DNA of 64,000 bases, from assembly GCF_018326285.1 (NCBI RefSeq), contig NZ_AP023362.1:5270001-5334000 (forward strand), in the 5' to 3' direction. The position numbers and the translations under genes were made by a program. Below the pieces are notes generated by a model. The model was given only the letters and a program-made list of their open reading frames with translations. It did no database searches and was not told the DNA's origin. Of this stretch, positions 1 to 64,000 are shown piece by piece; position 1 is the stretch's first letter; each line of letters opens with the position of its first letter. Source of the stretch: Mycolicibacterium sp. TY81. GTDB taxonomy: Bacteria; Actinomycetota; Actinomycetes; Mycobacteriales; Mycobacteriaceae.

Positions 1-405
1 TGGACGGTGCCGGATCGCACCACGAGCGCCGACATGTCCATGGTGGTCGGCATCGCCAGCAGCGTCGCGGAGGCGTCGGCGACCTTCACGCCCGGCGCGC
101 CGAACGTGTCGATCGACCGCGCCACGGCGTTGATGGCGCCGCAGCGCGCGGAGGCCTACCGCAACGAGTTCAACGCGGTCGCCAAGGATCTGACCAGCCG
201 TGGGGTGGCCGGGCAGGCCAGCACCATCTCGGCCGGTATCGAGACCATCGGCCCCAATTTCGCCAGTGTCGCCGTGGTCATGCGCGCCACGCAGAACACC
301 CCGAACAAACCCGCGCGGGCGACGGTGTTGGGGCTGCGGGTCACGCTGACGAAGCAGGACGGACGCTGGCTGGTCATGGACGTCACCCCGATCGCGTCGC
401 GGTAG
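1..405 (+). CDS. Mce-associated membrane protein, C-terminal part (Rv0200-like)
   Basis: Only the last 134 codons are inside the window; the frame is open at base 1, so the start and any N-terminal membrane helix lie upstream. The visible part is a soluble alpha/beta domain ending in a run resembling the end of the Mce-associated (SnoaL/NTF2-like) domain: alternating beta strands, then a GRWLVMDVTPI ending. Proteins of this family are membrane anchored, face the periplasm and often accompany Mce lipid importers. Its position before an Rv0201c-like gene and mmpL11 matches the place of Rv0200. It runs towards the next gene, with a 57-nt hairpin between them. The family assignment is likely; the exact role is unknown. 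Confidence 0.7.
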   Translation, partial: WTVPDRTTSADMSMVVGIASSVAEASATFTPGAPNVSIDRATALMAPQRAEAYRNEFNAVAKDLTSRGVAGQASTISAGIETIGPNFASVAVVMRATQNTPNKPARATVLGLRVTLTKQDGRWLVMDVTPIASR

Positions 406-421
406 GGGTGGTAGGGCCGCT

Positions 422-478
422 CGAGAGGGACCAAATGGTCGTCTCGGCGCGCGAGAAGCGACCATTTGGTCCTTCTCG
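422..478. terminator. Hairpin between convergent genes
   Basis: Inverted repeat with 20-nt arms (422-441 and 459-478) and one mismatch around a 17-nt loop. The inner part of each arm, GGACCAAATGGTC, is itself nearly palindromic. It lies between the stops of the two converging genes (405 and 487), so it could end both transcripts. No U-tract follows, which is usual for mycobacterial terminators. It could also be a copy of a palindromic repeat. Confidence 0.55.
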
Positions 479-486
479 GCGGGTGG

Positions 487-1026
487 CTACGAGCGGGCGG
501 AACGCATCCGGGCGAACCGGTCGGAGAGCCGGCGCATGCGCACCAGCAGCGCGGCCGACGGGCTGGTGGTGCCGGCGGTGTAGGCCGAAAGTTCTTGTGC
601 GCCAACGCCGATGCGGGACGCGAACTCGGTCTCGCTGAGACCGGAACGCTCCATCAGCAGCCGGATCTGGCGGGCCACCTCGGCGCATTCGTTGGCTTCG
701 AGCTGCGTGCGGGCGCGGGCCAGCACCTCGGCCAGCGCCTTGGAGATGCCGTACGGGTTGCTCGTGGCCAGAATCTCTTCGACCTGACGGGCGGTGCGGC
801 CGAAGGGGTCGCGCTTGATGGCGACGACGATGCGCTGCCACACCGCGAGGTCGTCGTTCTCCAGCGCGGCGCGGATGGCGGACGTCGACCAGAACTCGAC
901 GGGCTTCTCGCCGGGGGCCTGTGCCGGGAACGCGACGGTGGGCGCCCCGTTGGTGCCGGCGGCGGTGGACTTACCGGGACCGTCGGCACCAGAAGGGGTG
1001 TCCCTCACTTCGGATGTCAACGTCAC
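487..1026 (-). CDS. HTH-domain protein (Rv0201c-like)
   Basis: A 179-residue protein. The GTG start at 1026 overlaps the mmpL11 stop by four bases (GTGA), so the two are translationally coupled; longer in-frame starts would run into mmpL11 and were rejected. The N-terminal 40 residues are low-complexity (G/A/P/T). The middle is helical (FWSTSAIRAALENDDLAVW). Residues about 130-165 read as an XRE-type helix-turn-helix (SGLSETEFASRIGVGAQELS, followed by a Ser/Thr-Pro recognition turn). The gene order corresponds to Rv0201c. Whether it binds DNA has not been shown as far as I know. Confidence 0.75.
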   Translation of the reverse strand: MTLTSEVRDTPSGADGPGKSTAAGTNGAPTVAFPAQAPGEKPVEFWSTSAIRAALENDDLAVWQRIVVAIKRDPFGRTARQVEEILATSNPYGISKALAEVLARARTQLEANECAEVARQIRLLMERSGLSETEFASRIGVGAQELSAYTAGTTSPSAALLVRMRRLSDRFARMRSARS

Positions 1027-3941
1027 CTCGCCTCCTCCAACATGGCCACCGCCACCGCCAGACAACGCTGTTTGACGTCGGGCCAATCTGCCGATTCGTG
1101 GTCGTCGAACGGGTGCGGGTCGGCCAACCTGCGGACCAACTGGGTGGCCACCCACTGGTTCTTCGACCGTTCTCCACAGTAATACCCGTCAATTCCGGCC
1201 AGAACCGCGGCTGCGGTCCGGATATCCATGCAGGAGACCAAATCGACGAAGTCGGTGTAGTCCTGGACGCTGTTGCGCGACATGATCAGGTAGCCCTTCA
1301 GTCGCAGCGTCTCGGCGCCCGTCGGGATCTCGAGCCGGTCGCCGGTGGGCAACAGCACCGTCGTCGTCTCCACGGGGCTGCGGCGCTCGATGGCGGGGCC
1401 GTCGGTCTCGTCGAGCGACAGGGCGTCGAGCGCGACCGACAGCCGGCCGCCCCACATGGTGACGGGGTGCACGTCGGGGTTGTCCGACGCGGACCGGGAC
1501 TGGCCGTGCGCGCGCCGCCGCAGCAGCGCCAGCCCGGTGCGCGAGCGGTCCGTGCGTGGGGGCGCCGCCGCGATCCGGCGGGGCACGGCGCGTGGCACGT
1601 ACTGCTGCTCGCCGGGCTCGCAGCCGCTGAACGCCAGCGGATCGGCGACGGTGACCGTCTGTGCGGCAAGGTTTTTCAGCTTGGCCGCCGACTTGACGAC
1701 GCTGCGCAGTTCGGCGCCGGACGGGCCCAGTGCGGAGATGTCGTCGGGGATGATGACGAGGCTGCCGGTATCGGTGGCGGGCAACGGCTTCTCGAAATCC
1801 ACCGACGGCAGCAGGCGGTCCAGCCACTTGGGCAGCCACCAGTTCCACTGGTCGAACATCGCCATCAGCGCCGGCACCAGGACCAGCCGCACCACCGTGG
1901 CGTCGACCGCGATGGCCACGGCGCAGGCCACACCCATCTGGGCCACCAGCGGCATGCCGGCGAACGCGAACCCGATGAACACCGCGATCATGATCAGCGC
2001 GGCGCTCGTGATGGTGCGGGCGCTGGTGCTGACGCCGTATGCGACGGCGTCGCGGGTGTTGCCGGTCTGCAGGAAGCGTTCCCGGATACGCGTCAGCAGG
2101 AAGATCTCGTAGTCCATGGACAGGCCGAACGTCATCGCCAGGACCAGCGGCGGAATGGTGGTGTCCAGCGACTCCAGGGGCTTGAACCCGAGCGCCTTGA
2201 ACCAGCCCCATTCGAAGACGATCACGAGGCTGCCGTAGGCCGCGGCCACCGACAGCACCGTCATCAGGACGCCCTTGAGCGCCAGCACCACCGAGCGGAT
2301 CGAGATCAGCAGCATCACGAACGCGATGAGCGACACGAAGACGAACACCAGCACCTCGGTGTTCGCGACGCGATGGTCGAAGTCCATGATCAGCGCCGTC
2401 GGCCCGCCCACCGCGATGGCGACGTTCGGGCCGGCGACCCCCGGCAGATGTTGTCGCAGCCACGTGATCGAGTCCCGCGCGACGAGATCTTCGGGGTCGA
2501 CCGACAGCACGACCGTGAACAGGGCGCTGCGGTTGTCGTTGCTGAACACCGGCGGCGCCACCTGGGCCACGTCCGGCGCCTGCGTCATGGTCTGGTGCAG
2601 CGCGTCGAGCGTGGCGGTGTTCTGGGCGTCGGAGGCCGTCGCATCGGGGAACGTCGCCAGCACCCGGAGGGGGCCGAGCGCACCGGGGCCCAGCGCTTCC
2701 GCCGCGGCGGCCACGCCGCTGCGGATCTCGTGGGTCGGGGAGAACTGGCGCAGCATGCTGTTGCCCAGTTGCATGCCGAACGACGGCGCCGCCAGCAGGA
2801 CCAGGAAGACGGTGGCCAGCAGCGCCGACAGCCACGGACAGCGCATGGTGCGTTCGGTCCACTGGGTCCAGAACGGCGACTGCGCGGCGTCGGAGCGGCG
2901 CGAGACGTGCAGCCACGACGAGCGCTTGGCGACCCGCTTGCCGAACGTGGCCAGCACCGCCGGGATCAGGGTGGTCGACGTCAGCACCGCGATGGCGACA
3001 GCCAGGATGGCGCCGGTGGCCATCGACGACAGCACCGGCGTGCCGATGAGATAGATGCCGGTGATCGAGGCGATCACGGTGAGCCCGGACAGCACGACCG
3101 CCAGGCCCGACGTCGCCATCGACGCGTCGACGGCCTGTTCCGGGTCGCGGCCGGCGCGCAGTTCCTCGCGGAAACGCATGAGGATGAACAACGAATAGTC
3201 GACGGCCAGCGCGATACCGAACATCGACAGCGTCGTCGTCGCGAAGACGCTCATGGTGACCCAGATGGACAGGAGGTAGACCACTCCCATCGTCACGATC
3301 ACCGTGCAGGCGCCGAGCAGCATCGGCATGGCCGCGGCGGCCAGGGAGCCGAACACCGCCAGCAGCACGATCAGCACGATCGGCAGGTTCCACTTCTCGG
3401 CCTCGGCGACGTCGTGCTTGGTGGTCTCACTGGCGGCTGCGCCGAGTGCGCCCTGCCCGATGACGTACAGCCGGACCTTGCCGTCGGCGGTCTGGCCGGG
3501 CTTGCCGTCCTTGATGCCGATCGCGGTGCGGAGCTTCTTGGCGATGTCGACGGCGCCGCTGTTGTTGAAGTCGAGGCGCAACGTCACGACGTAGGGTTTG
3601 CCGGCCTGCGGCTCGGCCTGCGTGGGGTCGGGGACGACCTTGACGCTGGAGACGCCGGCCGCGATGCGTTTGAGCTCGTCGACGGCGGCCGTCATGTCTT
3701 CCTGCGTGGCGTTGGCGTTGGGGGCCGCGACCAGGGCCAGCGGCGAGGCGCCCTCGTCGGGGAAATGGTCCTCGAGTTCGCGCTGGACGTGCAGCGATTG
3801 GGAGCCGGCGACCTCGAAGCCGCCGCCGCTGAGGTTGCTGGACTGGGTCGCCGCGAGATACAGGGACGGCACCATGAGCAACAGCCAGGTGGCGAAGACC
3901 ACCCAGCGCCAGCGCCGCAGCAGACCGCTCAGCCGCATCAT
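1023..3941 (-). CDS. mmpL11: MmpL11 RND-family lipid/haem transporter
   Basis: A 972-residue inner-membrane RND/MmpL transporter. The start is the first of two ATG codons at 3941 (MMRLSGLLRRWRWVV), matching the known MmpL11 N-terminus; the frame stays open to 4280 but that part is not protein-like. TM1 is followed by a periplasmic porter domain, then a TM bundle with the proton-relay motif GIALAVDYSLF (Asp248-Tyr249) and, in the second half, GLSMDYEIFLLTRIRERF. The C-terminal cytoplasmic domain is long and ends VAVAMLEEAR, as in the orthologue. In M. tuberculosis MmpL11 exports monomeromycolyl-diacylglycerol and mycolate ester wax, and has been implicated in haem uptake with Rv0203, whose homologue lies upstream on the opposite strand. 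Confidence 0.95.
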   Translation of the reverse strand: MMRLSGLLRRWRWVVFATWLLLMVPSLYLAATQSSNLSGGGFEVAGSQSLHVQRELEDHFPDEGASPLALVAAPNANATQEDMTAAVDELKRIAAGVSSVKVVPDPTQAEPQAGKPYVVTLRLDFNNSGAVDIAKKLRTAIGIKDGKPGQTADGKVRLYVIGQGALGAAASETTKHDVAEAEKWNLPIVLIVLLAVFGSLAAAAMPMLLGACTVIVTMGVVYLLSIWVTMSVFATTTLSMFGIALAVDYSLFILMRFREELRAGRDPEQAVDASMATSGLAVVLSGLTVIASITGIYLIGTPVLSSMATGAILAVAIAVLTSTTLIPAVLATFGKRVAKRSSWLHVSRRSDAAQSPFWTQWTERTMRCPWLSALLATVFLVLLAAPSFGMQLGNSMLRQFSPTHEIRSGVAAAAEALGPGALGPLRVLATFPDATASDAQNTATLDALHQTMTQAPDVAQVAPPVFSNDNRSALFTVVLSVDPEDLVARDSITWLRQHLPGVAGPNVAIAVGGPTALIMDFDHRVANTEVLVFVFVSLIAFVMLLISIRSVVLALKGVLMTVLSVAAAYGSLVIVFEWGWFKALGFKPLESLDTTIPPLVLAMTFGLSMDYEIFLLTRIRERFLQTGNTRDAVAYGVSTSARTITSAALIMIAVFIGFAFAGMPLVAQMGVACAVAIAVDATVVRLVLVPALMAMFDQWNWWLPKWLDRLLPSVDFEKPLPATDTGSLVIIPDDISALGPSGAELRSVVKSAAKLKNLAAQTVTVADPLAFSGCEPGEQQYVPRAVPRRIAAAPPRTDRSRTGLALLRRRAHGQSRSASDNPDVHPVTMWGGRLSVALDALSLDETDGPAIERRSPVETTTVLLPTGDRLEIPTGAETLRLKGYLIMSRNSVQDYTDFVDLVSCMDIRTAAAVLAGIDGYYCGERSKNQWVATQLVRRLADPHPFDDHESADWPDVKQRCLAVAVAMLEEAR

Positions 3942-4021
3942 CAACTGCTGGATGGCGAACCCTCTTCCTGCGGTCGTCCCGGTTGCCACCGGAGTGTTTT
4001 GATCGGCGTTTCGTGCCGCCG

Positions 4022-4046
4022 ACCCTACCCCAGTATGGGGTAGGGT
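4022..4046. promoter_or_regulatory. Perfect 10-bp inverted repeat, CsoR/RicR-like operator
   Basis: Arms ACCCTACCCC (4022-4031) and GGGGTAGGGT (4037-4046) around AGTAT, in the divergent region between mmpL11 (start 3941) and the haem-carrier gene (start 4352). A TACCCC...GGGGTA palindrome is the hallmark of operators of copper- and other metal-sensing CsoR-family repressors; the classical spacing differs somewhat between subfamilies. It lies 80-105 nt upstream of mmpL11. The rest of the 410-nt gap shows no other feature I can support. Confidence 0.5.
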
Positions 4047-4351
4047 GACCGGCTCGCGAGCGGCGATGAGGCGCCTGACGGGAACCTTGATCCAACTGCA
4101 ACCGGGCCACTGCCGGCCCCGCCGGCAACGGTGTCGGAGGCCGATGGCGGGCTGCGACGCCAGGTTTGAACACCGCAGTGACCTGGATGTTTGCTGTGTG
4201 GATTGGTCACCGGCCGCGCCGCGATGGCAAGATGGCGGGAGCCGAATCCCGGATGAGGCCGGCGCTGCCATTGACGCCACCCCGGGAAAACAGTGTTTGC
4301 CGAGTGTTTACATGGCCGTCTCTGGTCCGTAAACCGGTGAGGAGATTTGCC

Positions 4352-4891
4352 ATGAAGACGACCAGTGTGGCGGTTCGCCGCGGACTTGCCGGGGCGTTCG
4401 CTGTAACTGCAGTCGGCGGCGTGATGGTGACGTCGTTCGGGGCTCCGTCGGCCGGTGCGGGCCAGGATCCGTGCGCGGCCAGCCAGGTCGCCAAGACCAT
4501 CGGCATGGTGGCCACCTCGACGGGCACCTACCTGGATGCGCACCCCACCGCGAACCAGACGCTGACGAACATCTCGCAGCAGCAGCCCGGCCCGCAGTCG
4601 CTGGCAGCGCTGAAGACCTACTTCGATGCCAACCCGCAGGAGGGCGCCGCGCTGCAGAACCTGCAGGCGCCGCTGGTGACGTTGTCGTCGCAGTGCAAGC
4701 TGCCGCTGACCCTGCCGCAGCTGATGGGCCTGATGCAGTCGGCGCAGCAGGGTGGCGGACTGCCCGCCACGTTGCCCGCGATGCCGAGCGTGCCCGGCGC
4801 CGTGCCGTTCACGCCCACCCTGCCTGGCGTGACGACGGCGACGGGGTCTGTGCCCGCGGCTCAGGCGGTGTCGGCGCCCGCCGCGCGGTAG
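4352..4891 (+). CDS. Secreted haem-binding protein (Rv0203 orthologue)
   Basis: A 179-residue exported protein. ATG 4352 follows a GGTGAGGAG Shine-Dalgarno (4336-4344) and opens a signal peptide: MKTTSVAVRR, a hydrophobic stretch, then a cleavage region around SAGAG (residues 33-37). The mature domain has the Rv0203 fold signature: two cysteines (41, 115), TYLDAHP carrying Tyr60 and His64 (equivalent to haem ligands Tyr59/His63 of Rv0203), and the DANPQ...QPL helix. The position of ligand His89 appears to be Tyr90 here. A 60-residue Pro/Ala/Gln-rich tail (about 119-179) follows the domain and is longer than I remember for the M. tuberculosis protein. Rv0203 is proposed to pass haem to MmpL3 or MmpL11, both encoded nearby. 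Confidence 0.85.
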   Translation: MKTTSVAVRRGLAGAFAVTAVGGVMVTSFGAPSAGAGQDPCAASQVAKTIGMVATSTGTYLDAHPTANQTLTNISQQQPGPQSLAALKTYFDANPQEGAALQNLQAPLVTLSSQCKLPLTLPQLMGLMQSAQQGGGLPATLPAMPSVPGAVPFTPTLPGVTTATGSVPAAQAVSAPAAR

Positions 4892-5018
4892 TTCCGGCCG
4901 CGCCCGGAGCTCCTTATCCGGCACCCCGCGAAAGTCGTCGCACTTTCTGATTAGCTTCCAGTGTCGGCATCGGTACTGGTCGCCGACATCGGAGCTCTCG
5001 ACGAAGGGGTTTGACCAC

Positions 5019-5390
5019 ATGATGCTTTCCGCTCTGGCCAAGCGACGCGTTGTTGCCGGTTTCATCGGTGCCGGCGCGGTCGCCGGCAGCATGTTGTTCG
5101 GTGCCGTGCCGTCGGCCCTCGCCGACGACCTGCCGCCCAACTGCACCTCTGCGGACATCGCCGGCGTCAAGTCGGGCGTCGAGGCCTCGACCTCCGCCTA
5201 CCTGTTCACCCACCCCGACGTGAACGACTTCTTCACCAGCCTCCGGGGCCTGTCGAAGGACCAGGCGCACGCCAAGGTCAAGCAGTACCTGGCCGCCAAC
5301 CCGCAGACCAAGGCGGAGCTGCAGGGCATCCGGCAGCCGCTCAAGGACATCCGCGACCGCTGCGGCATCCCCGGCCCCGCCGCCCGCTAA
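5019..5390 (+). CDS. Second haem-binding (Rv0203-family) secreted protein
   Basis: A 123-residue paralogue of the preceding gene, 127 nt downstream. The start is ATG 5019, immediately followed by a second ATG. The signal peptide (MMLSALAKRR, hydrophobic segment, SALA|DD near residue 36) is clear. The mature part has the same spacing of features: Cys42, AYLFTHP (Tyr61, His65), KQYLAANPQ (Tyr90) and Cys115, then ends abruptly, so it is the bare domain without the tail of its neighbour. Again the third haem ligand of Rv0203 (His89) seems to be Tyr. Tandem duplication followed by divergence is the simplest explanation. The stop is six nucleotides before a perfect 49-bp palindrome. Confidence 0.8.
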   Translation: MMLSALAKRRVVAGFIGAGAVAGSMLFGAVPSALADDLPPNCTSADIAGVKSGVEASTSAYLFTHPDVNDFFTSLRGLSKDQAHAKVKQYLAANPQTKAELQGIRQPLKDIRDRCGIPGPAAR

Positions 5391-5395
5391 CCCGG

Positions 5396-5444
5396 GATTT
5401 GTGCACGAAAATCCGCGGTAGGCGCGGATTTTCGTGCACAAATC
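5396..5444. repeat. 49-bp palindromic element, copy 1 (intergenic)
   Basis: Perfect 22-nt inverted repeat (5396-5417 / 5423-5444) with loop GTAGG. The arm starts GATTTGTGCACG, continues AAAATC and ends CGCG. It occupies almost the whole gap between convergent stops at 5390 and 5445; the last two arm bases belong to the stop codon of the minus-strand gene. Here it could act as a bidirectional terminator, but the same 49-bp layout recurs inside two coding genes (26054-26102, 58033-58081), so it is a dispersed element. Confidence 0.9.
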
Positions 5445-5814
5445 ACTTGCGGAGGCGAGCCAGGCCGCGCCAGCCGAGCAGGAAGACGGCGGTGACGGTC
5501 GAGGCGACGATCACGAAACTCACCGCGACGCCCTGAGCCGAGGCCTTGCGCAGCAGCATGCCGATCACGATGGTGCTGACCCAGACCACCAACCCGGTCG
5601 GGTTCAGCGCGGTTGGGCGGCGCCAGCCCCGCGCCAGCGCCCAGCCCGCCACGGTTCCGGTCAGGAACGGCCAGCTGGTGTGCGCCACACCGGCCAGCGT
5701 GATGCCCTCGGCGTGGCTGCGCCGGCCGATGGAGCAGAAGATCACCACCAACACCACGTCGGTGAGGAAAGCCAGTGCGGCACTGCGATTTCCGGTGGTC
5801 TGCTCAGTTGTCAT
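5443..5814 (-). CDS. DUF3054 family membrane protein
   Basis: A 123-residue integral membrane protein with four predicted TM helices (about residues 13-30, 43-62, 73-88, 98-117) and conserved polar features of DUF3054: an F(S/C)xIGRRSH motif in the first loop, then W-P-F and NPTGLxVW. The ATG at 5814 overlaps the end of the M23 lipoprotein gene by 11 nt, so it is the last gene of a YbhN-M23-DUF3054 operon. The function of DUF3054 is unknown. Its stop codon overlaps the palindromic element. Confidence 0.8.
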   Translation of the reverse strand: MTTEQTTGNRSAALAFLTDVVLVVIFCSIGRRSHAEGITLAGVAHTSWPFLTGTVAGWALARGWRRPTALNPTGLVVWVSTIVIGMLLRKASAQGVAVSFVIVASTVTAVFLLGWRGLARLRK

Positions 5815-7015
5815 AGGTCATCACGTCCAGATTCAGTGGGCTGACATTGTTTTCGGCGCGGGCGGTGAAGCCGGGTTCCGGACGCGCGGGACCGCCGGCC
5901 TCCAGCGCGTCGACGGCTGCCATGTTGGCCAGTCGGTCGGTGAGCCGGAACGAGCGGAACACGAACGGCAGGCCGTCCGCGCGCAGTGGATCGGGTGCGC
6001 TCATCACGTGGAAATGCAGGTGCGGCGCACTGGAATTGCCGGTGTTGCCGACGTTGCCCAGCACCTGCCCGGTGGTCAGCCGGTCACCCGGCTTGACCTT
6101 GACGCTGCCGGTCTTCAGATGCGCGTAGAAGGCGAAGTTTCCGTTCCCGATGTCCTGGACGACGTGATTGCCGCCGTACTGCGCCAGCGTGAGGCCGGTC
6201 GGGTCGACACCCGGCACCTGCTCGGGCAGGCCGTCGAGAACCGCCACCACCGGGCCGTCGGCGACCGCGTGCACGTCCGAGCCGAAGTAGAGGTAGCTGT
6301 CCGTTTTCGCGCGGTCCCCGCTGAACAGCTGCCCGTCGGCCCGTAGCTGCTCGTAGTCGATGGCGAATCGCTCTGCGGCCCAGAGTTTTCCATCGATCGG
6401 GTTGAGGGCCATGCGGTGCGGCGTCATGTCGCAACAGCCGTTGGCGTCGAGCCAGCCGGAGCCGCGCAGCGGCGGGTCGAGTACGACGGGCTTGTGGTCG
6501 GACACCGTCACGGGTGCGACGTTCTCGGTCACCACCGGTGGCACGAGCGGCGGCATCGGCTTGGGTACCTTGACCACCACCCGGTGTGAAAGTTGCTGGG
6601 GCGCAGCGCCACCCGCGTCCAGTTTGACGTCCAGCCAGACGATCGACCGTTGTCCGGGCGCCAGATCGTTGCTGCTGATGCGGGTGCCCATGGTCCGCGT
6701 CCAGTAGGCGAGGCCGGCGCCGGACAGTTGCAGCAGGGGCCCGGCGGGTCCCAGGACGGCGATCGAATCCACGGTCACGGGTTCGGGGGAGGTGTTGGTC
6801 AGCAGCAGCTCGTATGCGAGATGCACCTTCCCGTCGGTCGCCGGAACGGGCACGGGTTCGGCCACGACGTCGACGAGGACGGGCGTGACGATCGGCTCGG
6901 CGCCTATGGAAGTCGTTGCGGGAGTAGAAGACTGGACCGATTTCGGTGCCGTCGTGCAGGACGTCAGCGCGGCGGCGAGCAGCAGTGCCGCCGCCGGCCG
7001 GCTACCCGGGATCAT
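5804..7015 (-). CDS. M23-type peptidase-like lipoprotein
   Basis: A 403-residue exported lipoprotein. The ATG at 7015 begins [20 protein letters not shown], a short signal peptide with a lipobox (LTSC, Cys20); the longer frame start would add Pro/Arg-rich residues lying inside the upstream gene. The N-terminal half is a beta-rich domain. The C-terminal half has the LytM/M23 fold: HAVADGPVVAVLDG, GNHVVQDIGNGNFAFYAHL, then GNVGNTGNSSAPHLHFHV. The HLHFH metal/catalytic His pair is present; the upstream zinc-binding HxxxD motif is less obvious, so activity is uncertain. Likely role: cell-wall peptide cleavage or an inactive scaffold. The start overlaps the YbhN gene by 14 nt. Confidence 0.8.
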   Translation of the reverse strand: MIPGSRPAAALLLAAALTSCTTAPKSVQSSTPATTSIGAEPIVTPVLVDVVAEPVPVPATDGKVHLAYELLLTNTSPEPVTVDSIAVLGPAGPLLQLSGAGLAYWTRTMGTRISSNDLAPGQRSIVWLDVKLDAGGAAPQQLSHRVVVKVPKPMPPLVPPVVTENVAPVTVSDHKPVVLDPPLRGSGWLDANGCCDMTPHRMALNPIDGKLWAAERFAIDYEQLRADGQLFSGDRAKTDSYLYFGSDVHAVADGPVVAVLDGLPEQVPGVDPTGLTLAQYGGNHVVQDIGNGNFAFYAHLKTGSVKVKPGDRLTTGQVLGNVGNTGNSSAPHLHFHVMSAPDPLRADGLPFVFRSFRLTDRLANMAAVDALEAGGPARPEPGFTARAENNVSPLNLDVMTYDN

Positions 7016-8165
7016 GCGAGGTCTCGGGGTCGGCGGGCGGCACACCCGGTGCGGGGGAAGGGGTTTCGGGCGCATCCGGGTCGAAGTCCTTCTCCGTGCG
7101 GAACAGGAAGAAGAACACCACCCAGCCGATGGCCGAGATGAAGATCCAGCTGACCAGTCGATAGATCAGCATCGTCGAGATGGCCGCCGCGAGCGTCATG
7201 CCGCTGGACACCAGGCCGGGCACCAGCACCGCCTCGACCACGAGCAGCCCGCCGGGCATCAGGGGAATCGCGCCGACGGCGCGGGCCGCGGCATACGCGA
7301 CAGTCAGGCCGGCCAGCGACGGATGCCCGCCGGTGGCGTACGCCGCGCAGGCCAGGCACGCGACGTCGGCGATCCAGTTGAACAGCGACCAGCTGAATGC
7401 GACGGTCAGGGTCCGGCGGCTCAGGCTCACCGACTCCAGCTGGTTCAGGGTGCGGCGCCAGCCTTCCAGCCCGGTGTCGGCGGGCTTACCGCGCAGCGAG
7501 TTGAACCACGACAGCAGCCGCACGCCGATGCCGTCGATCTGCTGCGGATTGGCGGCGACGGTCTGGGCCAGTAGCAGCAGCGCCACGAAACCGCCGATCG
7601 TGAAGATCAGCGACAGCGGGTTCTTGCTCGCGCCGAGCAGGAACGCGCCGCCCAGGCCCAGCAGGGCCAACCCGACCACCTGCAGGGCCCCGGACATCAC
7701 CAGCTGCCACGAGGCCACCAATGGCGAGGCGCCCCACAGCCGCTGCTGGCGGTAGACGAAGGTGGCCGAGAGCACTGGGCCGCCCGGCAGGGTGGTGGAC
7801 AGCGCGTTGCCCGCGTAGAACGCGGCCTCGGACCGCCACTGCTTGACCTGGACACCGGCGGACCGGAGCAGGGTGCGCTGAATCTGCGCGAAGCTGTGCA
7901 TCGAGGCCAGGGCCGCGACGGCCGCGGCGGCGACCCACCACCACGTCGCCGACAACAGGCTGCGCCACGCCTTGGCGAGCTGCTCCCAGACCATCACGAC
8001 CTCGACGGTCAGCACGACGACGGCGATACCGATCAGAACCCAGCGCAACCACCAGTACTTGCCGCGGGGCCGGGCCGGTGCCGAACGGGCATCGGCGCGC
8101 CGGCACGCCGCCCAGAGGCCGCGACGGCGGGCCGTCAAAGACCCGGGGGCAGCCTCGTGTGACAC
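7002..8165 (-). CDS. YbhN/LPG-synthase-type membrane protein (Rv0204c-like)
   Basis: A 387-residue polytopic membrane protein of the lysylphosphatidylglycerol synthase TM-domain (YbhN, UPF0104) family. After a basic 35-residue cytoplasmic N-terminus come about eight TM helices. Family hallmarks are the [20 protein letters not shown] segment (around residue 125) and [20 protein letters not shown] near the C-terminus. The GTG at 8165 is the only start giving the whole first helix. The tail after residue 355 is acidic and Pro-rich. It corresponds to Rv0204c; transport or flipping of a lipid is a family-level guess. First gene of a three-gene minus-strand operon, divergent from the AI-2E permease. 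Confidence 0.85.
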
Positions 8166-8264
8166 CGCTACAGCGTATCCGGCGTGTCGCGGGCGGCTCG
8201 CCGTACGCGGCCCGCATGGCGCAACGACCCCGCGGTGTCATCGGGCGGCGCTACGCTGGCGCCC

Positions 8265-9437
8265 ATGTCACAAGCCGACGAAGCGGTAGATCCGGTGGTA
8301 CGCAAGGCCGCAGCCTGGTCGTGGCGGTTCTTGGCGATCTTCGGCGCGGTGCTCGCCGTGCTGTGGATCGTCATCAAGCTCGAGGTCATCGTGGTGCCCG
8401 TGCTGCTGGCCATGTTGGCCACGGCCTTCCTGCTGCCGGCCGTGGACCTGCTGACCCGGCGCGGTCTGCCGCGCGGCGCGGCCGTCGCGGTGATGCTGCT
8501 GAGTTCCATCGTGGTGATGGGCGGCATCCTGACGTTCGTCGTCTTCCAATTCATCGACGGCGCACCGGCTTTGGTGGAGCAGGTCACCAAGAGCATCGAC
8601 GGCGCCCGCAAGTGGCTGACCGAGGGCCCGATCCTGCACCTGAGCGCCGACCAGATCAACAGCGTCGGCCAGACCGCCATCGATGCCCTCAAGAACAACC
8701 AGTCCAAGCTCACCAGCGGGGTCTTCTCCACCGCCGGCGCGCTGACCGAGATCGTCACCGGCCTGCTGCTGACCCTCTTCACCCTGATCTTCCTGCTGCA
8801 CGGCGGGCGGGACATCTATGCGTTCGTCACCAAGATCATCCCGTCGTCCGTGCGGGACCGGGTGCGCGAGGCCGGCCGGGCCGGATTCGGCTCCCTGATC
8901 GGATACGTCCGCGCCACGTTCGTGGTGGCGATGGTCGACGCCGTCGGTATCGGCACCGGTTTGGCGATCATGGGGGTGCCGCTCGCGCTGCCGCTGGCGT
9001 CGCTGGTGTTCCTCGGCGCGTTCGTCCCGCTGGTCGGTGCGGTCGTGACCGGTTTCGTGGCCGTGGTGGTGGCACTGATCGCCAAGGGCTGGATCTACGC
9101 GCTGATCGCGCTCGGCCTGATCATCGCCGTGCAGCAGCTGGAGGCGCACGTGCTGCAGCCGATCGTCATGGGCCGTGCGGTGTCGGTCCACCCGCTCGCC
9201 GTCGTGCTGGCGATCGCCGGCGGCAGCGTCACCGCAGGCGTCATCGGCGCGTTGATCGCCGTGCCCATCGTCGCATTCCTCAACAGCGCCATCCGGGTGC
9301 TGACCGCTGACAATCCACGCGCCACCGAGGCCGAGGTACTCGCCGAGGCCGGTTCGGTCGCGGCCGCGGCGGTGTCGCCGGGGGACACGCCGCCAGCTAC
9401 AGACGGCCCTCCCGGCGCAGCAGATCCGCAGCGCTGA
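8265..9437 (+). CDS. AI-2E family transporter (Rv0205-like)
   Basis: A 390-residue membrane protein. ATG 8265 (MSQADEAVD) is preferred over the longer start at 8184, which would add an Arg-rich stretch unlike the family. Eight TM helices with the typical layout: two at the N-terminus, an extracytoplasmic helical segment (about 85-150), a hairpin, then [49 protein letters not shown] and [22 protein letters not shown], the family signature. Members include AI-2 exporters and Na+/H+ antiporters, so the substrate is unknown. The last 41 nt overlap the end of mmpL3 on the other strand. Confidence 0.88.
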
Positions 9438-12375
9438 CCCCGCCGCCGGTGCCGCGACGCTGAGTTTCGGCGGTATCGATCTTCTCGGTGGCGTCAGGGG
9501 TGTCGGCCGGCTGGGCGCGGAACGCCGTGGTCGGCTCGTTGCCCTGGTCGCCGGGTGCGTCTGACGGCGTCTGAATCTGCGGCCCGGAGGCGCTGATGTT
9601 GCCGCGCAGCTGCCCGAGCCACGACTCGATCTCCCGGTTGCCCGGACCGCCCTGACCCTGGCCCGGCTCGGCGGGACGGCCCGCTCCCGGCGCGCGGAAC
9701 GCCGTGGTGGCGGGCTCGGAGGCCGGACCGAAGGCGGTGGTCGCCGGGTCGCCGATCGCGGTGGTCGGCGGCGTCGGGTCCCCGTTCTGCGGGGTGACGG
9801 CGCGGGTCACGTTCGACACCACGTTGCGGAAGGCGCCCTTGGCGGCGCTGAACCGCGTGGTCGCGGGTTCAGCAGACGAGGGTGCGGGCGGGGCCTGCGG
9901 TGCCGGGGGCTGCGGCGGAGCGCTCGGCATCCGGTTGGTGGGTGCCTGGCTCGGCGGCTGCGGCTGCCCCGGGGTGATCCGGGTCGGGACGGCGCGCTGG
10001 CCGGGGGCCGGATGCGTGGGATCGTGCGGCGGGCGGACCGGGGCACCGGAACCGACCAGCGCACGGGGATCCTCGGGTTCGCGGACCGCGGGACGCTTGC
10101 GCTCGTCGGGCAGCTCGGTCTCGCCGAGACCCAGCTTCTGCTGAACGCGCTTCATCCACAGCGGCGCCCACCAGCAGTCGTCGCCCAGCAGCTTCATGAC
10201 GGCCGGCACCAGGAACATGCGGATGACGGTGGCGTCGAGCAGCAGCGCCATCAGCAGACCGAATGCCAGGTACTTCATCATCACCAGGTCGGAGAACGCG
10301 AAGGCGCCGACGACGACGGCCAGCACCAGCGCGGCGCCGGTGATCAGGCGGCCCGTGGTGGCGGTACCGATCCGGATGGCCTCGGCGGTGGACATGCCGC
10401 GCTCGCGGGCCTCCACCATGCGGGACACCAGGAACACCTCGTAGTCGGTCGACAGACCCCAGATGACCGCGATGATCAGGCCGATCATCGGCGCCATCAG
10501 CGGCTGCGCGGTGTAGTTCATCAACCCGGAGCCGTGCCCGTTCTCGACGAACATCCAGGTCAGGATGCCCATGGTCGAGCCGAGGGTGAGGGCGCTCATC
10601 AGGGCGGCCTTGATGGGCAGCACCAGTGAGCCGAACGCCAGGAACATCAGGACGGTCGTGGTGATCACCAGGATCGCCACCATCAGCGGCAGTTTCTCGA
10701 ACAGCGTGCTGATGCTGTCCTGTTCGAGCGCTGGGGTGCCGCCGACCATCACCTGGACGCCGTGCGGTTCCTGCAGGGCGCGCAGTTCGTTGATCTTCTC
10801 GCCGGCGTCACCGCTGTTGATGAGGCCGTTGGACAGCACCCGGACGGACGGGTCCTTGCTGCCGCCCTCCTGGTACGTCCGCTCGGCCCACATCTTCGAC
10901 TTGTCGTTGCCGTCCGGCGTCACGAAGCCGCTGATGGTGCCGGCGTTGGCCCGCACCTGGGCGATCTGCTGATCGGTGACGGGCTGGCCGTTGTCGCTCT
11001 TGATGACGAGGGTCAGGGCGTTGGTGCGGAAGCCGGGGAAGAGCTGGTCGAACTCCTCCTGCGCGGTACGGACCGAGTTGTCCGGCGGCAGGTACTTCTC
11101 GCTCATACCGGCGAGGGCCAGCTGTCCCAGTGGGATGACCAGCAGGATCATGCCGATGGTGATCGGCACGGCGAATGCCAGTGGCCGTTTCATCACGACG
11201 TTGACCAACTTGCCCCAGAAGCCCTTCTCGACCTCTTCGCGGGTCTTGGTCTTCTGCGTCTTCTCGGCGAACCAGTCGATGATCTTGCGCGAGAACGGCC
11301 AGTTGGCCAGGAACGGCACCTTCAACAGGGTGCGCACACCGAGCGCGTCGACGTTGGAACCCAGGATGCCCAGCACTGCGGGCAGCACGGTGTTCGACAG
11401 GAACGCGGCCAGCAGCACCGACGCGATGATCGCGTAGGTGATGGACCGCAGGAAGCCCAGCGGGATCAGCAGCAGGGGCAGCGACGACGCGACGATGATC
11501 ACCGCGGAGAACGCGACGGTCCGGCCCGAGGTCATGACGGATCTTCGGACGGCCGCTTCGACGTCGTAGCCCTCGGCCAGTTCTTCTCGGAACCGGCTCA
11601 CGATGAACAGGCCGTAGTCGATCGCGATACCGAAGCCCATCATGGTCACGACCGGCTGGGCGAAGAAGTGCACGGGCCCGAACTCGGCGGTGAACCGCAG
11701 GATGCCGAGCGCGCCACCGATGGTCAGGCCACCGATGATGGCGGGCAGCGCGGCGGCGACCGCGCCACCGAACACGAAGAACAGGACGACCGCGACGAGC
11801 GGCACGATCGCGATCTCGGCGCGTTTCTGGTCGGTGCCGATGGTGCCGGTCAGCTCGCTCGCGAGCGGCTCCAGACCGGCCAGCTTGATGTTGCCGCCGT
11901 TGACCTTGTACAGGTCAGGGGCGACGGACTGGTAGTTCTTCAGGATCGCGTCGTCGTTGTCGCCCTTGAGCGGAACGGTGATGAAGGTGTGGCGCAGGTC
12001 CTGCGTCGTCATCTTCTTCAGCCCGTCGCTGGGCGCTTTCAGCCAGCCGACCCAGGCGACCACCTTGTCCTTGTGGTCGTTGACGAAGGTGTCCAGCTCG
12101 CCGCTGACCTTCTTCTGCCAGGCCGGGTCGGTGATCTTCTTGTCGTCGGGTGGCGTCAGGATGGCCACCACGAGGCTGGTCCGGTCGCGGCCGTAGACCT
12201 CGTCACCGAGCACCGAGGCGGCGACGGACTCGCTGCCTTCGTTGTAGAAGCCACTCTGCGTGACATGCTCGCCGAGACTGGACCCGTACACGGCGCCACC
12301 AAGGCACAGTGCGACCATGACACCGATCACTATGTATCGGAATCGGTACACCGTTCGACCCCACCAGGCGAACAC
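9397..12375 (-). CDS. mmpL3: MmpL3 trehalose monomycolate flippase/exporter
   Basis: A 992-residue RND transporter that moves trehalose monomycolate across the inner membrane for mycolic acid layer assembly; it is essential in mycobacteria. The ATG at 12375 has an AGGAG Shine-Dalgarno and the standard N-terminus [16 protein letters not shown]. Features: TM1; porter domain 1 (about 35-185); the TM2-6 bundle with [16 protein letters not shown] (Asp253-Tyr254); porter domain 2 (about 420-560); the second bundle with [17 protein letters not shown] (Asp644-Tyr645). These two Asp-Tyr pairs form the proton relay. The cytoplasmic tail from about 745 on is long and Pro/Ala/Thr-rich, with repeated TTAFxxxxxPATTAF-like motifs. 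Neighbours match Rv0205-mmpL3-Rv0207c. Confidence 0.97.
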
Positions 12376-12472
12376 GTCAGCTCCTCACGATTATCTGCAT
12401 AAATTTGAGCTCAAAGGCACCCTCTAAGAGGTTGCCATTTTCAGCCACCGCACACGTCATCTGTAGTTTTTC

Positions 12473-13171
12473 CTAAACGCGCGAGCTCAGCAGCGCGGAC
12501 AACGGCCGGAAGGGCTGCAGCCAGGCGCCCTGTTCAGGCAGCGAATCCAGGCCGATTCGCGGCAGCGGCTCCCGGAAGACACCAGGGATGTCTTCCAGGT
12601 CGACGAAGTCCAAGGTATCCGACGCTAACGCCCAACTGGCATGTTCGCGAAATCCGACCACGGTCGCGGGAGTGCCGTCGTGGGCGATGTCCTCGAGCGG
12701 TTGGCGGAACGCCTGGCCGTCGGCCGAGGCCACATAAATGCCGGCCAGACCCTCGCTGCGGCGCAGCGCGATGTGGGCCAGCATGTCGCTGTCGACGTCG
12801 CTGTCCTCGTCGGTCTTCGGCTTGGCGAACACCGCGAAACCGACGTTCCGCAGGGCCTCCACCCAGGGGCGCACGACGTCGGCGCTACCGGGTGCGATGT
12901 TGGTGAAGACGGTCGCCTCGGGCTCCAGGGACACCGGCGGCTGGTCCGGTCGCCGGCCGTTCGCGATCTCGTTGGTGCGGGCCAGTAGCCAGCGGCCCAG
13001 CGCGTCGAAGCGGGGCCGGTGGGCGGCCGTCGGCCGGCCGCCGAGGATCGACCCGAGGCCCATGTCGAGGTTCGGTGCGTCCCAGACCAGCAGCACCCGG
13101 TGCGGCCGGGGTCCCGGCGGCGGGGTGGGCGGGTAGGGCTTCACCTGTGGAATGGCCTCGGTGATCGTCAC
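12473..13171 (-). CDS. NYN-domain PIN-like protein (Rv0207c-like)
   Basis: A 232-residue soluble protein; the GTG start overlaps the trmB stop (GTGA). After a Pro-rich leader, VLLVWDAPNLDMGLG begins a NYN (PIN-like) nuclease fold: Asp at DAPNLD, a central VFTNI strand, DSDVDSDMLAHIALRR (acidic cluster) and GIYVASADGQAFRQPLEDI, then VVGFREHASWALASDTLDFVDLE. This acidic set is the metal site of NYN ribonucleases. It corresponds to Rv0207c. Coupling with trmB suggests an RNA-related role, but that is inference. The 97 nt between this gene and mmpL3 hold the mmpL3 upstream region. Confidence 0.82.
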   Translation of the reverse strand: MTITEAIPQVKPYPPTPPPGPRPHRVLLVWDAPNLDMGLGSILGGRPTAAHRPRFDALGRWLLARTNEIANGRRPDQPPVSLEPEATVFTNIAPGSADVVRPWVEALRNVGFAVFAKPKTDEDSDVDSDMLAHIALRRSEGLAGIYVASADGQAFRQPLEDIAHDGTPATVVGFREHASWALASDTLDFVDLEDIPGVFREPLPRIGLDSLPEQGAWLQPFRPLSALLSSRV

Positions 13172-13971
13172 TCGGGCTTCTCCCAGATGAGTTCGGTGAT
13201 GGGGCTGCCCATCCGCATGCCGCGCGCCTCATATTTGGTCGTGGGGCGTCGCACCGAGATCGGCAGGTCGGCATCGGCCGACGTGCGCTTCAGGGTCGGC
13301 TCGGCGTCGCCGACTTCGGCGATCTGCACGGCGTAGTCGGCGTGGTCGGTGGCCGCGTGCAGGATGCCGCCGGGCTTGAGGCGGCTGGAGATCAGCGCCA
13401 CCGTCTCGGCCTGCAGGAGCCGGCGCTTGTGGTGGCGGGCCTTGGGCCAGGGATCCGGGAAGAACACGCGCACGGCGGTCAGGGTGCCCGGCGCGATCAT
13501 GTGTTCCAGCACATCGACGCCGTCGCCGCGGACGAATCTCACATTCGTCAGGCCGGCCCGGTCGACGCCGCCGAGCAGCTGCGCCAGGCCCTTGCGGTAG
13601 ACCTCGACCGCGATGACGTCGAGGTGTGGTTCCTCCTGCGCCATGGCCAGGGTCGAGATGCCGGTGCCGCTGCCGATTTCCAACACCACCGGCGCGGTGC
13701 GGCCGAACCAGGCGGCGGTGTCGATGAGGCCCGCCGCGGTGCCATCTTCGGAGCGGGCGACTTTGCCCAGCTCAGGCCAGCGCCGGTCCCACGTGCTCTG
13801 CTGTCCGGTGGACAGGGTCGACCGGCGGGACCGGAAGCTGGTCACGCGGCGATGCTGGTGGGTGGGTGCGGCGGTGGTTTCGGTGGCCGGCTCGTTTTCG
13901 GCCGCCGAGGCGCCGGCCGACGAGGCAGCGTCGTCCTCGCGCTGGGCATACATTCGTCCATCGTCTCTCAT
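13168..13971 (-). CDS. trmB: tRNA (guanine-N7-)-methyltransferase TrmB
   Basis: A 267-residue SAM-dependent methyltransferase that makes m7G46 in tRNA variable loops. The start is ATG 13971 (MRDDGRMYAQ), which aligns with the M. tuberculosis N-terminus; the frame extends to 14013 without support. A low-complexity segment (about 10-45) precedes the core. SAM motif I is VVLEIGSGTG (residues 95-104), and the TrmB signature FFPDPWPKARHHKRRL begins at about residue 170. LHAATDHADYA and the C-terminal PTTKYEARG motif complete the tRNA-binding site. Overlaps the NYN gene by four bases; corresponds to Rv0208c. Confidence 0.95.
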   Translation of the reverse strand: MRDDGRMYAQREDDAASSAGASAAENEPATETTAAPTHQHRRVTSFRSRRSTLSTGQQSTWDRRWPELGKVARSEDGTAAGLIDTAAWFGRTAPVVLEIGSGTGISTLAMAQEEPHLDVIAVEVYRKGLAQLLGGVDRAGLTNVRFVRGDGVDVLEHMIAPGTLTAVRVFFPDPWPKARHHKRRLLQAETVALISSRLKPGGILHAATDHADYAVQIAEVGDAEPTLKRTSADADLPISVRRPTTKYEARGMRMGSPITELIWEKPE

Positions 13972-14078
13972 CCGGCTGTGAGAGCCCGCATCGTGGTGCA
14001 GATTGATACCCAACAGTTGCCTGGAAAACGGCGTCGGCCGGACCCGCGCCGAGGTGCGACGATGGCATCCGGGGGTAG

Positions 14079-15077
14079 GTGGTGTCAGGGGATCTTTGGC
14101 AGCGGTTCACCGCGGAGCTGCAGCGGTTGACGAACGACGTGCCGGGCCTGGCGCATGTTGTCGCGGGCCCCGAACCGGACGACGCCGCCGGCCGGTACCG
14201 GTCGATATGTGCAGTGCTGAGTGAAATCGCCTGGACGGCAAACGAATTGGATGACGATCGGGTGCACCGGTGGTTGGCCTCCGATGCGATGGCGGCCCTG
14301 CGTACGGCCGCGGCGACGGCAGCGCTGACAGCCGACGGCCTGGTTGTCGAGGCCGCCATGGACCCCGACGCCCAGCTGCGGCGGGCGCTGCACTGGCGCC
14401 GTCACGGCCGTCGCACCACCACCGACCTGCACCGACGCTGCGCCGCGGACCTCACGCGCGGGTCATTGCGGCTACTCGCACGTGCGGGAGTGCGACGCGT
14501 GACGTCTCGACTGGAACTTCAGCGCATCCGGCTGGAGCTGCTTCGCGAGTCCCGCCGGCAGTACGGCGACCTGCACGCCGAACTGCTCACTCGGGTGCCG
14601 TCCCGGCGGCTCGCGACCGGGAATTTCGAAGCCCGCGTCCGCGAGCGGCTGGTGGAGCAAGCTGCGCGGATTCGCGACGAGACCACGTTCGCGCTCGGCG
14701 CTCCCAAGGCCGACGGCCGGTGGCCGGCACCCGGCATCCCGGGGCCGGTGCTGGCCCAGCGCCCGGACGAGGTGTGGTTGGGCCTCGTGCTGGGCGCGGG
14801 TTTCGGCCTGGGCGCGGCATTGGGGCTGGCCAGGGTGATGACTGGGCTGGCCGGCGTGCCCGACGGCATCGGCGGCGGCGTGGGGCTGGTGCTCGGTCTC
14901 GCGCTGACGGCGGCGGTCATCGCGGGCCGCGCCCGGCTGCATCGGCGGGCGGTGCTGGACCGGTGGGTCGGGACGGCCGTCGCGGCGGCACGGCAGGCGA
15001 GTGAAGAGGAACTGGCGTACCGGTTACTGGAGGCGCAGGCGGTGATGGCGTCCGCACATCACAAAACGAAAAATTGA
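14079..15077 (+). CDS. Conserved two-TM protein (Rv0209-like)
   Basis: A 332-residue protein of unknown function. Start GTG 14079 or the adjacent GTG 14082; a GGGGG run at 14071-14075 fits the second better. Residues 1-215 are helical, charged and Arg-rich (DLTRGSLRLLARAGVRRVTSRLELQRIRLELLRESRRQ), possibly a coiled coil. Residues 232-255 and 262-284 form two Gly-rich TM helices separated by GVPDGIG, and the C-terminus returns to the cytoplasm. The gene order (trmB, this gene, PEP carboxykinase) matches Rv0209/Rv0210. It resembles dynamin-accessory or GTPase-tail proteins in composition only; I do not assign a function. Confidence 0.65.
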   Translation: MVSGDLWQRFTAELQRLTNDVPGLAHVVAGPEPDDAAGRYRSICAVLSEIAWTANELDDDRVHRWLASDAMAALRTAAATAALTADGLVVEAAMDPDAQLRRALHWRRHGRRTTTDLHRRCAADLTRGSLRLLARAGVRRVTSRLELQRIRLELLRESRRQYGDLHAELLTRVPSRRLATGNFEARVRERLVEQAARIRDETTFALGAPKADGRWPAPGIPGPVLAQRPDEVWLGLVLGAGFGLGAALGLARVMTGLAGVPDGIGGGVGLVLGLALTAAVIAGRARLHRRAVLDRWVGTAVAAARQASEEELAYRLLEAQAVMASAHHKTKN

Positions 15078-15293
15078 CCGCTTTACGAATTGTGCCCACC
15101 GAAGCGCTCGCGCTACTGACGGGTAACCGGCAGTTGGCGCCCTCAAACGCGTTACCTGCGGGTTCGGGACCCGTGATTGGGCTTTCTGAATCGTTCTTGT
15201 GAGAGATCGGACAGCAGCCCGATTGTCCACTTGTATGTCACTCACGTTAACCTCTAAAGAGGTATAGCTGCGATTTGCGAGCAGGAGAATTTG

Positions 15294-17123
15294 ATGACCT
15301 CAGCGACCATTCCCGGTCTCGACGCCGCACCGACCAATCACGCCGGGCTACTCGCCTGGGTTCGTGAAGTTGCGGAGCTGACTCAGCCCGACCGGGTGAT
15401 GTTCGCCGACGGCTCGGCCGAGGAGTACGACCGTCTCGCCGCTCAGCTCGTCGAGGCCGGCACCTTCCAGAAGCTGAACCCGGAGAAGCAGCCGAATTCC
15501 TATCTCGCACTGTCGGATCCGTCGGACGTTGCTCGCGTCGAGTCGCGGACCTTCATCTGCTCGCAGCGCGAAGAGGACGCCGGGCCCACCAACAACTGGA
15601 TGGATCCCGCCGAGATGCGCGGCATCATGACCGACCTCTACCGCGGCTGCATGCGCGGCCGCACCATGTGGGTCGTGCCCTTCTGCATGGGCCCGCTGGA
15701 CGCCGAGGATCCCAAGCTCGGCGTCGAGATCACCGACTCGGAGTACGTCGTCGTCTCGATGCGCACCATGACGCGCATGGGTGCCAAGGCGCTGGCCAAG
15801 CTCGGCGACGACGGCTTCTTCGTCAAGGCGCTGCACTCGCTCGGTGCACCGCTGGAGCCCGGCCAGAAGGACGTGCCGTGGCCGTGCAATGACACCAAGT
15901 ACATCACCCACTTCCCCGAGACCCGCGAGATCTGGAGCTACGGCTCGGGCTATGGCGGCAACGCGCTGCTGGGCAAGAAGTGCTACTCGCTGCGTATCGC
16001 CTCGGCCATGGCGCACGACGAGGGTTGGCTCGCCGAGCACATGCTGATCCTCAAGCTCATCTCGCCGGAGAACAAGGCGTACTACATTGCCGCGGCGTTC
16101 CCGTCGGCCTGCGGCAAGACCAACCTCGCGATGTTGCAGCCCACCATTCCGGGCTGGCGCGCCGAGACCGTCGGCGACGACATCGCCTGGATGCGTTTCG
16201 GCAAGGACGGCCGGCTGTACGCCGTCAACCCCGAGTTCGGCTTCTTCGGCGTCGCGCCGGGCACCAACTGGTCGTCGAACCCGAACGCCATGAAGACCAT
16301 CGCCGCCGGCAACACCGTCTTCACCAACGTCGCCAAGACCGACGACGGTGACGTCTGGTGGGAAGGCCTCGAGGGCGAGCCGGAGCACCTCATCGACTGG
16401 AAGGGCCAGGACTGGATCCTGCGGGAAACGGAGACCAAGGCGGCGCACCCGAACTCGCGCTACTGCACCCCGATCTCGCAGTGCCCGTCGGTCGCCCCCG
16501 AGTGGGACGACCCGCAGGGTGTGCCGATCTCGGCGATCCTGTTCGGCGGCCGCCGCAAGACGACGGTGCCGCTGATCACGCAGGCCCGCGACTGGCAGCA
16601 CGGCGTCTTCATCGGCGCCACCCTGGGCTCCGAGCAGACCGCCGCCGCCGAGGGCAAGGTCGGCACCGTGCGCCGCGACCCGATGGCCATGCTGCCGTTC
16701 CTCGGCTACCACGTCGGTGACTACTTCCAGCACTGGATCAACATCGGCAAGAACGCCGACGAGTCCAAGATGCCGAAGATCTTCTTCGTCAACTGGTTCC
16801 GCCGCGGCGACGACGGCCGCTTCCTGTGGCCGGGCTTCGGTGAGAACAGCCGCGTGCTGAAGTGGGCCATCGAGCGCATCGAGCACCAGGCCGAGGGCAA
16901 GAGCACCCCGATCGGCATCGTGCCGACCGCCGCTGACCTGGACCTGGAGGGTCTGGACGTGTCGGCTGCCGACGTCGACGAGGCGCTGGCCGTGCGTGTC
17001 GACGAGTGGCAGAACGAGCTGCCGCTGATCGAAGAGTGGTTCGAGTTCGTCGGCGAGAAGCTGCCGACCGGCATCAAGGACGAGTTCGACGCCCTCAAGC
17101 ACCGCTTGGCTGAAGAGGCCTAA
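15294..17123 (+). CDS. pckG: Phosphoenolpyruvate carboxykinase (GTP)
   Basis: A 609-residue GTP-dependent PEPCK (EC 4.1.1.32), converting oxaloacetate to PEP in gluconeogenesis from fatty acids and steroids. ATG 15294 is chosen over TTG 15291 because it sits six nt after GCAGGAG. Visible signature: FPSACGKTN, with reactive Cys273 and Lys275 (kinase-1a P-loop); upstream, [15 protein letters not shown]; downstream, the metal-site region [35 protein letters not shown] and [15 protein letters not shown]. Length and sequence are typical of actinobacterial PckA/PckG (Rv0211). A strong hairpin follows the stop. In mycobacteria it is needed for growth on lipids, which suits the lipid-catabolic genes downstream. 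Confidence 0.97.
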
Positions 17124-17142
17124 GAGCTCCCTCGCACAAACA

Positions 17143-17178
17143 CACGACCCCCGGTCTCCCAGGAGATCGGGGGTCGTG
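17143..17178 (+). terminator. Intrinsic terminator after pckG
   Basis: Arms CACGACCCCCG (17143-17153) and CGGGGGTCGTG (17168-17178) with a loop that also pairs (TCTCC/GGAGA), followed by GGTTTTGG. It begins 20 nt after the pckG stop. Confidence 0.85.
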
Positions 17179-17195
17179 GGTTTTGGGGCGATCCA

Positions 17196-17257
17196 CCGCG
17201 AATGTGCGTCCAGATCGCGGATCGGGTGGCGGAGACGCGCTACGTGCACACTCGCGG
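17196..17257. repeat. CAGATCG-type palindromic repeat, copy A
   Basis: Left arm 17196-17217 (TGTGCGTCCAGATCG at its inner end), 18-nt middle (17218-17235), right arm 17236-17257; 15 of 22 positions pair. The same layout (about 21-nt arms, 18-nt middle, CAGATCG inner motif, GATCxGG just inside) recurs at 50939-50998 and 51020-51079. No ORF with protein-like content covers it. Confidence 0.55.
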
Positions 17258-17339
17258 CGTAACAGGCGAATATCTGCCTGCGACGCGACGGCTTTCCCGC
17301 TCGTCCGCGAGGTCGAATCCGGTCCGGGGCGCAGCAGCG

Positions 17340-17468
17340 AAGTACCTAGCGTCAATCATGGCCTGCAGAACTGCCGGTGATTGAAGCCAAGTACTTTCTC
17401 CGGGCGCTAGCGGTCCCTTAGTTCAATCGACACCGGCAATGGCGGTCATGATTGAAGCCACGTACTTT
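17340..17468. repeat. Three-unit repeat (one inverted, two direct)
   Basis: The 20-mer TGATTGAAGCCAAGTACTTT occurs at 17378-17397, again with one change at 17449-17468, and in inverted form, diverged, at 17340-17359. The inverted and first direct units form an imperfect hairpin; the third unit has its own small inverted repeat (CAATC...GATTG, 17424-17454). From here to 17735 I see no gene, only a few AT-richer stretches that may hold the antiporter promoter. Confidence 0.6.
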
Positions 17469-17735
17469 GCCTCGGGACCCGGCACTGACGCCGGTCCTGA
17501 AGGCAACCAGGGGTCCAGGCTGGGTCGATGACTGTCAGGTTCGGCGCCGTGAATGGCTCGTTGAGGACTCGACGGCTTCCCGCCACAAATGATCTTGATT
17601 AGCCACACAATCGAGTTAGGGTAACCGAACTCAAAACGTCCAGCACGCTGACCAGCAAATTCAGCGTCACAAGCCGAACCAATTCGTAGCAACGCTAAGT
17701 TGCTGGAACGGTTTTGGGCGGCTAGCGTCAGCGGC

Positions 17736-19019
17736 GTGACCAGCACCCGATCCGCCGGCCCGACCACGCGTCGGCCGCTTGCGCGATCCCTGCTGCTGGC
17801 CGCTGCGTTCGTTCTCCCGGCGGTGGCGCTGCGTCTCGCGGGCGTCCACCCGAACCCCGTCGTCTCGCTGTTGGCATTCGGCGCGGCTGTCGTCGCCGCC
17901 AGCTTCGTGCTGGCCTGGGCGGCCGAAGCAGCGCAGGTCGACGTGTCCGGTGGCCTCGCCATCGCCGTTCTGGCCCTGATCGCGGTGCTGCCCGAATACG
18001 CCGTCGACCTCTACTACGCCTACGTCGCCGGCCACAACGCCGAGTACGTGCAATACGCCGCCGCCAACATGACCGGCTCCAACCGGCTGCTCATGGGTAT
18101 CGGCTGGCCGGTCGTGGTGATCGTCGGTCTGTACGTCGCGCAGCGGATGTCGGCCGGCAAGAGCAGCAAACCGATGTTGTCGCTGGAACCCGGCAACCGC
18201 GTCGAGCTGGGCTTCCTGCTCATCGCCGGACTCGTCGCGTTCATCATCCCGACGACCGGCCGCATCCACCTGGTGCTCGGCGTGGCACTGCTGGCCTGGT
18301 TCGGCTTCTACCTCTACAAACTGACGCGCGGGGAGCCGGAGGAGCCCGAGCTCGTCGGTACTGCCGCGGCCATCGGCGCGCTGCCCGACCGGGCTCGCCG
18401 CATCACCGTCGTGACGTTGTTCGCGGTATCGGGTGCGGTCATCCTGATGTGTGCGGAGCCGTTCGCGAACAGCCTGGTCGACGCGGGCACCGAGCTGGGT
18501 GTCGACCGCTTCCTGCTGGTGCAGTGGCTCGCGCCGCTGGCCTCGGAGGCCCCGGAGTTCATCATCGCGACCATCTTCGCCGCGCGAGGGAAGAGCACCG
18601 CGGCCATCGCGACCCTCATCTCATCCAAGGTCAATCAGTGGACGCTGCTGATGGGCTCGCTGCCCATCGCCTACCTCGCCGGCGGTGGCGGCACCGAGCT
18701 GGTTCTCGACGGCCGGCAGGTCGAGGAGGTGCTGCTGACGGCCACCCAGACCATGATGGGCGTCGCGCTGATCCTGTCGCTGCGGTTCCACCGGGCGACG
18801 GCGTGGCTGCTGCTGGCGCTGTTCGTGGTGCAGTTCCCGATCACCTCGACCACCGGCCGCCTGGTGCTGTGCGGCGTCTACGGCGCGCTGACGGTGGTGG
18901 GCCTGATCATCAACCGTCGTCACATCGTCGCGACGCTGCGGGCGCCGTTCAGCGCCGGCGACAACGACGTCGACGGGGTGCGGTTCGACGGCCGGGAGTT
19001 GTCGATCGTCGGTCGCTGA
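17736..19019 (+). CDS. CaCA-family sodium/calcium (cation) antiporter
   Basis: A 427-residue inner-membrane antiporter with ten to eleven TM helices in two homologous halves. The GTG at 17736 (VTSTRSAGPTTRR) gives a short basic N-terminus; the frame start at 17700 adds a dozen unlikely residues. The alpha repeats carry the ion-binding acidic motifs: ALIAVLPEYAVDLYYAY...NMTGSN in half one and LASEAPEFIIATIFAARGKSTAAIATLISSKVNQWTLL in half two. These match the CaCA superfamily (YrbG/CAX-like). The transported ion cannot be read from sequence. Its last 100 nt overlap the end of the GMC oxidoreductase on the other strand. It is not part of the M. tuberculosis order. Confidence 0.85.
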   Translation: MTSTRSAGPTTRRPLARSLLLAAAFVLPAVALRLAGVHPNPVVSLLAFGAAVVAASFVLAWAAEAAQVDVSGGLAIAVLALIAVLPEYAVDLYYAYVAGHNAEYVQYAAANMTGSNRLLMGIGWPVVVIVGLYVAQRMSAGKSSKPMLSLEPGNRVELGFLLIAGLVAFIIPTTGRIHLVLGVALLAWFGFYLYKLTRGEPEEPELVGTAAAIGALPDRARRITVVTLFAVSGAVILMCAEPFANSLVDAGTELGVDRFLLVQWLAPLASEAPEFIIATIFAARGKSTAAIATLISSKVNQWTLLMGSLPIAYLAGGGGTELVLDGRQVEEVLLTATQTMMGVALILSLRFHRATAWLLLALFVVQFPITSTTGRLVLCGVYGALTVVGLIINRRHIVATLRAPFSAGDNDVDGVRFDGRELSIVGR

Positions 19020-20629
19020 CCGCGGTGACGAGCGGCGCGAACCGGCGAGTCCAGGATGAGGTCCGCGGCGCGCGCGGCCATCGCCATGGCAGGCGCATTT
19101 GTGTTGCCGGACAACATGATCGGCATGATCGACAGGTCGCCGACCCGTAGGCCGTCGATGCCGCGGACCCGCAACTGGTCATCGACGATGTCGTCGTCGT
19201 CCGGTCCCATGCCGCAGGTGCCGATCGCGTGGAAACCCGTCAGCCCCTGCGTCATCGCGGCGTGCAGGAGTTCATCGTCGGATTGGGTGTCGGGGCCGGG
19301 CGTCAGCTCCGTGGCGATGAGGTCGGCAATGGGCGACTGCTGGAACACCTCGCGCATGGCGCGCAGGACCCCGATGGCGGCGGTCCGGTCGTGGGCGGTG
19401 GCCAGATAGTTGGGGTCGATCATCAAAGGGTCGCCGGGGTCGGGTGAGCTGATCCAGACGCTGCCCTCCGACGTCGGGCGCAGAATCTCACCCATACAGG
19501 ACACGCCGGGCAGACGCTCGACGGTGCCGCCGGCGCCGGCCAGTGTCAGCGCGGTCACGAGCATCTGACCGTCGACGCGGGGCTGGTCGGGGGCGGTCTT
19601 GAAGAACGCGAGCACGTCGCCGGTCGGTGCGGCCAGTGGTCCCCGGCCGGTGGCGGCGTATCTGACGGTGGACCGGACCTTGCCGCACGTCGTCGACAGG
19701 TGGCGGTTGTGCCCGATGTTCCGATTGAGCCGGTAGGTGTTCACCAGGGTCCGGTGGTCGCGCATGCGCCGCCCGACGTTCGAGCGTTCCAGGTAGCGCG
19801 GCACGCCGGCGGCCGCGAGTACTTCGCTGGGCCCGATTCCGGAGAGCTGCAACAGTTTTGGTGATCCGAGCGCGCCCAGCGTGAGGATCACTTCGCGATT
19901 CGCCCGCACCACCGTCGTGAGTCCGTCCATCCGGAGCCTCACCCCCGTGGCGCGGCCCCGGGTGAACTCCAGTCGCTCTGCCGTGGCGCCGGTGAGCACC
20001 TGCAGGTTGGGGCGGGCGCGCACCGGGTCCAGGAATGCGGTGGCGGCGCTGACCCGTCTGCCGTTGTAAATGGTTGCGGGCGAAAGCCCGATGCGCGGCT
20101 CGTCTGTTTCGTTCAGGTCGCAGAGGGGCCGCAGGCCCAGGCGGGTACCGGCGGCGATCGTCGTCAGCGCGAGCGGGTCGGGGTCGCGGACGACGCTGAT
20201 CGCCAGTTCGCCGCCGAACCCGCGCGTGGACGACTGACCGATGGTGTTGTGTTCGAAGCTTCGGTACGCGGCGAGGATGTGGTCCCAGCCCCAGCCGGGA
20301 TTGCCCAGCTGTTCGAGCTCGTCGAAGTCGGCTTTCTGGCCGCGGTTGTAGACCATGCCGTTGACCGAGCTGGACCCGCCGAGGACCTTGCCGCGTGGCC
20401 ACAGTTCGGTGGTGCCGTGCGGTCCGAGGGGAATGGTCTGGTGCTGCCAGATGTACCGCGGGTCGCCGAACAAGCGGCTGCCGAGTTTGGGGACGCGAAG
20501 GTAGGGGCTACGCGCACGGCCGCCGGCCTCGATGAGGAGTACCCGGTTGCGGGGATCGGCGGACAGGCGATTGGCCAGCACGCACCCCGCCGTCCCGGCG
20601 CCCACCACGAGGTAATCGAATGTGGCCAT
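18920..20629 (-). CDS. GMC-family FAD oxidoreductase (choline dehydrogenase-like)
   Basis: A 569-residue flavoprotein. The ATG at 20629 follows GGAGGT. The N-terminal ADP-binding fold is FDYLVVGAGTAGCVLANRLS (residues 4-22) with the acidic end LLIEAGG; the GMC signature 1 region is ELWPRGKVLGGSSSVNGMVYNRG, and the C-terminal active site is GFHAIGTCGMG, followed by DLSIMPIMLSGNTNAPAMAMAARAADLIL. Substrate unknown: an alcohol. After the usual family end there are about 40 extra Arg/Ser/Thr-rich residues, read through the antisense end of the antiporter; this tail probably arose by stop-codon loss. Its promoter region contains the TTTGCCAAAA repeats. Confidence 0.9.
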   Translation of the reverse strand: MATFDYLVVGAGTAGCVLANRLSADPRNRVLLIEAGGRARSPYLRVPKLGSRLFGDPRYIWQHQTIPLGPHGTTELWPRGKVLGGSSSVNGMVYNRGQKADFDELEQLGNPGWGWDHILAAYRSFEHNTIGQSSTRGFGGELAISVVRDPDPLALTTIAAGTRLGLRPLCDLNETDEPRIGLSPATIYNGRRVSAATAFLDPVRARPNLQVLTGATAERLEFTRGRATGVRLRMDGLTTVVRANREVILTLGALGSPKLLQLSGIGPSEVLAAAGVPRYLERSNVGRRMRDHRTLVNTYRLNRNIGHNRHLSTTCGKVRSTVRYAATGRGPLAAPTGDVLAFFKTAPDQPRVDGQMLVTALTLAGAGGTVERLPGVSCMGEILRPTSEGSVWISSPDPGDPLMIDPNYLATAHDRTAAIGVLRAMREVFQQSPIADLIATELTPGPDTQSDDELLHAAMTQGLTGFHAIGTCGMGPDDDDIVDDQLRVRGIDGLRVGDLSIMPIMLSGNTNAPAMAMAARAADLILDSPVRAARHRGQRPTIDNSRPSNRTPSTSLSPALNGARSVATM

Positions 20630-20657
20630 CGCGACCTCCGGTCGGCGTCATCAAAAC

Positions 20658-20772
20658 TTTGCCAAAACTACAGTCGCAAGCTCACGACATCGACAGATAG
20701 TCGCATAGATCTGCAAAATATGTCGATTCAATCTACTTCTGGCGATTAGCTGAGAGTTTGCCAAAATTGCAG
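20658..20772. promoter_or_regulatory. Direct repeat TTTGCCAAAA pair upstream of GMC oxidoreductase
   Basis: TTTGCCAAAACTACAG (20658-20673) and TTTGCCAAAATTGCAG (20757-20772) match at 14 of 16 positions, with an AT-rich stretch between them in the divergent region of the GMC gene and fadD4. Spaced direct repeats like this can be regulator half-sites. No known motif is recognised. Confidence 0.4.
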
Positions 20773-20859
20773 GGATGGCAGAATATCGGCCGTCCGCCGA
20801 GCGTTGCCGACCGCCGTCAGGTGGTTGTCGACGCCGCAGAATTCGGCACACCCACCTTC

Positions 20860-20890
20860 TTGACAGGTGTCAAGTCACCTGTCGTAGAGT
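20860..20890 (+). promoter_or_regulatory. fadD4 promoter with embedded operator palindrome
   Basis: TTGACA (20860-20865) and TAGAGT (20885-20890) form a -35/-10 pair with a 19-nt spacer. A perfect 8-bp inverted repeat, GACAGGTG (20862-20869) and CACCTGTC (20876-20883), overlaps the -35 and spacer, the normal place for a TetR/GntR-type repressor. The ATG at 20897 lies seven nt after the -10 and has no Shine-Dalgarno, so the mRNA is probably leaderless. Confidence 0.65.
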
Positions 20891-20896
20891 GCCGTC

Positions 20897-22414
20897 ATGC
20901 AGATTCGCCAGCACGTGGGCAGCGGGAAACCGGCCGTGATCTTGCACCCGTCCGGCACGGTGGTGACGTTCGACGAGTTGGAGGCCCGAGCCAACCGGCT
21001 GGCGCATCACTTCCGGGCCAACGGGCTCGCCGAGGGTGACGTCGTTGCCATCCTGATGGAAAACAACGAGCACATGCATGCGGCGATGTGGGGCGCGCGG
21101 CGCAGTGGCCTGTACTACGTGCCGATCAACATTCACCTGACACCCGCTGAAGCCGCCTACATCATCGAGAACAGTGGCGCCGCCGCGGTGATCGGTTCCG
21201 CGGCCCTCAGTGACACGTGTGCCGGCTTGGCCGAGCACCTGAAGGGTGGGCTGCCCAAGCTGCTCATGATCGCCGACGGTGAGCTGCCAGGCTGGGATCG
21301 CTACCCGGAATGCGTTGCGGCCTATCCCGATACGCCGATCGACGACGAGATCGAAGGCGACCTGCTGCAGTACTCGTCGGGCACGACGGGGCGCCCGAAG
21401 GGCATCAAGCGCGAGCTGACGCATCTGCCGCCGGCCGAGGTGCCCGGGCTCATGAAGATGCTGATGAGCTTCTGGCTCCCCAAGGATGCCGTCTACCTGA
21501 GCCCGGCGCCGCTGTACCACACCGCGCCCTCGGTGTGGTCGATGCAGATTCAGGCCGAGGGCGTCACCACGGTCGTGATGGAGAAGTTCGACGCCGAGGG
21601 CTGTCTGGACGCCATCGCGCGCTACGGCATCACGCACGGCCAGTTCGTGCCCGTGATGTTCACCCGGATGCTGAAACTGCCGCAGTCCGTGCGGGATTCG
21701 TACGACCTGTCGTCGCTCAAGCGCGTCATGCACGCCGCTGCCCCGTGCCCGGTGGAGATCAAGAAGCAGATGATCGACTGGTGGGGCCCGATCGTCGACG
21801 AGTACTACGCGTCGTCCGAGGCCATCGGCTCCACGCTGATCACGGCCGAGGACTGGCTGATCCACCCCGGGTCGGTCGGCAAGCCCATGCTGGGCGTCCT
21901 GCACATCCTCGACGAGGACGGCAACGAGCAGCCGCAGGGCGTACCGGGCGAGATCTATTTCGAGGGCGGGAACACCTTCGAGTACCTGGACGACGCCGAA
22001 AAGACCGCGGCTTCAAGGGATGCGCACGGCTGGGCGACCGTCGGCGACATCGGCTACCTCGACGAGGACGGCTACCTCTACCTCACCGACCGCCGGCATC
22101 ACATGATCATCAGTGGCGGTGTGAACATCTATCCGCAGGAAGCGGAGAACGTCCTCGTCACGCATCCCAAGGTGATGGACGCCGCGGTGTTCGGTATTCC
22201 GGATGCCGAGATGGGCCAGAGCGTGAAAGCGGTTGTGCAGACCGTGGATCCGGCCGACGGCACCGAGGAGTTCGGTGCGGAGCTGCTGACCTGGTTGCGG
22301 GACCGGCTGACGCACTACAAGTGCCCGCGGTCCATCTCCTTCGAAGCGCAATTACCGCGGACCGACACGGGCAAGCTGTACAAGCAATCGCTGATCGAGA
22401 AGTACTCTGTGTGA
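20897..22414 (+). CDS. fadD4: Acyl-CoA synthetase FadD4-like
   Basis: A 505-residue ANL-superfamily enzyme that would adenylate a carboxylic acid and load it on CoA. ATG 20897 (MQIRQHVGSGKPAVILHPSG) is probably the leaderless start. Motifs: LLQYSSGTTGRPKGIKRE (P-loop A3, about residues 156-172), EYYASSEAIG (A5), GWATVGDIGYLDEDGYLYLTDRRHHMIISGGVNIYP (A7-A8, starting at about residue 377) and the C-terminal lysine motif PRTDTGKLYKQ (A10). Its position before an Rv0216 orthologue matches fadD4 (Rv0214); Rv0215c (fadE3) is absent here. The substrate is not deducible. It is followed one nt later by the hotdog hydratase, so the two form an operon. Confidence 0.88.
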   Translation: MQIRQHVGSGKPAVILHPSGTVVTFDELEARANRLAHHFRANGLAEGDVVAILMENNEHMHAAMWGARRSGLYYVPINIHLTPAEAAYIIENSGAAAVIGSAALSDTCAGLAEHLKGGLPKLLMIADGELPGWDRYPECVAAYPDTPIDDEIEGDLLQYSSGTTGRPKGIKRELTHLPPAEVPGLMKMLMSFWLPKDAVYLSPAPLYHTAPSVWSMQIQAEGVTTVVMEKFDAEGCLDAIARYGITHGQFVPVMFTRMLKLPQSVRDSYDLSSLKRVMHAAAPCPVEIKKQMIDWWGPIVDEYYASSEAIGSTLITAEDWLIHPGSVGKPMLGVLHILDEDGNEQPQGVPGEIYFEGGNTFEYLDDAEKTAASRDAHGWATVGDIGYLDEDGYLYLTDRRHHMIISGGVNIYPQEAENVLVTHPKVMDAAVFGIPDAEMGQSVKAVVQTVDPADGTEEFGAELLTWLRDRLTHYKCPRSISFEAQLPRTDTGKLYKQSLIEKYSV

Positions 22415-22415
22415 C

Positions 22416-23399
22416 GTGCCCACTGGCGGACCGTTTTTCGAGGACCTCAGCATAGGTCAGGTCTTCGACTGGGCGCCCGGCATGACGCTCACCGACGGTG
22501 CGGCGGCGGTACACCAGGCCATCGTCGGTGACCGGATGCGGCTGCCGTTGGACGCCGCTCTGGCCGCCGCGGTCACCGGATCACCGCGGGCGCTGGCGCA
22601 CCCCGCGCTGGTGTGCGACATCGCGATCGGTCAGTCGACGCTGGTGACCCGACGAGTCAAGGCGAATCTGTTCTACCGCGGGCTGCGGTTCCACCGCTTC
22701 CCGCACATCGGCGACACCATCACCACCCGCACCGAAGTCGTTGGGCTCAAACAGAATTCAGTCAAGCCGGGCCGGCCGCGTACGGGGCTGGCGGCGCTGC
22801 GCATGATCACCATCGACCAGGACGGCCGCACGGTGCTCGACTTCCACCGGTGCGCCATGCTGCCCCTGCGCGACGACGCCGACGACACCGGCCACGCCGA
22901 CGACCTCAGCACCATCGGCAGTGCCACGCCCGGGCTCCCGGACCCGACTTCGGAGTGGAATGCCGACGCGTGGCGCTCGGGGGCGCCCGGCGAGAATTTC
23001 GATCCGGAGCTCGCCGGCCAGGTGTTCACCAGCACGGCCGACGTCGTCAGCAGCGCCCCGGAACTGGCCCGCCTGACCCTCAACGTCGCTGCCACGCATC
23101 ATGATTCGCGCGTGGCCGGCACTCGGCTGGTGTACGGCGGGCACACCATCGGCCTGGCGCTTGCCCAGGCCACCCGGCTCCTGCCGAACATCGTCACCGT
23201 CCTGGGCTGGGAGTCCTGCGACCACACCGGCCCCGTGCACGAGGGCGACACTCTCTACAGCGAGTTGCACGTCGAGGCCGCGCACGAGACGCCGGGCCGC
23301 GGCGGGACACTCGATCTGCGGTCCGTGGTGTTCGCGGTCGACGCCGACGGACCCGACCGGCAGGTACTGGACTGGCGGTTCAGCGTCCTGCAGTTCTGA
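22416..23399 (+). CDS. Double-hotdog dehydratase-like protein (Rv0216 orthologue)
   Basis: A 327-residue protein with two MaoC-like hotdog halves. GTG 22416 starts immediately after the fadD4 stop. The N-terminal half has GQVFDWAPGMTLTDGAAAVHQAIVGDRMRLPLD; the C-terminal half has FTSTADVVSSAPELARLTLNVAATHHDSR...RLVYGGHTIGLALAQA, which retains the Asn...His-His-Asp arrangement typical of R-hydratase-like folds, although not the classical GDxNPxH string. The crystal structure of M. tuberculosis Rv0216 shows a double hotdog of unknown substrate. Coupling with fadD4 suggests hydration of an enoyl-CoA made by that synthetase. Confidence 0.87.
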   Translation: MPTGGPFFEDLSIGQVFDWAPGMTLTDGAAAVHQAIVGDRMRLPLDAALAAAVTGSPRALAHPALVCDIAIGQSTLVTRRVKANLFYRGLRFHRFPHIGDTITTRTEVVGLKQNSVKPGRPRTGLAALRMITIDQDGRTVLDFHRCAMLPLRDDADDTGHADDLSTIGSATPGLPDPTSEWNADAWRSGAPGENFDPELAGQVFTSTADVVSSAPELARLTLNVAATHHDSRVAGTRLVYGGHTIGLALAQATRLLPNIVTVLGWESCDHTGPVHEGDTLYSELHVEAAHETPGRGGTLDLRSVVFAVDADGPDRQVLDWRFSVLQF

Positions 23400-23418
23400 G
23401 CATTGTCAGAATGGCGGC

Positions 23419-24450
23419 GTGAGCGCGTTGCGGTTGTCCGATCTGGGCAGTGACCCGGAGTCGGTGCTGCGGCTGGTCCGGTTTTTCGACGACCTCGATG
23501 CCTCGGGTGTCGACGGGGTGCTGGAGGCGGCGCAGGTCGTCGCCGGGTGTCCCGTCCACGTGCGGTGGGACGGCTCGGCACCAGAGGTCTGGCTGGAGCG
23601 CGACGCCCCGGCCCACCCGTTGGACGGCGTCCTGCTCGACCGGGTGCGGCACACGCTGGGTGACATCGGCGCCCGGGTGCCGCCGAGCTTCGGTGACCCG
23701 GCGCTGGTCGAGGTGGTGCTGTCGAGCCGGGAGCGCCCGGAGGACCGGGCGCGGGCGATCAGGCTGCTGGGGCTCGACGAGTCCCGCGAGGTCAGGGTGC
23801 TGGCGGTGTCGGCACAGTCGTCGCCGGAAGCCCTGCGAGTCATCACGTCGGCCCTGACCGCGGTGTCGGTGCGGACCGCGGACCTGGGCACCGCGACGGC
23901 GGTGGTGTGCCAGGGCCGGACCGACACGCGTGCGCTGTCCGACGAACTGGACCAGGCGATCGTCACGGCATTCCCGGCGCCGTTACCGGTCGGCGCCGAC
24001 CGGGGGCCGTGGGTCGGTCTCGGGGCGGCTGGCGGCGTGTTCGCGGCGCCGACCTCGTGGTCCCAGGCGCTGCGGGCGCTGCGCTTCGCGTCGTCGACCG
24101 GTTTCGGGCGGCGTGCCGTCGCCTACGAGCGGTTGAGCGCGCTCGAGCTGCTGGCCGAGCTGCCGCCCGAGGCCACGCGCGGCAGTCACGCGCTGGCCCG
24201 CATCAACGAGATCGCGGCGACACCCACCGGCCGGCTGCAGGTCGAGACGGCCGAGGCGTTCTGCGTGTTCGGTTCGCTGCGGCGGACGGCCGAGGAGCTG
24301 CACGTGCACCACAGCACCGTGGCCGCGCGGCTCGCGCACATCGAATCCCAGTTGGGCTGGGATATGGACGATCCGCTGGACCGGTTCTCGGCGACCCTCG
24401 TGCTGATGATCCGCCGGATCGCGCTGTCGTCGGCGGAGCTGACGGACTGA
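23419..24450 (+). CDS. PucR-type HTH transcriptional regulator
   Basis: A 343-residue regulator. GTG 23419 (VSALRLSDLGSDPESVL) is chosen; the frame extends upstream to 23101 inside the previous gene with no protein-like content. The middle part (about 110-260) resembles a GGDEF-like/CdaR region. The C-terminal 55 residues form the PucR HTH_30 domain: LQVETAEAFCVFGSLRRTAEELHVHHSTVAARLAHIESQLG. The gene lies 19 nt after the hydratase, so it may be cotranscribed with fadD4 and control it. The inducer is unknown. Its stop is six nt from the converging thioesterase stop. Confidence 0.82.
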   Translation: MSALRLSDLGSDPESVLRLVRFFDDLDASGVDGVLEAAQVVAGCPVHVRWDGSAPEVWLERDAPAHPLDGVLLDRVRHTLGDIGARVPPSFGDPALVEVVLSSRERPEDRARAIRLLGLDESREVRVLAVSAQSSPEALRVITSALTAVSVRTADLGTATAVVCQGRTDTRALSDELDQAIVTAFPAPLPVGADRGPWVGLGAAGGVFAAPTSWSQALRALRFASSTGFGRRAVAYERLSALELLAELPPEATRGSHALARINEIAATPTGRLQVETAEAFCVFGSLRRTAEELHVHHSTVAARLAHIESQLGWDMDDPLDRFSATLVLMIRRIALSSAELTD

Positions 24451-24456
24451 GCCCGG

Positions 24457-24885
24457 TCAGCCCGCAAGCGGAACGATCATGAACGTGGCAGTGGACCGGG
24501 CCAACACCCGCTCCGCGGCGTCGACAATCGAGCATTCGCAGCTCAGCAGCCGGCGTCCGACATTCACCACCTGGGCTTCGGCGACCAGCGGGCCGCCGTG
24601 CGGCTGCCGGTAGTACCGGACATGCATGTCGGTGGTGACGGGGATTTCTGATCCGAGGTCGAAGAGTCCTTCGAGGCAAAAGCCGGACGCGGCGTCTGCG
24701 AGCGTCGCCAGCATCCCGCCGTGGATGCCGCCGGGCGTGATCCCTTCGAGGTCCGGCGCGAGCGGCATCGACAGGATCGCGACACCCTGCTCCTGCCAGA
24801 CCACGCTGAGCTGCAGGTGTCGGTGAACGGGAGACCGCCGCAGATCTTGGGTCGCTTCGAGCGGATCGCGGAACGCGTGCGCCAT
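24457..24885 (-). CDS. PaaI-type hotdog thioesterase
   Basis: A 142-residue single-hotdog protein. The ATG at 24885 sits seven nt after AGGAGGTG. The catalytic region is GGIHGGMLATLADAASGF (residues 52-69): the GGIHGG loop plus the Asp on the central helix are typical of PaaI/4HBT-II acyl-CoA thioesterases. The strand TTDMHVRYYRQPHGGPLVAEAQVV also matches. It would hydrolyse an acyl- or aryl-CoA and recycle CoA. It is transcribed divergently from the steroid-type operon, across a 205-nt region with a perfect palindrome. Confidence 0.85.
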   Translation of the reverse strand: MAHAFRDPLEATQDLRRSPVHRHLQLSVVWQEQGVAILSMPLAPDLEGITPGGIHGGMLATLADAASGFCLEGLFDLGSEIPVTTDMHVRYYRQPHGGPLVAEAQVVNVGRRLLSCECSIVDAAERVLARSTATFMIVPLAG

Positions 24886-24960
24886 GGCCGGGCACCTCCT
24901 GTCGCGCGGGAGATCCGCATGTTATCGCCCTCAGCAACGGCCGGCACTGATTAGCCGTAT

Positions 24961-24974
24961 CCGACGATCGTCGG
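24961..24974. promoter_or_regulatory. 14-bp perfect palindrome in divergent promoter region
   Basis: CCGACGATCGTCGG, followed by the partial palindrome GGGAAATATCCC (24973-24984). It lies between the thioesterase start (24885) and the steroid-type operon start (25091), so it could serve both. The motif differs from KstR and KstR2 consensus sequences. Confidence 0.4.
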
Positions 24975-25090
24975 GAAATATCCCGGTAAGACGCGACGTA
25001 TGTCGGATGACCGCGCGCGTCCGGGTTCGTGATGATGGCCACACAAGCGTGAACAGTCCACGCTCAGCCACAGACCCGAGGAGTACCCAC

Positions 25091-25648
25091 ATGGCCGTCA
25101 TCGACCCCACCAAGACCTGGGAACTGGTGGAGGAACGACTGTCGCGCACGACGAACGAGCGCCATCGCCAGGTCCTGGGCATCGTGCTCGAACACATGAA
25201 GGCGGAGGCCGTGCCGGACATGGATCGTCTGATGGCCACGTTGTCCCCGAACCCGGATTACCACTTCTGGTACGCCAACACCGACATGGGCCCGAAGACC
25301 ACCGAAGGCGTGCGCGCCTATTACGAGGCGTTCGTGGCCAGCGGCGCGAATCATCTCGTCTTCGAGGTCGATCGCCTCGCCGTCGACGATGATCTGGTGA
25401 TGACCGAAGGCTGGATGAAGATGATCTACCCGGGCGCGTCCGCGCAGGCCATCGGCGTCGACGTCGACGACCCGAACGGCGACTACCTGCTGGTGTTCCG
25501 TCAGCTGATCAACTGGCCGATCGACGCCGACGGCCTGATCATCGGCGAGGACGCGTATCAGACCGGCCCGGTCAGCGTCACCAAGCTCGGTGTGGCAGAC
25601 CTGCCGCAGGCGTACATCGACCAGAAGGCCGCCGCCGCCAATGCCTGA
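25091..25648 (+). CDS. SnoaL/NTF2-like protein
   Basis: A 185-residue soluble protein. ATG 25091 follows GAGGAGT at the right distance; the longer frame from 24884 covers the promoter region. Helix-strand order and the segment PDMDRLMATLSPNPDYHFWY...GVRAYYEAFVASGANHLVFEVDRLAVDDDLVMTEG match the SnoaL-like/NTF2 cone fold, which includes ketosteroid isomerases and small hydratases. As first gene of an operon with FadD17-like, KstD-like and KshA-like genes, it may act on a steroid intermediate, but no catalytic residue can be assigned with certainty. Its stop overlaps the next start by eight nt. Confidence 0.75.
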   Translation: MAVIDPTKTWELVEERLSRTTNERHRQVLGIVLEHMKAEAVPDMDRLMATLSPNPDYHFWYANTDMGPKTTEGVRAYYEAFVASGANHLVFEVDRLAVDDDLVMTEGWMKMIYPGASAQAIGVDVDDPNGDYLLVFRQLINWPIDADGLIIGEDAYQTGPVSVTKLGVADLPQAYIDQKAAAANA

Positions 25649-27323
25649 GCGCCGCGAGGACATCGCAGCCCTGCTGCTCGACCGCCTCGGCGACGAGCGG
25701 CTGGGGCTGCGGACCCGGGACCAGGACTGGACCTGGGACGAGGTGGTCCGCGAGTCCGCTGCCCGCGGCGCGTACGCCGCCGAACTGCGGGCTGACGGGC
25801 CGTTTCACATCGGCGTCCTGCTGGACAACGTGCCCGACTTCATCTTCTGGTTGGGCGGCGCCGCGCTGTCCGGGGCGACGATCGTCGGCATCAACCCGAC
25901 GCGCGGCAACACGGAACTGGCCGGCGAGGTCCGCCATGCGGACTGTCAGCTGATCGTCACGGATTCGGCTGGGCGGGAACGGCTTACGGGCCTCGACCTC
26001 GGGCTGACGCCCGACCGCATGCTCGTCGTCGACGACCCCGCCTACCAAGAAGCGATTTGTGCACGAAAATCCGCGGCCGGCGCGGAAAATCGTGCACAAA
26101 TCGCTGTGGCAGACGGCGTTGGCGCCGAAACGCTGATGCTGCTGCTGTTCACCTCCGGCACGACGGGCGCGTCGAAGGCCGTCAAGTGCAGCCAGGGTCG
26201 GCTGGCGTGGATCGCCTACTCGGCGGTGGACAAGTTCAACCACGTCCGCGACGACGTCGACTACTGCTGCATGCCGCTGTTCCACGGCAACGCCATCATG
26301 GCGCTGTGGGCCCCGGCGCTGGCCGTCGGCGCGACCGTCTGCCTGACCCCGAGCTTCTCGGCGTCCGGCTTCCTGCCCGACGTGCGCTATTTCGGCGCGA
26401 CGTTCTTCACCTACGTCGGCAAGGCACTCGGCTATCTGCTGGCCACCCCGGAACTGCCCGACGATGCCGACAACCCGCTCAACCGCGGGTTCGGCACCGA
26501 GGCCTCACCGGAGGACCAGGCCTACTTCAAGCGCCGGTTCGGCGCGGAGCTGTACGAGGGGTACGGCTCCAGCGAGGGCGGCGGCGCCGTCGTACTCGAC
26601 CCGAACCAGCCCGAGGGGGCACTCGGCCGTCCCGCCCATCCGGGTGTCGCGATCGTCAACCCAGAAACGATGATCGAGTGTGTCCCAGCGGTTTTGGACC
26701 GACACGGCCGCATCCTCAATCCGGACGAAGCTGTCGGTGAGATCGTCGACAAGCTCGGCACCAAGAAGTTCGAGGGCTACTACAAGAACGACTCCGCCGA
26801 CGCCGACCGCATCCGAAACGGCTGGTACTGGACCGGCGACCTGGGTTACCTCGACGAGAACGGCTTCATCTACTTCGCCGGCCGGCGCGGCGACTGGATC
26901 CGGGTCGACGGCGAGAACACGTCGGCCCTGTCGATCGAGCGTGTGCTGCGGCGCCATCCCGAGGTGATCGCCGCCGGGGTGTACGCGGTGCCGGACCCCC
27001 GCTCGGGCGATCAGGTGATGGCAGCCATCGAGGTCGCCGACCCTATCCTGTTCGACGTCGACAAGTTCGTGCAGTACCTGAACGACCAGGACGACCTCGG
27101 CAAGAAGGGCATGCCGCGGTTCCTGCGGATTTCGGATTCGTTGCCGGTCACCGGCTCCAACAAGGTGCTCAAGCGCGAACTGCAGGCGGACAAGTGGCAC
27201 ACCGACGAACTGGTGTACCGCTGGGTGGGTCGGGGCGTACCGGTTTACGGCCTGATGTCCGACGATGCCAAGCGCGCGTTGGACGATGAGTTCACGCAGT
27301 ACGGACGGCAGCGATACCTATAG
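25641..27323 (+). CDS. Acyl-CoA synthetase FadD17-like, with in-frame palindromic insert
   Basis: A 560-residue ANL enzyme resembling FadD17 (Rv3506 of the cholesterol region). ATG 25641 overlaps the previous stop. Motifs: LLLFTSGTTGASKAVKC (A3), ELYEGYGSSEGG (A5), GWYWTGDLGYLDENGFIYFAGRRGDWIRVDGENTSAL (A7-A8) and the C-terminal VTGSNKVLKRE with the catalytic Lys. Just before A3, residues 138-155 (AICARKSAAGAENRAQIA) are encoded by the 49-bp palindromic element at 26054-26102, which lengthens a surface linker without breaking the frame. Expected substrate: a steroid-derived or long-chain acid. The KstD gene follows after 11 nt. Confidence 0.87.
   Translation: MPERREDIAALLLDRLGDERLGLRTRDQDWTWDEVVRESAARGAYAAELRADGPFHIGVLLDNVPDFIFWLGGAALSGATIVGINPTRGNTELAGEVRHADCQLIVTDSAGRERLTGLDLGLTPDRMLVVDDPAYQEAICARKSAAGAENRAQIAVADGVGAETLMLLLFTSGTTGASKAVKCSQGRLAWIAYSAVDKFNHVRDDVDYCCMPLFHGNAIMALWAPALAVGATVCLTPSFSASGFLPDVRYFGATFFTYVGKALGYLLATPELPDDADNPLNRGFGTEASPEDQAYFKRRFGAELYEGYGSSEGGGAVVLDPNQPEGALGRPAHPGVAIVNPETMIECVPAVLDRHGRILNPDEAVGEIVDKLGTKKFEGYYKNDSADADRIRNGWYWTGDLGYLDENGFIYFAGRRGDWIRVDGENTSALSIERVLRRHPEVIAAGVYAVPDPRSGDQVMAAIEVADPILFDVDKFVQYLNDQDDLGKKGMPRFLRISDSLPVTGSNKVLKRELQADKWHTDELVYRWVGRGVPVYGLMSDDAKRALDDEFTQYGRQRYL
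26054..26102. repeat. 49-bp palindromic element, copy 2 (inside coding gene)
   Basis: Left arm 26054-26075, loop GCCGG, right arm 26081-26102. Outer GATTTGTGCACG and inner CCGCG pair perfectly, but the six bases between them read AAAATC in both arms, so the arms mismatch there: the left arm is of copy-1 type, the right arm of copy-3 type. With flanking GC on both sides the added block is 51 or 53 nt; the gene frame remains open. Confidence 0.9.
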
Positions 27324-27334
27324 GGAGTTTGGGC

Positions 27335-28897
27335 ATGACGGACTGGGACTCGACGGTTGACGTGCTGGTGGCGGGCTCTGGTGGCGGTGGCGTCACCGGC
27401 GCCTACACCGCCGCGCGTGAGGGGCTCGAGGTGCTGCTGGTCGAGGCCACCGACAAGTTCGGCGGCACCACTGCCTACTCCGGGGGCGGTGGCGTGTGGT
27501 TCCCGTGCAACCCCGTGCTGCAGCGGGCCGGCACCGACGACACCATCGAGGACGCACTCGAGTACTACCACGCCGTCGTCGGCTACCGGACGCCGCGCGA
27601 GCTGCAGGACACCTACGTCCGCGGCGGCGCGCCGCTGATGGAGTACCTGGAAGCCGATCCCAACATCAAGTTCGACATGCTGCCCTGGCCCGACTACTTC
27701 GGGAAGATGCCCAAGGCCCGGCTGGACGGTCAGCGGCACGTTGCGGCCCGTCCGCTGAAGATCGAAAAGGCGCCTGAATTCAAGGAATTGGTGCGCGGCC
27801 CGCTCGACAACGACCGGCTCGGCGTCCCGCAGCCCGACGACTACTTCATCGGCGGCCGGGCGCTGATCGCCCGCTTTCTGGTGGCGCTGAAGCAATATCA
27901 CTCGGCGACAACACAACTCAACACCGCGCTGGTCGAGCTGGTCACCGAGGACGGTGCCGTCGTCGGTGCTGTCGTCGAGACCGACGGGGTCCGCAAGGCG
28001 ATCAGGGCACGCAAGGGCGTGTTGCTCGCGGCCGGCGGCTTCGAGGGCAACGACGAGCTGCGGCGCAAGTACGGCGTGCCCGGCGAAGCGCGAGACACCA
28101 TGGGGCCCTGGGGAAATCTGGGTCAGGCGCATGAGGCGGGCATCGCCGTCGGCGCGGACACCGACCTGATGGAGCAGGCCTGGTGGTCGCCCGGCCTGAC
28201 GCATCCGGACGGTCGCAGCGCGTTCGCGCTGTGGTTCACCGGCGGCATCTTCGTCGACCAGGACGGCAAGCGGTTCGTCAACGAATCCGCGGCGTACGAC
28301 CGCATCGGCCGCGTCGTCGTGGACCGGCTGGCCAAGGGCGAGATGACGTTGCCGTTCTGGATGATCTACGACGACGGCGAAGGCGGAGCCGCCGGCGTTG
28401 TTCCTCCAATAAAGGCGACCAACGTGTCGATGGTCGAGACCGAGAAGTACGTCGATGCCGGGCTGTGGCACACCGCGGACACCCTGGACGAGCTGGCCGT
28501 CAAGATCGGTGTCCCGGCCGAGCAGCTCGCCGCGACCGTCAAACAGTTCAACGAATACGCCGACGCGGGCTCCGACCCCGACTTCGGCCGCGGCGACGAG
28601 GCCTACGACCGTGCCTTCTCCGGCGGCGCCTGCCCGATGGTCCGGATCGACAAGGCGCCGTTCCACGCTGCCAAGTTCGGCATCTCCGACCTGGGCACCA
28701 AGGGCGGCCTGCGCACCGACACCACCGGTCAGGTGCTCGACACCGCCGGCAACCCGATTCCCGGGCTGTACGCGGCGGGCAACACCATGGCCGCGCCGAG
28801 CGGCTACGCCTACCCGGGCGGTGGCAACCCGATCGGCACCAGCATGGTGTTCTCCCACCTGGCGGTGCTCGATATGGTCAAACGAGAGGCTTCGTAA
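27335..28897 (+). CDS. 3-ketosteroid delta1-dehydrogenase-like flavoprotein
   Basis: A 520-residue FAD enzyme. ATG 27335 is favoured over TTG 27329 because AGGGAG (27322-27327) lies seven nt before it. N-terminal Rossmann fold: VDVLVAGSGGGGVTGAYTAAREGLEVLLVEA, then TTAYSGGGVWFP. The C-terminal motif SGYAYPGGGNPIGT includes the Tyr-Pro-Gly-Gly-Gly run that holds catalytic Tyr and oxyanion Gly in KstD enzymes; GLYAAGNTMA binds FAD. KstD inserts the C1-C2 double bond in 3-ketosteroids; close relatives act on 4-ene isomers or 5-alpha steroids, so the exact substrate is open. The KshA-like gene next door supports steroid ring opening. Confidence 0.85.
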   Translation: MTDWDSTVDVLVAGSGGGGVTGAYTAAREGLEVLLVEATDKFGGTTAYSGGGGVWFPCNPVLQRAGTDDTIEDALEYYHAVVGYRTPRELQDTYVRGGAPLMEYLEADPNIKFDMLPWPDYFGKMPKARLDGQRHVAARPLKIEKAPEFKELVRGPLDNDRLGVPQPDDYFIGGRALIARFLVALKQYHSATTQLNTALVELVTEDGAVVGAVVETDGVRKAIRARKGVLLAAGGFEGNDELRRKYGVPGEARDTMGPWGNLGQAHEAGIAVGADTDLMEQAWWSPGLTHPDGRSAFALWFTGGIFVDQDGKRFVNESAAYDRIGRVVVDRLAKGEMTLPFWMIYDDGEGGAAGVVPPIKATNVSMVETEKYVDAGLWHTADTLDELAVKIGVPAEQLAATVKQFNEYADAGSDPDFGRGDEAYDRAFSGGACPMVRIDKAPFHAAKFGISDLGTKGGLRTDTTGQVLDTAGNPIPGLYAAGNTMAAPSGYAYPGGGNPIGTSMVFSHLAVLDMVKREAS

Positions 28898-28940
28898 GGG
28901 TCCTGGTTCCAGGGCTCGGCGAATTCGAAAGGGGCACAAG

Positions 28941-30086
28941 ATGACTGAGGCCGAGGTCCGGCATATCGATGCCGGCGTCGAGATGACGCGGTTTGCGCGC
29001 GGCTGGCACTGCATCGGGCTGGCCGAGTCGTTCCGGGACGGAAAGCCGCACTCGGTGCAGGCGTTCGGGACCAAGCTCGTGGTGTTCGCCGACTCCAACG
29101 GCGCCATCAAGGTGCTCGACGGGTACTGCCGCCACATGGGTGGTGACCTGTCGCAGGGCACCGTGAAAGGCGACGCGGTGGCGTGCCCGTTCCATGACTG
29201 GCGTTGGGGCGGCGACGGCAAGTGTCAGTTGGTGCCGTACGCCAAGCGCACGCCGCGGCTGGCCCGCACCCGGGCCTGGCAGACCACCGAGGTCAACGGG
29301 CAGCTGCTCCTCTGGCACGACCCCGAGGGTTCGACGCCCGGGCCGGAGCTGACCCCGCCGACCATCGAGGGTTACGAGGAGGGCCAGTGGTCGCCGTGGC
29401 AGTGGAACTCGCTGCTGATCGAGGGGTCGCACTGCCGCGAGATCGTCGACAACAACGTCGACATGGCGCACTTCTTCTACATCCACCACGCCTACCCGAC
29501 GTACTTCAAGAACGTCATCGAGGGCCACACCGCCAGCCAGTTCATGGAGTCCAAGTCGCGCCCGGACTACGCGACCCGTGAGCTGTGGGACGGCACGTAT
29601 CTGCGTTCGGAGGCCACGTACTTCGGGCCCGCGTACATGATCAACTGGCTGCACAACGATCTCGCCCCGAACTTCACAGTCGAGATCGCCCTGATCAACT
29701 GCCACTACCCGGTGACGCACGACTCGTTCGTGCTGCAGTGGGGGGTTGCGGTGCAGAACAATCCGGCGCTGCCGCCGGCCAAGACCGAGAAGCTGGCGGC
29801 GTCGTTGAGCCGCAGTTTCGGCGACGGCTTCATGGAAGACGTCGAGATCTGGAAGAACAAGACGCGCATCGAGAACCCGCTGCTGACCGAGGAAGACGGT
29901 CCGGTCTACCAGCACCGCCGTTGGTACGAGCAGTTCTATGTCGACGTCGCCGACATCAAGCCCGACATCGTCGCCCGCTTCGAGCAGGAGGTCGACACCA
30001 CGCACGCCAACGACCTGTGGCGCGAAGAGGTCGCCAAGAATCTGGTCAACCGCACTCCGGTCGGCAAGGCACACGCCGTCCAGTAG
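28941..30086 (+). CDS. 3-ketosteroid 9-alpha-hydroxylase oxygenase (KshA-like)
   Basis: A 381-residue Rieske non-haem iron oxygenase. ATG 28941 follows GAAAGGGG; the frame runs upstream inside kstD without meaning. The Rieske [2Fe-2S] site is CRH (63-65) and CPFH (82-85). The mononuclear iron site is DNNVDMAHFFYIHH (Asp174, His177, His182). Length is close to KshA (about 386 residues in M. tuberculosis), and the EGSHCREIVDNN context is KshA-like. KshA hydroxylates C9; with C1-dehydrogenation this opens ring B. Its reductase partner KshB is not in this window. A terminator hairpin follows 11 nt after the stop. Confidence 0.88.
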   Translation: MTEAEVRHIDAGVEMTRFARGWHCIGLAESFRDGKPHSVQAFGTKLVVFADSNGAIKVLDGYCRHMGGDLSQGTVKGDAVACPFHDWRWGGDGKCQLVPYAKRTPRLARTRAWQTTEVNGQLLLWHDPEGSTPGPELTPPTIEGYEEGQWSPWQWNSLLIEGSHCREIVDNNVDMAHFFYIHHAYPTYFKNVIEGHTASQFMESKSRPDYATRELWDGTYLRSEATYFGPAYMINWLHNDLAPNFTVEIALINCHYPVTHDSFVLQWGVAVQNNPALPPAKTEKLAASLSRSFGDGFMEDVEIWKNKTRIENPLLTEEDGPVYQHRRWYEQFYVDVADIKPDIVARFEQEVDTTHANDLWREEVAKNLVNRTPVGKAHAVQ

Positions 30087-30097
30087 TCGCCGAAAAG

Positions 30098-30133
30098 CAC
30101 TGAGCCGCTCTCGTTTTCGAGGGCGGCTCAGTG
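30098..30133 (+). terminator. Terminator after the KshA-like gene
   Basis: Arms CACTGAGCCGC (30098-30108) and GCGGCTCAGTG (30123-30133), with an inner TCTCG/CGAG pairing around TTTT. It ends the steroid-type operon and also lies just beyond the stop of the converging small gene. Confidence 0.85.
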
Positions 30134-30167
30134 GTCAGATCGGGGTGTCGGACTCAGCGGGCGGGGC

Positions 30168-30437
30168 TCAGCGGGCCGGGTGCGCCTGCGGGCTCTGCAC
30201 GATGGCGGCCAGCTGGCCCAGGTTCTGCAGCTTGTCCATGTCCGGAGCGGACGGGACGGGGACCGCGGAGAACGCGGGCAGCACCGGGTCGGCCGGCTTG
30301 TCCTGCAGCATGCCGAGGGCCATGTAGCCGGCCACGCCCAGACCTGCTGCCGTCAGCACCACCACAGCGGTGGAACGCCGGAACAGCTGCCGCAGGGGGC
30401 CGATGTTTTCGGTCGTCTGATGGGTCAGGGTGGTCAT
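30168..30437 (-). CDS. Small single-pass membrane protein
   Basis: An 89-residue protein with one TM helix (AVVVLTAAGLGVAGYMALGML, about 24-44), a basic N-terminus and a short Pro-rich outer tail. The ATG at 30437 follows GAGAAGAGG. No family recognised. The protein-like composition, good Shine-Dalgarno and long upstream non-coding region support it as real. It sits alone between the steroid operon and lipW. Confidence 0.65.
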   Translation of the reverse strand: MTTLTHQTTENIGPLRQLFRRSTAVVVLTAAGLGVAGYMALGMLQDKPADPVLPAFSAVPVPSAPDMDKLQNLGQLAAIVQSPQAHPAR

Positions 30438-30708
30438 TGCCGTGCCTCTTCTCGGTGAAGATCACGACCGAGGTGGTCGTTGGTCTGTTCAACAACCATG
30501 CGCCCCGAAATGCTTCCCCGCAAGGGTTTATTTGATCGACTAATATTTTAAAAACCACGCATGACCTGCATAAACATCAATTAGATAGTATAATCTAAGT
30601 AACGAAGATCACGTTCGCGCGGCAGCTGGCGGGCGGGATCGTCAGTGCCGCAGCGGGTTGCGGCAGCCGCATCGGCGGTGCCGGCGCGCGATGAGTTAGC
30701 CGTCGGGG
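30438..30708. promoter_or_regulatory. AT-rich non-coding region upstream of the small membrane protein
   Basis: This 271-nt gap contains an unusually AT-rich patch (about 30525-30600) in a GC-rich genome. Within it, TTAGAT (30581-30586) and ATCTAA (30593-30598) form an inverted repeat enclosing TATAAT on the plus strand and TATACT on the minus strand (30587-30592). A minus-strand promoter here would serve the small membrane gene with a leader of about 140 nt. Confidence 0.4.
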
Positions 30709-31626
30709 CTAGCCGACGACCGCCGGGTTCAGCAGCGGCCGCAGGAACTCGACCTGGCTGGCAAAGAACGCCCGGGCCACCTGGGTCTTGGCGGCGACGC
30801 CGTCGAACCCGTGATAAGCGCCCGGCACCACTTCCAGTTCGCACGGCACGCCCGCCGCCCGCAGCCGCTCGGCGTACTCGACATCCTCGTCGTGGAAGAC
30901 ATCGAAGGTCCCGACCCCGACCCAGGCCGGCGGGAGACCGGACAGATCGGCGCGCCGGGCGGGGACGGCCACCGCGGGGTCGGCGCCGCCGAGATACGCG
31001 CGCCAGCCGAAGCGGTTCGACTTCTGGGTCCACAGCCGGTGCCCCGGATGGTCCAGCCCGGGCCGGCTGCCCGACCGGTCGTCGATCATCGGATACACCA
31101 AAAGCTGTGCTGACAGGGGTATTTCACCGCGGTCATGCGCCAGCTGGGCCAACGCCGCGCTCATGCCGCCGCCGGCGCTGGCGCCGCCGACCGCCACCCG
31201 TGCCGGGTCGACGGCCGGTAGGTTGACCAGCCAGCGCAGCGCCGTGTAGCAGTCCTCCAGCCCGGCCGGATACGGATTGTCGGGCGCCAGCCGGTATTTG
31301 ACCGCGGCCACGGTGATGCCCAGGGCGTCCGCGAAACGCCGGCACAGCGCGTCGTCCTGCGCCGGGCTGCCGATGACGTAGCCGCCGCCGTGAATCCACA
31401 GCAGGGCGCCGCCCCGGTCCGCGCCGGTGGACGGGCGGTGCAGCCGGATCCCGACGCCCGACGGCAGCGTCAGCACCTCGACGTTGTCGGGAGTGCGGCG
31501 TTCCTGCAGGTCGGACAGCAGGCGGACGAAGCGGAGGTTCCACGGCGTGATGGGGCTGCGCGGCATGAACCGTGCGGCCCGCGCCAGCTCGGGGTGGAAG
31601 TCGACTGTTTGCGAGAGGCCCGGCAT
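30709..31626 (-). CDS. lipW: HSL-type esterase/lipase LipW-like
   Basis: A 305-residue alpha/beta-hydrolase of the hormone-sensitive lipase class. The oxyanion motif is WIHGGGYVIGS (HGGG at 79-82), the nucleophile GGASAGG has Ser150, the acid is expected in GVGTFDVFHDED and the His in GAYHGFD. The ATG is at 31626. Gene position (after the fadD4/Rv0216 block) and sequence match LipW (Rv0217c). Probably a cytoplasmic short-chain esterase: no signal peptide. Divergent from the permease gene. Confidence 0.88.
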   Translation of the reverse strand: MPGLSQTVDFHPELARAARFMPRSPITPWNLRFVRLLSDLQERRTPDNVEVLTLPSGVGIRLHRPSTGADRGGALLWIHGGGYVIGSPAQDDALCRRFADALGITVAAVKYRLAPDNPYPAGLEDCYTALRWLVNLPAVDPARVAVGGASAGGGMSAALAQLAHDRGEIPLSAQLLVYPMIDDRSGSRPGLDHPGHRLWTQKSNRFGWRAYLGGADPAVAVPARRADLSGLPPAWVGVGTFDVFHDEDVEYAERLRAAGVPCELEVVPGAYHGFDGVAAKTQVARAFFASQVEFLRPLLNPAVVG

Positions 31627-31736
31627 TCAACCGACATTACTGATCCGCGCGCGTCAGGGCGGGACACGCTTGCAGTTCACACACAGGAAACTCGTTGTCC
31701 TGCGCGAAGCTGAGCATCAGTGTTCACTGAAACGCT

Positions 31737-33224
31737 ATGACTTCCACGCCGCACAAGCATGCCGAGCCACCCGGTCTGACGGCCGAGGACGCGGGCTACC
31801 ACCACACCCTCAAACCGCGTCAGCTGCAGATGATCGCGATCGGCGGTGCCATCGGCACCGGCCTGTTCCTGGGTGCCGGTGGCCGGCTGCACAACGCGGG
31901 GCCGGGGCTGTTCCTCGTCTACCTGATCTGCGGCGGGTTCGTCTTCCTGATCCTGCGGGCCCTGGGCGAGCTGGTGCTGCACCGGCCGTCGTCGGGGTCG
32001 TTCGTGTCGTACGCGCGGGAGTTCCTCGGGGAGAAGGCGGCTTATGTCGCCGGCTGGATGTACTTCCTGAACTGGGCCATGACGTCGATCGTCGACTCGA
32101 CCGCCATCGCCACCTACTTCCACTACTGGTCGGCGTTCGACGCTATCCCGCAGTGGCTGATCGCGCTGATCGCCCTGGCCATCGTGCTGAGCATGAACCT
32201 GATCTCGGTGACGCTGTTCGGCGAGCTCGAGTTCTGGGCGGCCCTGATCAAAGTCGTGGCGCTGGTGACCTTCCTGGTCGTCGGCACGGTGTTCCTGGCG
32301 GGCCGCTTCAAGGTCGACGGTCAGTCCACCGGCTTCAGCGTCATCGCGGACCACGGCGGCCTGTTCCCGACCGGCCTGCTACCACTGGTGGTGGTGACCT
32401 CGGGCGTCGTCTTCGCTTATGCCGCAGTCGAACTCGTCGGCACCGCGGCGGGTGAGACGGCAGAACCGCACAAGATCATGCCGCGCGCCATCAACTCGGT
32501 GATCTTCCGCATCGCGCTCTTCTACGTCGGCTCGCTGGTGCTGCTCGGGCTGCTGCTGCCGTACTCGGCATACAAGCCGGGGGAGAGCCCGTTCGTCACG
32601 TTCTTCTCGAAGATCGGTTTCGAGGGCGCCGGCACCCTGATGAACGTCGTCGTGCTCACGGCCGCGTTCTCCAGCCTGAACGCCGGGCTGTACTCGACCG
32701 GCCGCATCCTGCGCTCCATGGCGATGAACGGCAGCGCCCCGAAGTTCACCGGCGTCATGTCGAAACGTGGTGTGCCCTATGGCGGTATCTGTCTGACCGC
32801 CAGCATCGGCCTGCTCGGTGTCGTGCTCAACGGCGTCGTGCCGGCGCAGGCCTTCGAGATCGTGCTGAACATGGCGGCGCTGGGCATCATCGCGTCGTGG
32901 GCCACCATCGTGATCTGTCAGCTGCAACTGTTCCGCTGGTCGCAGCGCGGTGAGATCGCCAGGCCGGCGTTCCGGATGTGGGGCGCGCCGTACACCGGAT
33001 ACGCCACGCTGGCGTTCCTGGCCGCGGTGCTGGTGCTGATGGCGTTCGACAAGCCGGTCGGCACCTGGACGGTGGCGACGCTGGTGCTCATCATCCCGGC
33101 ACTGATCCTGGGCTGGTACGCGGCGCGGGGCCGGGTCCTGGCGATCGCCAAGGAGCGCGAGGGCTTCACCGGCCAGTTCCCGGTGGTCGCCAACCCGCCG
33201 CCACCGGGCGAACGTCAACCTTGA
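31737..33224 (+). CDS. Amino-acid permease (AnsP/GABA-permease type)
   Basis: A 495-residue APC-superfamily transporter with twelve TM helices. The N-terminus carries the signature [32 protein letters not shown] (GxGxGxF-type substrate motif in TM1). Other family marks: [24 protein letters not shown] and [29 protein letters not shown] (TM6-loop). It is nearest to the asparagine permeases AnsP1/AnsP2 and the GABA permeases; the substrate cannot be fixed. ATG 31737. The short hairpin CGTCAACCTTGACG covers the stop codon. Confidence 0.88.
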
Positions 33225-33268
33225 CGCGTTGAGGTTTACCGCCGGCCGATTAGGGGTTTACTTGGCTG

Positions 33269-34556
33269 GTGGAGATCATGTCGCCGACCGATGCCATGTT
33301 CCTGCTCGGCGAGTCGCGGGAACACCCGATGCACGTCGGCGGACTGCAGCTGTTCACCCCGCCGGAGGGCGCCGGGCCCGAGTTCATCCATGACCTGCAC
33401 CGGGACATGTTGGCGCACACCAACTTCAACCCCACCTACCGCAAGCGCCCGGCGCGGATTCTCGGCGGCATCGCCAGCTTCGGCTGGACGTATGACGACG
33501 ACATCGACGTCGACTACCACCTGCGTCGCTCCGCGCTGCCCACGCCGGGACGGATTCGTGAGCTGCTCGACCTGTGCGGGCGGCTGCACACCAGCCTGCT
33601 GGACCGGCACCGCCCGCTGTGGGAGACATACCTCGTCGAGGGCCTCGACGACGGCCGGTTCGCGATCTACTCGAAGGCCCACCACGCGCTGCTGGACGGG
33701 GTTTCCGCTCTCCGGATGGCGATGCGCACGCTGTCCGACGACCCGTCCGAGCAGGAGGTCCGGGTGCCGTGGGACCTACCGTCCCGCAAGCGTGCGCCGA
33801 AGCAGAGCCCGTCCCTGATCGGTTCGGCGGTGGGCACCGTCGGCGCGGCGGCCGGTCTGGCGCCATCGGCGTTCCGGGTGGCTCGCGCGGTGTTGTTGGA
33901 GCAGAACCTGACCCGGACGTTCAGTGCGCCGAAGACGATGTTCAACGTCAAGATCGGTGGCGCCCGGCGGGTGGCGGCGCAGTCCTGGCCGATCGCCCGG
34001 ATCAAGGCCGTCAAGCAGGCCGCCGGCGGCGTCACCGTCAACGACGTCGTACTGGCCATGTGCGCCGGTGCGCTGCGGGCCTACCTGCTCGAGCAGAACG
34101 CCCTGCCCGACGCGCCGCTGATCGCGATGGTCCCCGTGAGCCTGCGGTCCGAGGCCGACGCGGCTGCAGACCATTGCCGACTCGATGCGCGGCAACAAGC
34201 AGGTGTTCTCGGGGCTGTCGAAGACGGAGTCCATGGCCCTGTCGGCGCTGCTGCTGTCCCCGATCGCGCTGTCCGCCGTGCCGGGTTTCGTCGACGCCAC
34301 CCCGCCGCCGTTCAACATCGTCATCTCGAACGTGCCGGGGCCGCGGGTGCCGATGTACTGGAAGGGCGCCCGCCTCGACGGGAACTATCCGCTGTCGATC
34401 GCGCTCGACGGGCAGGCGCTCAACATCACGCTGGTCAACAACGGCGACAACCTCGACTTCGGGTTGGTCGGTTGCCGGCACAGCGTGCCGCACCTGCAGC
34501 GGCTGCTGGGCCACCTCGAAGACTCGCTGGCGGACCTGGAGGCGGCGGTCCGCTAG
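33269..34556 (+). pseudogene. WS/DGAT (triacylglycerol/wax ester synthase) gene with frameshifting deletion
   Basis: The first 297 codons from GTG 33269 (MEIMSPTDAMFLLGESREHPMHVGGLQLF) are a normal WS/DGAT N-terminal domain with the catalytic motif AHHALLDG (His138, His139, Asp143). At about 34157-34161 the conserved VSLRSEADA stops, and the continuation RLQTIADSMRGNKQVFSGL is in the +1 frame up to the TAG at 34556, including the VPGPRVPMYW motif. About 23 residues between the two (the GGNMVGAxLCNLAT-type segment of relatives) are missing, i.e. a deletion of roughly 70 nt that also shifts the frame. The first frame then runs meaninglessly to 35503 over an antisense gene. Probably inactive. 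Confidence 0.8.
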
Positions 34557-34654
34557 GGGCGCCACGCGCGCGGCCGCCGTCGCATCTTCGCGGTACTGAC
34601 CGGCTGGCGGAAAACCTGCCTGGAAATCGCGTGTGGTCAGTCTCGGCGCGCGCC

Positions 34655-35887
34655 TTACAGCGGCGGCGGGGCCCAGGGCAGGGTGATCGGGGCCAGGCCC
34701 GGGATCTCGAGCACGTGCGACGGCGGTGCCGGCTCGGCGGGAGCTGCCGGCTCGGCCGGGGGCGCCAGCGGCGGATGCGCCGGGTTGTCGACGGGCGAGG
34801 CCGGCGGCGCCGGCGGCACGGTCGTGTCGGTGACCGCCGGACTCGGTGCCTCGGCGGTATGGGTCACCGCCGACGAGGACGACGACGAGGACGACGACGA
34901 AGACGACGACGGCGCCACCGCTTCGGCACTCGGCGCGACTACCGGAGCCGCGGCGGTGGTCGGGGTGTTGCTCGTCGGGGCGACGGTCGTCGCGGTGGTG
35001 ACGGGCGCCTGTGCCACCGGGCGCGGGGCCACCGGAGCCGGTACCGCGGTCGCGCCGCCGGGGGCCTTGATGCTGCCGGTCATCGGGCCGGGTGTCCGTG
35101 GTGCCAACGCGCAGAGCACCTGGTGGCTGCCGGCGGACCAGCTGGCCGGCCCGATGGGCCGGTGGTTGACGGTCAATGCGCTGGCGGACAAGGTCTTTGG
35201 TGCCAGATACGCGGCGGCCATCGTGAGGCAGGCGGGCCGCAGTACATCCTCCTGGTCGGCGTCCGAGGGCGGCGGGCCGTCGTGGAAGTGCGCGCCGAGG
35301 TCGATGGGCCCGACGACCTCGACCGAGTGCGGCTCGGCGCAGTCCACGGGTACGAGGCCCGTCTGACCGCCCTTCATGTCGGCGCCCAGGCAGGTGCCCG
35401 GCGGCCACACCCGGGACTGGTCCTGCTCGGCGACCAGCCCGCGGAACGGCAGCTGCTCGCCATTCGGGCCGGGCAGCTGCAATCCGCACAAGGAGATGTG
35501 TGATCCGGAACCCTCGGCACCCACCGAGCGCAGCAGGCCGTACGCGAACCGGCCGTTGGGGTCGTAGCGCGGTCCGAGGTACCGGCGGCCCGACACGGCG
35601 CAGGATTCCTGGTCGCCGTCGCCCTGGACCGAGTTGACGACCTCGAACAGGTGCGGGCTGCTGCACTGGACGAAGGCGGGGCGCTGTGGCGGCTCCGGTT
35701 GCCAGGTCAGGCAGCTGCCGGCATGCGCGCTGCGGAAGACGGCGTCGGTATGGTCGGCTTCGGTCGCGCCGCCGGCGGACGGGCCGACAGCGGCCACGGT
35801 GACCACGCCGGCGATCAGCTGGGCGCACAGCAAAGCCGCTAGCAAAGCGCGGCGTGGCGCCCAGAACTTGACCGATAGCACACTCAT
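34655..35887 (-). CDS. Exported septum-formation-domain protein with poly-Ser linker
   Basis: A 410-residue protein. N-terminal signal/anchor helix (LLAALLCAQLIAGVVTVAAV, about 15-34). Two similar Cys-containing modules follow: GSCLTW...AFVQCSSPHLFEVV and GTCLGA...LVPVDCAEPHSVEVVG, both with the C-x(n)-C-xxPHxxEV pattern of the Septum_form domain. From about residue 250 the chain is Pro/Ala/Thr-rich with a run of 13 serines coded by a TCG-rich microsatellite (34871-34909), then a Pro-rich tail. It is probably periplasmic and envelope associated; the domain name does not prove a role in division. It converges on the broken WS/DGAT gene. Confidence 0.72.
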   Translation of the reverse strand: MSVLSVKFWAPRRALLAALLCAQLIAGVVTVAAVGPSAGGATEADHTDAVFRSAHAGSCLTWQPEPPQRPAFVQCSSPHLFEVVNSVQGDGDQESCAVSGRRYLGPRYDPNGRFAYGLLRSVGAEGSGSHISLCGLQLPGPNGEQLPFRGLVAEQDQSRVWPPGTCLGADMKGGQTGLVPVDCAEPHSVEVVGPIDLGAHFHDGPPPSDADQEDVLRPACLTMAAAYLAPKTLSASALTVNHRPIGPASWSAGSHQVLCALAPRTPGPMTGSIKAPGGATAVPAPVAPRPVAQAPVTTATTVAPTSNTPTTAAAPVVAPSAEAVAPSSSSSSSSSSSSSAVTHTAEAPSPAVTDTTVPPAPPASPVDNPAHPPLAPPAEPAAPAEPAPPSHVLEIPGLAPITLPWAPPPL

Positions 35888-35976
35888 CGGTGCCTAGCGT
35901 GACATATTCGGCCGATCTACGCAGCTTGGCGGATCGATCTCCACCGAGTCTCTACCGTCTCGTGACGGGCGGAGGA

Positions 35977-38136
35977 CTACTTGAGCAAAGGGTCGCGGGG
36001 CAGTCCGAGAATGCGTTCGGCGATGGTGTTCCGGGTGATCTCCGAGGTACCGCCGGCGATGGTCATGGCGCGGTAGCCCAGGTAGGCCTGGGTGAGTGTG
36101 GGAGTTTGCCCGGTCACGGCCGCGGGACCGGCCAGCTTCATGCCCAGCTCCGTCTGCCGCTGGCCCTGTTCCGCGACCACCAGTTTGGTGACATTGCCCT
36201 CGGGTCCCGGACCGGTGCCGGCGATCGCTCGGCTGATCCGTCGCAGATTCAGCAGCCGCAGGGTGTGTCCCTCGGCGATCACCGCGCCGGCGCGGTCGCG
36301 GAGCCCGGCCGCCTGCTCCGGCGGTGCCGCGTCCAACAGGGCGATCAGGTCGTCCGCACTGAAGCCGGATTGCGCGCCGGAGCCGCCGCCGATCGACAGG
36401 CGCTCGTTCCCCAGCGTGGCTCGCGCCACCAGCCAGCCCTTGTTGACGTCACCGATGACGTCGGCGTCCGGGACGAACACCTCGTCGAAGAACACCTCGT
36501 TGAAGTGGGCGTTGCCGGTCAGGCCCTTGAGGGGGTTGACGGTCACGCCGGGCGCCTTCATGTCGATCGCCATCATCGTGACGCCGGCGTGCTTGGGGGC
36601 ATCGGGATCGGTGCGCACCGTGGCCAGACCCCACTGGCAGTACTGGGCCAGGCTGGTCCATACCTTCTGGCCGGTCACCAGCCAGCCGCCGTCGACCTTC
36701 TTGGCGCTGGTGCGCACGGCGGCCGCGTCCGAGCCGGCCTCGGGCTCGGAGAACAGCTGGCACCACATGATCTCGCCGCGCAGTACCGGGTACACCCAGC
36801 GCTCACGCTGGTCGTCGGTGCCGGCCTGGGCGATGGTCAGCGTCACCCAGCCGGTGATGCCGAGGTCGGGCCGCTCGACGTCGCGGAACTCCTCCTCGAT
36901 GGCCAGCTGCTCCAGCACGCCCGCGTCCCGGCCCCACGGCTTGGGCCAGTGCGGCACCAGATAGCCGGAATCGACAAGGAAGTCCCGCTGCTCGTCCTCG
37001 GGCAGCGACCGCAGCGTGGCGACGGCATCGCGGGCGGCGGTGCGGTATTCGGCCGCTTCCTCGGGGAGGGCGAACGACGCGCCGTGGGCCCGGCCGGTGC
37101 GTTGTCCGTCGACCACATCGGCCAGCGGGTCGGCGCCGTCCGCGGTCAGCGCGGACAGCGTGAGGGCACGGCGCAGATACAGGTGTGCGTCGTGTTCCCA
37201 GGTGAAGCCGATGCCGCCGTGCAGCTGAATGTTGTTCTCGGCGTTGAAGACCTGGCTGTGGATCGCCTGGGTGGCGGCCACCGCGGCGCCGAACCAGGCG
37301 TCGTCCAGATCGTCGGCGCGGGCCGCATCCCACGCTGCGGCGGTGGTGAGTTCGGCCGCCACCAGCATGTTGGCGGCGTGGTGCTTGACGGCCTGGAAGG
37401 TGCCGATGGTGCGGCCGAACTGCTCCCGCACCTTGGCGTATTCGACGGCCATTTCCAGTGCCGCCCAACTGATCCCGACGGCCTCGGCAGCGGCCAGGAT
37501 GCGAAAAGCGGTGTGCGCCTTGGTCGCCGCATCGCGGATGACGGCGATCGCCTCGGCCTGGTCCAGCGTCACCGAGCCGATGCTGCGCGTGGTGTCCGTG
37601 CTGTCGAGAGGGCTGACGGTGACGCCGGTGGCCTGCGCGTCGACGACCACCACGTCGTCACCGGCGACCAGGACCAGCAGCGCGGCATCAGGGGCGCCGA
37701 GCACCGTCGGGCTCTCGCCGAACACGGTGTGGGCAGTGCTGTGAACGTGGCCCGACAATCCCAGCGCGGCCACGGTGCTGCCATCGGCCATCCCGGGCAG
37801 CAGCGCGGCGCGCAGTTCGTCGGTTCCGCACCGGTCGATGACGACGGCGGCGGCGACGGTCGGCAGGAACGGCCCAGGACAGAGGTCGCGGCCTTGCGCC
37901 TCGAGTACGACCGCCAGCTCGGGCAGCCCGAACCCGGACCCGCCGAACTCCTCGGGGATGGCCAGGCCCTGCCAGCCCAGATCGGCGGCGGCTGTCCAGA
38001 AACCGGCCGGATGCGACGGTCCGCCCTCGAGCGTGGCGCGGGCGGCGGCCCGGCTGCCGAGCCGCCGCAGCAGTCCCGTCGCCGAGTCCGCGAGGTCGTT
38101 GTGGTCGTCGGTGATCGCCAGCGCAGAGGCACCCAT
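35977..38136 (-). CDS. Fused double acyl-CoA dehydrogenase (FadE34/FadE6/FadE22-like)
   Basis: A 719-residue protein with two acyl-CoA dehydrogenase units in one chain. Residues 1-360 are one ACAD domain (PEEFGGSGFGLPELAVVLEAQG; ending VFNAENNIQLHGGIGFTWEHDAHLYLRRA). Residues about 375-719 are a second (GYLVPHWPKPWGRDAGVLEQLAIEEEF; MWCQLFSEPEAGSDAAAVRTSAKKVDGGWLVTGQKVWTS; ending AYLGYRAMTIAGGTSEITRNTIAERILGLPRDPLLK). Fused FadEs of about 710-730 residues in M. tuberculosis include FadE34, which acts on steroid side-chain CoA esters. Which fused FadE this is cannot be decided by eye. It is divergent from lipC across a CRP-type site. Confidence 0.85.
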   Translation of the reverse strand: MGASALAITDDHNDLADSATGLLRRLGSRAAARATLEGGPSHPAGFWTAAADLGWQGLAIPEEFGGSGFGLPELAVVLEAQGRDLCPGPFLPTVAAAVVIDRCGTDELRAALLPGMADGSTVAALGLSGHVHSTAHTVFGESPTVLGAPDAALLVLVAGDDVVVVDAQATGVTVSPLDSTDTTRSIGSVTLDQAEAIAVIRDAATKAHTAFRILAAAEAVGISWAALEMAVEYAKVREQFGRTIGTFQAVKHHAANMLVAAELTTAAAWDAARADDLDDAWFGAAVAATQAIHSQVFNAENNIQLHGGIGFTWEHDAHLYLRRALTLSALTADGADPLADVVDGQRTGRAHGASFALPEEAAEYRTAARDAVATLRSLPEDEQRDFLVDSGYLVPHWPKPWGRDAGVLEQLAIEEEFRDVERPDLGITGWVTLTIAQAGTDDQRERWVYPVLRGEIMWCQLFSEPEAGSDAAAVRTSAKKVDGGWLVTGQKVWTSLAQYCQWGLATVRTDPDAPKHAGVTMMAIDMKAPGVTVNPLKGLTGNAHFNEVFFDEVFVPDADVIGDVNKGWLVARATLGNERLSIGGGSGAQSGFSADDLIALLDAAPPEQAAGLRDRAGAVIAEGHTLRLLNLRRISRAIAGTGPGPEGNVTKLVVAEQGQRQTELGMKLAGPAAVTGQTPTLTQAYLGYRAMTIAGGTSEITRNTIAERILGLPRDPLLK

Positions 38137-38185
38137 GGCTCGACTGTAAGCACGACGGTACGGCTTCGAATAGGTCCTGACCAGC

Positions 38186-38201
38186 TGTGATGCACTTCAC
38201 A
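38186..38201. promoter_or_regulatory. Perfect CRP-type operator
   Basis: TGTGATGCACTTCACA matches the TGTGA-N6-TCACA consensus of mycobacterial CRP (Rv3676) exactly. It lies 50-65 nt upstream of the FadE gene (start 38136) and 80-95 nt upstream of lipC (start 38281), so cAMP-CRP could control one or both. Confidence 0.65.
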
Positions 38202-38280
38202 AACGAACAGTCGCCGAACTGTGACCGCGAATGTGCTGTGGCCCCGAAACCCCGTGGTCAGGCCGGTGTACGCTCGCGAA

Positions 38281-39504
38281 ATGACGGCTCGACCGAACAA
38301 TGATGTTCACAGCCCTTCCTTGGCCACCCGGCTGCGCTGGTTCATGGCTGCCAAGCCCTCCGATCACCTGTTGGCGATGGCCACGGCCGCCGCGTCGCTG
38401 CCCGTGATCGGCAAGAGCCTCGAGCCGCTCGGCGGCGCCACTGCGATGACCCTCTGGGGCATGCGGCACGTGCCCAGCTTCTGGGCGTCCACGTCGAAGG
38501 CTCTGTTCACTCCCAGCGTTGCCGAGATCCGCCGCGCCGAGCGGGACTGCACCAACGAGGTCGTCCGGGCCGCGCTGACGGGCGTCGTGCCCCCGGCCGA
38601 ACTCGACATCGAGTGGCCGGCGCCGGAGCGCACGCCGCCGTTCTGGCGGGCACGCGAACACCGGCGCCAGGTGCACCGCACCTCGGTGCGCTACGGCGAC
38701 AGCCCGTCGCAGCTGCTGGATGTCTGGCGCGCCGACGACCTGCCCGCCGAGCCGGCCCCGGTTCTGATCTACCTGCCCGGCGGGGCCTGGGTGCACGGCA
38801 GCCGGCTGCTGCAGGGCTACGCCCTGATGAGCCATCTGGCCCAGCAGGGCTGGGTCTGTCTGTCCATCGACTACCGCGTGGCCCCGAATCACCGTTGGCC
38901 GCAACACATCACCGACGTCAAGACCGCGATCGCCTGGGCCCGGGCCAACATCGACAAGTTCGGCGGCGACCGCAATTTCATCGCGATCTCCGGCGGCTCG
39001 GCCGGTGGGCACCTCGCCGCGCTGGCCGGCCTGACCGCCAACGACCCCGAACTGCAGACCGAGCTGCCCGAGGGCGCCGACACCTCGGTCGACGCCGTCG
39101 TCGGTATCTACGGCCGATACGACTGGGAGGACCGGTCGACCAAGGAACGCGAGGAATTCGTCGACTTCCTGGAGCGCGTCGTGGTCCGGCGCCGCATCGA
39201 CAAGCATCCCGAGATCTACCGGCAGGCTTCGCCGATCGCGCGCGTGCACCGCGACGCACCGCCGTTCCTGGTCATTCACGGCAGCGGCGACAGCGTCATT
39301 CCGGTGGCGCAGGCGCGGGACTTCGTACACGAGCTGCGCGCGGTGTCCGCTTCGACGGTCAGCTATATCGAATTGCCCGGTGCCGGACACGGTTTCGACA
39401 TGACGGACGGTGCCCGCACGGGATCGATGGCCACTGCCATAGGGTTGTTCCTCGATGAGGTTCGCCGGAACCAGAACCAGCACTGCGTCGAAGAGGTCGT
39501 CTAG
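38281..39504 (+). CDS. lipC: Esterase/lipase LipC-like
   Basis: A 407-residue alpha/beta-hydrolase. ATG 38281 gives a length close to LipC (Rv0220, about 403 residues); the GTG at 38221 would add a non-conserved leader. An amphipathic or TM-like N-terminal segment (MATAAASLPVIGKSLEPLGGATAMTLWG) precedes the hydrolase domain: oxyanion YLPGGAWVHGS, nucleophile ISGGSAGGHLA (Ser240), acid HGSGDSVIP and catalytic His in GAGHGFDM. LipC of M. tuberculosis is a cell-surface esterase. It is followed after 47 nt by the WS/DGAT gene, as in Rv0220-Rv0221. Confidence 0.9.
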   Translation: MTARPNNDVHSPSLATRLRWFMAAKPSDHLLAMATAAASLPVIGKSLEPLGGATAMTLWGMRHVPSFWASTSKALFTPSVAEIRRAERDCTNEVVRAALTGVVPPAELDIEWPAPERTPPFWRAREHRRQVHRTSVRYGDSPSQLLDVWRADDLPAEPAPVLIYLPGGAWVHGSRLLQGYALMSHLAQQGWVCLSIDYRVAPNHRWPQHITDVKTAIAWARANIDKFGGDRNFIAISGGSAGGHLAALAGLTANDPELQTELPEGADTSVDAVVGIYGRYDWEDRSTKEREEFVDFLERVVVRRRIDKHPEIYRQASPIARVHRDAPPFLVIHGSGDSVIPVAQARDFVHELRAVSASTVSYIELPGAGHGFDMTDGARTGSMATAIGLFLDEVRRNQNQHCVEEVV

Positions 39505-39551
39505 ACCGATCGACCGGCCGAGGTTCTGACCCGAAGCGCAGGAGAGGTCGA

Positions 39552-40970
39552 GTGAAACGACTGAGTGGGTGGGACGCGTTCCTGCTGTATTCGGAAACGC
39601 CCAACGTGCACATGCACACCCTCAAGATTGCCGTCATCGACCTCGCCGGCCTGGGCGACCGCACGTTCGGCATCGACGAGTTCCGCCGCGTGCTCCGCGA
39701 ACGCCTGCACAAGCTGGAGCCTTTCGGCTATCAACTCGTCGACATCCCGTTCAAGTTCCACCACCCCATGTGGCGGGAGCATGCCGAGGTCGACCTCGAG
39801 TATCACGTCCGGCCGTGGCGGGTGGCCGCCCCCGGTGGCCGCCGTGAACTCGACGAGGCGATCGGCGAAATCGCCAGTACCCCACTGGATCGCAGCCGTC
39901 CGCTGTGGGAGATGTACCTCGTCGAAGGCCTGGCCAACGGGCGGGTCGCCGTGGTCGGCAAGATCCATCACGCATTGGCCGACGGGGTGGCCTCGGCCAA
40001 CCTGCTGGCGCTCGGCATGGACATCACCGAGGGTCCGCAGCGGGACAACGATCTGTACGTGACGGATCCGGCACCGTCGCGCGGCCAGCTCGTCCGGTCC
40101 GCGTTCGCGGATCACCTCCGGCAGATCGCGCGGTTCCCCGGCGTCGTGAAGTACACCGCCGACGGCATGGCGCGGGTACGCAAGAGCAGCCGCAAGCTGT
40201 CGCCCGAACTGACCCGGCCGTTCACGCCGCCCCCGAGCTTCATGAACCACGTCATCACACCCCAACGGCGTTTCGCCACAGCGACTTTGGCGCTCGCGGA
40301 CGTCAAGGAGACCAGCAAGAAGCTCGGTGTCACCATCAACGACCTGGTGCTGGCGATGTCGTCGGGGGCGCTGCGCGAGCTGCTGCTGAAATACGACGGC
40401 AAGGCCGACCACGCGCTGCTGGCGTCGGTGCCGATGAGCTACGATTTTTCACCGGATCGTATCTCCGGCAACCGATTCAGTGGTGTGCTGATCGCGTTGC
40501 CCGTCGACGTCGACGATGCCGCGCAGCGCGTCCAGCAGGCCCGCGAGGCCGCCTTGCTGGCCAAGGAGAGTCATCAGCTGGTCGGCCCGGAGCTGGTCGC
40601 CCGGTGGGCGGCCTACATGCCGCCGGCGCCGATGGAATCGATGTTCCGCCGCCTGTCCAACAAGGACGGGCAGAACAAGGTGCTGAACCTCAACATCTCC
40701 AACGTGCCGGGGCCCCGCGAACGCGGCAAGGTCGGCGGCGCGACCGTCACCGAGATCTACTCTGTCGGACCGCTCACCGCGGGCAGCGGGCTGAACATCA
40801 CGGTGTGGAGCTACGTCGACCAGCTCAACATCTCGGTGCTCGCCGACGGTGCCACCACCGACGATCCGCATGAGGTGACGGCCGGCATGGTCGCCGACTT
40901 CAAGCAGATCCGCAGGGCCGCAGGGCTTTCCGAGGAGCTGACGGTCGTCGAGACCGCCATGGCGCAGTAG
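39552..40970 (+). CDS. WS/DGAT acyltransferase (Rv0221-like)
   Basis: A 472-residue wax ester synthase/acyl-CoA:diacylglycerol acyltransferase, intact. GTG 39552 follows GGAGAGG. The N-terminal condensation-like domain has the catalytic KIHHALADG (His139, His140, Asp144) and the PLWEMYLVEGL helix; the C-terminal domain has LNISNVPGPRERGKVGG and the closing FKQIRRAAG. These enzymes make triacylglycerol or wax esters from fatty acyl-CoA at the inner membrane for storage lipid. Paired with lipC it forms a synthesis/hydrolysis couple. The other WS/DGAT copy in the window is broken, so this is likely the working one here. Confidence 0.9.
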   Translation: MKRLSGWDAFLLYSETPNVHMHTLKIAVIDLAGLGDRTFGIDEFRRVLRERLHKLEPFGYQLVDIPFKFHHPMWREHAEVDLEYHVRPWRVAAPGGRRELDEAIGEIASTPLDRSRPLWEMYLVEGLANGRVAVVGKIHHALADGVASANLLALGMDITEGPQRDNDLYVTDPAPSRGQLVRSAFADHLRQIARFPGVVKYTADGMARVRKSSRKLSPELTRPFTPPPSFMNHVITPQRRFATATLALADVKETSKKLGVTINDLVLAMSSGALRELLLKYDGKADHALLASVPMSYDFSPDRISGNRFSGVLIALPVDVDDAAQRVQQAREAALLAKESHQLVGPELVARWAAYMPPAPMESMFRRLSNKDGQNKVLNLNISNVPGPRERGKVGGATVTEIYSVGPLTAGSGLNITVWSYVDQLNISVLADGATTDDPHEVTAGMVADFKQIRRAAGLSEELTVVETAMAQ

Positions 40971-40989
40971 ATTTGCGCCCGGTGGTGCG

Positions 40990-41355
40990 TCAGTCCGCCG
41001 GGCGGTTGCGGAATCGTTTGTGGAGCACCTGGCGTGACACGCCCATGATCCGACCGATCTCGGCCCAGGTCCATCCGTTGGCGCGGGCCTGGCGGACGGC
41101 CTGCTCGTATTGCGTTTTGGCGCTGACGAGGTCGTCGCGAGCCTGAGCCAGCGCTCGTCGGCTGATGCCGCCGAATACATCCGCGGCTATTGGATCGGGT
41201 TCTGCGGGTTCGTCATCAAATGACCAATCGTCGTCGTCATCATCGACGTCAAGGCCATGTGCTTTTCGGAAGGCATCGCCGGCGGCATCGATCTCTTCGC
41301 GCGTCGGACGGCGTTGTTGTGGTTCCCACCAGGGCCGCTCGGTTGGGTAGGTCAT
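40990..41355 (-). CDS. Small HTH protein with acidic N-terminus
   Basis: A 121-residue protein. The ATG at 41355 has GGAAGG upstream. Residues 37-54 are very acidic (VDDDDDDWSFDDEPAEPD). The C-terminal half has a coiled-coil-like helix (ALAQARDDLVSAKTQYEQAVRQARANG) followed by a sigma-70 region 4/MerR-like helix-turn-helix: WTWAEIGRIMGVSRQVLHKRFRN. It would bind DNA, with a flexible acidic part of unknown use. It lies downstream of the lipO operon but has its own 234-nt upstream region with an inverted repeat. Confidence 0.75.
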   Translation of the reverse strand: MTYPTERPWWEPQQRRPTREEIDAAGDAFRKAHGLDVDDDDDDWSFDDEPAEPDPIAADVFGGISRRALAQARDDLVSAKTQYEQAVRQARANGWTWAEIGRIMGVSRQVLHKRFRNRPAD

Positions 41356-41466
41356 GGCTGTACCTTCCGGGGTCGATCACTGGGGAAAGTATGTGCCGAC
41401 GGACCGACACGTTTCGTGTGACCGAGACCGGTGCGACCCGTCTCCAAGTGTGTTCGGGCTGGGAGC

Positions 41467-41503
41467 CGTCACCTTGGGCTGACAGTGTCAACCCAAGGTG
41501 ACG
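41467..41503. promoter_or_regulatory. Perfect 12-bp inverted repeat upstream of small HTH gene
   Basis: Arms CGTCACCTTGGG (41467-41478) and CCCAAGGTGACG (41492-41503) flank CTGACAGTGTCAA, which contains the smaller palindrome TGACA-G-TGTCA. A further GTTGGTGACGG follows at 41513. It is either the operator of the HTH gene (start 41355, autoregulation) or the terminator of the lipO operon (stop 41590); there is no T-run, which favours the operator. Confidence 0.45.
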
Positions 41504-41589
41504 ATGTCAGCCGTTGGTGACGGATCCAGATCGGACATGTCCATGACAGCGGCGCGGTCACGTACCGCGCCGGCCGGCCGGACCGCCCG

Positions 41590-42822
41590 CTAGCCGACAC
41601 TCTCGGAGTCGGCGACCTTCGCCTTCTCCGCCCGCACCCACTCCAGGAACCGCGTGATCGCCTCGGCGGTGTAGCGGCCGTGCGCCGAGCCGAAGACGTC
41701 GAATGCGTGCTGCGCGTTGGGGATCTCGGCGTACGCCACCGGCGCCGGTGACTGCTCGCGCAGCGCTGCGACGAAGTCCCGTCCCTCCTGGACGTCGATC
41801 AACGTGTCGTTGGTGCCGTGCAGCACGAAGAACGGTGGCGCGTCGGGTCCGATCCGCTTGATGGGCGAAGCGTCGAGGAACACCTGCGAGTCGTTGGCGT
41901 ACCGCTTCTTGATGATCAGCTGCTCGAGGGCACGCATCATCTCGGCGCGGCCGGGGCCTTCGAAGCCGAACCAGTCGTACCGGCCGTACACCGGGACTGC
42001 GGCCACCACCGAGGTGTCGGCATCTTCGAAACCGGGCTGCCACTGGGGATCTCCGGGAGTCAGGGCTGCGAGCGAGGACAGGTGACCGCCCGCCGAGCCG
42101 CCACTGATCGCGACGAAATCCGGATCGCCGCCGTACTCGGCGATGTGCTCCTTGACCCAGGCCAGGGCCTGCTTCACGTCGATGATGTGCGCCGGCCACT
42201 GATGTTTCGGGCTGACGCGGTAGCCGATGGACACGCAGATCCAGCCGCGGTCGGCCAGGGCGCCCATCAGTGGGTACGCCTGCGGCCGGCGATCGCCGAG
42301 CATCCAGCCACCACCCGGAACCTGAAGCAGCACAGGGGCTTTACCGTCACGCGGCAGGTCCGGGCGGCGCCAGATGTCGGCCAGGTTGGCGCGGTGCGGG
42401 CCGTACTTGACGGTGTCCTTGTTGTACTTGCGGCGCGACAGCATGGTGCGCCCGATGCCGGGCAGGCGCGGGACGCCGGGATCGGCCGGGTTGCGCGGAC
42501 CGATCACGTCATCCAGCGGCTCCTCGAACGCGGGCCGCGAGCTCCGGCTGCGGGTGAGGATGTAACCCAGGATGGCCCAGGTGATCGCGTTGATGGCCAA
42601 CGCGATTCGGCCGCTGGTGCCCGAGAAGGCGCCATGCCGGCCCCGGCGGATCGCGGACAGTATTGAGGAACTGAGCACGAAGCCGGCTGCTTCACTGGAC
42701 GGCCAGCCGTACGCGAACGCGACGATGCCGGGGTTCCCGGACCGGGCCAGCGGGCTGGCCGCGTTGGTGGCGTTGACGAGACCGAGGACAGCCCGTAGCA
42801 GGGTCACCGTTTTACGCGCCAT
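41590..42822 (-). CDS. lipO: Esterase LipO-like
   Basis: A 410-residue alpha/beta-hydrolase, paralogous to LipC. N-terminal hydrophobic helices (LAINAITWAILGYILT, about 75-90) suggest membrane association. Catalytic set: oxyanion VPGGGWMLGD (168-177), nucleophile ISGGSAGGHLSS (Ser243), acid in LHGTNDTLIDVQ and His in NAQHAFDVFG. The start at 42822 overlaps the stop of the fadD12-like gene by 11 nt. The order acyltransferase, fadD12, lipO corresponds to Rv1428c-Rv1427c-Rv1426c of M. tuberculosis, supporting the name. Confidence 0.85.
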   Translation of the reverse strand: MARKTVTLLRAVLGLVNATNAASPLARSGNPGIVAFAYGWPSSEAAGFVLSSSILSAIRRGRHGAFSGTSGRIALAINAITWAILGYILTRSRSSRPAFEEPLDDVIGPRNPADPGVPRLPGIGRTMLSRRKYNKDTVKYGPHRANLADIWRRPDLPRDGKAPVLLQVPGGGWMLGDRRPQAYPLMGALADRGWICVSIGYRVSPKHQWPAHIIDVKQALAWVKEHIAEYGGDPDFVAISGGSAGGHLSSLAALTPGDPQWQPGFEDADTSVVAAVPVYGRYDWFGFEGPGRAEMMRALEQLIIKKRYANDSQVFLDASPIKRIGPDAPPFFVLHGTNDTLIDVQEGRDFVAALREQSPAPVAYAEIPNAQHAFDVFGSAHGRYTAEAITRFLEWVRAEKAKVADSESVG

Positions 42823-44431
42823 CGGCCAGCGCCTTCAGCTCGCGGCGGTCGATCTTGCCGGTACTGTTGCGCGGCAGCTCCGTGAGCACCGTGATCGACC
42901 GTGGCACTTTGTAATTGGCGAGGTTGTCGCGCACGTGCTGCTTGAGGACGTCCTCGGTGGCCGTTGCCCCGTCGGCCAGCACGACGAACGCGGCCAGGCG
43001 CTGGCCGTACTGCTCGTCGTCGACGCCCAGTACCGTGGCCTCGGCGACGTCCGGGTGGGTGGACAGCGTCTTCTCCACCTCGATGGGGTAGACGTTCTCG
43101 CCGCCCGACACGATCATCTCGTCGTCGCGGCCCACCACGAACAGGCGGCCCGCGGCATCGAGATAGCCGACGTCACCCGAGGACATGTAGTCCTGGTGGA
43201 AATCCTTTGTGGCGCCGGAGGTATAGCCGTCGAACTGGGTCGAGTTGCGCACGTAGATGGTGCCCACCTCGCCTGTCGGCAACTCGTTGAAGTCGGCGTC
43301 CAGGATCTTGATCTCGGTGCCCTCGGCCGGGCGGCCGGCGGTGTCGGGGGCGGCGCGCAGGTCGGCCGGCGTCGCGGTGGCGATCATGCCGGCCTCGGTG
43401 GCGTTGTAGTTGTTGTAGATGACGTCACCGAACTGGTCCATGAACGAGGTGACGACGTCGGGGCGCATCCGTGAGCCGGAGGCCGCGGCGAACCGCAGCG
43501 AGCGGCCGCTGTAGCGGTTGCGGATGTGGTCGGGCAGTTCCATGATGCGGTCGAACATCACTGGGACGACGCACAATCCGGTTGCCTGGTACTTGTCGAC
43601 CAACGCCAGCGTGGCCTGTGGGTCGAACTTGCGGCGCGTGACGACGGTGCAGGCCATCGATGCCGCGAAAACCAGTTGCGAGAAGCCCCAGGCGTGGAAC
43701 ATCGGTGCGACGACGACGGTCGTCTCCTCCGTGCGCCACGGCGTCCGATCCAGGATGGCCTTCAGTGCGTCCAGCCCACCGCCGGAATGCTTGGCGCCCT
43801 TGGGAGTTCCGGTGGTTCCGGAGGTCAGCAGGATCACCCGGCTCTTCTCGCCGGTGCGTCGCGGCTGCAGCCCCAGGTGGTCGATGATGAGCGACTCGAC
43901 GGTCAGCGGGTGGTCGTCGGTATCGGTCCACGCCACGATTCGCGTGGTGCCGGTCCGGCCCTCGAGCGCACGATCGACCGTCGCCGTGAACTCTTCGTCG
44001 TAGATGATGACGTCGACGTTCTCGCGGGCCACGACCTCGGCCATCGCCGGGCCGGCGAAGGAAGTGTTGAGCAGCAACACATCTGCGCCGATGCGGTTGG
44101 CCGCGATCAGGGAGTCGACGAAGCCGCGGTGGTTGCGTGCCATGATGCCCACGACCTTGGCCGAGGGCAGCGTCTGCAGGGCGGCGGCGAAGGCGTCGCC
44201 GCGCTTGTCGAGCTCACTGAAGGTCAGCGTGCCCAGCTCGTCGATGAGGCCGGGGCGGTTCCCGCAGCGTTGCGCGGAACTCGCGAAACCCGAAGTGACG
44301 CTCATGTTTTCGCGCGCCATGGCACCGGCGATCCGCACGTACTTGTCCGGGCGGAGCGGGGCGATGACACCGGCCCGCACCATGGTGTTGACCAGGCCCG
44401 CTGTCGCGGTCAGCTTGTCGGTGATTCCCAC
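42812..44431 (-). CDS. fadD12: Long-chain acyl-CoA synthetase FadD12-like
   Basis: A 539-residue ANL enzyme. A3 motif VILLTSGTTGTPKGAKHS (199-216), A5 IYNNYNATEAG, A7-A8 YMSSGDVGYLDAAGRLFVVGRDDEMIVSGGENVYPIEVE and A10 PRNSTGKIDRRELK are all present, so it should be active. The N-terminus (MGITDKLTATAGLVNTMVRAGVIAPLRPDKY) is typical of FadD12 (Rv1427c). It sits six nt after the acyltransferase gene and overlaps lipO, so the three are one operon, probably driven from the region with the KstR-type operator at 45272. Confidence 0.88.
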   Translation of the reverse strand: MGITDKLTATAGLVNTMVRAGVIAPLRPDKYVRIAGAMARENMSVTSGFASSAQRCGNRPGLIDELGTLTFSELDKRGDAFAAALQTLPSAKVVGIMARNHRGFVDSLIAANRIGADVLLLNTSFAGPAMAEVVARENVDVIIYDEEFTATVDRALEGRTGTTRIVAWTDTDDHPLTVESLIIDHLGLQPRRTGEKSRVILLTSGTTGTPKGAKHSGGGLDALKAILDRTPWRTEETTVVVAPMFHAWGFSQLVFAASMACTVVTRRKFDPQATLALVDKYQATGLCVVPVMFDRIMELPDHIRNRYSGRSLRFAAASGSRMRPDVVTSFMDQFGDVIYNNYNATEAGMIATATPADLRAAPDTAGRPAEGTEIKILDADFNELPTGEVGTIYVRNSTQFDGYTSGATKDFHQDYMSSGDVGYLDAAGRLFVVGRDDEMIVSGGENVYPIEVEKTLSTHPDVAEATVLGVDDEQYGQRLAAFVVLADGATATEDVLKQHVRDNLANYKVPRSITVLTELPRNSTGKIDRRELKALADGA

Positions 44432-44437
44432 GGCAGG

Positions 44438-45244
44438 TCAGCCTATTACCGGGAAGCGGCGCTCTTCGGCGAGTTCGTCGAGAGCGTCCTGCATGACCTT
44501 GCGGACGTGCGCGTCGACGGCATCGACGTCGGGCTCATCGCCGGAGGCGAAGGCGATCGCCGTGGGATCGACGGGCGGCAGCACCTGCATGACGATCTTC
44601 GACGGAAGCGGCAGGTTCAGCGGCAGCACGGCGGACAGCCCGAACGGCAGCCCGATGGACAGCGGCACCACCTTGGCGCGCGCGGCGCGGGCGATGGGAC
44701 CGAGCGCCTTGGCGATCTTCTCGCCGCGGGTCAGGAACAGCTGGGTCTCCTGGCCGCCGATGCCGACCATCGGCACGATCGGGACGCCGGCGTTGATCGC
44801 GGCCTTCACGTAACCCTTGCGGCCGTCGAAGTCGATCTTGTTGGCGTCGGTCGACGGCCGGTAGACGTCGTAGTCCCCGCCGGGGAACACCACGACGAGG
44901 CCGCCGGAGCGCAGTGCCTCGTCGGCGTTCTCGTGGCTCGCCAGGATGTAGCCGGTCTTCTTGAAGAAGTCCGCGGTCGGGCCGACCATCAGCATGGCGT
45001 GGCTGAGGGTGTAGACGGGGCGGTCGTAGCCGTATTTCTCGTAGAAGTGCGACGAGAAGATCGGCACGTCCATGGGCAGCATGCCGCCCGAGTGGTTGCT
45101 CACCACGAGTGCGCCGCCGAGGGGAATGTTCTCCAATCCGCGGACCTCGGACCGGTGATAGACCTTCAGCAGCGGTCGGAGAATCCCCATGACCTTCTCG
45201 GTCAGCTCCGGGTCGAATTTGGTGATTTCGGGCAGCTTGGCCAC
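44438..45244 (-). CDS. Lysophospholipid/DAG acyltransferase family protein (Rv1428c-like)
   Basis: A 268-residue acyltransferase-fold protein. The GTG at 45244 (VAKLPEITKFDPELTEK) follows GGAGAA; the longer frame from 45322 would cover the operator. The PlsC-like block I is SNHSGGMLPMD, where the usual HxxxxD reads His-Ser-Gly-Gly-Met-Leu-Pro-Met-Asp, a spacing seen in the DAGAT-like branch; further blocks are VVVFPGGDYDVYRPS (FPEG-like) and VPIVPMVGIGGQET. It would acylate a lipid or alcohol with CoA esters made by the neighbouring synthetase. First gene of a three-gene operon starting 28 nt from the KstR-type site. Confidence 0.8.
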   Translation of the reverse strand: MAKLPEITKFDPELTEKVMGILRPLLKVYHRSEVRGLENIPLGGALVVSNHSGGMLPMDVPIFSSHFYEKYGYDRPVYTLSHAMLMVGPTADFFKKTGYILASHENADEALRSGGLVVVFPGGDYDVYRPSTDANKIDFDGRKGYVKAAINAGVPIVPMVGIGGQETQLFLTRGEKIAKALGPIARAARAKVVPLSIGLPFGLSAVLPLNLPLPSKIVMQVLPPVDPTAIAFASGDEPDVDAVDAHVRKVMQDALDELAEERRFPVIG

Positions 45245-45271
45245 GGTTTCTCCTCTGACTGCGGCAAAAAC

Positions 45272-45285
45272 TAGAACATGTTCTA
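45272..45285. promoter_or_regulatory. Perfect KstR-type operator
   Basis: TAGAACATGTTCTA fits the KstR consensus TnnAACnnGTTnnA on both strands and is a full palindrome. It lies between the acyltransferase start (45244, minus) and the echA1 start (45347, plus), so the steroid-responsive repressor KstR could hold both divergent units off until cholesterol metabolites are present. Confidence 0.8.
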
Positions 45286-45346
45286 ATTTTCGATTATTCA
45301 CTGGTTGACCGCCGGACGCCAATCCCCTGTGGCTAGCATCACCGTC

Positions 45347-46123
45347 GTGACCGAAGAAGCCACCAGCGAAGATGCTGTCCTCGTCGAACAGCGCGACCGC
45401 ATACTGATCATCACCATCAATCGGCCCCAGGCCAAGAACGCTGTCAACTCAGCGGTCAGCAAGGGCTTGGCGGCCGCCGCGGACCGCCTCGACGAAGACC
45501 CGGGACTGTCCGTCGCGGTGCTGACGGGAGCCGGCGGCTCGTTCTGTGCGGGCATGGATCTGAAGGCCTTCGCCAAAGGCGAGAACATCCTCTCGGATCG
45601 CGGCCTCGGCTTCACCCAGCGTCCGCCGGCCAAGCCGCTGATCGCTGCTGTCGAGGGCTACGCCCTGGCGGGTGGCACCGAGCTGGCGCTGTCGGCCGAC
45701 CTGATCGTCGCGTCCAACGCGGCGGCCTTCGGCATCCCCGAGGTCAAGCGCGGCCTGGTCGCCGGCGCCGGCGGGTTGCTGCGGCTGCCGCAGCGCATCC
45801 CGTACGCCATCGCCATGGAACTCGCCCTCACCGGTGACAACCTGACCGCGACGCGGGCGCACGAACTGGGCCTGGTCAACGAGCTGACCGAGCCCGGTGG
45901 CGCACTCGATGCCGCGCTCGCGCTGGCCGAGCGGATCACCGCGAACGGGCCGCTCGCGGTCGCCGCGACCAAGCGCATCATCGTCGAGTCGTCCGACTGG
46001 TCCGACGCCGAGAAGTGGGAGAAGCAGGGCGCCATTCTGGGGCCGGTCTTCATGTCGAAGGATGCGCGCGAGGGCGCGGTGGCCTTCGCCGAAAAGCGCG
46101 CGCCGCAGTGGACCGGTAGCTGA
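45347..46123 (+). CDS. echA1: Enoyl-CoA hydratase EchA1-like
   Basis: A 258-residue crotonase. GTG 45347 (VTEEATSEDAVLVEQRDRILIITINRP) matches the EchA1 (Rv0222) N-terminus; the frame start at 45305 lies nearer the operator. Oxyanion-hole and CoA-binding elements: GGSFCAGMDLKAF and IAAVEGYALAGGTELALSADLIVA; the acid region is FGIPEVKRGLVAGAGGLLRLP, where the second catalytic Glu of classical hydratases is not evident. Predicted to hydrate enoyl-CoA in beta-oxidation. Likely controlled by the KstR-type site upstream. Converges on a lipoprotein gene with a short hairpin (46134-46150) between them. Confidence 0.88.
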   Translation: MTEEATSEDAVLVEQRDRILIITINRPQAKNAVNSAVSKGLAAAADRLDEDPGLSVAVLTGAGGSFCAGMDLKAFAKGENILSDRGLGFTQRPPAKPLIAAVEGYALAGGTELALSADLIVASNAAAFGIPEVKRGLVAGAGGLLRLPQRIPYAIAMELALTGDNLTATRAHELGLVNELTEPGGALDAALALAERITANGPLAVAATKRIIVESSDWSDAEKWEKQGAILGPVFMSKDAREGAVAFAEKRAPQWTGS

Positions 46124-46133
46124 GGCTGCCGAC

Positions 46134-46150
46134 CATCGGCTCAGCCGATG
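46134..46150. terminator. Short hairpin between convergent genes
   Basis: CATCGGCT-C-AGCCGATG, a perfect 8-bp stem with a one-base centre, between the echA1 stop (46123) and the lipoprotein stop (46154). It is a candidate bidirectional terminator. The loop is too tight for a full stem, so the real stem would be slightly shorter. Confidence 0.4.
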
Positions 46151-46153
46151 CTG

Positions 46154-46603
46154 CTACCTCGGTTTCTTTTCCGGCTGCTGCACGGGGCACTGCTGCTCAA
46201 CCCAGTTGTTGAGCGTGCGGCTGAACTGGCTGCGGTCGGGATCGCTGCTGTGCAGGCCGTTGGTCTTGACGAAATGCGTCACGGCGGCCTGCACATCGGC
46301 CGGCGGGTGGAAACCGTTGATGGTGTCCCCGGCTGCCTTCGAGTCCTCGGGGGACGCGCCGGACATCAGGTTCACCACCGCGCCGGTGAGTTGCAGGCAC
46401 GTCCCGCCGTCGAGCTGACGGCTGGTGGGTGACGGCGGCGCTTCCGCCGCGGGCGTGCTCGGGGCGGCCGAGGAACTCTGCGCCGGAGCGCTCGATGCCG
46501 AGGTGGTCGGCTGCGCCGGCTGCTTGTCACCCGAACATCCGGCCAGCAGCAGAGCGGCTGCCAGCACGGCGGTCTGACCGCCGATGAGTCGCCGCGACGT
46601 CAT
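46154..46603 (-). CDS. Small lipoprotein
   Basis: A 149-residue exported lipoprotein. ATG 46603 (MTSRRLIGGQTAVLAAALLLAGCSG) follows GGGAGA; the lipobox LAGC places the acylated Cys at residue 23. A 45-residue Ser/Ala/Pro/Thr linker leads to a small C-terminal domain with two Cys (GGTCLQLTG...VEQQCPV), probably disulfide-linked. No known family recognised by eye; similar small lipoproteins are common in mycobacteria. Function unknown. Confidence 0.75.
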   Translation of the reverse strand: MTSRRLIGGQTAVLAAALLLAGCSGDKQPAQPTTSASSAPAQSSSAAPSTPAAEAPPSPTSRQLDGGTCLQLTGAVVNLMSGASPEDSKAAGDTINGFHPPADVQAAVTHFVKTNGLHSSDPDRSQFSRTLNNWVEQQCPVQQPEKKPR

Positions 46604-46663
46604 GTTCTCCCGGTAGCGCATGTGTTTGTTCTACCGGGAGACGGCTGTCGTCGGCCAGTGGGG

Positions 46664-47149
46664 TCAGACCGAGGCGACGAAGTCGCTGCTGTAGAACTCG
46701 GCCGGGCTCTGCGAATGCGGCTGGGGCAGATCGACCGCGACCCAGACGCCGGTGGTGCCGGGGGCGACGGGCAGCTGGACGGTGGCGCTGCCGTTGCCCC
46801 AGCCGTCGGTGCTCAGCGGGGCGGTGCCGATGCTCGGGTCGCCCGGCAGGCAGCCGAGGGTGGCATGCGGTGCCGGGATCACGCGGACCGTGTACTGCGC
46901 GTTGCGCGCGCCGTCGAGCATCTCGACGTGGGCGGTGGCGGTGCGCCCGTCGGAGGTGATCTCCGCCGTCGGGACGGCCGGGAAGCGGAACTTCATGTAG
47001 TTGATCGGCTGCCGATCGCAGGTGTAGGCCCGCGACATCAGGGTCTGACGGGCCGTGCCCGCGGCCTGGGCGGGCGCCGCGACGAGGGTCGCGGCGGGCA
47101 GGGCGGCACAGACGGCCAACGCGGCGAAAGCGCCACTCTTCTTGGACAT
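46664..47149 (-). CDS. Small secreted protein
   Basis: A 161-residue exported protein. ATG 47149 (MSKKSGAFAALAVCAALPAATLVAAPAQA) is a classic signal peptide with cleavage after AQA (residue 29); the longer frame start adds a Thr/Val-rich stretch. The mature part is beta-rich with two Cys (AYTCDRQ...LGCLPG), likely one disulfide, and an LPVAPGTTGVWVAVDLPQ strand near the end. No family recognised. Separately transcribed or distal to the lipoprotein gene; function unknown. Confidence 0.72.
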   Translation of the reverse strand: MSKKSGAFAALAVCAALPAATLVAAPAQAAGTARQTLMSRAYTCDRQPINYMKFRFPAVPTAEITSDGRTATAHVEMLDGARNAQYTVRVIPAPHATLGCLPGDPSIGTAPLSTDGWGNGSATVQLPVAPGTTGVWVAVDLPQPHSQSPAEFYSSDFVASV

Positions 47150-47238
47150 GTGTCGAGTTTTTACCGAGACCGCCGGTAACGCAGTGGTGGCCGTCACAAG
47201 CGGACGGAACGCACTTTCCGCGCGGATGTTGACTTAGA

Positions 47239-49371
47239 TCACAACGGGTTTCCGGTGCGGCCCACCGTCACATCCCAGGCGTCCGTCGTCGCCGTGCGGT
47301 CGGCCAGTCGCCGGGCGTGCCGGCCGGTGCTACCGAACTCATCGGCCCAACTGCGTGCGCGCAGGGTGGCGCGCCACAGCGGATGTTCCGCCGTGGTGCC
47401 GATGGCGCCGTGCAGCTGATGGGCGATGGTCGTCACCGGAGCGACGGCCCGGCCGACGGCCACCTTGGCCACCGTGGTGGCGTAGGCGGTGCGGTCGTCG
47501 CCGAAGCCGTACCGAGCGGCGGCGGTGATCGCCAGAATGGTTGCCGCTCTGGCACGCTCGATCTCCCCGAGCATCGTGGCCAGCGAGTGTTGCACGGCCT
47601 GGAACGCCGCGAGCGGGCGGCCGAACTGTATGCGCGTCTCGGTGTGCGCGACGGTCAGTTGTGCGGCCGCATCGAAGGCGCCGACAATCTGCACGCAGCG
47701 GCACCAGGCGCCGCGGATGGTCAGTTCGTCGGCGACCGCGAGCGGCAGCTGAACGACATCGGCTGCCGCGGTGTCGAATTCGACGATGGCGCGGGGCTCG
47801 CCGGCGAGATTGTGTCCGTCTTCGACGAGTGTCGGTGCGTCGCGCAGTGCGACGTACAGGGCGTCGGCACCTCGAGTGGCCACAACAATGGGCCCGCATT
47901 GTGGCCAGGTGGCGACGCCGTCCACCGCGAGTGTGAGCGGCCCCGATTCCGGTATCGGCAGGCCGGCTTCGGCGGCCAACCATGTTGCCAGCACATCGGT
48001 TTCGGCGATCGGTACCGCGGCCCCGTGGCGGGCCAGAGCGCCCAGCACGACGGCCGTGGCGGCGGGCCCGGCGTCGGGCTCACTGCTCAGCCGGGTCAGC
48101 CCTGAACCCTCGGCGGTGCGCCACAACGCGTCGTCGAACGTCAGCGGCAATGTCCGCGCGGGCGCGGCCGTCTGGCCGATCTGCTCGGCCAGTTCGCGCA
48201 ATTCCGCATACTCGTCCGAAGGCTGTTCGGCAGCAGCCTGTTTGGTCCAGTTCTTGGCGACGATGCCGCGCAGGACCTCATTCGTGCCGCCGCGCAGCGT
48301 GAACAGCGGGGCGTGCACGCGGGCGGTGTCCAGCATCGTCTGCAGCCGCCGGCGGTCGGGGCCGTCGTACCGGTCCAGCAGCTCCGCGGCGATCTCGACG
48401 GAATCCTGTTCGAAGCGGGTGCCGAGGTCCTTCACCAGCGCGGCGGACACCGCGGCGTCCTGGCCGGCCGTCAGGGCCCGGGCGACCGATATCGAGAGTT
48501 GGCGCAACGAAATCATCCGTGCCATCAGGTCGCCGACGTCGGCGCGGGGTTCGTCCCGCAGTGCCTCGACGAGGGCGAAAAGCAGTGTGGCCGTGGACAG
48601 GAAGCGCTCCGGCCCGCTGCGTTCGAAACCCAGTTCGGAGGTCACCTGATGCCAGCCGGCGCCGACCGTGCCCAGCAGGTCGGCGTCGGTCAGCGCGACG
48701 TCGTCGAACAGCACCTCGTTGAAATGGTGCTCACCGTTCATCTGGACGATGGGCTCGATGGTGACGCCCGGAGCGTCGGTGGGGACGATGAACTGACTGA
48801 ATCCCGCGTGCCGATGTTTCGGGTCCAGGGGGCTGGTGCGGGCGAGCACCACGATCTGGTGGGCCAGATGCGCACCGCTGGTCCATACCTTGCTGCCGCT
48901 CAGCAGCCAGCCGCCGTCGGTGCGGGTGGCCCTGGTGGTGACGGCGGCCAGGTCGGAACCAGCCTCATGCTCACTCATGCCGATGGCCGAATACAAAGTG
49001 CCGGAAGCAATTCGGGGCAGGAGCCGGCGCCGTTGTTCCTCGCTGCCGTAGCTGAGGAGGGCCGGCGCCACCTGTCGGTCGGCGATCCAGTGCGCGGCCA
49101 CTGGGGCGCCGTGGGCCAGGAGCTCCTCGGTGACGACGTACCGGTGCATGTGGCTGCGCCCGCGGCCGCCGTACTCGACGGGGATGGTCAGCCCGACGAA
49201 GCCGGCCACCGCCAGCCGCCTGCTGAAGTCGGCGTCCCACTTCGACAGCCAGCAGTCGACACCGGGCTGCCAGCCGAACTGCGCCGCGTCCTCGGCCAGG
49301 AACCGGCGCAGGTCGTCGCGCAGTTCCGCCAGGTCACCATCGTCGGCGCGGAGCGCGTCGAAATCGTCCAT
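47239..49371 (-). CDS. Fused double acyl-CoA dehydrogenase (second copy)
   Basis: A 710-residue protein. Residues 1-375 are a complete ACAD domain: WLSKWDADFSRRLAVAGFVGLTIPVEYGGRGRS, AIGMSEHEAGSDLAAVTTRATRTDGGWLLSGSKVWTSGAH and FTLRGGTNEVLRGIVAKN. Residues about 390-710 are a shorter, degenerate ACAD-like unit with IQFGRPLAAFQAVQHSLATMLGEIERARAATILA and HQLHGAIGTTAEHPLWRATLRARSW. Domain order is opposite in quality to the FadE at 35977 (here the N-terminal unit looks catalytic). The substrate is unknown; fused FadEs often act on bulky CoA esters. It has no counterpart between Rv0222 and Rv0223c in M. tuberculosis. Confidence 0.85.
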   Translation of the reverse strand: MDDFDALRADDGDLAELRDDLRRFLAEDAAQFGWQPGVDCWLSKWDADFSRRLAVAGFVGLTIPVEYGGRGRSHMHRYVVTEELLAHGAPVAAHWIADRQVAPALLSYGSEEQRRRLLPRIASGTLYSAIGMSEHEAGSDLAAVTTRATRTDGGWLLSGSKVWTSGAHLAHQIVVLARTSPLDPKHRHAGFSQFIVPTDAPGVTIEPIVQMNGEHHFNEVLFDDVALTDADLLGTVGAGWHQVTSELGFERSGPERFLSTATLLFALVEALRDEPRADVGDLMARMISLRQLSISVARALTAGQDAAVSAALVKDLGTRFEQDSVEIAAELLDRYDGPDRRRLQTMLDTARVHAPLFTLRGGTNEVLRGIVAKNWTKQAAAEQPSDEYAELRELAEQIGQTAAPARTLPLTFDDALWRTAEGSGLTRLSSEPDAGPAATAVVLGALARHGAAVPIAETDVLATWLAAEAGLPIPESGPLTLAVDGVATWPQCGPIVVATRGADALYVALRDAPTLVEDGHNLAGEPRAIVEFDTAAADVVQLPLAVADELTIRGAWCRCVQIVGAFDAAAQLTVAHTETRIQFGRPLAAFQAVQHSLATMLGEIERARAATILAITAAARYGFGDDRTAYATTVAKVAVGRAVAPVTTIAHQLHGAIGTTAEHPLWRATLRARSWADEFGSTGRHARRLADRTATTDAWDVTVGRTGNPL

Positions 49372-49429
49372 CGGGCAACAGTAATCATGGCGCCGCAGAT
49401 TGTCGGTGGGTCACGGCATACTCGGCGAG

Positions 49430-49957
49430 ATGGCGACCATCTACTACAGCGCATCCAGCTTGGACGGCTTCATCGTCGATTCTGCGGGCAGCCTCGACTG
49501 GCTGCTCTCGCGTGACATCGACGTCGACGGGCCGTTCGGCTACAAGGCGTTCGAGAAGTCCGTCGGTGCGCTGGTCCTGGGGTCGACGACGTACCAGTGG
49601 GTCGTCGAGCACGAGCCGGGCGACTGGCCGTATCCCCAGCCGACGTGGGTGCTCACGTCCCGGCCCGGCATCATCGTCGACGGCCATCCGGTGCAGGCGG
49701 TGAGCGGTGATGTGGCGCAACTGCATCCGACGCTGGTCGAGGCGGCGGGCGACCGCGACGTGTGGATTCTCGGAGGCGGGGACGTTGCGGCGCAGTTCGT
49801 GAAGGCCGGCCTGGTCGATGAACTGGTGGTGTCGTACGCGCCGTGCTCGCTGGGCGAGGGCGCGCCGGTGCTGCCGGTGCGCTCGGAGTGGCGGCTGGTG
49901 GAATCCGCCGTCAACAGGGACTTCGTGTGTGCACGCTGGGCTCGCGCGGAAGGCTAA
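49430..49957 (+). CDS. RibD C-terminal/dihydrofolate-reductase-like protein
   Basis: A 175-residue protein. ATG 49430 (MATIYYSASSLDGFIVD) is the typical start of the RibD_C reductase family: first strand, then SLDGFI. Other marks: VLGSTTYQWVVEH (nucleotide-binding turn), TWVLTSRP and DVWILGGGDVAAQFVKAGLVDELVVSYAP, the GGG(D)-loop that binds NADPH. Substrate unknown; family members reduce pterins or flavin precursors. Divergent from FadE; the last four nt overlap the converging TetR gene. Confidence 0.85.
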   Translation: MATIYYSASSLDGFIVDSAGSLDWLLSRDIDVDGPFGYKAFEKSVGALVLGSTTYQWVVEHEPGDWPYPQPTWVLTSRPGIIVDGHPVQAVSGDVAQLHPTLVEAAGDRDVWILGGGDVAAQFVKAGLVDELVVSYAPCSLGEGAPVLPVRSEWRLVESAVNRDFVCARWARAEG

Positions 49958-50589
49958 CTGCCGGCGGTCGGCAGGCCGTTGTTCTTGACGAAAGCCTTTG
50001 CCTTGATCAGGAATTCGAGCTGAGTGGCAACATCGTGCAACGGCTCGACGCTGCGTGACGAGCGGCTCAGGATCACGGCGCCCTCGAGCGCGGCCAGGCA
50101 GGTGACGGCCAGGGTTGACGCGTCGGTGTCGCTGAAGCCTTCGGCGGTGAAGGCGTGTCCGAGCGCGGTGCGCCACCGGTCGAAGATCCCGGCGGCGATG
50201 GGGGTCAGGGTCGGCGCTTCGTCGCCCGACCCGACCGCCGCGGCGACCACCGGACACCCGGCGGTGAAGTCACTGTCGGCGAGGATGCGATCCCAGAACG
50301 TGACGAATCCGCGGACGAGGGCGATGCCGCCGTAGGCGGCGGAACCGTCGATATGGGCGGCAATCGCATCGCCGGCGAACTGCAGGGCCTCGATCAGCAG
50401 CTGGCTGCGGCCCTCGGGAAAGTGGTGGTAGACCGAGCCGCGCGGGGCACCGCTACGGACCAACACCTCGTCGATGGTCAGGCCCGCGGCGCCGCGTTCA
50501 CGCAGCACGGCGGCGGCGCTGCGCACCATCCGTTCCCGCGTGGCGCCCCGCTTGTTGACCGTCTTGGTGACGGGCTCAGCTGACGTCAA
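49954..50589 (-). CDS. TetR-family regulator (LmrA/YxaF type)
   Basis: A 211-residue repressor. The TTG at 50589 overlaps the upstream small ORF stop (TTGA); GTG 50568 is an alternative. N-terminal HTH: TRERMVRSAAAVLRERGAAGLTIDEVLVRSGAPRGSVYHHFPEGRSQLLIEAL (residues 17-69), with the LmrA-type PRGSVYHHFPEG motif. The C-terminal ligand domain has FVTFWDRILADSDFTAGCPVVAAAV, where the Cys-Pro pair is typical of this subgroup. It may regulate the neighbouring RibD-like gene or its own small partner. Inducer unknown. Confidence 0.85.
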   Translation of the reverse strand: MTSAEPVTKTVNKRGATRERMVRSAAAVLRERGAAGLTIDEVLVRSGAPRGSVYHHFPEGRSQLLIEALQFAGDAIAAHIDGSAAYGGIALVRGFVTFWDRILADSDFTAGCPVVAAAVGSGDEAPTLTPIAAGIFDRWRTALGHAFTAEGFSDTDASTLAVTCLAALEGAVILSRSSRSVEPLHDVATQLEFLIKAKAFVKNNGLPTAGS

Positions 50590-50720
50590 TGCGTGACCCG
50601 GTTCCGCAGCTGCGTCATCCGGTCCTGCACGCCCCGCGCCGCTTCACGCAGCCGCTCGTTGGCACCCAGGACGGTGTGCGTGAAGCGATGGCCCTTCACG
50701 TTGACCTCGACGACCCACAT
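50586..50720 (-). CDS. Tiny basic protein coupled to TetR
   Basis: A 44-residue ORF. The ATG at 50720 is preceded by a near-ideal Shine-Dalgarno, AAGGAGGG, which argues that it is translated. Sequence: MWVVEVNVKGHRFTHTVLG, then a charged helix (ANERLREAARGVQDRMTQLRN). Its stop overlaps the TetR start by four nt, so it is first in a two-gene operon and may set TetR translation. No family recognised. Confidence 0.6.
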   Translation of the reverse strand: MWVVEVNVKGHRFTHTVLGANERLREAARGVQDRMTQLRNRVTH

Positions 50721-50938
50721 GGCGCCCTCCTTGATATGGGTCTCAGCATAAAACGTCGGACACATCGGGCCAAAGAATGTATTCCAGGTCACTATTGGGC
50801 GGCCGCAGCGGCCAAATGGCGTCGAAATTATGGCTGGTTACATAGTTCTGTGATCAAGAATTCACTTCTGGGTGGACGTCCGAACTCGATGTGCAGACCG
50901 TCATCAGGGGTCTTCCGCAGGGGCGTTGTGGGTTCGCC

Positions 50939-50998
50939 TCCGAGCGTGCGCTCAGATCGGGGATCTGGCCTGCAGGACGATCTGTCCGCACATTGGCG
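50939..50998. repeat. CAGATCG-type palindromic repeat, copy B1
   Basis: Inner core GTGCGCTCAGATCG (50946-50959) pairs, with two mismatches, with CGATCTGTCCGCAC (50978-50991) across an 18-nt middle. Outside this core the arms hardly pair. Part of the 439-nt gap between the tiny protein and the 73-residue gene; apart from the repeats and the hairpin at 51093-51150 this gap shows no gene. Confidence 0.6.
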
Positions 50999-51019
50999 AA
51001 GATGTACGGCCGCGTTGAT

Positions 51020-51079
51020 CACGAGCGTGCAGCCAGATCGAAGATCGGGCGAGAGGTGCGATCTGAGTGCACCCTCGTG
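51020..51079. repeat. CAGATCG-type palindromic repeat, copy B2
   Basis: Left arm 51020-51040 (CACGAGCGTGCA...CAGATCG) pairs with right arm 51059-51079 at 18 of 21 positions; middle 18 nt. This is the best-preserved copy and shares its geometry with 17196-17257 and 50939-50998. Confidence 0.7.
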
Positions 51080-51092
51080 GCGGGCAACGAGA

Positions 51093-51150
51093 CGAGCAGA
51101 CACAAAACTGCCCCCACTCCGAGGAGTAGGGGCAGTTTTGTGTCTGCTCG
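51093..51150. terminator. 28-bp hairpin downstream of the 73-residue gene
   Basis: Arms 51093-51120 and 51123-51150 pair at 27 of 28 positions with a two-base centre; the core is CACAAAACTGCCCC. It begins nine nt beyond the stop (51160) of the minus-strand gene and could terminate it. Its length is unusual for a plain terminator, and it adjoins the palindromic repeats. Confidence 0.7.
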
Positions 51151-51159
51151 CGGAGAAAA

Positions 51160-51381
51160 TTAGCCGGCGTTCTCCAGCGCGACGAGCGCGGCCGCGACGG
51201 CGAAGTACTTGTTGGAGCCGAGCTGGCGCACGGTCTTGATGTTGAATGCCGCGGCGAGGTGCTCGGCGTCGGAGTCACTGACCCCGGCCAGCGCGGCGGG
51301 CGATGCGTCGAGGATGTCCTTGAGGGACTTGTCCTCATATGCCTTGTCGAGCGACTTGTCGAGATCCACAGAGACAGCCAT
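51160..51381 (-). CDS. Conserved small protein, 73 residues
   Basis: ATG 51381 (MAVSVDLDKSLDKAYEDKSLKDILD) follows GGGAGGAAA. The protein is helical, acidic at the N-terminus; residues 27-70 (SPAALAGVSDSDAEHLAAAFNIKTVRQLG, then KYFAVAAALVALE) resemble a helix-hairpin-helix-like module in pattern. No known function. It looks like a genuine small soluble protein, strongly expressed judging by its Shine-Dalgarno and the strong hairpin after it. Confidence 0.75.
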   Translation of the reverse strand: MAVSVDLDKSLDKAYEDKSLKDILDASPAALAGVSDSDAEHLAAAFNIKTVRQLGSNKYFAVAAALVALENAG

Positions 51382-51556
51382 ACGTTTCCTCCCAGATTGT
51401 TTGCCAGACCTTCGGACGGGCGTGACGCTATCAGCGTTCGCTGGGCGCCGCCTGGGATAAAACACCTGTGCTGAAAAGCCGAATGGCCACCCGGCCGAGT
51501 CCCCCGAGGGGCGAAGGACAAGGCGCGGATGGCCATCCGGACGAAGGCAGTACTGC

Positions 51557-53029
51557 TTACTCCGGGGTGTAGCCGAACGGCATGAGCACGCTCTTGGCCT
51601 GGCAGTAGGCCTCGATGCCCTCGGGGCCGTTCTCGCGGCCGATGCCCGAGTTCTTGTAGCCGCCGAACGGCGCGCCCGGATCGAAGGCGTACATGTTGAC
51701 CGCGTAGGTGCCGGTGCGAATCTGCGAGGCGATCTTCATGGCCCGCGGGATGTCGGTGGTGTAGACGCTGCCGGCCAGACCGTAGGCCGAGTCGTTGGCG
51801 ATCCGGATGGCGTCCTCTTCGGTGTCGAAGGGGATGATCGCCAGCACCGGGCCGAAGATCTCCTCCTGGGCGATGGTCATCGAGTTGTCGACGTCGGCGA
51901 ACACCGTCGGCTGCACGAACCAACCGGAGTCCAGGCCCTCGGGACGGCCGCCGCCGGTGGCGATGCGGGCGCCTTCTTCGACGCCCTTCTTGATGTAGCT
52001 CTCGACGCGCTCGCGCTGCTTCTCGCTGATCAGCGGGCCGATCATCGCGGCCGGGTTGTCCGGCAGGCCGACCTGCATGGCGGCCGCGCCGGCGGCCACC
52101 TTCTCGACGACCTCGTCGTACCGCGATCGCGGGGCCAGGATGCGGGTCTGTCCGACGCAGGCCTGGCCGGTGTTCATCAGGCCCGAGAACAGCAGCATCG
52201 GGAGGGTGGAGTCCAGGTCGGCGTCTTCGAGGATGATCGCCGCGGACTTGCCGCCGAGTTCCAGGGTGCAGGGCTTGAGCCGCTCGGCGGCGACCTTGCC
52301 GATCTCCTTGCCGACGGCCGAGCTGCCGGTGAAGGTGAACTTGTCGATCTCGGGGTTGGCGGTCAGCGCGCGGCCGGTCTCGGGGCCGCCGGGCACGATC
52401 GACAGCACGCCCTCGGGCAGGCCGGCGTCGGCGAAGGCCTGCGCCATGGCGAAGACCGACAACGGCGTCTCGGCGGCGGGCTTGAGCACGACGGTGCAGC
52501 CGGCCAGCAGTGCCGGGCCCAGCTTGTTGGCGGCCAGGAAGAACGGCACGTTCCACGCGGCGACGGCGGCGACGACGCCGATGGGCTCGCGGGTCACCAG
52601 GGTCTGGCCGTAGATGCCATCGCGGATGTCGCTCCACTGGAATTTGTCCGCGGCACCGGCGTAGTAGTTGAACGACGACATGGCCGCGCCGTACTGCATC
52701 ATGTCGACGATGCTCGGCGGCTGGCCGGTCTCGGCGGAGAGCAGGAACTTCAGCTCGTCGGCGCGCTCGGTCATGATGCGCGACGCCTCGGCGATCACCG
52801 CGGCGCGCTCGGCCGGGGACATCTTGGGCCACGGGCCCTCGTCGAACGCCTTGCGTGCGGCGGCACAAGCGGCATCCACGTCGGCCTTCGAGGCCAGCGG
52901 CACCTTGCCGACGAGCTCGCCGGTGGCCGGGGAGTGCACCTCGATGACGTCCGACGTCGAGGGTGCGGTCCACTGACCGCCGATGAACAGCTGATCCCAC
53001 TCGGTTTTGAATGCCGTGCTCTGTGTCAT
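51557..53029 (-). CDS. NAD(P)-dependent aldehyde dehydrogenase (Rv0223c-like)
   Basis: A 490-residue ALDH. ATG 53029 (MTQSTAFKTEWDQLFIGGQW) is preferred; the longer frame to 53068 crosses the operator. Catalytic residues: Glu257 in LELGGKSA and Cys291 in NTGQACVGQTRI; the NAD loop is FTFTGSSAVGKEI; C-terminal PFGGYKNSGIGRENG. It oxidises an aldehyde to an acid. Rv0223c belongs, as I recall, to the KstR regulon of M. tuberculosis, and a KstR-like site lies 32 nt upstream here, so a role in steroid or propionyl-type catabolism is plausible. Confidence 0.9.
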   Translation of the reverse strand: MTQSTAFKTEWDQLFIGGQWTAPSTSDVIEVHSPATGELVGKVPLASKADVDAACAAARKAFDEGPWPKMSPAERAAVIAEASRIMTERADELKFLLSAETGQPPSIVDMMQYGAAMSSFNYYAGAADKFQWSDIRDGIYGQTLVTREPIGVVAAVAAWNVPFFLAANKLGPALLAGCTVVLKPAAETPLSVFAMAQAFADAGLPEGVLSIVPGGPETGRALTANPEIDKFTFTGSSAVGKEIGKVAAERLKPCTLELGGKSAAIILEDADLDSTLPMLLFSGLMNTGQACVGQTRILAPRSRYDEVVEKVAAGAAAMQVGLPDNPAAMIGPLISEKQRERVESYIKKGVEEGARIATGGGRPEGLDSGWFVQPTVFADVDNSMTIAQEEIFGPVLAIIPFDTEEDAIRIANDSAYGLAGSVYTTDIPRAMKIASQIRTGTYAVNMYAFDPGAPFGGYKNSGIGRENGPEGIEAYCQAKSVLMPFGYTPE

Positions 53030-53060
53030 GGCCGTCACACTACCCAGTTTTCGGCCAAAC

Positions 53061-53074
53061 GAGAACATGTTCCA
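53061..53074. promoter_or_regulatory. KstR-like operator upstream of aldehyde dehydrogenase
   Basis: GAGAACATGTTCCA keeps the AACATGTT core of the KstR motif and differs from the perfect site at 45272 in two outer bases. It is 32-45 nt upstream of the ALDH start, in a suitable place for repression, and just beyond the stop of the methyltransferase gene (53085). Confidence 0.7.
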
Positions 53075-53084
53075 ATTAGGTCAT

Positions 53085-53867
53085 TCAGCTGGGCTGGAGC
53101 ACCAACACCAGGTTGCTCGTCAAGAACTCCTGTAACACCGGTACAGAAGTCGCACGCCAGGCCCATCGCGGGTGGTAGCGGGGAAATGCGGCGACCAGCG
53201 CCCCAGTGCTGCGCGCCCACTCCAGGCCAGCCGCGGCCGATACCGCGAACAACGACGATCCGTAGTCGTTCTTCGGCCGGTGGCCGTGTTTGCGGGTGTA
53301 CATCTCGGCGGCCCGCCGGCCGCCGAGGTAGTGCGTCAGCCCCATCTCGTGGCCGCCGAAGGGACCCAGCCACACCGTGTACGACAGGATCACCAGCCCG
53401 CCCGGCCGGGTCACCCGCAACATCTCCCGGCCCATCAGCCACGGTTCGCGGACATGCTCGGCGACGTTCGACGACAGGCAGACGTCGACGCTGCCGTCGG
53501 CGAACGGCAGGGCCATGCCCGAGGCCCGCACGAAGGTGCCGGCGCCGTCGGGTTGGGCGGCCGGGCCGGCATGCATCTCCCGGGGGTCGGGCTCGACACC
53601 GATGTATGTCATTCCGGCGCTGGAGAATTCGGTGGCGAAGTAGCCGGGACCGCCGCCGACGTCGAGCACCGTGGCGCCGTCGGGTGCGGCTCCGTTGAGA
53701 TCGCGCCACAGGCCGTCCACCAGGGCGACGGTGTCCCGGGCGAGGCCGCCGTAGAAGCGGGCCGGGTCGCTCTGCTCGAAACGGAACTCGCTGAGCAGGC
53801 GGATCGAGCGGGCGAGGGTGGCCCGCTCACGCGTGATGACCAGTCGTTTGGCTGCCCAGCGATTCAC
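53085..53867 (-). CDS. SAM-dependent methyltransferase (Rv0224c-like)
   Basis: A 260-residue class I methyltransferase. Motif I is ATVLDVGGGPGYFATEF (residues about 65-81), motif II acidic YIGVEPDPREM, motif post-II LPFADGSVDVCLSSNVAEHVREP (Methyltransf_11), and GGLVILSYTVWLGPFGGHEMGL follows. The N-terminal 40 residues (RFEQSDPARFYGGLARDTVALVDGLW) are typical of mycobacterial glycolipid-type methyltransferases. Corresponds to Rv0224c; the substrate is thought to be an envelope molecule but is not established. Divergent from the GT4 gene with 33 nt between. Confidence 0.88.
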   Translation of the reverse strand: MNRWAAKRLVITRERATLARSIRLLSEFRFEQSDPARFYGGLARDTVALVDGLWRDLNGAAPDGATVLDVGGGPGYFATEFSSAGMTYIGVEPDPREMHAGPAAQPDGAGTFVRASGMALPFADGSVDVCLSSNVAEHVREPWLMGREMLRVTRPGGLVILSYTVWLGPFGGHEMGLTHYLGGRRAAEMYTRKHGHRPKNDYGSSLFAVSAAAGLEWARSTGALVAAFPRYHPRWAWRATSVPVLQEFLTSNLVLVLQPS

Positions 53868-53900
53868 TCCGCAACCCTACTGACCGGTACCCTTCATTCG

Positions 53901-55088
53901 ATGCCAGACCACCCCCAGCAACCCGCTGGATCTCCTGACGAGATCCGGTCGGTGCTGCTGCTCTGCTGGCGGGACACCGGCCATCCCCAGGGCGGCGGTA
54001 GCGAGACGTATCTGCAGCGCATCGGCGCGCAACTGGCCGAGTCCGGGGTGCGGGTGACGCTGCGGACGGCGCGCTATCGCGGGGCGTCGCGCACCGAGGT
54101 CGTCGACGGCATTCGGATCAGTCGCGGCGGCGGCCGGCTGTCGGTCTACATCTGGGCCGGGCTGGCCATGGTGCTGGCCCGTGTCGGGCTGGGTCCGCTG
54201 CGCGGCGTCCGGCCGGATGTGGTGATCGATTCGCAGAACGGCATCCCCTTCCTGGCTCGCTTGGCCTACGGCCGGCGCGCGATGGTGCTGGTGCATCACT
54301 GCCACCGCGACCAGTGGCCGGTAGCTGGGCGGTTCATGAGCAAGTTCGGCTGGTTCGTGGAGTCGCGGCTCTCGCCCCGGCTGCACCGCAACAACCAGTA
54401 CGTGACGGTGTCACTGCCGTCGGCCCGGGACCTGGTGGACCTGGGTGTCGACGCTTCGCGGATCGCCGTCGTCCGCAACGGGGTCGACCTCGCTCCGGCG
54501 GCGTCCCTCGCGCTGCCCCGCGCTGCCGAGCCGCGCATCGTGGTGCTGTCGAGACTGGTGCCGCACAAGCAGATCGAGGACGTGCTCGACGCCGTCGCGC
54601 TGCTGGCGCCGGTGGTGCCGGGACTGCGCCTGGACGTCGTCGGCGGCGGCTGGTGGGACGAGCGGCTGGTCGCCCACGCTCGCCGGCTCGGTATCAGCTC
54701 GGCGGTCACGTTCCACGGCCAGGTCGACGAGGCCACCAAACACGAAGTGCTGCAACAGGCTTGGGTCCACGCGCTGCCGTCGCGCAAGGAAGGCTGGGCG
54801 CTGGCCGTCATCGAGGCCGCCCAGCACGGTGTGCCGACGGTCGGCTACCGGTCCTCGGGCGGCCTGACCGACTCGATCGTCGATGGGGTGACGGGCCTGC
54901 TGGTCGATGACCATCGCGGTCTGGTCACGGCGCTCGAGACTCTGCTGACCGACGCCGTCCTGCGCGACGAGCTGGGTGCCAAGGCGCAGGTGCGGGCGGC
55001 CGAATTCTCGTGGCCGCAAAGCGCTTCCGCGTTGCGGACCGTTGCCGAAGCGGTCCGGGACGGCAAGTTCGTCAACGGGATCGTCTGA
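53901..55088 (+). CDS. GT4-family glycosyltransferase (Rv0225-like)
   Basis: A 395-residue GT-B glycosyltransferase. ATG 53901 (MPDHPQQPAGSPDEIRSVLLLCWRDTGHPQGGGSETYLQ) starts 33 nt from the divergent methyltransferase; the open frame from 53172 is antisense to it. The N-terminal GGGSETYLQRIGAQLAE loop is the donor/acceptor glycine motif; the C-terminal Rossmann domain has RIVVLSRLVPHKQIEDVLDAV and SRKEGWALAVIEAAQHGVPTVGYRSSGG, the E-x7-E nucleotide-sugar motif. It probably adds a sugar to a lipid-linked acceptor on the cytoplasmic side. Matches Rv0225. Confidence 0.88.
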   Translation: MPDHPQQPAGSPDEIRSVLLLCWRDTGHPQGGGSETYLQRIGAQLAESGVRVTLRTARYRGASRTEVVDGIRISRGGGRLSVYIWAGLAMVLARVGLGPLRGVRPDVVIDSQNGIPFLARLAYGRRAMVLVHHCHRDQWPVAGRFMSKFGWFVESRLSPRLHRNNQYVTVSLPSARDLVDLGVDASRIAVVRNGVDLAPAASLALPRAAEPRIVVLSRLVPHKQIEDVLDAVALLAPVVPGLRLDVVGGGWWDERLVAHARRLGISSAVTFHGQVDEATKHEVLQQAWVHALPSRKEGWALAVIEAAQHGVPTVGYRSSGGLTDSIVDGVTGLLVDDHRGLVTALETLLTDAVLRDELGAKAQVRAAEFSWPQSASALRTVAEAVRDGKFVNGIV

Positions 55089-55392
55089 CGTCGCATCCGG
55101 GCCGCGCAGTACTGCCGCCGGGCGTCCACGCCCACCCCGGAAATTCTGCGTGACGGCCAGCCAAATCTGCCGTTTTGCTGTTGGACACCGCCGGGCCGCA
55201 TAAACTGACGGCCAAGTCAAATTTAATAGCAATGAGGGCCGCCCTTCGGGTTCCGGCTTTCGGGTGTCCCTCGAATTTTGCGGATCCAGGCAACTGGGCC
55301 CGGTGATGCAGTGCGTTCGAACTCCGTTCTCATTCAATGTAATTGGATATTCCGCTCCATCGATGTCCCACCAGGTCTGAGGAGTTGAGCAT
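55089..55392 (+). promoter_or_regulatory. Non-coding region before the sugar transferase gene
   Basis: This 304-nt gap has markedly lower GC than its surroundings between about 55200 and 55370 and holds no ORF with protein-like content. It includes a GAGGAG Shine-Dalgarno at 55379-55384. A weak CCGCCCTTCGGG-type hairpin lies near 55240. It is probably a long 5' leader or promoter; no specific operator is recognised. Confidence 0.4.
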
Positions 55393-55408
55393 GTGGAGTT
55401 GCCGATGA
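55391..55408 (+). CDS. Possible 5-codon leader peptide MWSCR
   Basis: ATG 55391 lies six nt after GAGGAG, the best-spaced start after this Shine-Dalgarno, and reads Met-Trp-Ser-Cys-Arg-stop. Its TGA (55406-55408) overlaps the in-frame ATG 55405 of the sugar transferase as ATGA. It may couple or attenuate translation; it may equally be chance. Confidence 0.3.
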   Translation: MWSCR

Positions 55409-56874
55409 CGCTTTCGACGTTCGGGCTCACCCGGCTTCCGAGTTCACGCACGGTCTGGCAGCCGCATTACGCGCGTCGCGTGCTGATCACCGATGCCGTG
55501 GCCATCGTCCTCGCGATGCTGTTCGCGCAATGGGTCCGATTCGGCGGAGCGGGTTACGGCCCTTCGGCCTCCATGCTCTATACCGGGTACTCGCTGGTGC
55601 TGGCCTGCCTGTGGCTGGGCGTCCTGAACTTGCATCACGCCCGCTCCGCGTCGATCCTCGGCTGTGGCATCGAGGAGTATCGCCGCGTGGTCGCCGCGTC
55701 CTTCTGGACGTTCGGCGTGATCGCGATCGTGGCCCTGCTGGCGCGGCTCGAGATCGCACGCGGTTACCTGGCCTTGGCCTTCCCGCTGGGCACCATCGGG
55801 CTGCTCATCGGCCGCAAGCTGTGGCGGCGCCGGGTTCGTGCCCGCCGGCATGCGGGCGAATGCCTGACATCTGTTCTCGCCATTGGTGATCGGGACGCCA
55901 TCGCGGTCCTCGCGACCGAGCTCATGAACGATCCCGGCGACGGTTACGTGGTGGTCGGCGCCGGCATCCCGGGCGACCCGGGCGCGCGCGGTGACGTCAT
56001 CAGGATCGGGGACCGGGTGATCCCGATCTTCGGCGACGAGAACGACGCCCTCGGCGCGCTCGGCGACCGCTGCGCCGCCGACACCGTGGCGCTGACCGAC
56101 GCCGAACATTTCGGTGTCGCCGGAATCCAGCGGCTCACCTGGCGCCTCGAGGCGTCCGACGTCGACCTGGTGGTGTCGCCCGGCCTGCTCGACGTGGCGG
56201 GCGCGCGGCTGGCGATGCGGCCGGTGGCCGGCATGCCGCTGCTGCACGTGGAGAAGCCGCAGTACCACGGTGCCAAGAGCTTCCTGAAGAAGGCGTTCGA
56301 CTTCGGATTCGCGCTGGCGGCGCTGATCGGGACGGCGCCGCTGCTCGTGCTCACGGCCATCGCCATCAAGATGACGAGCCGCGGTCCGGTGTTCTACCGG
56401 TCGGAACGCATCGGGTTGGACGGTGAGCCGTTCACCATGATCAAGTTCCGCAGCATGGTGGTCGACGCGGAGGAGCGGCTCGACGACCTGCTCCCGTCGA
56501 ACGAGATGGCCGGCGGCGTCATGTTCAAGATGCGCGACGATCCGCGGGTGACACTGATCGGAAAGGTGTTGCGCCGCTACAGCATCGACGAGCTTCCGCA
56601 GTTCATCAACGTGCTCAAGCAGGACATGAGCGTCGTCGGACCCCGGCCGCCGCTGCGCCGGGAGGTCGAGACCTACAACGGCGACATCAGGCGCAAGCTG
56701 CTCGTCAAACCGGGCGTGACAGGGCTCTGGCAGATCAGCGGCCGGTCCGACCTCACGTGGGACAAGGCTGTGCGCCTTGACCTTTCGTACGTCGACAACT
56801 GGTCGATGCTCACCGACGTCGGGATCATCCTCAAGACGTTGACGGTGGTGGCACGCGGCGACGGGGCGTACTGA
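55393..56874 (+). CDS. Polyprenyl-phosphate sugar-1-phosphate transferase (WbaP/CpsE type)
   Basis: A 493-residue membrane protein. GTG 55393 (MELPMTLS) or ATG 55405. Four to five N-terminal TM helices (residues about 30-145), a CoA-binding-like middle domain (VLAIGDRDAIAVLATELMND...), a further TM helix near 300, then the bacterial sugar transferase domain: KMTSRGPVFYRSERIGLDGEPFTMIKFRSMVVDAE, YSIDELPQFINVLKQDMSVVGPRPPL and KPGVTGLWQISGRSDLTWDKAVRLDLSYVDNWS. It transfers a sugar-1-phosphate onto decaprenyl or undecaprenyl phosphate to start a glycan. It is inserted between the Rv0225 and Rv0226c orthologues, suggesting an added glycan branch. Its end overlaps the converging gene by 44 nt. 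Confidence 0.9.
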   Translation: MELPMTLSTFGLTRLPSSRTVWQPHYARRVLITDAVAIVLAMLFAQWVRFGGAGYGPSASMLYTGYSLVLACLWLGVLNLHHARSASILGCGIEEYRRVVAASFWTFGVIAIVALLARLEIARGYLALAFPLGTIGLLIGRKLWRRRVRARRHAGECLTSVLAIGDRDAIAVLATELMNDPGDGYVVVGAGIPGDPGARGDVIRIGDRVIPIFGDENDALGALGDRCAADTVALTDAEHFGVAGIQRLTWRLEASDVDLVVSPGLLDVAGARLAMRPVAGMPLLHVEKPQYHGAKSFLKKAFDFGFALAALIGTAPLLVLTAIAIKMTSRGPVFYRSERIGLDGEPFTMIKFRSMVVDAEERLDDLLPSNEMAGGVMFKMRDDPRVTLIGKVLRRYSIDELPQFINVLKQDMSVVGPRPPLRREVETYNGDIRRKLLVKPGVTGLWQISGRSDLTWDKAVRLDLSYVDNWSMLTDVGIILKTLTVVARGDGAY

Positions 56875-58516
56875 GTCCCCGCCACCGCTGAACGGCCATC
56901 GCGGCCAGGGCGCCGATCAGCATGCCCAACCACACCACGTGCGCGGCGACCAGCAGCGCCCGACCAGACGCCGCGGGCGTCGTCCCGCCCACGCGGTACA
57001 ACGCAATGTCGTTGTCCCGGTAGGCAATCGGTAGCGAAAGCGGGGGAGCCGAGCCCTCCACGACCACCCAGCCAACCCCAGCCGCGGCCAACTGGTGCAC
57101 GTCGGCGCCCCGCAACAGCAGGTCCTGGACGCGCCGAGCCCGCACGCCTTCGCCCGGCACGGTCCGTCCGCCGATCACGAGGTCCCCGGTCGCCAGCACG
57201 TCGGCGGAAACCCAGCGGGGCAGCGGGTCCAGCACCGCGGCGGGGCCGGCCCAGGGGAACTGCCGGATGACGTCGGGCGGCAGCACCGCAACGGGTTTGG
57301 GGTCGGAATTGATCTGTGCTGCAACCGAATACCAGCCGGCTGGGTATTGCACCGACCGCAGCTGGCCGCCGACGCCCCAGACCAGGTCGGGCAGTGCCGC
57401 CAGCACCACCACGCAGCAGCCCGCGGCAGCGAAAGCCGTTGGCAGCCAGCGTCGCAGCACCGCCACCGCGGCGGCTCCGGCCAGGGCATAGCCCGGCATC
57501 GCCAGCGCCACCCACTTCTGGCCGTCGCGCAGCACACCGGTGCTGGGCGCGGTCCGGATCAGCCAGTCGAGGAATGCCGACCCGGGATCGGTCGCCAGCA
57601 GCGCGGGCACCACCACGGCGACGACCGCGAGCACCAGCAGCGGCCGCGCCGCGGCCACGGACCACGCCTTCCGCGCGCCACAGGCCACCACGGCCAGCAG
57701 CGCGACGGTCCCGACCAGGGCCCACAGCGTCGTGCGGGACGCCGGTATCGCGCCCGCGTTCCAGATGCCACCGAGCCCGGCCAGGCTGCCCAGCGTCCCG
57801 AGTCCCGGCTCTGCCCGCGCCGCGAACGCCGGCACCCCGGCGCTCGCCACCGGCAGCACCGAGCGGGCGACGACCGTCGCCACCAGCCAGGGCAGCGCGG
57901 CTCCGACCGACGCGGCCAACGCCACCCACACACCGCGCCAGGTCCGCGAACACACCAGCGCCACGACCAGCGCCAGCAGCAGACCCGTCGGCGTCAGCCC
58001 GGCCAGCGCCACCCAAAACACCAGGCCCCAGGGATTTGTGCACGATTTTCCGCGCTCACCGCGGAAAATCGTGCACAAATCACTGGAGAGGGCGACCCAC
58101 GGCAGGCAGCCGTAACCGACCAGCAGGCTCCAGTGCCCCTGCAACAGGCGCTCGGCGACGTAGGGGTTCCACACAGCGACGGTGACGGCCACCAGCTGTC
58201 CGCCGAGACCGGCGTCCAGCACCGCGGCGGCCAGCTTCGCCGCGCCCCAGCCGGCGAACCACAAGCCGAGGATCGTCAGCGCCTTGACCAGCACGCCGCC
58301 GTCGACGACGGGCGAGAGAACGGCCAGGAAGAAGTCCTGCGGCAGGGCCCGGGGTGCGGCCTCGGACAGGCCCAGGGCAGCGTCGGACAGGTAGGACCGC
58401 GGCGTCGAGACCGCGTCACGCAGCAGCAGATAACCGGGCGCCAGCAGTGGCGCGGTGACAGCGAGCGTCAGCCCCAGCGCGTACAGCGCCGGCAGGGCAC
58501 GACGAAAAGCGATCAG
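56831..58516 (-). CDS. Polytopic membrane protein (Rv0226c-like) with in-frame palindromic insert
   Basis: About 561 residues if it starts at 58516; no ATG/GTG/TTG exists in frame before GTG 58294, yet the 74 codons upstream encode conserved-looking sequence (LAPGYLLLRDAVSTPRSYLSDAALG...PQDFF) as I remember it in Rv0226c (576 residues). A CTG at 58516-58514 overlaps the Rv0227c stop as CTGA. Around ten TM helices, with LQGHWSLLVGYGCLPWVAL early and a C-terminal periplasmic-like part (VGWVVVEGSAPPLSLPIAYRDND). Residues DLCTIFRGERGKSCTN come from the 49-bp palindrome (58033-58081). Likely a GT-C-like or envelope-polymer protein; role unproven. Confidence 0.75.
   Translation of the reverse strand: MIAFRRALPALYALGLTLAVTAPLLAPGYLLLRDAVSTPRSYLSDAALGLSEAAPRALPQDFFLAVLSPVVDGGVLVKALTILGLWFAGWGAAKLAAAVLDAGLGGQLVAVTVAVWNPYVAERLLQGHWSLLVGYGCLPWVALSSDLCTIFRGERGKSCTNPWGLVFWVALAGLTPTGLLLALVVALVCSRTWRGVWVALAASVGAALPWLVATVVARSVLPVASAGVPAFAARAEPGLGTLGSLAGLGGIWNAGAIPASRTTLWALVGTVALLAVVACGARKAWSVAAARPLLVLAVVAVVVPALLATDPGSAFLDWLIRTAPSTGVLRDGQKWVALAMPGYALAGAAAVAVLRRWLPTAFAAAGCCVVVLAALPDLVWGVGGQLRSVQYPAGWYSVAAQINSDPKPVAVLPPDVIRQFPWAGPAAVLDPLPRWVSADVLATGDLVIGGRTVPGEGVRARRVQDLLLRGADVHQLAAAGVGWVVVEGSAPPLSLPIAYRDNDIALYRVGGTTPAASGRALLVAAHVVWLGMLIGALAAMAVQRWRGLSTPRRRVPPPSTS
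58033..58081. repeat. 49-bp palindromic element, copy 3 (inside coding gene)
   Basis: Perfect 22-nt inverted repeat (58033-58054 / 58060-58081), loop CTCAC. The outer GATTTGTGCACG and inner CCGCG equal copy 1, but the middle reads ATTTTC rather than AAAATC. Flanks are GG before and AC after, as at copy 1. Sits between TM segments of the Rv0226c-like protein, adding about 17 codons with no stop. Confidence 0.9.
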
Positions 58517-59739
58517 ATCCGGTCCGGTGGCAGGTCGGTCGGCCGCTGGGTGGGCAGCTTCTCGGTCATGGCCTCAGCGGCGGGCATCGGTCCGGAATCG
58601 GTGTCGCGCCGGCCGAAGAAGCCATGCCCGGCGGCGTCGAGGCCCGGATCGATCAGCGCGGCCTGCGACCGCAGGCTGTAGCCGGCCAGCAGCACGCCAC
58701 CGACCAGGAACACCAGTCCCAGACCACCGAAGGTGATGGGCAGGATGCGGTCCCACAGGGCCAGCTTGTCGCGCTCGTCGTGGGCGGCGGCGACCTGAGA
58801 TTCGACCGTCTGCTCGTTGGAGGTGACGGTGTAGTCGGCGAACGTCACCTCGGGCTTGAGGGCGTCGCGCGAGTAGTAGTGGAAGCCGCGGTCCTTCTCC
58901 TTGACGATGGTGCCGGAGACCGGGTCCACCCAGAAGGTGCGCGCAGCCGCGTAGTAGCGCTGCATGGTGATCGGGTCGGTCGGCTCGGCGGACTGCACGC
59001 CCCACAGTTCGGCGCGGGCGGTCACGGAGCCGTCTTCGTCCTTGTCGTACAGCGACGAGTACTTGATGGGCTCGACCAGCTTGCCATCGGCGTCGAAGCC
59101 GACGTTCTGGGTGAACTTGTAGACCGAGAGGCCGTTGACGTCTTCTTCGCCCTCGTAGTTGGCGTCGTACGCCTTCTGCGCGATCGGGTCGAACACCTGG
59201 TAGGTCTTCTTCTCCGTGCTGAACGGGAAGCGGTAGCTCAGCCCGGTGTGGGGCAGCGCGATGTTGGTCGGCGGGTTCTGGTCCTCGATGGTGCGCGGCT
59301 TCTGTACCGAGCCGGCCGCACCCGTCACCGCGGCGGCGGTGGTGCGGTTGAGCGTCACGGTGTCGACGAGTGCGAGCAGCAGGCCGTTGTCCTGTTGCTT
59401 GTCGGTGCGGCGCACGGTGTTACCGACCTGCAGCGTCACCACGTCGGCGTTCGCCGGGTTCTCGACGCTGATCTGGCGCTGCAGCACCAGCGGCACGTTC
59501 TTGTTGACGACGAACTTCTCGCCCAGCAGCGACGCGGGGTCCAGCGCGGTCCCGGTGCCGTTGCTGACCAGCGTGGTGTCGATGTCGAGCGGAATCTTGG
59601 CGATCTTGCCCGACGTATAAGTAGTCAACAGCAGAGCAGCAATCAGCAGGGCAGCGCCGAGCCCCATCAACACGCATGCCGCGATTCGCAACCCCACAGC
59701 GCGGTTCAACCCGTGCTCCTTACTTTGTCTGCCAGCCAC
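58513..59739 (-). CDS. DUF3068 exported/membrane protein (Rv0227c-like)
   Basis: A 408-residue protein. The GTG at 59739 gives a 15-residue basic N-terminus, then a TM/signal helix (IAACVLMGLGAALLIAALLLTTY). The large extracytoplasmic beta domain contains IALPHTGLSYRFPFSTEKKTYQVFDPIAQKAYDANYEGEEDVNGLSVYKF, the DUF3068 hallmark; a second TM (ILPITFGGLGLVFLVGGVLLAGYSL) precedes a cytoplasmic tail. Corresponds to Rv0227c. Its function is unknown to me. It overlaps the Rv0226c-like gene by four bases if that gene starts at CTG 58516. Confidence 0.87.
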   Translation of the reverse strand: MAGRQSKEHGLNRAVGLRIAACVLMGLGAALLIAALLLTTYTSGKIAKIPLDIDTTLVSNGTGTALDPASLLGEKFVVNKNVPLVLQRQISVENPANADVVTLQVGNTVRRTDKQQDNGLLLALVDTVTLNRTTAAAVTGAAGSVQKPRTIEDQNPPTNIALPHTGLSYRFPFSTEKKTYQVFDPIAQKAYDANYEGEEDVNGLSVYKFTQNVGFDADGKLVEPIKYSSLYDKDEDGSVTARAELWGVQSAEPTDPITMQRYYAAARTFWVDPVSGTIVKEKDRGFHYYSRDALKPEVTFADYTVTSNEQTVESQVAAAHDERDKLALWDRILPITFGGLGLVFLVGGVLLAGYSLRSQAALIDPGLDAAGHGFFGRRDTDSGPMPAAEAMTEKLPTQRPTDLPPDRI

Positions 59740-59848
59740 ACAGCAACCCGACTGACCCTAACAGCCCTTACTAAGGCACACCCTCAGAGTGGTGTGCGGG
59801 TCAGCGTGAGATTCGCCGACGAGACCGGGCACCCGGCACACTGGGGTC

Positions 59849-61036
59849 GTGGGCGACCAGGGACACGACACCGCGGACAGTGCTGAGGTGAGCGGCACCC
59901 GCAGTTTCCTGCCCGCAGTCGAGGGCATGCGCGCCTGTGCCGCCATGGGGGTCGTCCTCACGCACGTGGCGTTCCAGACCGCCAACAGCAGCGGCTGGTA
60001 CGGCCGGCTGTTCACCCGTTTCGACCTGGCCGTCGCGGTGTTCTTCGCGCTGTCGGGCTTCCTGTTGTGGCGCGGCCACGCCGCCGCCGCGCGGGGTCTG
60101 CGGCACCGGCCGCCGACGGGCCACTACCTGCGCTCACGCATCGTCCGCATCATGCCGGGCTACCTCGGGGCCGTCGTGGTGATCCTGGCATTGCTGCCCG
60201 ACGCCCACGCCGACCTCACGGTGTGGCTCGCCAACCTCACGCTCACCCAGGTCTATGTGCCCCTGACGCTGACCGCCGGGCTGACGCAGATGTGGAGCCT
60301 GGCCGTCGAGGTCTCCTTCTATCTCGTCTTGCCGCTGCTGGCACTGCTGGCGCGCCGGCTGCCGGTGGACTGGCGCGTGCCCGCGATCGCGGCGCTGGCG
60401 GTGGCGAGCTTCGCGTGGCCCGCGCTGCCGTGGCACCTGCCCTTCGGCGTCAACCAGATGAACTGGCTGCCGGCGCTGTTCTCGTGGTTCGCCGCCGGCA
60501 TGCTGCTGGCGGAGCTGACGGTCATGCCTGTCGGCCGCATGCATCAGTTGGCCCGGCGCCGCTGGGTGATGGCGGCCATTGCCGGCGTGGCGTTCGTCAT
60601 CGCGGCGACGCCGCTGGCCGGCAACATCGGACTCGCGCCGGGCACCGTCGGCCAGGTCGTGGTCAAGACCGCGATGGGCGCCGTGGTCGCCGGGGCACTG
60701 CTGGCACCGCTGGTGCTGGACGCACCCGGGACGCCGCACCGCATCCTCGGCAGCACCACGATGGTGACGCTCGGCCGCTGGTCCTACGGCTTGTTCATCT
60801 GGCATCTCGCGGCGCTGGCCATGGTGTTCCCGGTGATCGGCGAGTTCCCGTTCAACGGCCACATGCCGATCGTGCTGATCCTGACGTGGATTTTCGGTTT
60901 CGCGATCGCCGCCGTCAGCTACGGGCTGATCGAGTCGCCTTGCCGCGAGCTGCTGCGCCGCTGGGAATCCCGGCACGCCCCGTCACCGCGCGACAGCGCG
61001 ATCACCGACGCTCCGGAGCCCGCCGCGGTCGGATAG
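59849..61036 (+). CDS. Acyltransferase-3 family membrane protein (Rv0228-like)
   Basis: A 395-residue inner-membrane O-acyltransferase. GTG 59849 (VGDQGHDTADSAEV). Ten TM helices; the first carries SFLPAVEGMRACAAMGVVLTHVAF, with the conserved His (His40) and Arg28 of the family; RSRIVRIMPGYLGAVVV and LTQMWSLAVEVSFYLVLPLL are further hallmarks, as is LGRWSYGLFIWHLAAL. These proteins acylate envelope glycans or lipids. As last member of the Rv0224c-Rv0228 set it probably decorates the same unknown polymer. Confidence 0.9.
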   Translation: MGDQGHDTADSAEVSGTRSFLPAVEGMRACAAMGVVLTHVAFQTANSSGWYGRLFTRFDLAVAVFFALSGFLLWRGHAAAARGLRHRPPTGHYLRSRIVRIMPGYLGAVVVILALLPDAHADLTVWLANLTLTQVYVPLTLTAGLTQMWSLAVEVSFYLVLPLLALLARRLPVDWRVPAIAALAVASFAWPALPWHLPFGVNQMNWLPALFSWFAAGMLLAELTVMPVGRMHQLARRRWVMAAIAGVAFVIAATPLAGNIGLAPGTVGQVVVKTAMGAVVAGALLAPLVLDAPGTPHRILGSTTMVTLGRWSYGLFIWHLAALAMVFPVIGEFPFNGHMPIVLILTWIFGFAIAAVSYGLIESPCRELLRRWESRHAPSPRDSAITDAPEPAAVG

Positions 61037-61044
61037 CCGCGCTT

Positions 61045-62442
61045 CTACGCACCACCGGAGCGCGTCTGGTGGCGGAGGTGCCGGCGCACGACGGTGCGGA
61101 CCACGCGGCGTCGGGTGCGGGCCACCGGGCCGGTCGCGCGGATCTTGTGTGCGAATCGTTCGCCCGACTCCTTGAGTCGGTCTTTGACCATGTCGACGTC
61201 GGTGTCGACCAGGGCATGCTGGCGCTTGCGCCAGGTGCCGGCGATCATGACTGCCTCGATGTTGGCGATGCCGGCCTGCAACGCCGCGGCAATCGGGTCG
61301 TGCGCGGGCCACAGGTTCAACGCTCGGGCGTCGATGACGACCAGATCGGCCTGCATGCCCGGGGCCAGGTGGCCGACCCGGTCGGACAATCCCAGGGCGC
61401 GCGCACCGTGGACGGTCGCCCAGGACAGCGCCTGCTTACTGGTGGGCGCCGCGGTCGCTGCGCTGAGGCCGGTTCGGAGCAATTCCAGGTCGTGGATCAG
61501 TCCGCGTTGGCGGGCCAGGGTGATCCGGGCGGCGGTCAGAACCTCGCCGGAGACTGCGGTTTCGGTGTCCGTGCCCAGCGACGGCGCCGCGTGCGCACGC
61601 AGCAGTTGTTCGGTGATCGACGTGCAATGTCCTTGCCCCAGTTCGTTTTCCGGGGTGGACGTGAAGGTGGCCCCGGCGTCGACGAGACGCTTGACCCAAT
61701 CGTCGGTCAGGCCGGTGCCGTGCACGATGTTGGCATGTGGCCCCCATAGGCCGGCAGCGCCGACGGCTCCCCAGCCCTTGGTGGGGGCGCCCGCGCTCTG
61801 GTGCATCGAGGCGATCACGCCGCGGTCGAGGGCGGCCCGCAGGTCCGCGATCGCCACGTCGGGTGTCGACAATTGCGGACTCTTGATGGCCATTCCCAGC
61901 GTGAGCAGTGTGCTGTTGGCGATGGGCCCGTCGAGGAGCCGGTCAACCTCGCGCACGTCATGCGGTTTGGTCGGGCCACCGTGCGGGGTGCCGTGCAAGA
62001 AGACCGCGCGGATACCGGCGGCGTTCAGTGCGTCGAGACCCGCGTCGGTGTGTGCCGGAGTCAGGCAGTTGTGGCACCAGTCGCCCAACGTGGTTGTCCC
62101 GCAATTGATCTGGTTCAAGGCGCCGACCAGCGTGTCGATGTACATGTCCTCGGGGCGGTATCGGCGGGCGACGTGGCCGTGGGTGTGGGCCAGGTACTCC
62201 AGCAACGACCAGTCCGCGCCGGCGAACCGTAGCGCGGTCTGCCAGGTGTGCAGGTGGGCGTTGACGAGCCCTGGGATGACGATGCGGTCGGTGAGGTCGA
62301 CGACGTCGGCGCCGGTGGCGTCGAGGCGGTCACCCATCATGGCGATGCGGCTGCCCTCGATGAGGATGTCGATGCGCTCGGTGTCGGGCCGATTGGGAGC
62401 CATGGTCACTACGTGCGCGCCGCGCAACAGAATTCGGGTCAC
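61045..62442 (-). CDS. Amidohydrolase (cytosine deaminase/TrzN-SsnA type)
   Basis: A 465-residue TIM-barrel metal hydrolase. The GTG at 62442 follows GGAGAC. Metal ligands: NAHLHTWQ (His63, His65), SMHQSAG (His214), NIVHGTG (His241) and LGTDTET (Asp292), the complete set of subtype III amidohydrolases; the N- and C-terminal segments form the small beta domain (PGMQADLVVIDAR). It would deaminate or dechlorinate an aromatic heterocycle or open a cyclic amide; the substrate is not deducible. The last 40 residues are Arg-rich. It runs away from TetR and carries the shared operator-like sequence in its upstream region. Confidence 0.88.
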   Translation of the reverse strand: MTRILLRGAHVVTMAPNRPDTERIDILIEGSRIAMMGDRLDATGADVVDLTDRIVIPGLVNAHLHTWQTALRFAGADWSLLEYLAHTHGHVARRYRPEDMYIDTLVGALNQINCGTTTLGDWCHNCLTPAHTDAGLDALNAAGIRAVFLHGTPHGGPTKPHDVREVDRLLDGPIANSTLLTLGMAIKSPQLSTPDVAIADLRAALDRGVIASMHQSAGAPTKGWGAVGAAGLWGPHANIVHGTGLTDDWVKRLVDAGATFTSTPENELGQGHCTSITEQLLRAHAAPSLGTDTETAVSGEVLTAARITLARQRGLIHDLELLRTGLSAATAAPTSKQALSWATVHGARALGLSDRVGHLAPGMQADLVVIDARALNLWPAHDPIAAALQAGIANIEAVMIAGTWRKRQHALVDTDVDMVKDRLKESGERFAHKIRATGPVARTRRRVVRTVVRRHLRHQTRSGGA

Positions 62443-62538
62443 TGGTTGTCTCCTGTACGGCCTGCGCGGGGCGCCGTCGGCGCTGGTCTGATCGGTGCCT
62501 CAGCGTGATTGGCGCGTGCCGCTGATAACCGCGAAATT

Positions 62539-62559
62539 AATAACGGTTACAGTGTGTCC
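62539..62559. promoter_or_regulatory. Operator-like sequence, copy 1 (upstream of amidohydrolase)
   Basis: AACGGTTACAGTGTGTCC within a 21-nt stretch that matches 17 of 21 positions of 63330-63350. The centre is ACAGTGT. It lies about 100 nt upstream of the amidohydrolase start; the neighbouring TetR protein is the natural candidate to bind it. Confidence 0.55.
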
Positions 62560-62611
62560 GATAATTCCGTGAGGTGTCAACAAGCAATTGCCACTGGAGT
62601 GCGGTCAGGGC

Positions 62612-63295
62612 TCAATTGCCTTGGTGCGCAACCTGGCTCAAGCCGTTGATGAGGAGTCGCAGGCCGAAGGTGAATTCCTGCTCCAGCGGCACGGGCAGAT
62701 GATCGGCGACGCTGACGGTGGCCGGATATGCCTGTGGGTCGAGCGTCTGCCAGACCTCGTCGTGGTCCGCGGCGCCCGCATCGGGCGGGGACAGCTGGGT
62801 CGCGAATCCCAGCACGTAGCGCGCCAGCGTGGCGCAAGCCTGTGCGGCCAGGGGTGCCGTGAAGCCCGATTTGAGCAGTAGCGCGATCGTCTGTTCGCGC
62901 TGGGCCATCGCGTTGGGCCCGGTCGGAATTCTCTCGACCAGCAGCGGCGCGACGTGCGGGTGGCGCCGGAACACGTCGAACAGGCTGTGCGCCAGCACTT
63001 CACAGGCTTGCTGCCATGTCACGGCGTCGAGTGCGTCGTCGTCCACGTGCGCCTCGGCCAACACGCTGTCGATCACGTGGGCGACCAGTTGGGCCCGGCC
63101 GGTGAAATGCCGATACAACGTCGCGGTACCCGAGTCCAGGCGTTGGGCCAGGTTGCGCATCGACAGCGCGTCGGCGCCTTCCTCGTCCAGGAGTGAAACA
63201 GCCGTCGCGATGATGCGGTCCAGCGGCACCGGTGGTCGGCCCCGGGACCGCCGCGGGCTCTGCTCCAGCTCGGCGCTGGTACGTGACGTGCTCAC
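62612..63295 (-). CDS. TetR-family regulator
   Basis: A 227-residue repressor. The GTG at 63295 (VSTSRTSAELEQSPRRSRGRPPVPLDR) leaves the operator free; the longer frame would overlap the divergent gene. The HTH is IIATAVSLLDEEGADALSMRNLAQRLDSGTATLYRHFTGRAQLVAHV (about residues 28-74), with the ATLYRHF recognition helix. The C-terminal domain (VTWQQACEVLAHSLFDVFRRHPHVAPLLVERIPTGPNA) is of the TetR_C 'AcrR-like' kind. Between two divergent catabolic genes it probably represses both via the duplicated operator. Confidence 0.87.
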   Translation of the reverse strand: MSTSRTSAELEQSPRRSRGRPPVPLDRIIATAVSLLDEEGADALSMRNLAQRLDSGTATLYRHFTGRAQLVAHVIDSVLAEAHVDDDALDAVTWQQACEVLAHSLFDVFRRHPHVAPLLVERIPTGPNAMAQREQTIALLLKSGFTAPLAAQACATLARYVLGFATQLSPPDAGAADHDEVWQTLDPQAYPATVSVADHLPVPLEQEFTFGLRLLINGLSQVAHQGN

Positions 63296-63329
63296 GCGGC
63301 CCAGTATGCCGACCCTTGACAGCAATCGC

Positions 63330-63350
63330 AATAACGGCAACACTGTATCC
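63330..63350. promoter_or_regulatory. Operator-like sequence, copy 2 (TetR/hydrolase divergent promoter)
   Basis: AACGGCAACACTGTATCC, with centre ACACTGT, in the 58-nt gap between the TetR start (63295) and the hydrolase start (63354). A TTGACA box (63316-63321) precedes it. The hydrolase ATG follows three nt after the motif and has no Shine-Dalgarno, so its mRNA may be leaderless and the operator would overlap the transcription start. Confidence 0.55.
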
Positions 63351-63353
63351 ATT

Positions 63354-64000
63354 ATGAACTCTCGCGATATCGATGTGCACGCGAACTCGCGGTTCGCCAC
63401 CGTCGACGGCATGCGGATTCACTACCGGCGGTCGGGCAAAGGCCCGACGGTGGTGCTCCTGCACGGCAGTGCGTCGTCGCTGTACGGGGTGGAGGCGCTC
63501 GCCCAACGGCTGTGGGCGTCCTTCGACGTCATTCGCCTCGATCTGCCCGGTTTCGGCGTGACGGGGCCGCGCCCCGACCGCGACTACCGCGTCACCACCT
63601 ACGCCGGGACGCTCGCCCGCTTCCTGGCCACCGTCGGCGTCGAGCGATGCGCCGTGGTGGGTAACTCGTTGGGCGGCAACATCGCCTGGAACCTTGCCCT
63701 CGATCATCCCGAGCACCTGCACCTGACCGGTTTGGTGTTGATCAATGCCACCGGCTACCCCGACAAAGAACTGCCGGCCGCGATGGCACTGGCGCGCAAT
63801 CCCGTTGTGGGGCAGCTGCTGCGGCGGTTCATGCCGCGCCGCGCTGTCGAACGCAGTCTGCGCCAGGCAGTCGGCCCCGACTCCGACATCGTCGATGCCG
63901 CGATGGTCGAGCGCGCACACCGGCTGTGGAACCGGCCCGGTAACCGCGCGGCGTTCGTCGACTTCCTCTGCACCGACCAGCCCGACCGCAGCGCCGAAAT
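63354..64000 (+). CDS. Alpha/beta-hydrolase, N-terminal part
   Basis: The first 215 codons are visible; the gene runs off the window. ATG 63354 (MNSRDIDVHANSRFATVDGMRIHYRRSGKGPTVVLLHGSASS). Features: the oxyanion motif VVLLHGSASS, DLPGFGVTGPRPDRDYRV and the nucleophile elbow VVGNSLGGNIAW (Ser about residue 106). Asp and His lie outside the window or are not assigned. Many haloalkane dehalogenase- and esterase-like hydrolases look like this. Pairing with an amidohydrolase and TetR suggests a small catabolic module. Confidence 0.8.
   Translation, partial: MNSRDIDVHANSRFATVDGMRIHYRRSGKGPTVVLLHGSASSLYGVEALAQRLWASFDVIRLDLPGFGVTGPRPDRDYRVTTYAGTLARFLATVGVERCAVVGNSLGGNIAWNLALDHPEHLHLTGLVLINATGYPDKELPAAMALARNPVVGQLLRRFMPRRAVERSLRQAVGPDSDIVDAAMVERAHRLWNRPGNRAAFVDFLCTDQPDRSAE

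Follow-up and report, generated by a model that had tools for sequence, protein, structure and literature searches.

The window that we analysed, 64,000 nucleotides of the chromosome of Mycolicibacterium sp. TY81, contains three palindromes of identical design, each with a loop of 5 nt between arms of 22 nt, and their positions and dimensions on the window sequence are those given by the original prediction (Table 1). All three belong to a large family of 49-bp palindromes that is present in roughly one in two of the mycobacterial genomes sampled. Their 53-nt units are predicted to fold as RNA with energies of -37.0 to -39.8 kcal/mol (z -8.1 to -11.5), and the window gave no Rfam match at the gathering threshold. 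The arms had been described as conserved across the three copies, which is correct for their outer and inner parts, but the arm middle reads either AAAAT or ATTTT and the arms are not identical; copy 2 combines one AAAAT and one ATTTT arm, resulting in a 3-nt internal mismatch. Similarly, copy 1 does lie between genes, but the DUF3054 gene derives its TGA stop from one end of the element, and its convergent neighbour stops 5 nt off.

Table 1. The three palindromes and their host or neighbouring genes, in window coordinates.
Feature	Position	Strand	Remarks
Hemophore-related gene (TIGR04529, PF16525)	5019..5390	+	Stop 5 nt left of copy 1
Copy 1, 49-bp palindrome (53-bp core 5394-5446)	5396..5444		Between convergent genes
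DUF3054 gene (PF11255)	5443..5814	-	Own TGA stop formed with the end of copy 1
Steroid-22-oyl-CoA synthetase CasI	25641..27323	+	NF052587, 1019 bits, cut-off 900
Copy 2	26054..26102		In frame in CasI/FadD17 gene, translated ICARKSAAGAENRAQI
MmpA-family trehalose lipid delivery protein	56831..58294	-	NF053599, 512 bits, cut-off 210
Copy 3	58033..58081		In frame in MmpA-family gene, translated DLCTIFRGERGKSCTN

The whole-genome arm search proposed with the prediction returned 51 copies with exact outer arms on the host chromosome, far beyond the three of the window, and none with a reversed control pattern. A superfamily pattern, GATTT-N15-CG-N5-CG-N15-AAATC, matched in 71 of the 147 sampled genomes of the genus, and several subtypes coexist in single genomes. 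Neither this wider superfamily nor the placement at stop codons described below had featured in the original prediction.

The element is built from a 12-bp outer stem, a loose middle, a 6-bp inner stem and a 5-nt loop, and its length is 49 bp in all 186 distinct exact-arm copies; in a search that allowed loops of 1-12 nt, 941 of 987 matches within the genus had a loop of five. The predicted size of 49 bp is that of the palindrome itself, but the conserved unit is 53 bp long, since a G at -2 (C at +2) flanks it on 97% of 372 sides. Both ends are alike (G-B-GATTT). As had been anticipated, loops vary while arms are kept: among 50 host paralogues the pairwise difference is 0.012 at the inner CCGCG and 0.58 in the loop. 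Strict pairing along the whole 22-bp stem was ruled out at positions 13-16, where arm types occur as expected under independence (TT 25, AT 13, AA 2, vs 24.8, 13.4 and 1.8) and a shuffle test of middle pairing gave 57/1000. Readability as protein, which had been put forward for the element, was rejected as a maintained property, 98 of 187 copies being open in all six frames.

There are copies that lie in frame within genes, and the residues that they encode are missing from element-free orthologues, which exist for both CasI and the MmpA family. The CasI/FadD17 copy is present in 9 species and the MmpA copy in 5; species counts from our scan of named genomes are lower bounds (at least), biased to exact arms. 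An addition of about 17 codons had been expected; the CasI copy occupies 16 codons, but the net gain relative to element-free orthologues is only 8, so that about 8 were replaced. Given the exact-arm bias, constraint was tested only at sites found through the gene. In CasI, none of 8 third positions in the outer arms varies among 9 species, vs 240 of 330 in the flanks (P 3e-5), the pairwise difference in the loop being 0.41; in AccD3 the figures are 0/8 vs 253/482 (P 0.003). This third-position invariance of the outer arms in both genes is indicative of constraint or homogenisation acting at the nucleic-acid level. The empty CasI allele of CBMA234 is unlikely to be a product of simple excision, as it resembles other element-free alleles; in gene trees it adjoins the bearers, so that allele exchange and repeated gain are inseparable.

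The prediction of a dispersed family was borne out, with sites occupied in one species and vacant in another. At orthologous loci the same site is empty, carries another subtype or carries an unrelated hairpin, depending on the species. Another 49-mer takes the place of the element at L051 in llatzerense, and other hairpins do so at L003 in lyk4, at L203 in llatzerense (GAGTGGCCAC), at L058 in CBMA226 (GAGCAGTCGTG) and at L048 in CBMA234. Four intergenic sites have species that lack the element and show nothing obvious in its stead, namely L002 (an empty site in CBMA226), L203 (the host and ST-F2), L044:6255 (CBMA234 and OTB74) and L054:5027 (OTB74, porcinum, septicum and senegalense); L005 in canariasense and L036:1511 in J2 are further element-free cases. 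The comparisons establish, at the level of sequence, a dispersed element with outer arms held constant as nucleic acid, and the family seems to have been gained at, and swapped between, sites by some mobilising mechanism.

Placement relative to genes, as called by a simple in-house caller, was scored for 180 copies, counted per species with orthologous sites counted repeatedly and copies less than 300 nt from a locus end dropped: 101 lie between convergent genes, 57 in same-strand settings, none between divergent genes and 21 in ORFs. A stop codon is located at most 10 nt away in 141 of the 159 intergenic copies. A survey of 400 kb found divergent and convergent junctions to be equally common (65 each). 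A strong hairpin was seen at 7 of these convergent junctions, a figure to be read as at least 8, one heterotypic element copy or more having been missed by the scan; most such junctions thus manage without one.

We see about an even chance that the family is one of dispersed palindromes copied by a putative mobiliser and kept mainly as two-way 3'-end hairpins. Copies would reach new sites by a putative copying process. Most of those retained would be at stop codons, since the hairpin, working both ways, would there form the transcript 3' end of one or both neighbours, serving as a U-less, 'I-shaped' terminator or as an mRNA end protector; inside genes, linkers or loops would accommodate the element, with ribosomes preventing the RNA from folding. 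The excess at convergent over divergent junctions and the closeness to stop codons argue for this reading, as do the hairpin energies, the other hairpins found in place of the element at orthologous gene ends, the empty L002 site of CBMA226 and the constancy of the arms in CasI, AccD3 and the host paralogues. Against it count the many convergent junctions that have no strong hairpin, the persistence of intragenic copies across several species, the four intergenic sites with unreplaced element-free species, and the absence of a U-tract after the hairpin, which mycobacterial RNA polymerase reportedly requires, to go by the title of a 2014 study by Czyz. A more specific form of the reading, which we advance tentatively, is that of a new class of mobile hairpin: a 53-bp palindrome of rigid register, recognised and placed at gene ends by a putative mycobacterial protein, that would give adjacent genes their stop codons as well as a 3' hairpin working in both directions, with arms homogenised per genome and a freely drifting loop. 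In the part of the literature cited here, I-shaped (U-less) mycobacterial terminators are hairpins without a U-tail at most 50 bp from the stop codon (PMC12288462), and a stable hairpin at that distance downstream of the stop, without U-tail, is what we find; those terminators are, however, a structural class, whereas ours are a repeat family with conserved sequence, length and arms that is also intragenic.

A fairly unlikely alternative is that the palindrome acts not as an RNA hairpin but as a dimer site for a sequence-specific protein with an architectural or regulatory role on the chromosome. Fixed outer arms and centre, rigid spacing, the lack of selection on middle pairing and the constraint within genes would all suit such a site, and so would the location of all 51 exact host copies on contig C1, where the first half has 14 and the second 37 (p 0.002). 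It accords poorly with the lack of any superfamily match in 76 of the 147 genus genomes, with the several subtypes per genome and with the replacement of the element by unrelated hairpins at some gene ends.

We regard as unlikely that the element is a MITE, in a minimal form of 49 bp, that descends from an insertion sequence of the DDE transposase type. It is small and non-coding with terminal inverted repeats, it has filled and empty sites, and 31 of 372 sides carry CTAG, rare at 0.27 per kb, at positions -5..-2. However, CTAG is partly a product of TAG stops and flanks none of the 186 exact-arm copies on both sides, nor are direct repeats of 3-4 bp in excess around them. With these copies pooled without age (k 2-9, offsets 0-7), no consistent target-site duplication emerged, the direct-repeat test yielding only slight excesses at 2 bp and, among many tests, a single outlier at 5 bp (3 vs 0.15), and target duplication, CTAG included, was rejected. 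In one ST-F2 allele, CTAG does stand at either side of the element. We saw no autonomous parent or insertion sequence with the same ends in 464 kb out of about 6.5 Mb, 14 of the 17 arm occurrences there lying in 7 full elements. Two exact element patterns had no match in viral contigs, and neither did one 65-base query, of limited sensitivity, in plasmids and phages at E 0.01. MITEs, ERIC and SPRITE elements, the last named in PMC10969869, are likewise non-autonomous and hairpin-forming, with some at gene ends; ours differ in lacking target duplication and, within the 464 kb, a parent insertion sequence, and are shorter than the MITE examples in the passages cited.

Spread by a REP-associated tyrosine transposase had been proposed originally, and we now consider it very improbable that the family is of REP/RAYT type with a Y1 HUH transposase as its mobiliser. 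REP elements are short dispersed palindromes at 3' ends with subtypes per genome and a foot tetranucleotide, GTAG, at one end. Our family shares their size, subtypes and preference for 3' gene ends, and its host copies are clustered, 12 of 50 neighbour gaps being below 10 kb vs 4.0 expected (P 6e-4); it differs in its rigid 49-bp length and in its symmetric ends, neither of which bears an asymmetric foot. A Y1 transposase was rejected as mobiliser for want of association with PF01797, which matches in 15 of the 71 genomes that have the element and in 12 of the 76 that lack it (Fisher p 0.52), the element conversely occurring in 15 of 27 Y1-bearing and 56 of 120 Y1-free genomes. G039 and G081, with 83 and 81 matches, fall outside the 27 genomes with Y1, and the two Y1 genes of the host lie on contigs C2 and C3, away from the 51 elements on C1. 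Least probable of all, ordinary gene-end hairpins that arose and diverged in place would explain the placement at stop codons and the orthologous sites frequently filled in sister species, but are contradicted by identical outer arms at 51 unrelated sites and disfavoured by in-frame intragenic copies and by sister species with empty sites or another subtype.

Rickettsia palindromic elements, which according to the cited part of PMC10969869 are about 150 bp long, form ten families and lie in ORFs in nearly half of the cases, also occur in frame within coding genes; in our family, from another phylum, the length is 49 bp throughout, 21 of 180 copies are in ORFs and the others are mostly at stop codons. 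The pair CGAAA(N)19TTTCG, presented in the cited text of PMC5217627 as palindromic, widespread among Mycobacterium genes and potentially novel, has a word spacing and order that the 49-mer does not fit. In one open library, GATTTGTGCACG as a full-text word retrieved no paper, six subtype words retrieved no title on mycobacteria among the matches listed, and thematic searches, among the matches listed, none that describes the family, which is not proof of its being unpublished.

According to the cited part of PMC12288462, it is a matter of dispute whether hairpins that lack a U-tract end transcripts in mycobacteria. The family offers about 940 natural hairpins of the same geometry in 71 of 147 genomes, and because these come with empty, swapped and intragenic alleles, the question of U-less termination becomes directly testable. 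It also displays what looks like nucleic-acid-level constraint within coding genes, and could be a lead to a recombinase or binding protein of the genus that is yet to be described. Among other genomes of the order, the superfamily pattern matched once each in 5 of 263, and one of the matches outside the genus is palindromic.

The three palindromes first recognized in the window sequence were recovered at their predicted positions, each with two 22-nt arms around a 5-nt loop. The arm design ascribed to all of them held for the outer GATTTGTGCACG and the inner CCGCG, which are constant, and failed for the middle five bases, which read either AAAAT or ATTTT; copy 2 carries one arm of each kind and therefore has a 3-nt internal mismatch in its RNA fold. 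A search with the exact outer arms returned 51 copies in the host genome (6.47 Mb, four contigs) and none for a control pattern, the total rising to 58 with up to three mismatches. All 51 exact-arm copies lie on contig C1, 14 in its first and 37 in its second half (p 0.002), and they are locally clustered, 12 of 50 neighbour gaps being shorter than 10 kb vs. 4.0 expected (P 6e-4). The middle arm types TT, AT and AA number 25, 13 and 2, vs. 24.8, 13.4 and 1.8 under independence (10 of 50 host copies with other types excluded). AAAAT and ATTTT (stem positions 13-17) are mutual reverse complements, and their assortment between arms is independent, as if each arm were a separate unit.

Locations of the 49-bp element and of other features discussed in the text
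Feature	Location	Remark
Copy 1	window 5396-5444	between convergent genes
Copy 2	window 26054-26102	in frame in the CasI/FadD17 gene
Copy 3	window 58033-58081	in an MmpA-family gene
Host exact-arm copy	C1:6024950	
Fourth host intragenic copy	L047:1552-1600	minus-strand ORF, 611 aa within this locus; common to ST-F2
AccD3 element	L054:1538-1586	two-domain junction of the AccD-AccA fusion
Intergenic site	L044:6255	
Intergenic site	L054:5027	
Palindrome in G341	G341:C331:61002-61050	genome from another family of the order
Host Y1 transposase genes (two)	C2:180401-180763; C3:20513-20863	off the main contig
Second long palindrome	window 51093-51150	unrelated; CGAGCAGACACAAAACTGCCCC..., fold -51 kcal/mol
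Third hairpin family	L097:7623; L190:3742	arms of GAGTGGCCACTTAT or GAGTGGCCACCTAT; close to gene ends

When the arms had to be exact and lengths of 44-54 bp were permitted, matches came from 9 of 148 genus genomes, that of the host included, and named species genomes hold at least 116 such stretches, with only Mycobacterium and Mycolicibacterium records among the matches listed. A looser superfamily pattern (GATTT-N15-CG-N5-CG-N15-AAATC) occurs at 941 places in 71 of 147 genus genomes, with 1 to 83 per genome, and comprises outer-arm subtypes such as GTGCACG, CGGCGTG, CGGCGCG, CGGTGTAG and GTGTGCG, several of which can be found within one genome. Across the order as sampled, this pattern matched 18 of 35 genomes of the genus vs. 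5 of 263 others, the latter with one match each; three of the four sequences inspected among these five are not palindromic. The fourth, in G341, is a palindromic 49-mer with GATTTCCGCGGAAAT arms and 20 of 22 stem positions paired, partly owing to the near self-complementarity of its 15-base end; its arm is absent among the genus matches listed, and it may be a chance palindrome or a distant relative.

We infer that the element serves as a two-way 3′-end hairpin, which is its best-supported function. Using gene calls from a simple codon-usage caller made for this analysis, a first set of 68 copies comprised 42 between convergent genes, 14 + 8 between same-strand genes, 4 inside ORFs and none between divergent genes; for 180 distinct copies the figures were 101, 38 + 19, 21 and 0, with one left gene uncalled, and convergent and divergent junctions are equally numerous (65 each) in 400 kb of the host. 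A stop codon lies within 10 nt of 141 of the 159 intergenic copies, and at 71 gene ends (gap -2) a T preceding GATTT lets the GA of the element complete a TGA stop. According to a review (PMC12288462), mycobacterial genes rely predominantly on U-less terminators of the “I-shaped” kind, no more than 50 bp from the stop; the same review cites work whose title states a U-tract requirement, and the element offers a natural test set for this dispute.

The length of the element is fixed: with 0-150 nt permitted between outer arms, all 186 distinct copies (available sequences with at least 12 nt of flank) measure 49 bp. When loops of 1-12 nt were permitted genus-wide, the matches rose only from 941 to 987, the 11 other loop lengths together adding 46, about the chance rate of genomes otherwise without matches. 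The flanking G at -2 (C at +2), present on 97% of the 372 sides, extends the conserved unit to 53 bp. For stem pairing, 139 copies (a subset of the matches listed, drawn from 17 genomes) were compared with shuffles confined to the same genome and subtype. Positions 6-12 pair at about 0.96, a small excess (0.959 vs. 0.950 shuffled, reached by 0 of 1000), and positions 17-20 at 0.82 (0.822 vs. 0.775, reached by 1 of 1000); at positions 13-16 the value is 0.66, with an excess not significant in this set (57 of 1000 shuffles). The element thus has an outer stem that pairs strictly, a middle that pairs loosely and an inner stem. The main rival reading is a binding site for a putative protein. A dimeric double-strand site would also give arms that match across subtypes; pairing alone is therefore no proof of an RNA hairpin.

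Intragenic copies allow constraint on the arms to be compared with that on coding flanks. The CasI/FadD17 set was collected via the gene, and hence with no bias to intact arms (full-length match in 12 of 15 named genomes). The element, a net gain of 8 codons, is present in nine species including the host, and orthologues lacking it were found in CBMA234, J2, canariasense, wolinskyi, G016 and G009. None of 8 third positions in its outer arms varies. The flanks show variation at 240 of 330 third positions, and at 34 of the 36 that in the host end in A or T. Third positions differ pairwise by 0.000 in the outer arms vs. 0.341 in the flanks, with 0.10 for inner arms (all positions) and 0.41 for the loop, and porcinum is the sole species with a replacement change, in one arm. 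In AccD3 the element is present in six species and absent from nine others; its outer arms are unchanged in all six (0 of 360 comparisons; variable third positions 0 of 8 vs. 253 of 482, P 0.003), and OTB74 carries at the same spot a different subtype (GATTTCGGCGCG), also of 49 bp. This fusion reads the palindrome in the frame used by CasI (ICARKSA..AENRAQI). The MmpA element is present in the host, lyk4, CBMA226, ST-F2 and OTB74 and missing in llatzerense, CBMA234 and nine others. Constraint is weaker here: a comparison of four bearers out of five gave an outer-arm difference of 0.043 vs. 0.123 in flanks, and none of 48 third-position comparisons differed. In gene trees with some weakly supported branches, element-free CBMA234 stands beside bearers for CasI, and for MmpA both llatzerense and CBMA234 fall among bearers. 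Allele exchange may explain these placements, as may repeated gain at a single spot. The 611-aa ORF with the fourth host copy has no NCBIfam match.

Empty intergenic sites likewise exist. At L002, filled in the host, llatzerense, ST-F2 and CBMA234 and degenerate in lyk4, the two convergent genes of CBMA226 join at CTAG. L203 is filled in lyk4 and CBMA226, empty in the host and ST-F2, and occupied by a different hairpin in llatzerense. The site L044:6255 is filled in the host, lyk4, ST-F2 and llatzerense (two with one arm base changed), decayed in CBMA226, without a copy in CBMA234 and OTB74, and of unrelated sequence in J2 and canariasense; the element at L054:5027 is present in six species and absent from OTB74, porcinum, septicum and senegalense. 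Other occupants include another 49-mer at L051 in llatzerense (GATTTCGGCGTG type) and a GAGCAGTCGTG hairpin at L058 in CBMA226. The orthologous L036 gene end shows four different inner arms in four species, a pattern that would fit genome-specific homogenization or replacement. Among host paralogues, positional difference is 0.58 in loops, 0.26 in the middle and 0.012 in the CCGCG arms; the copies are therefore old enough for loop drift, the arms being held meanwhile by selection or homogenization. Mobilization by a RAYT-type Y1 transposase (PF01797), proposed initially, found no support, the element occurring in 15 of 27 Y1-bearing and 56 of 120 Y1-free genomes (p 0.52). No consistent target duplication was found around copies, nor any viral, phage or plasmid match in the collections searched.

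A scan of 400 kb of the host, which missed at least one heterotypic element, scored strong hairpins at 7 of 65 convergent junctions vs. 0 of 400 random windows. Gene ends therefore carry several families of hairpins, the element being one of them, and most convergent junctions lack a hairpin. Elsewhere in the host and in CBMA226, gene ends bear hairpins (GAGCAGACGCAAAACTG, GAGCAGTCGTGAAAACCCCC) related to the second long palindrome of the window, and in llatzerense the third family takes a site where relatives carry the 49-mer.
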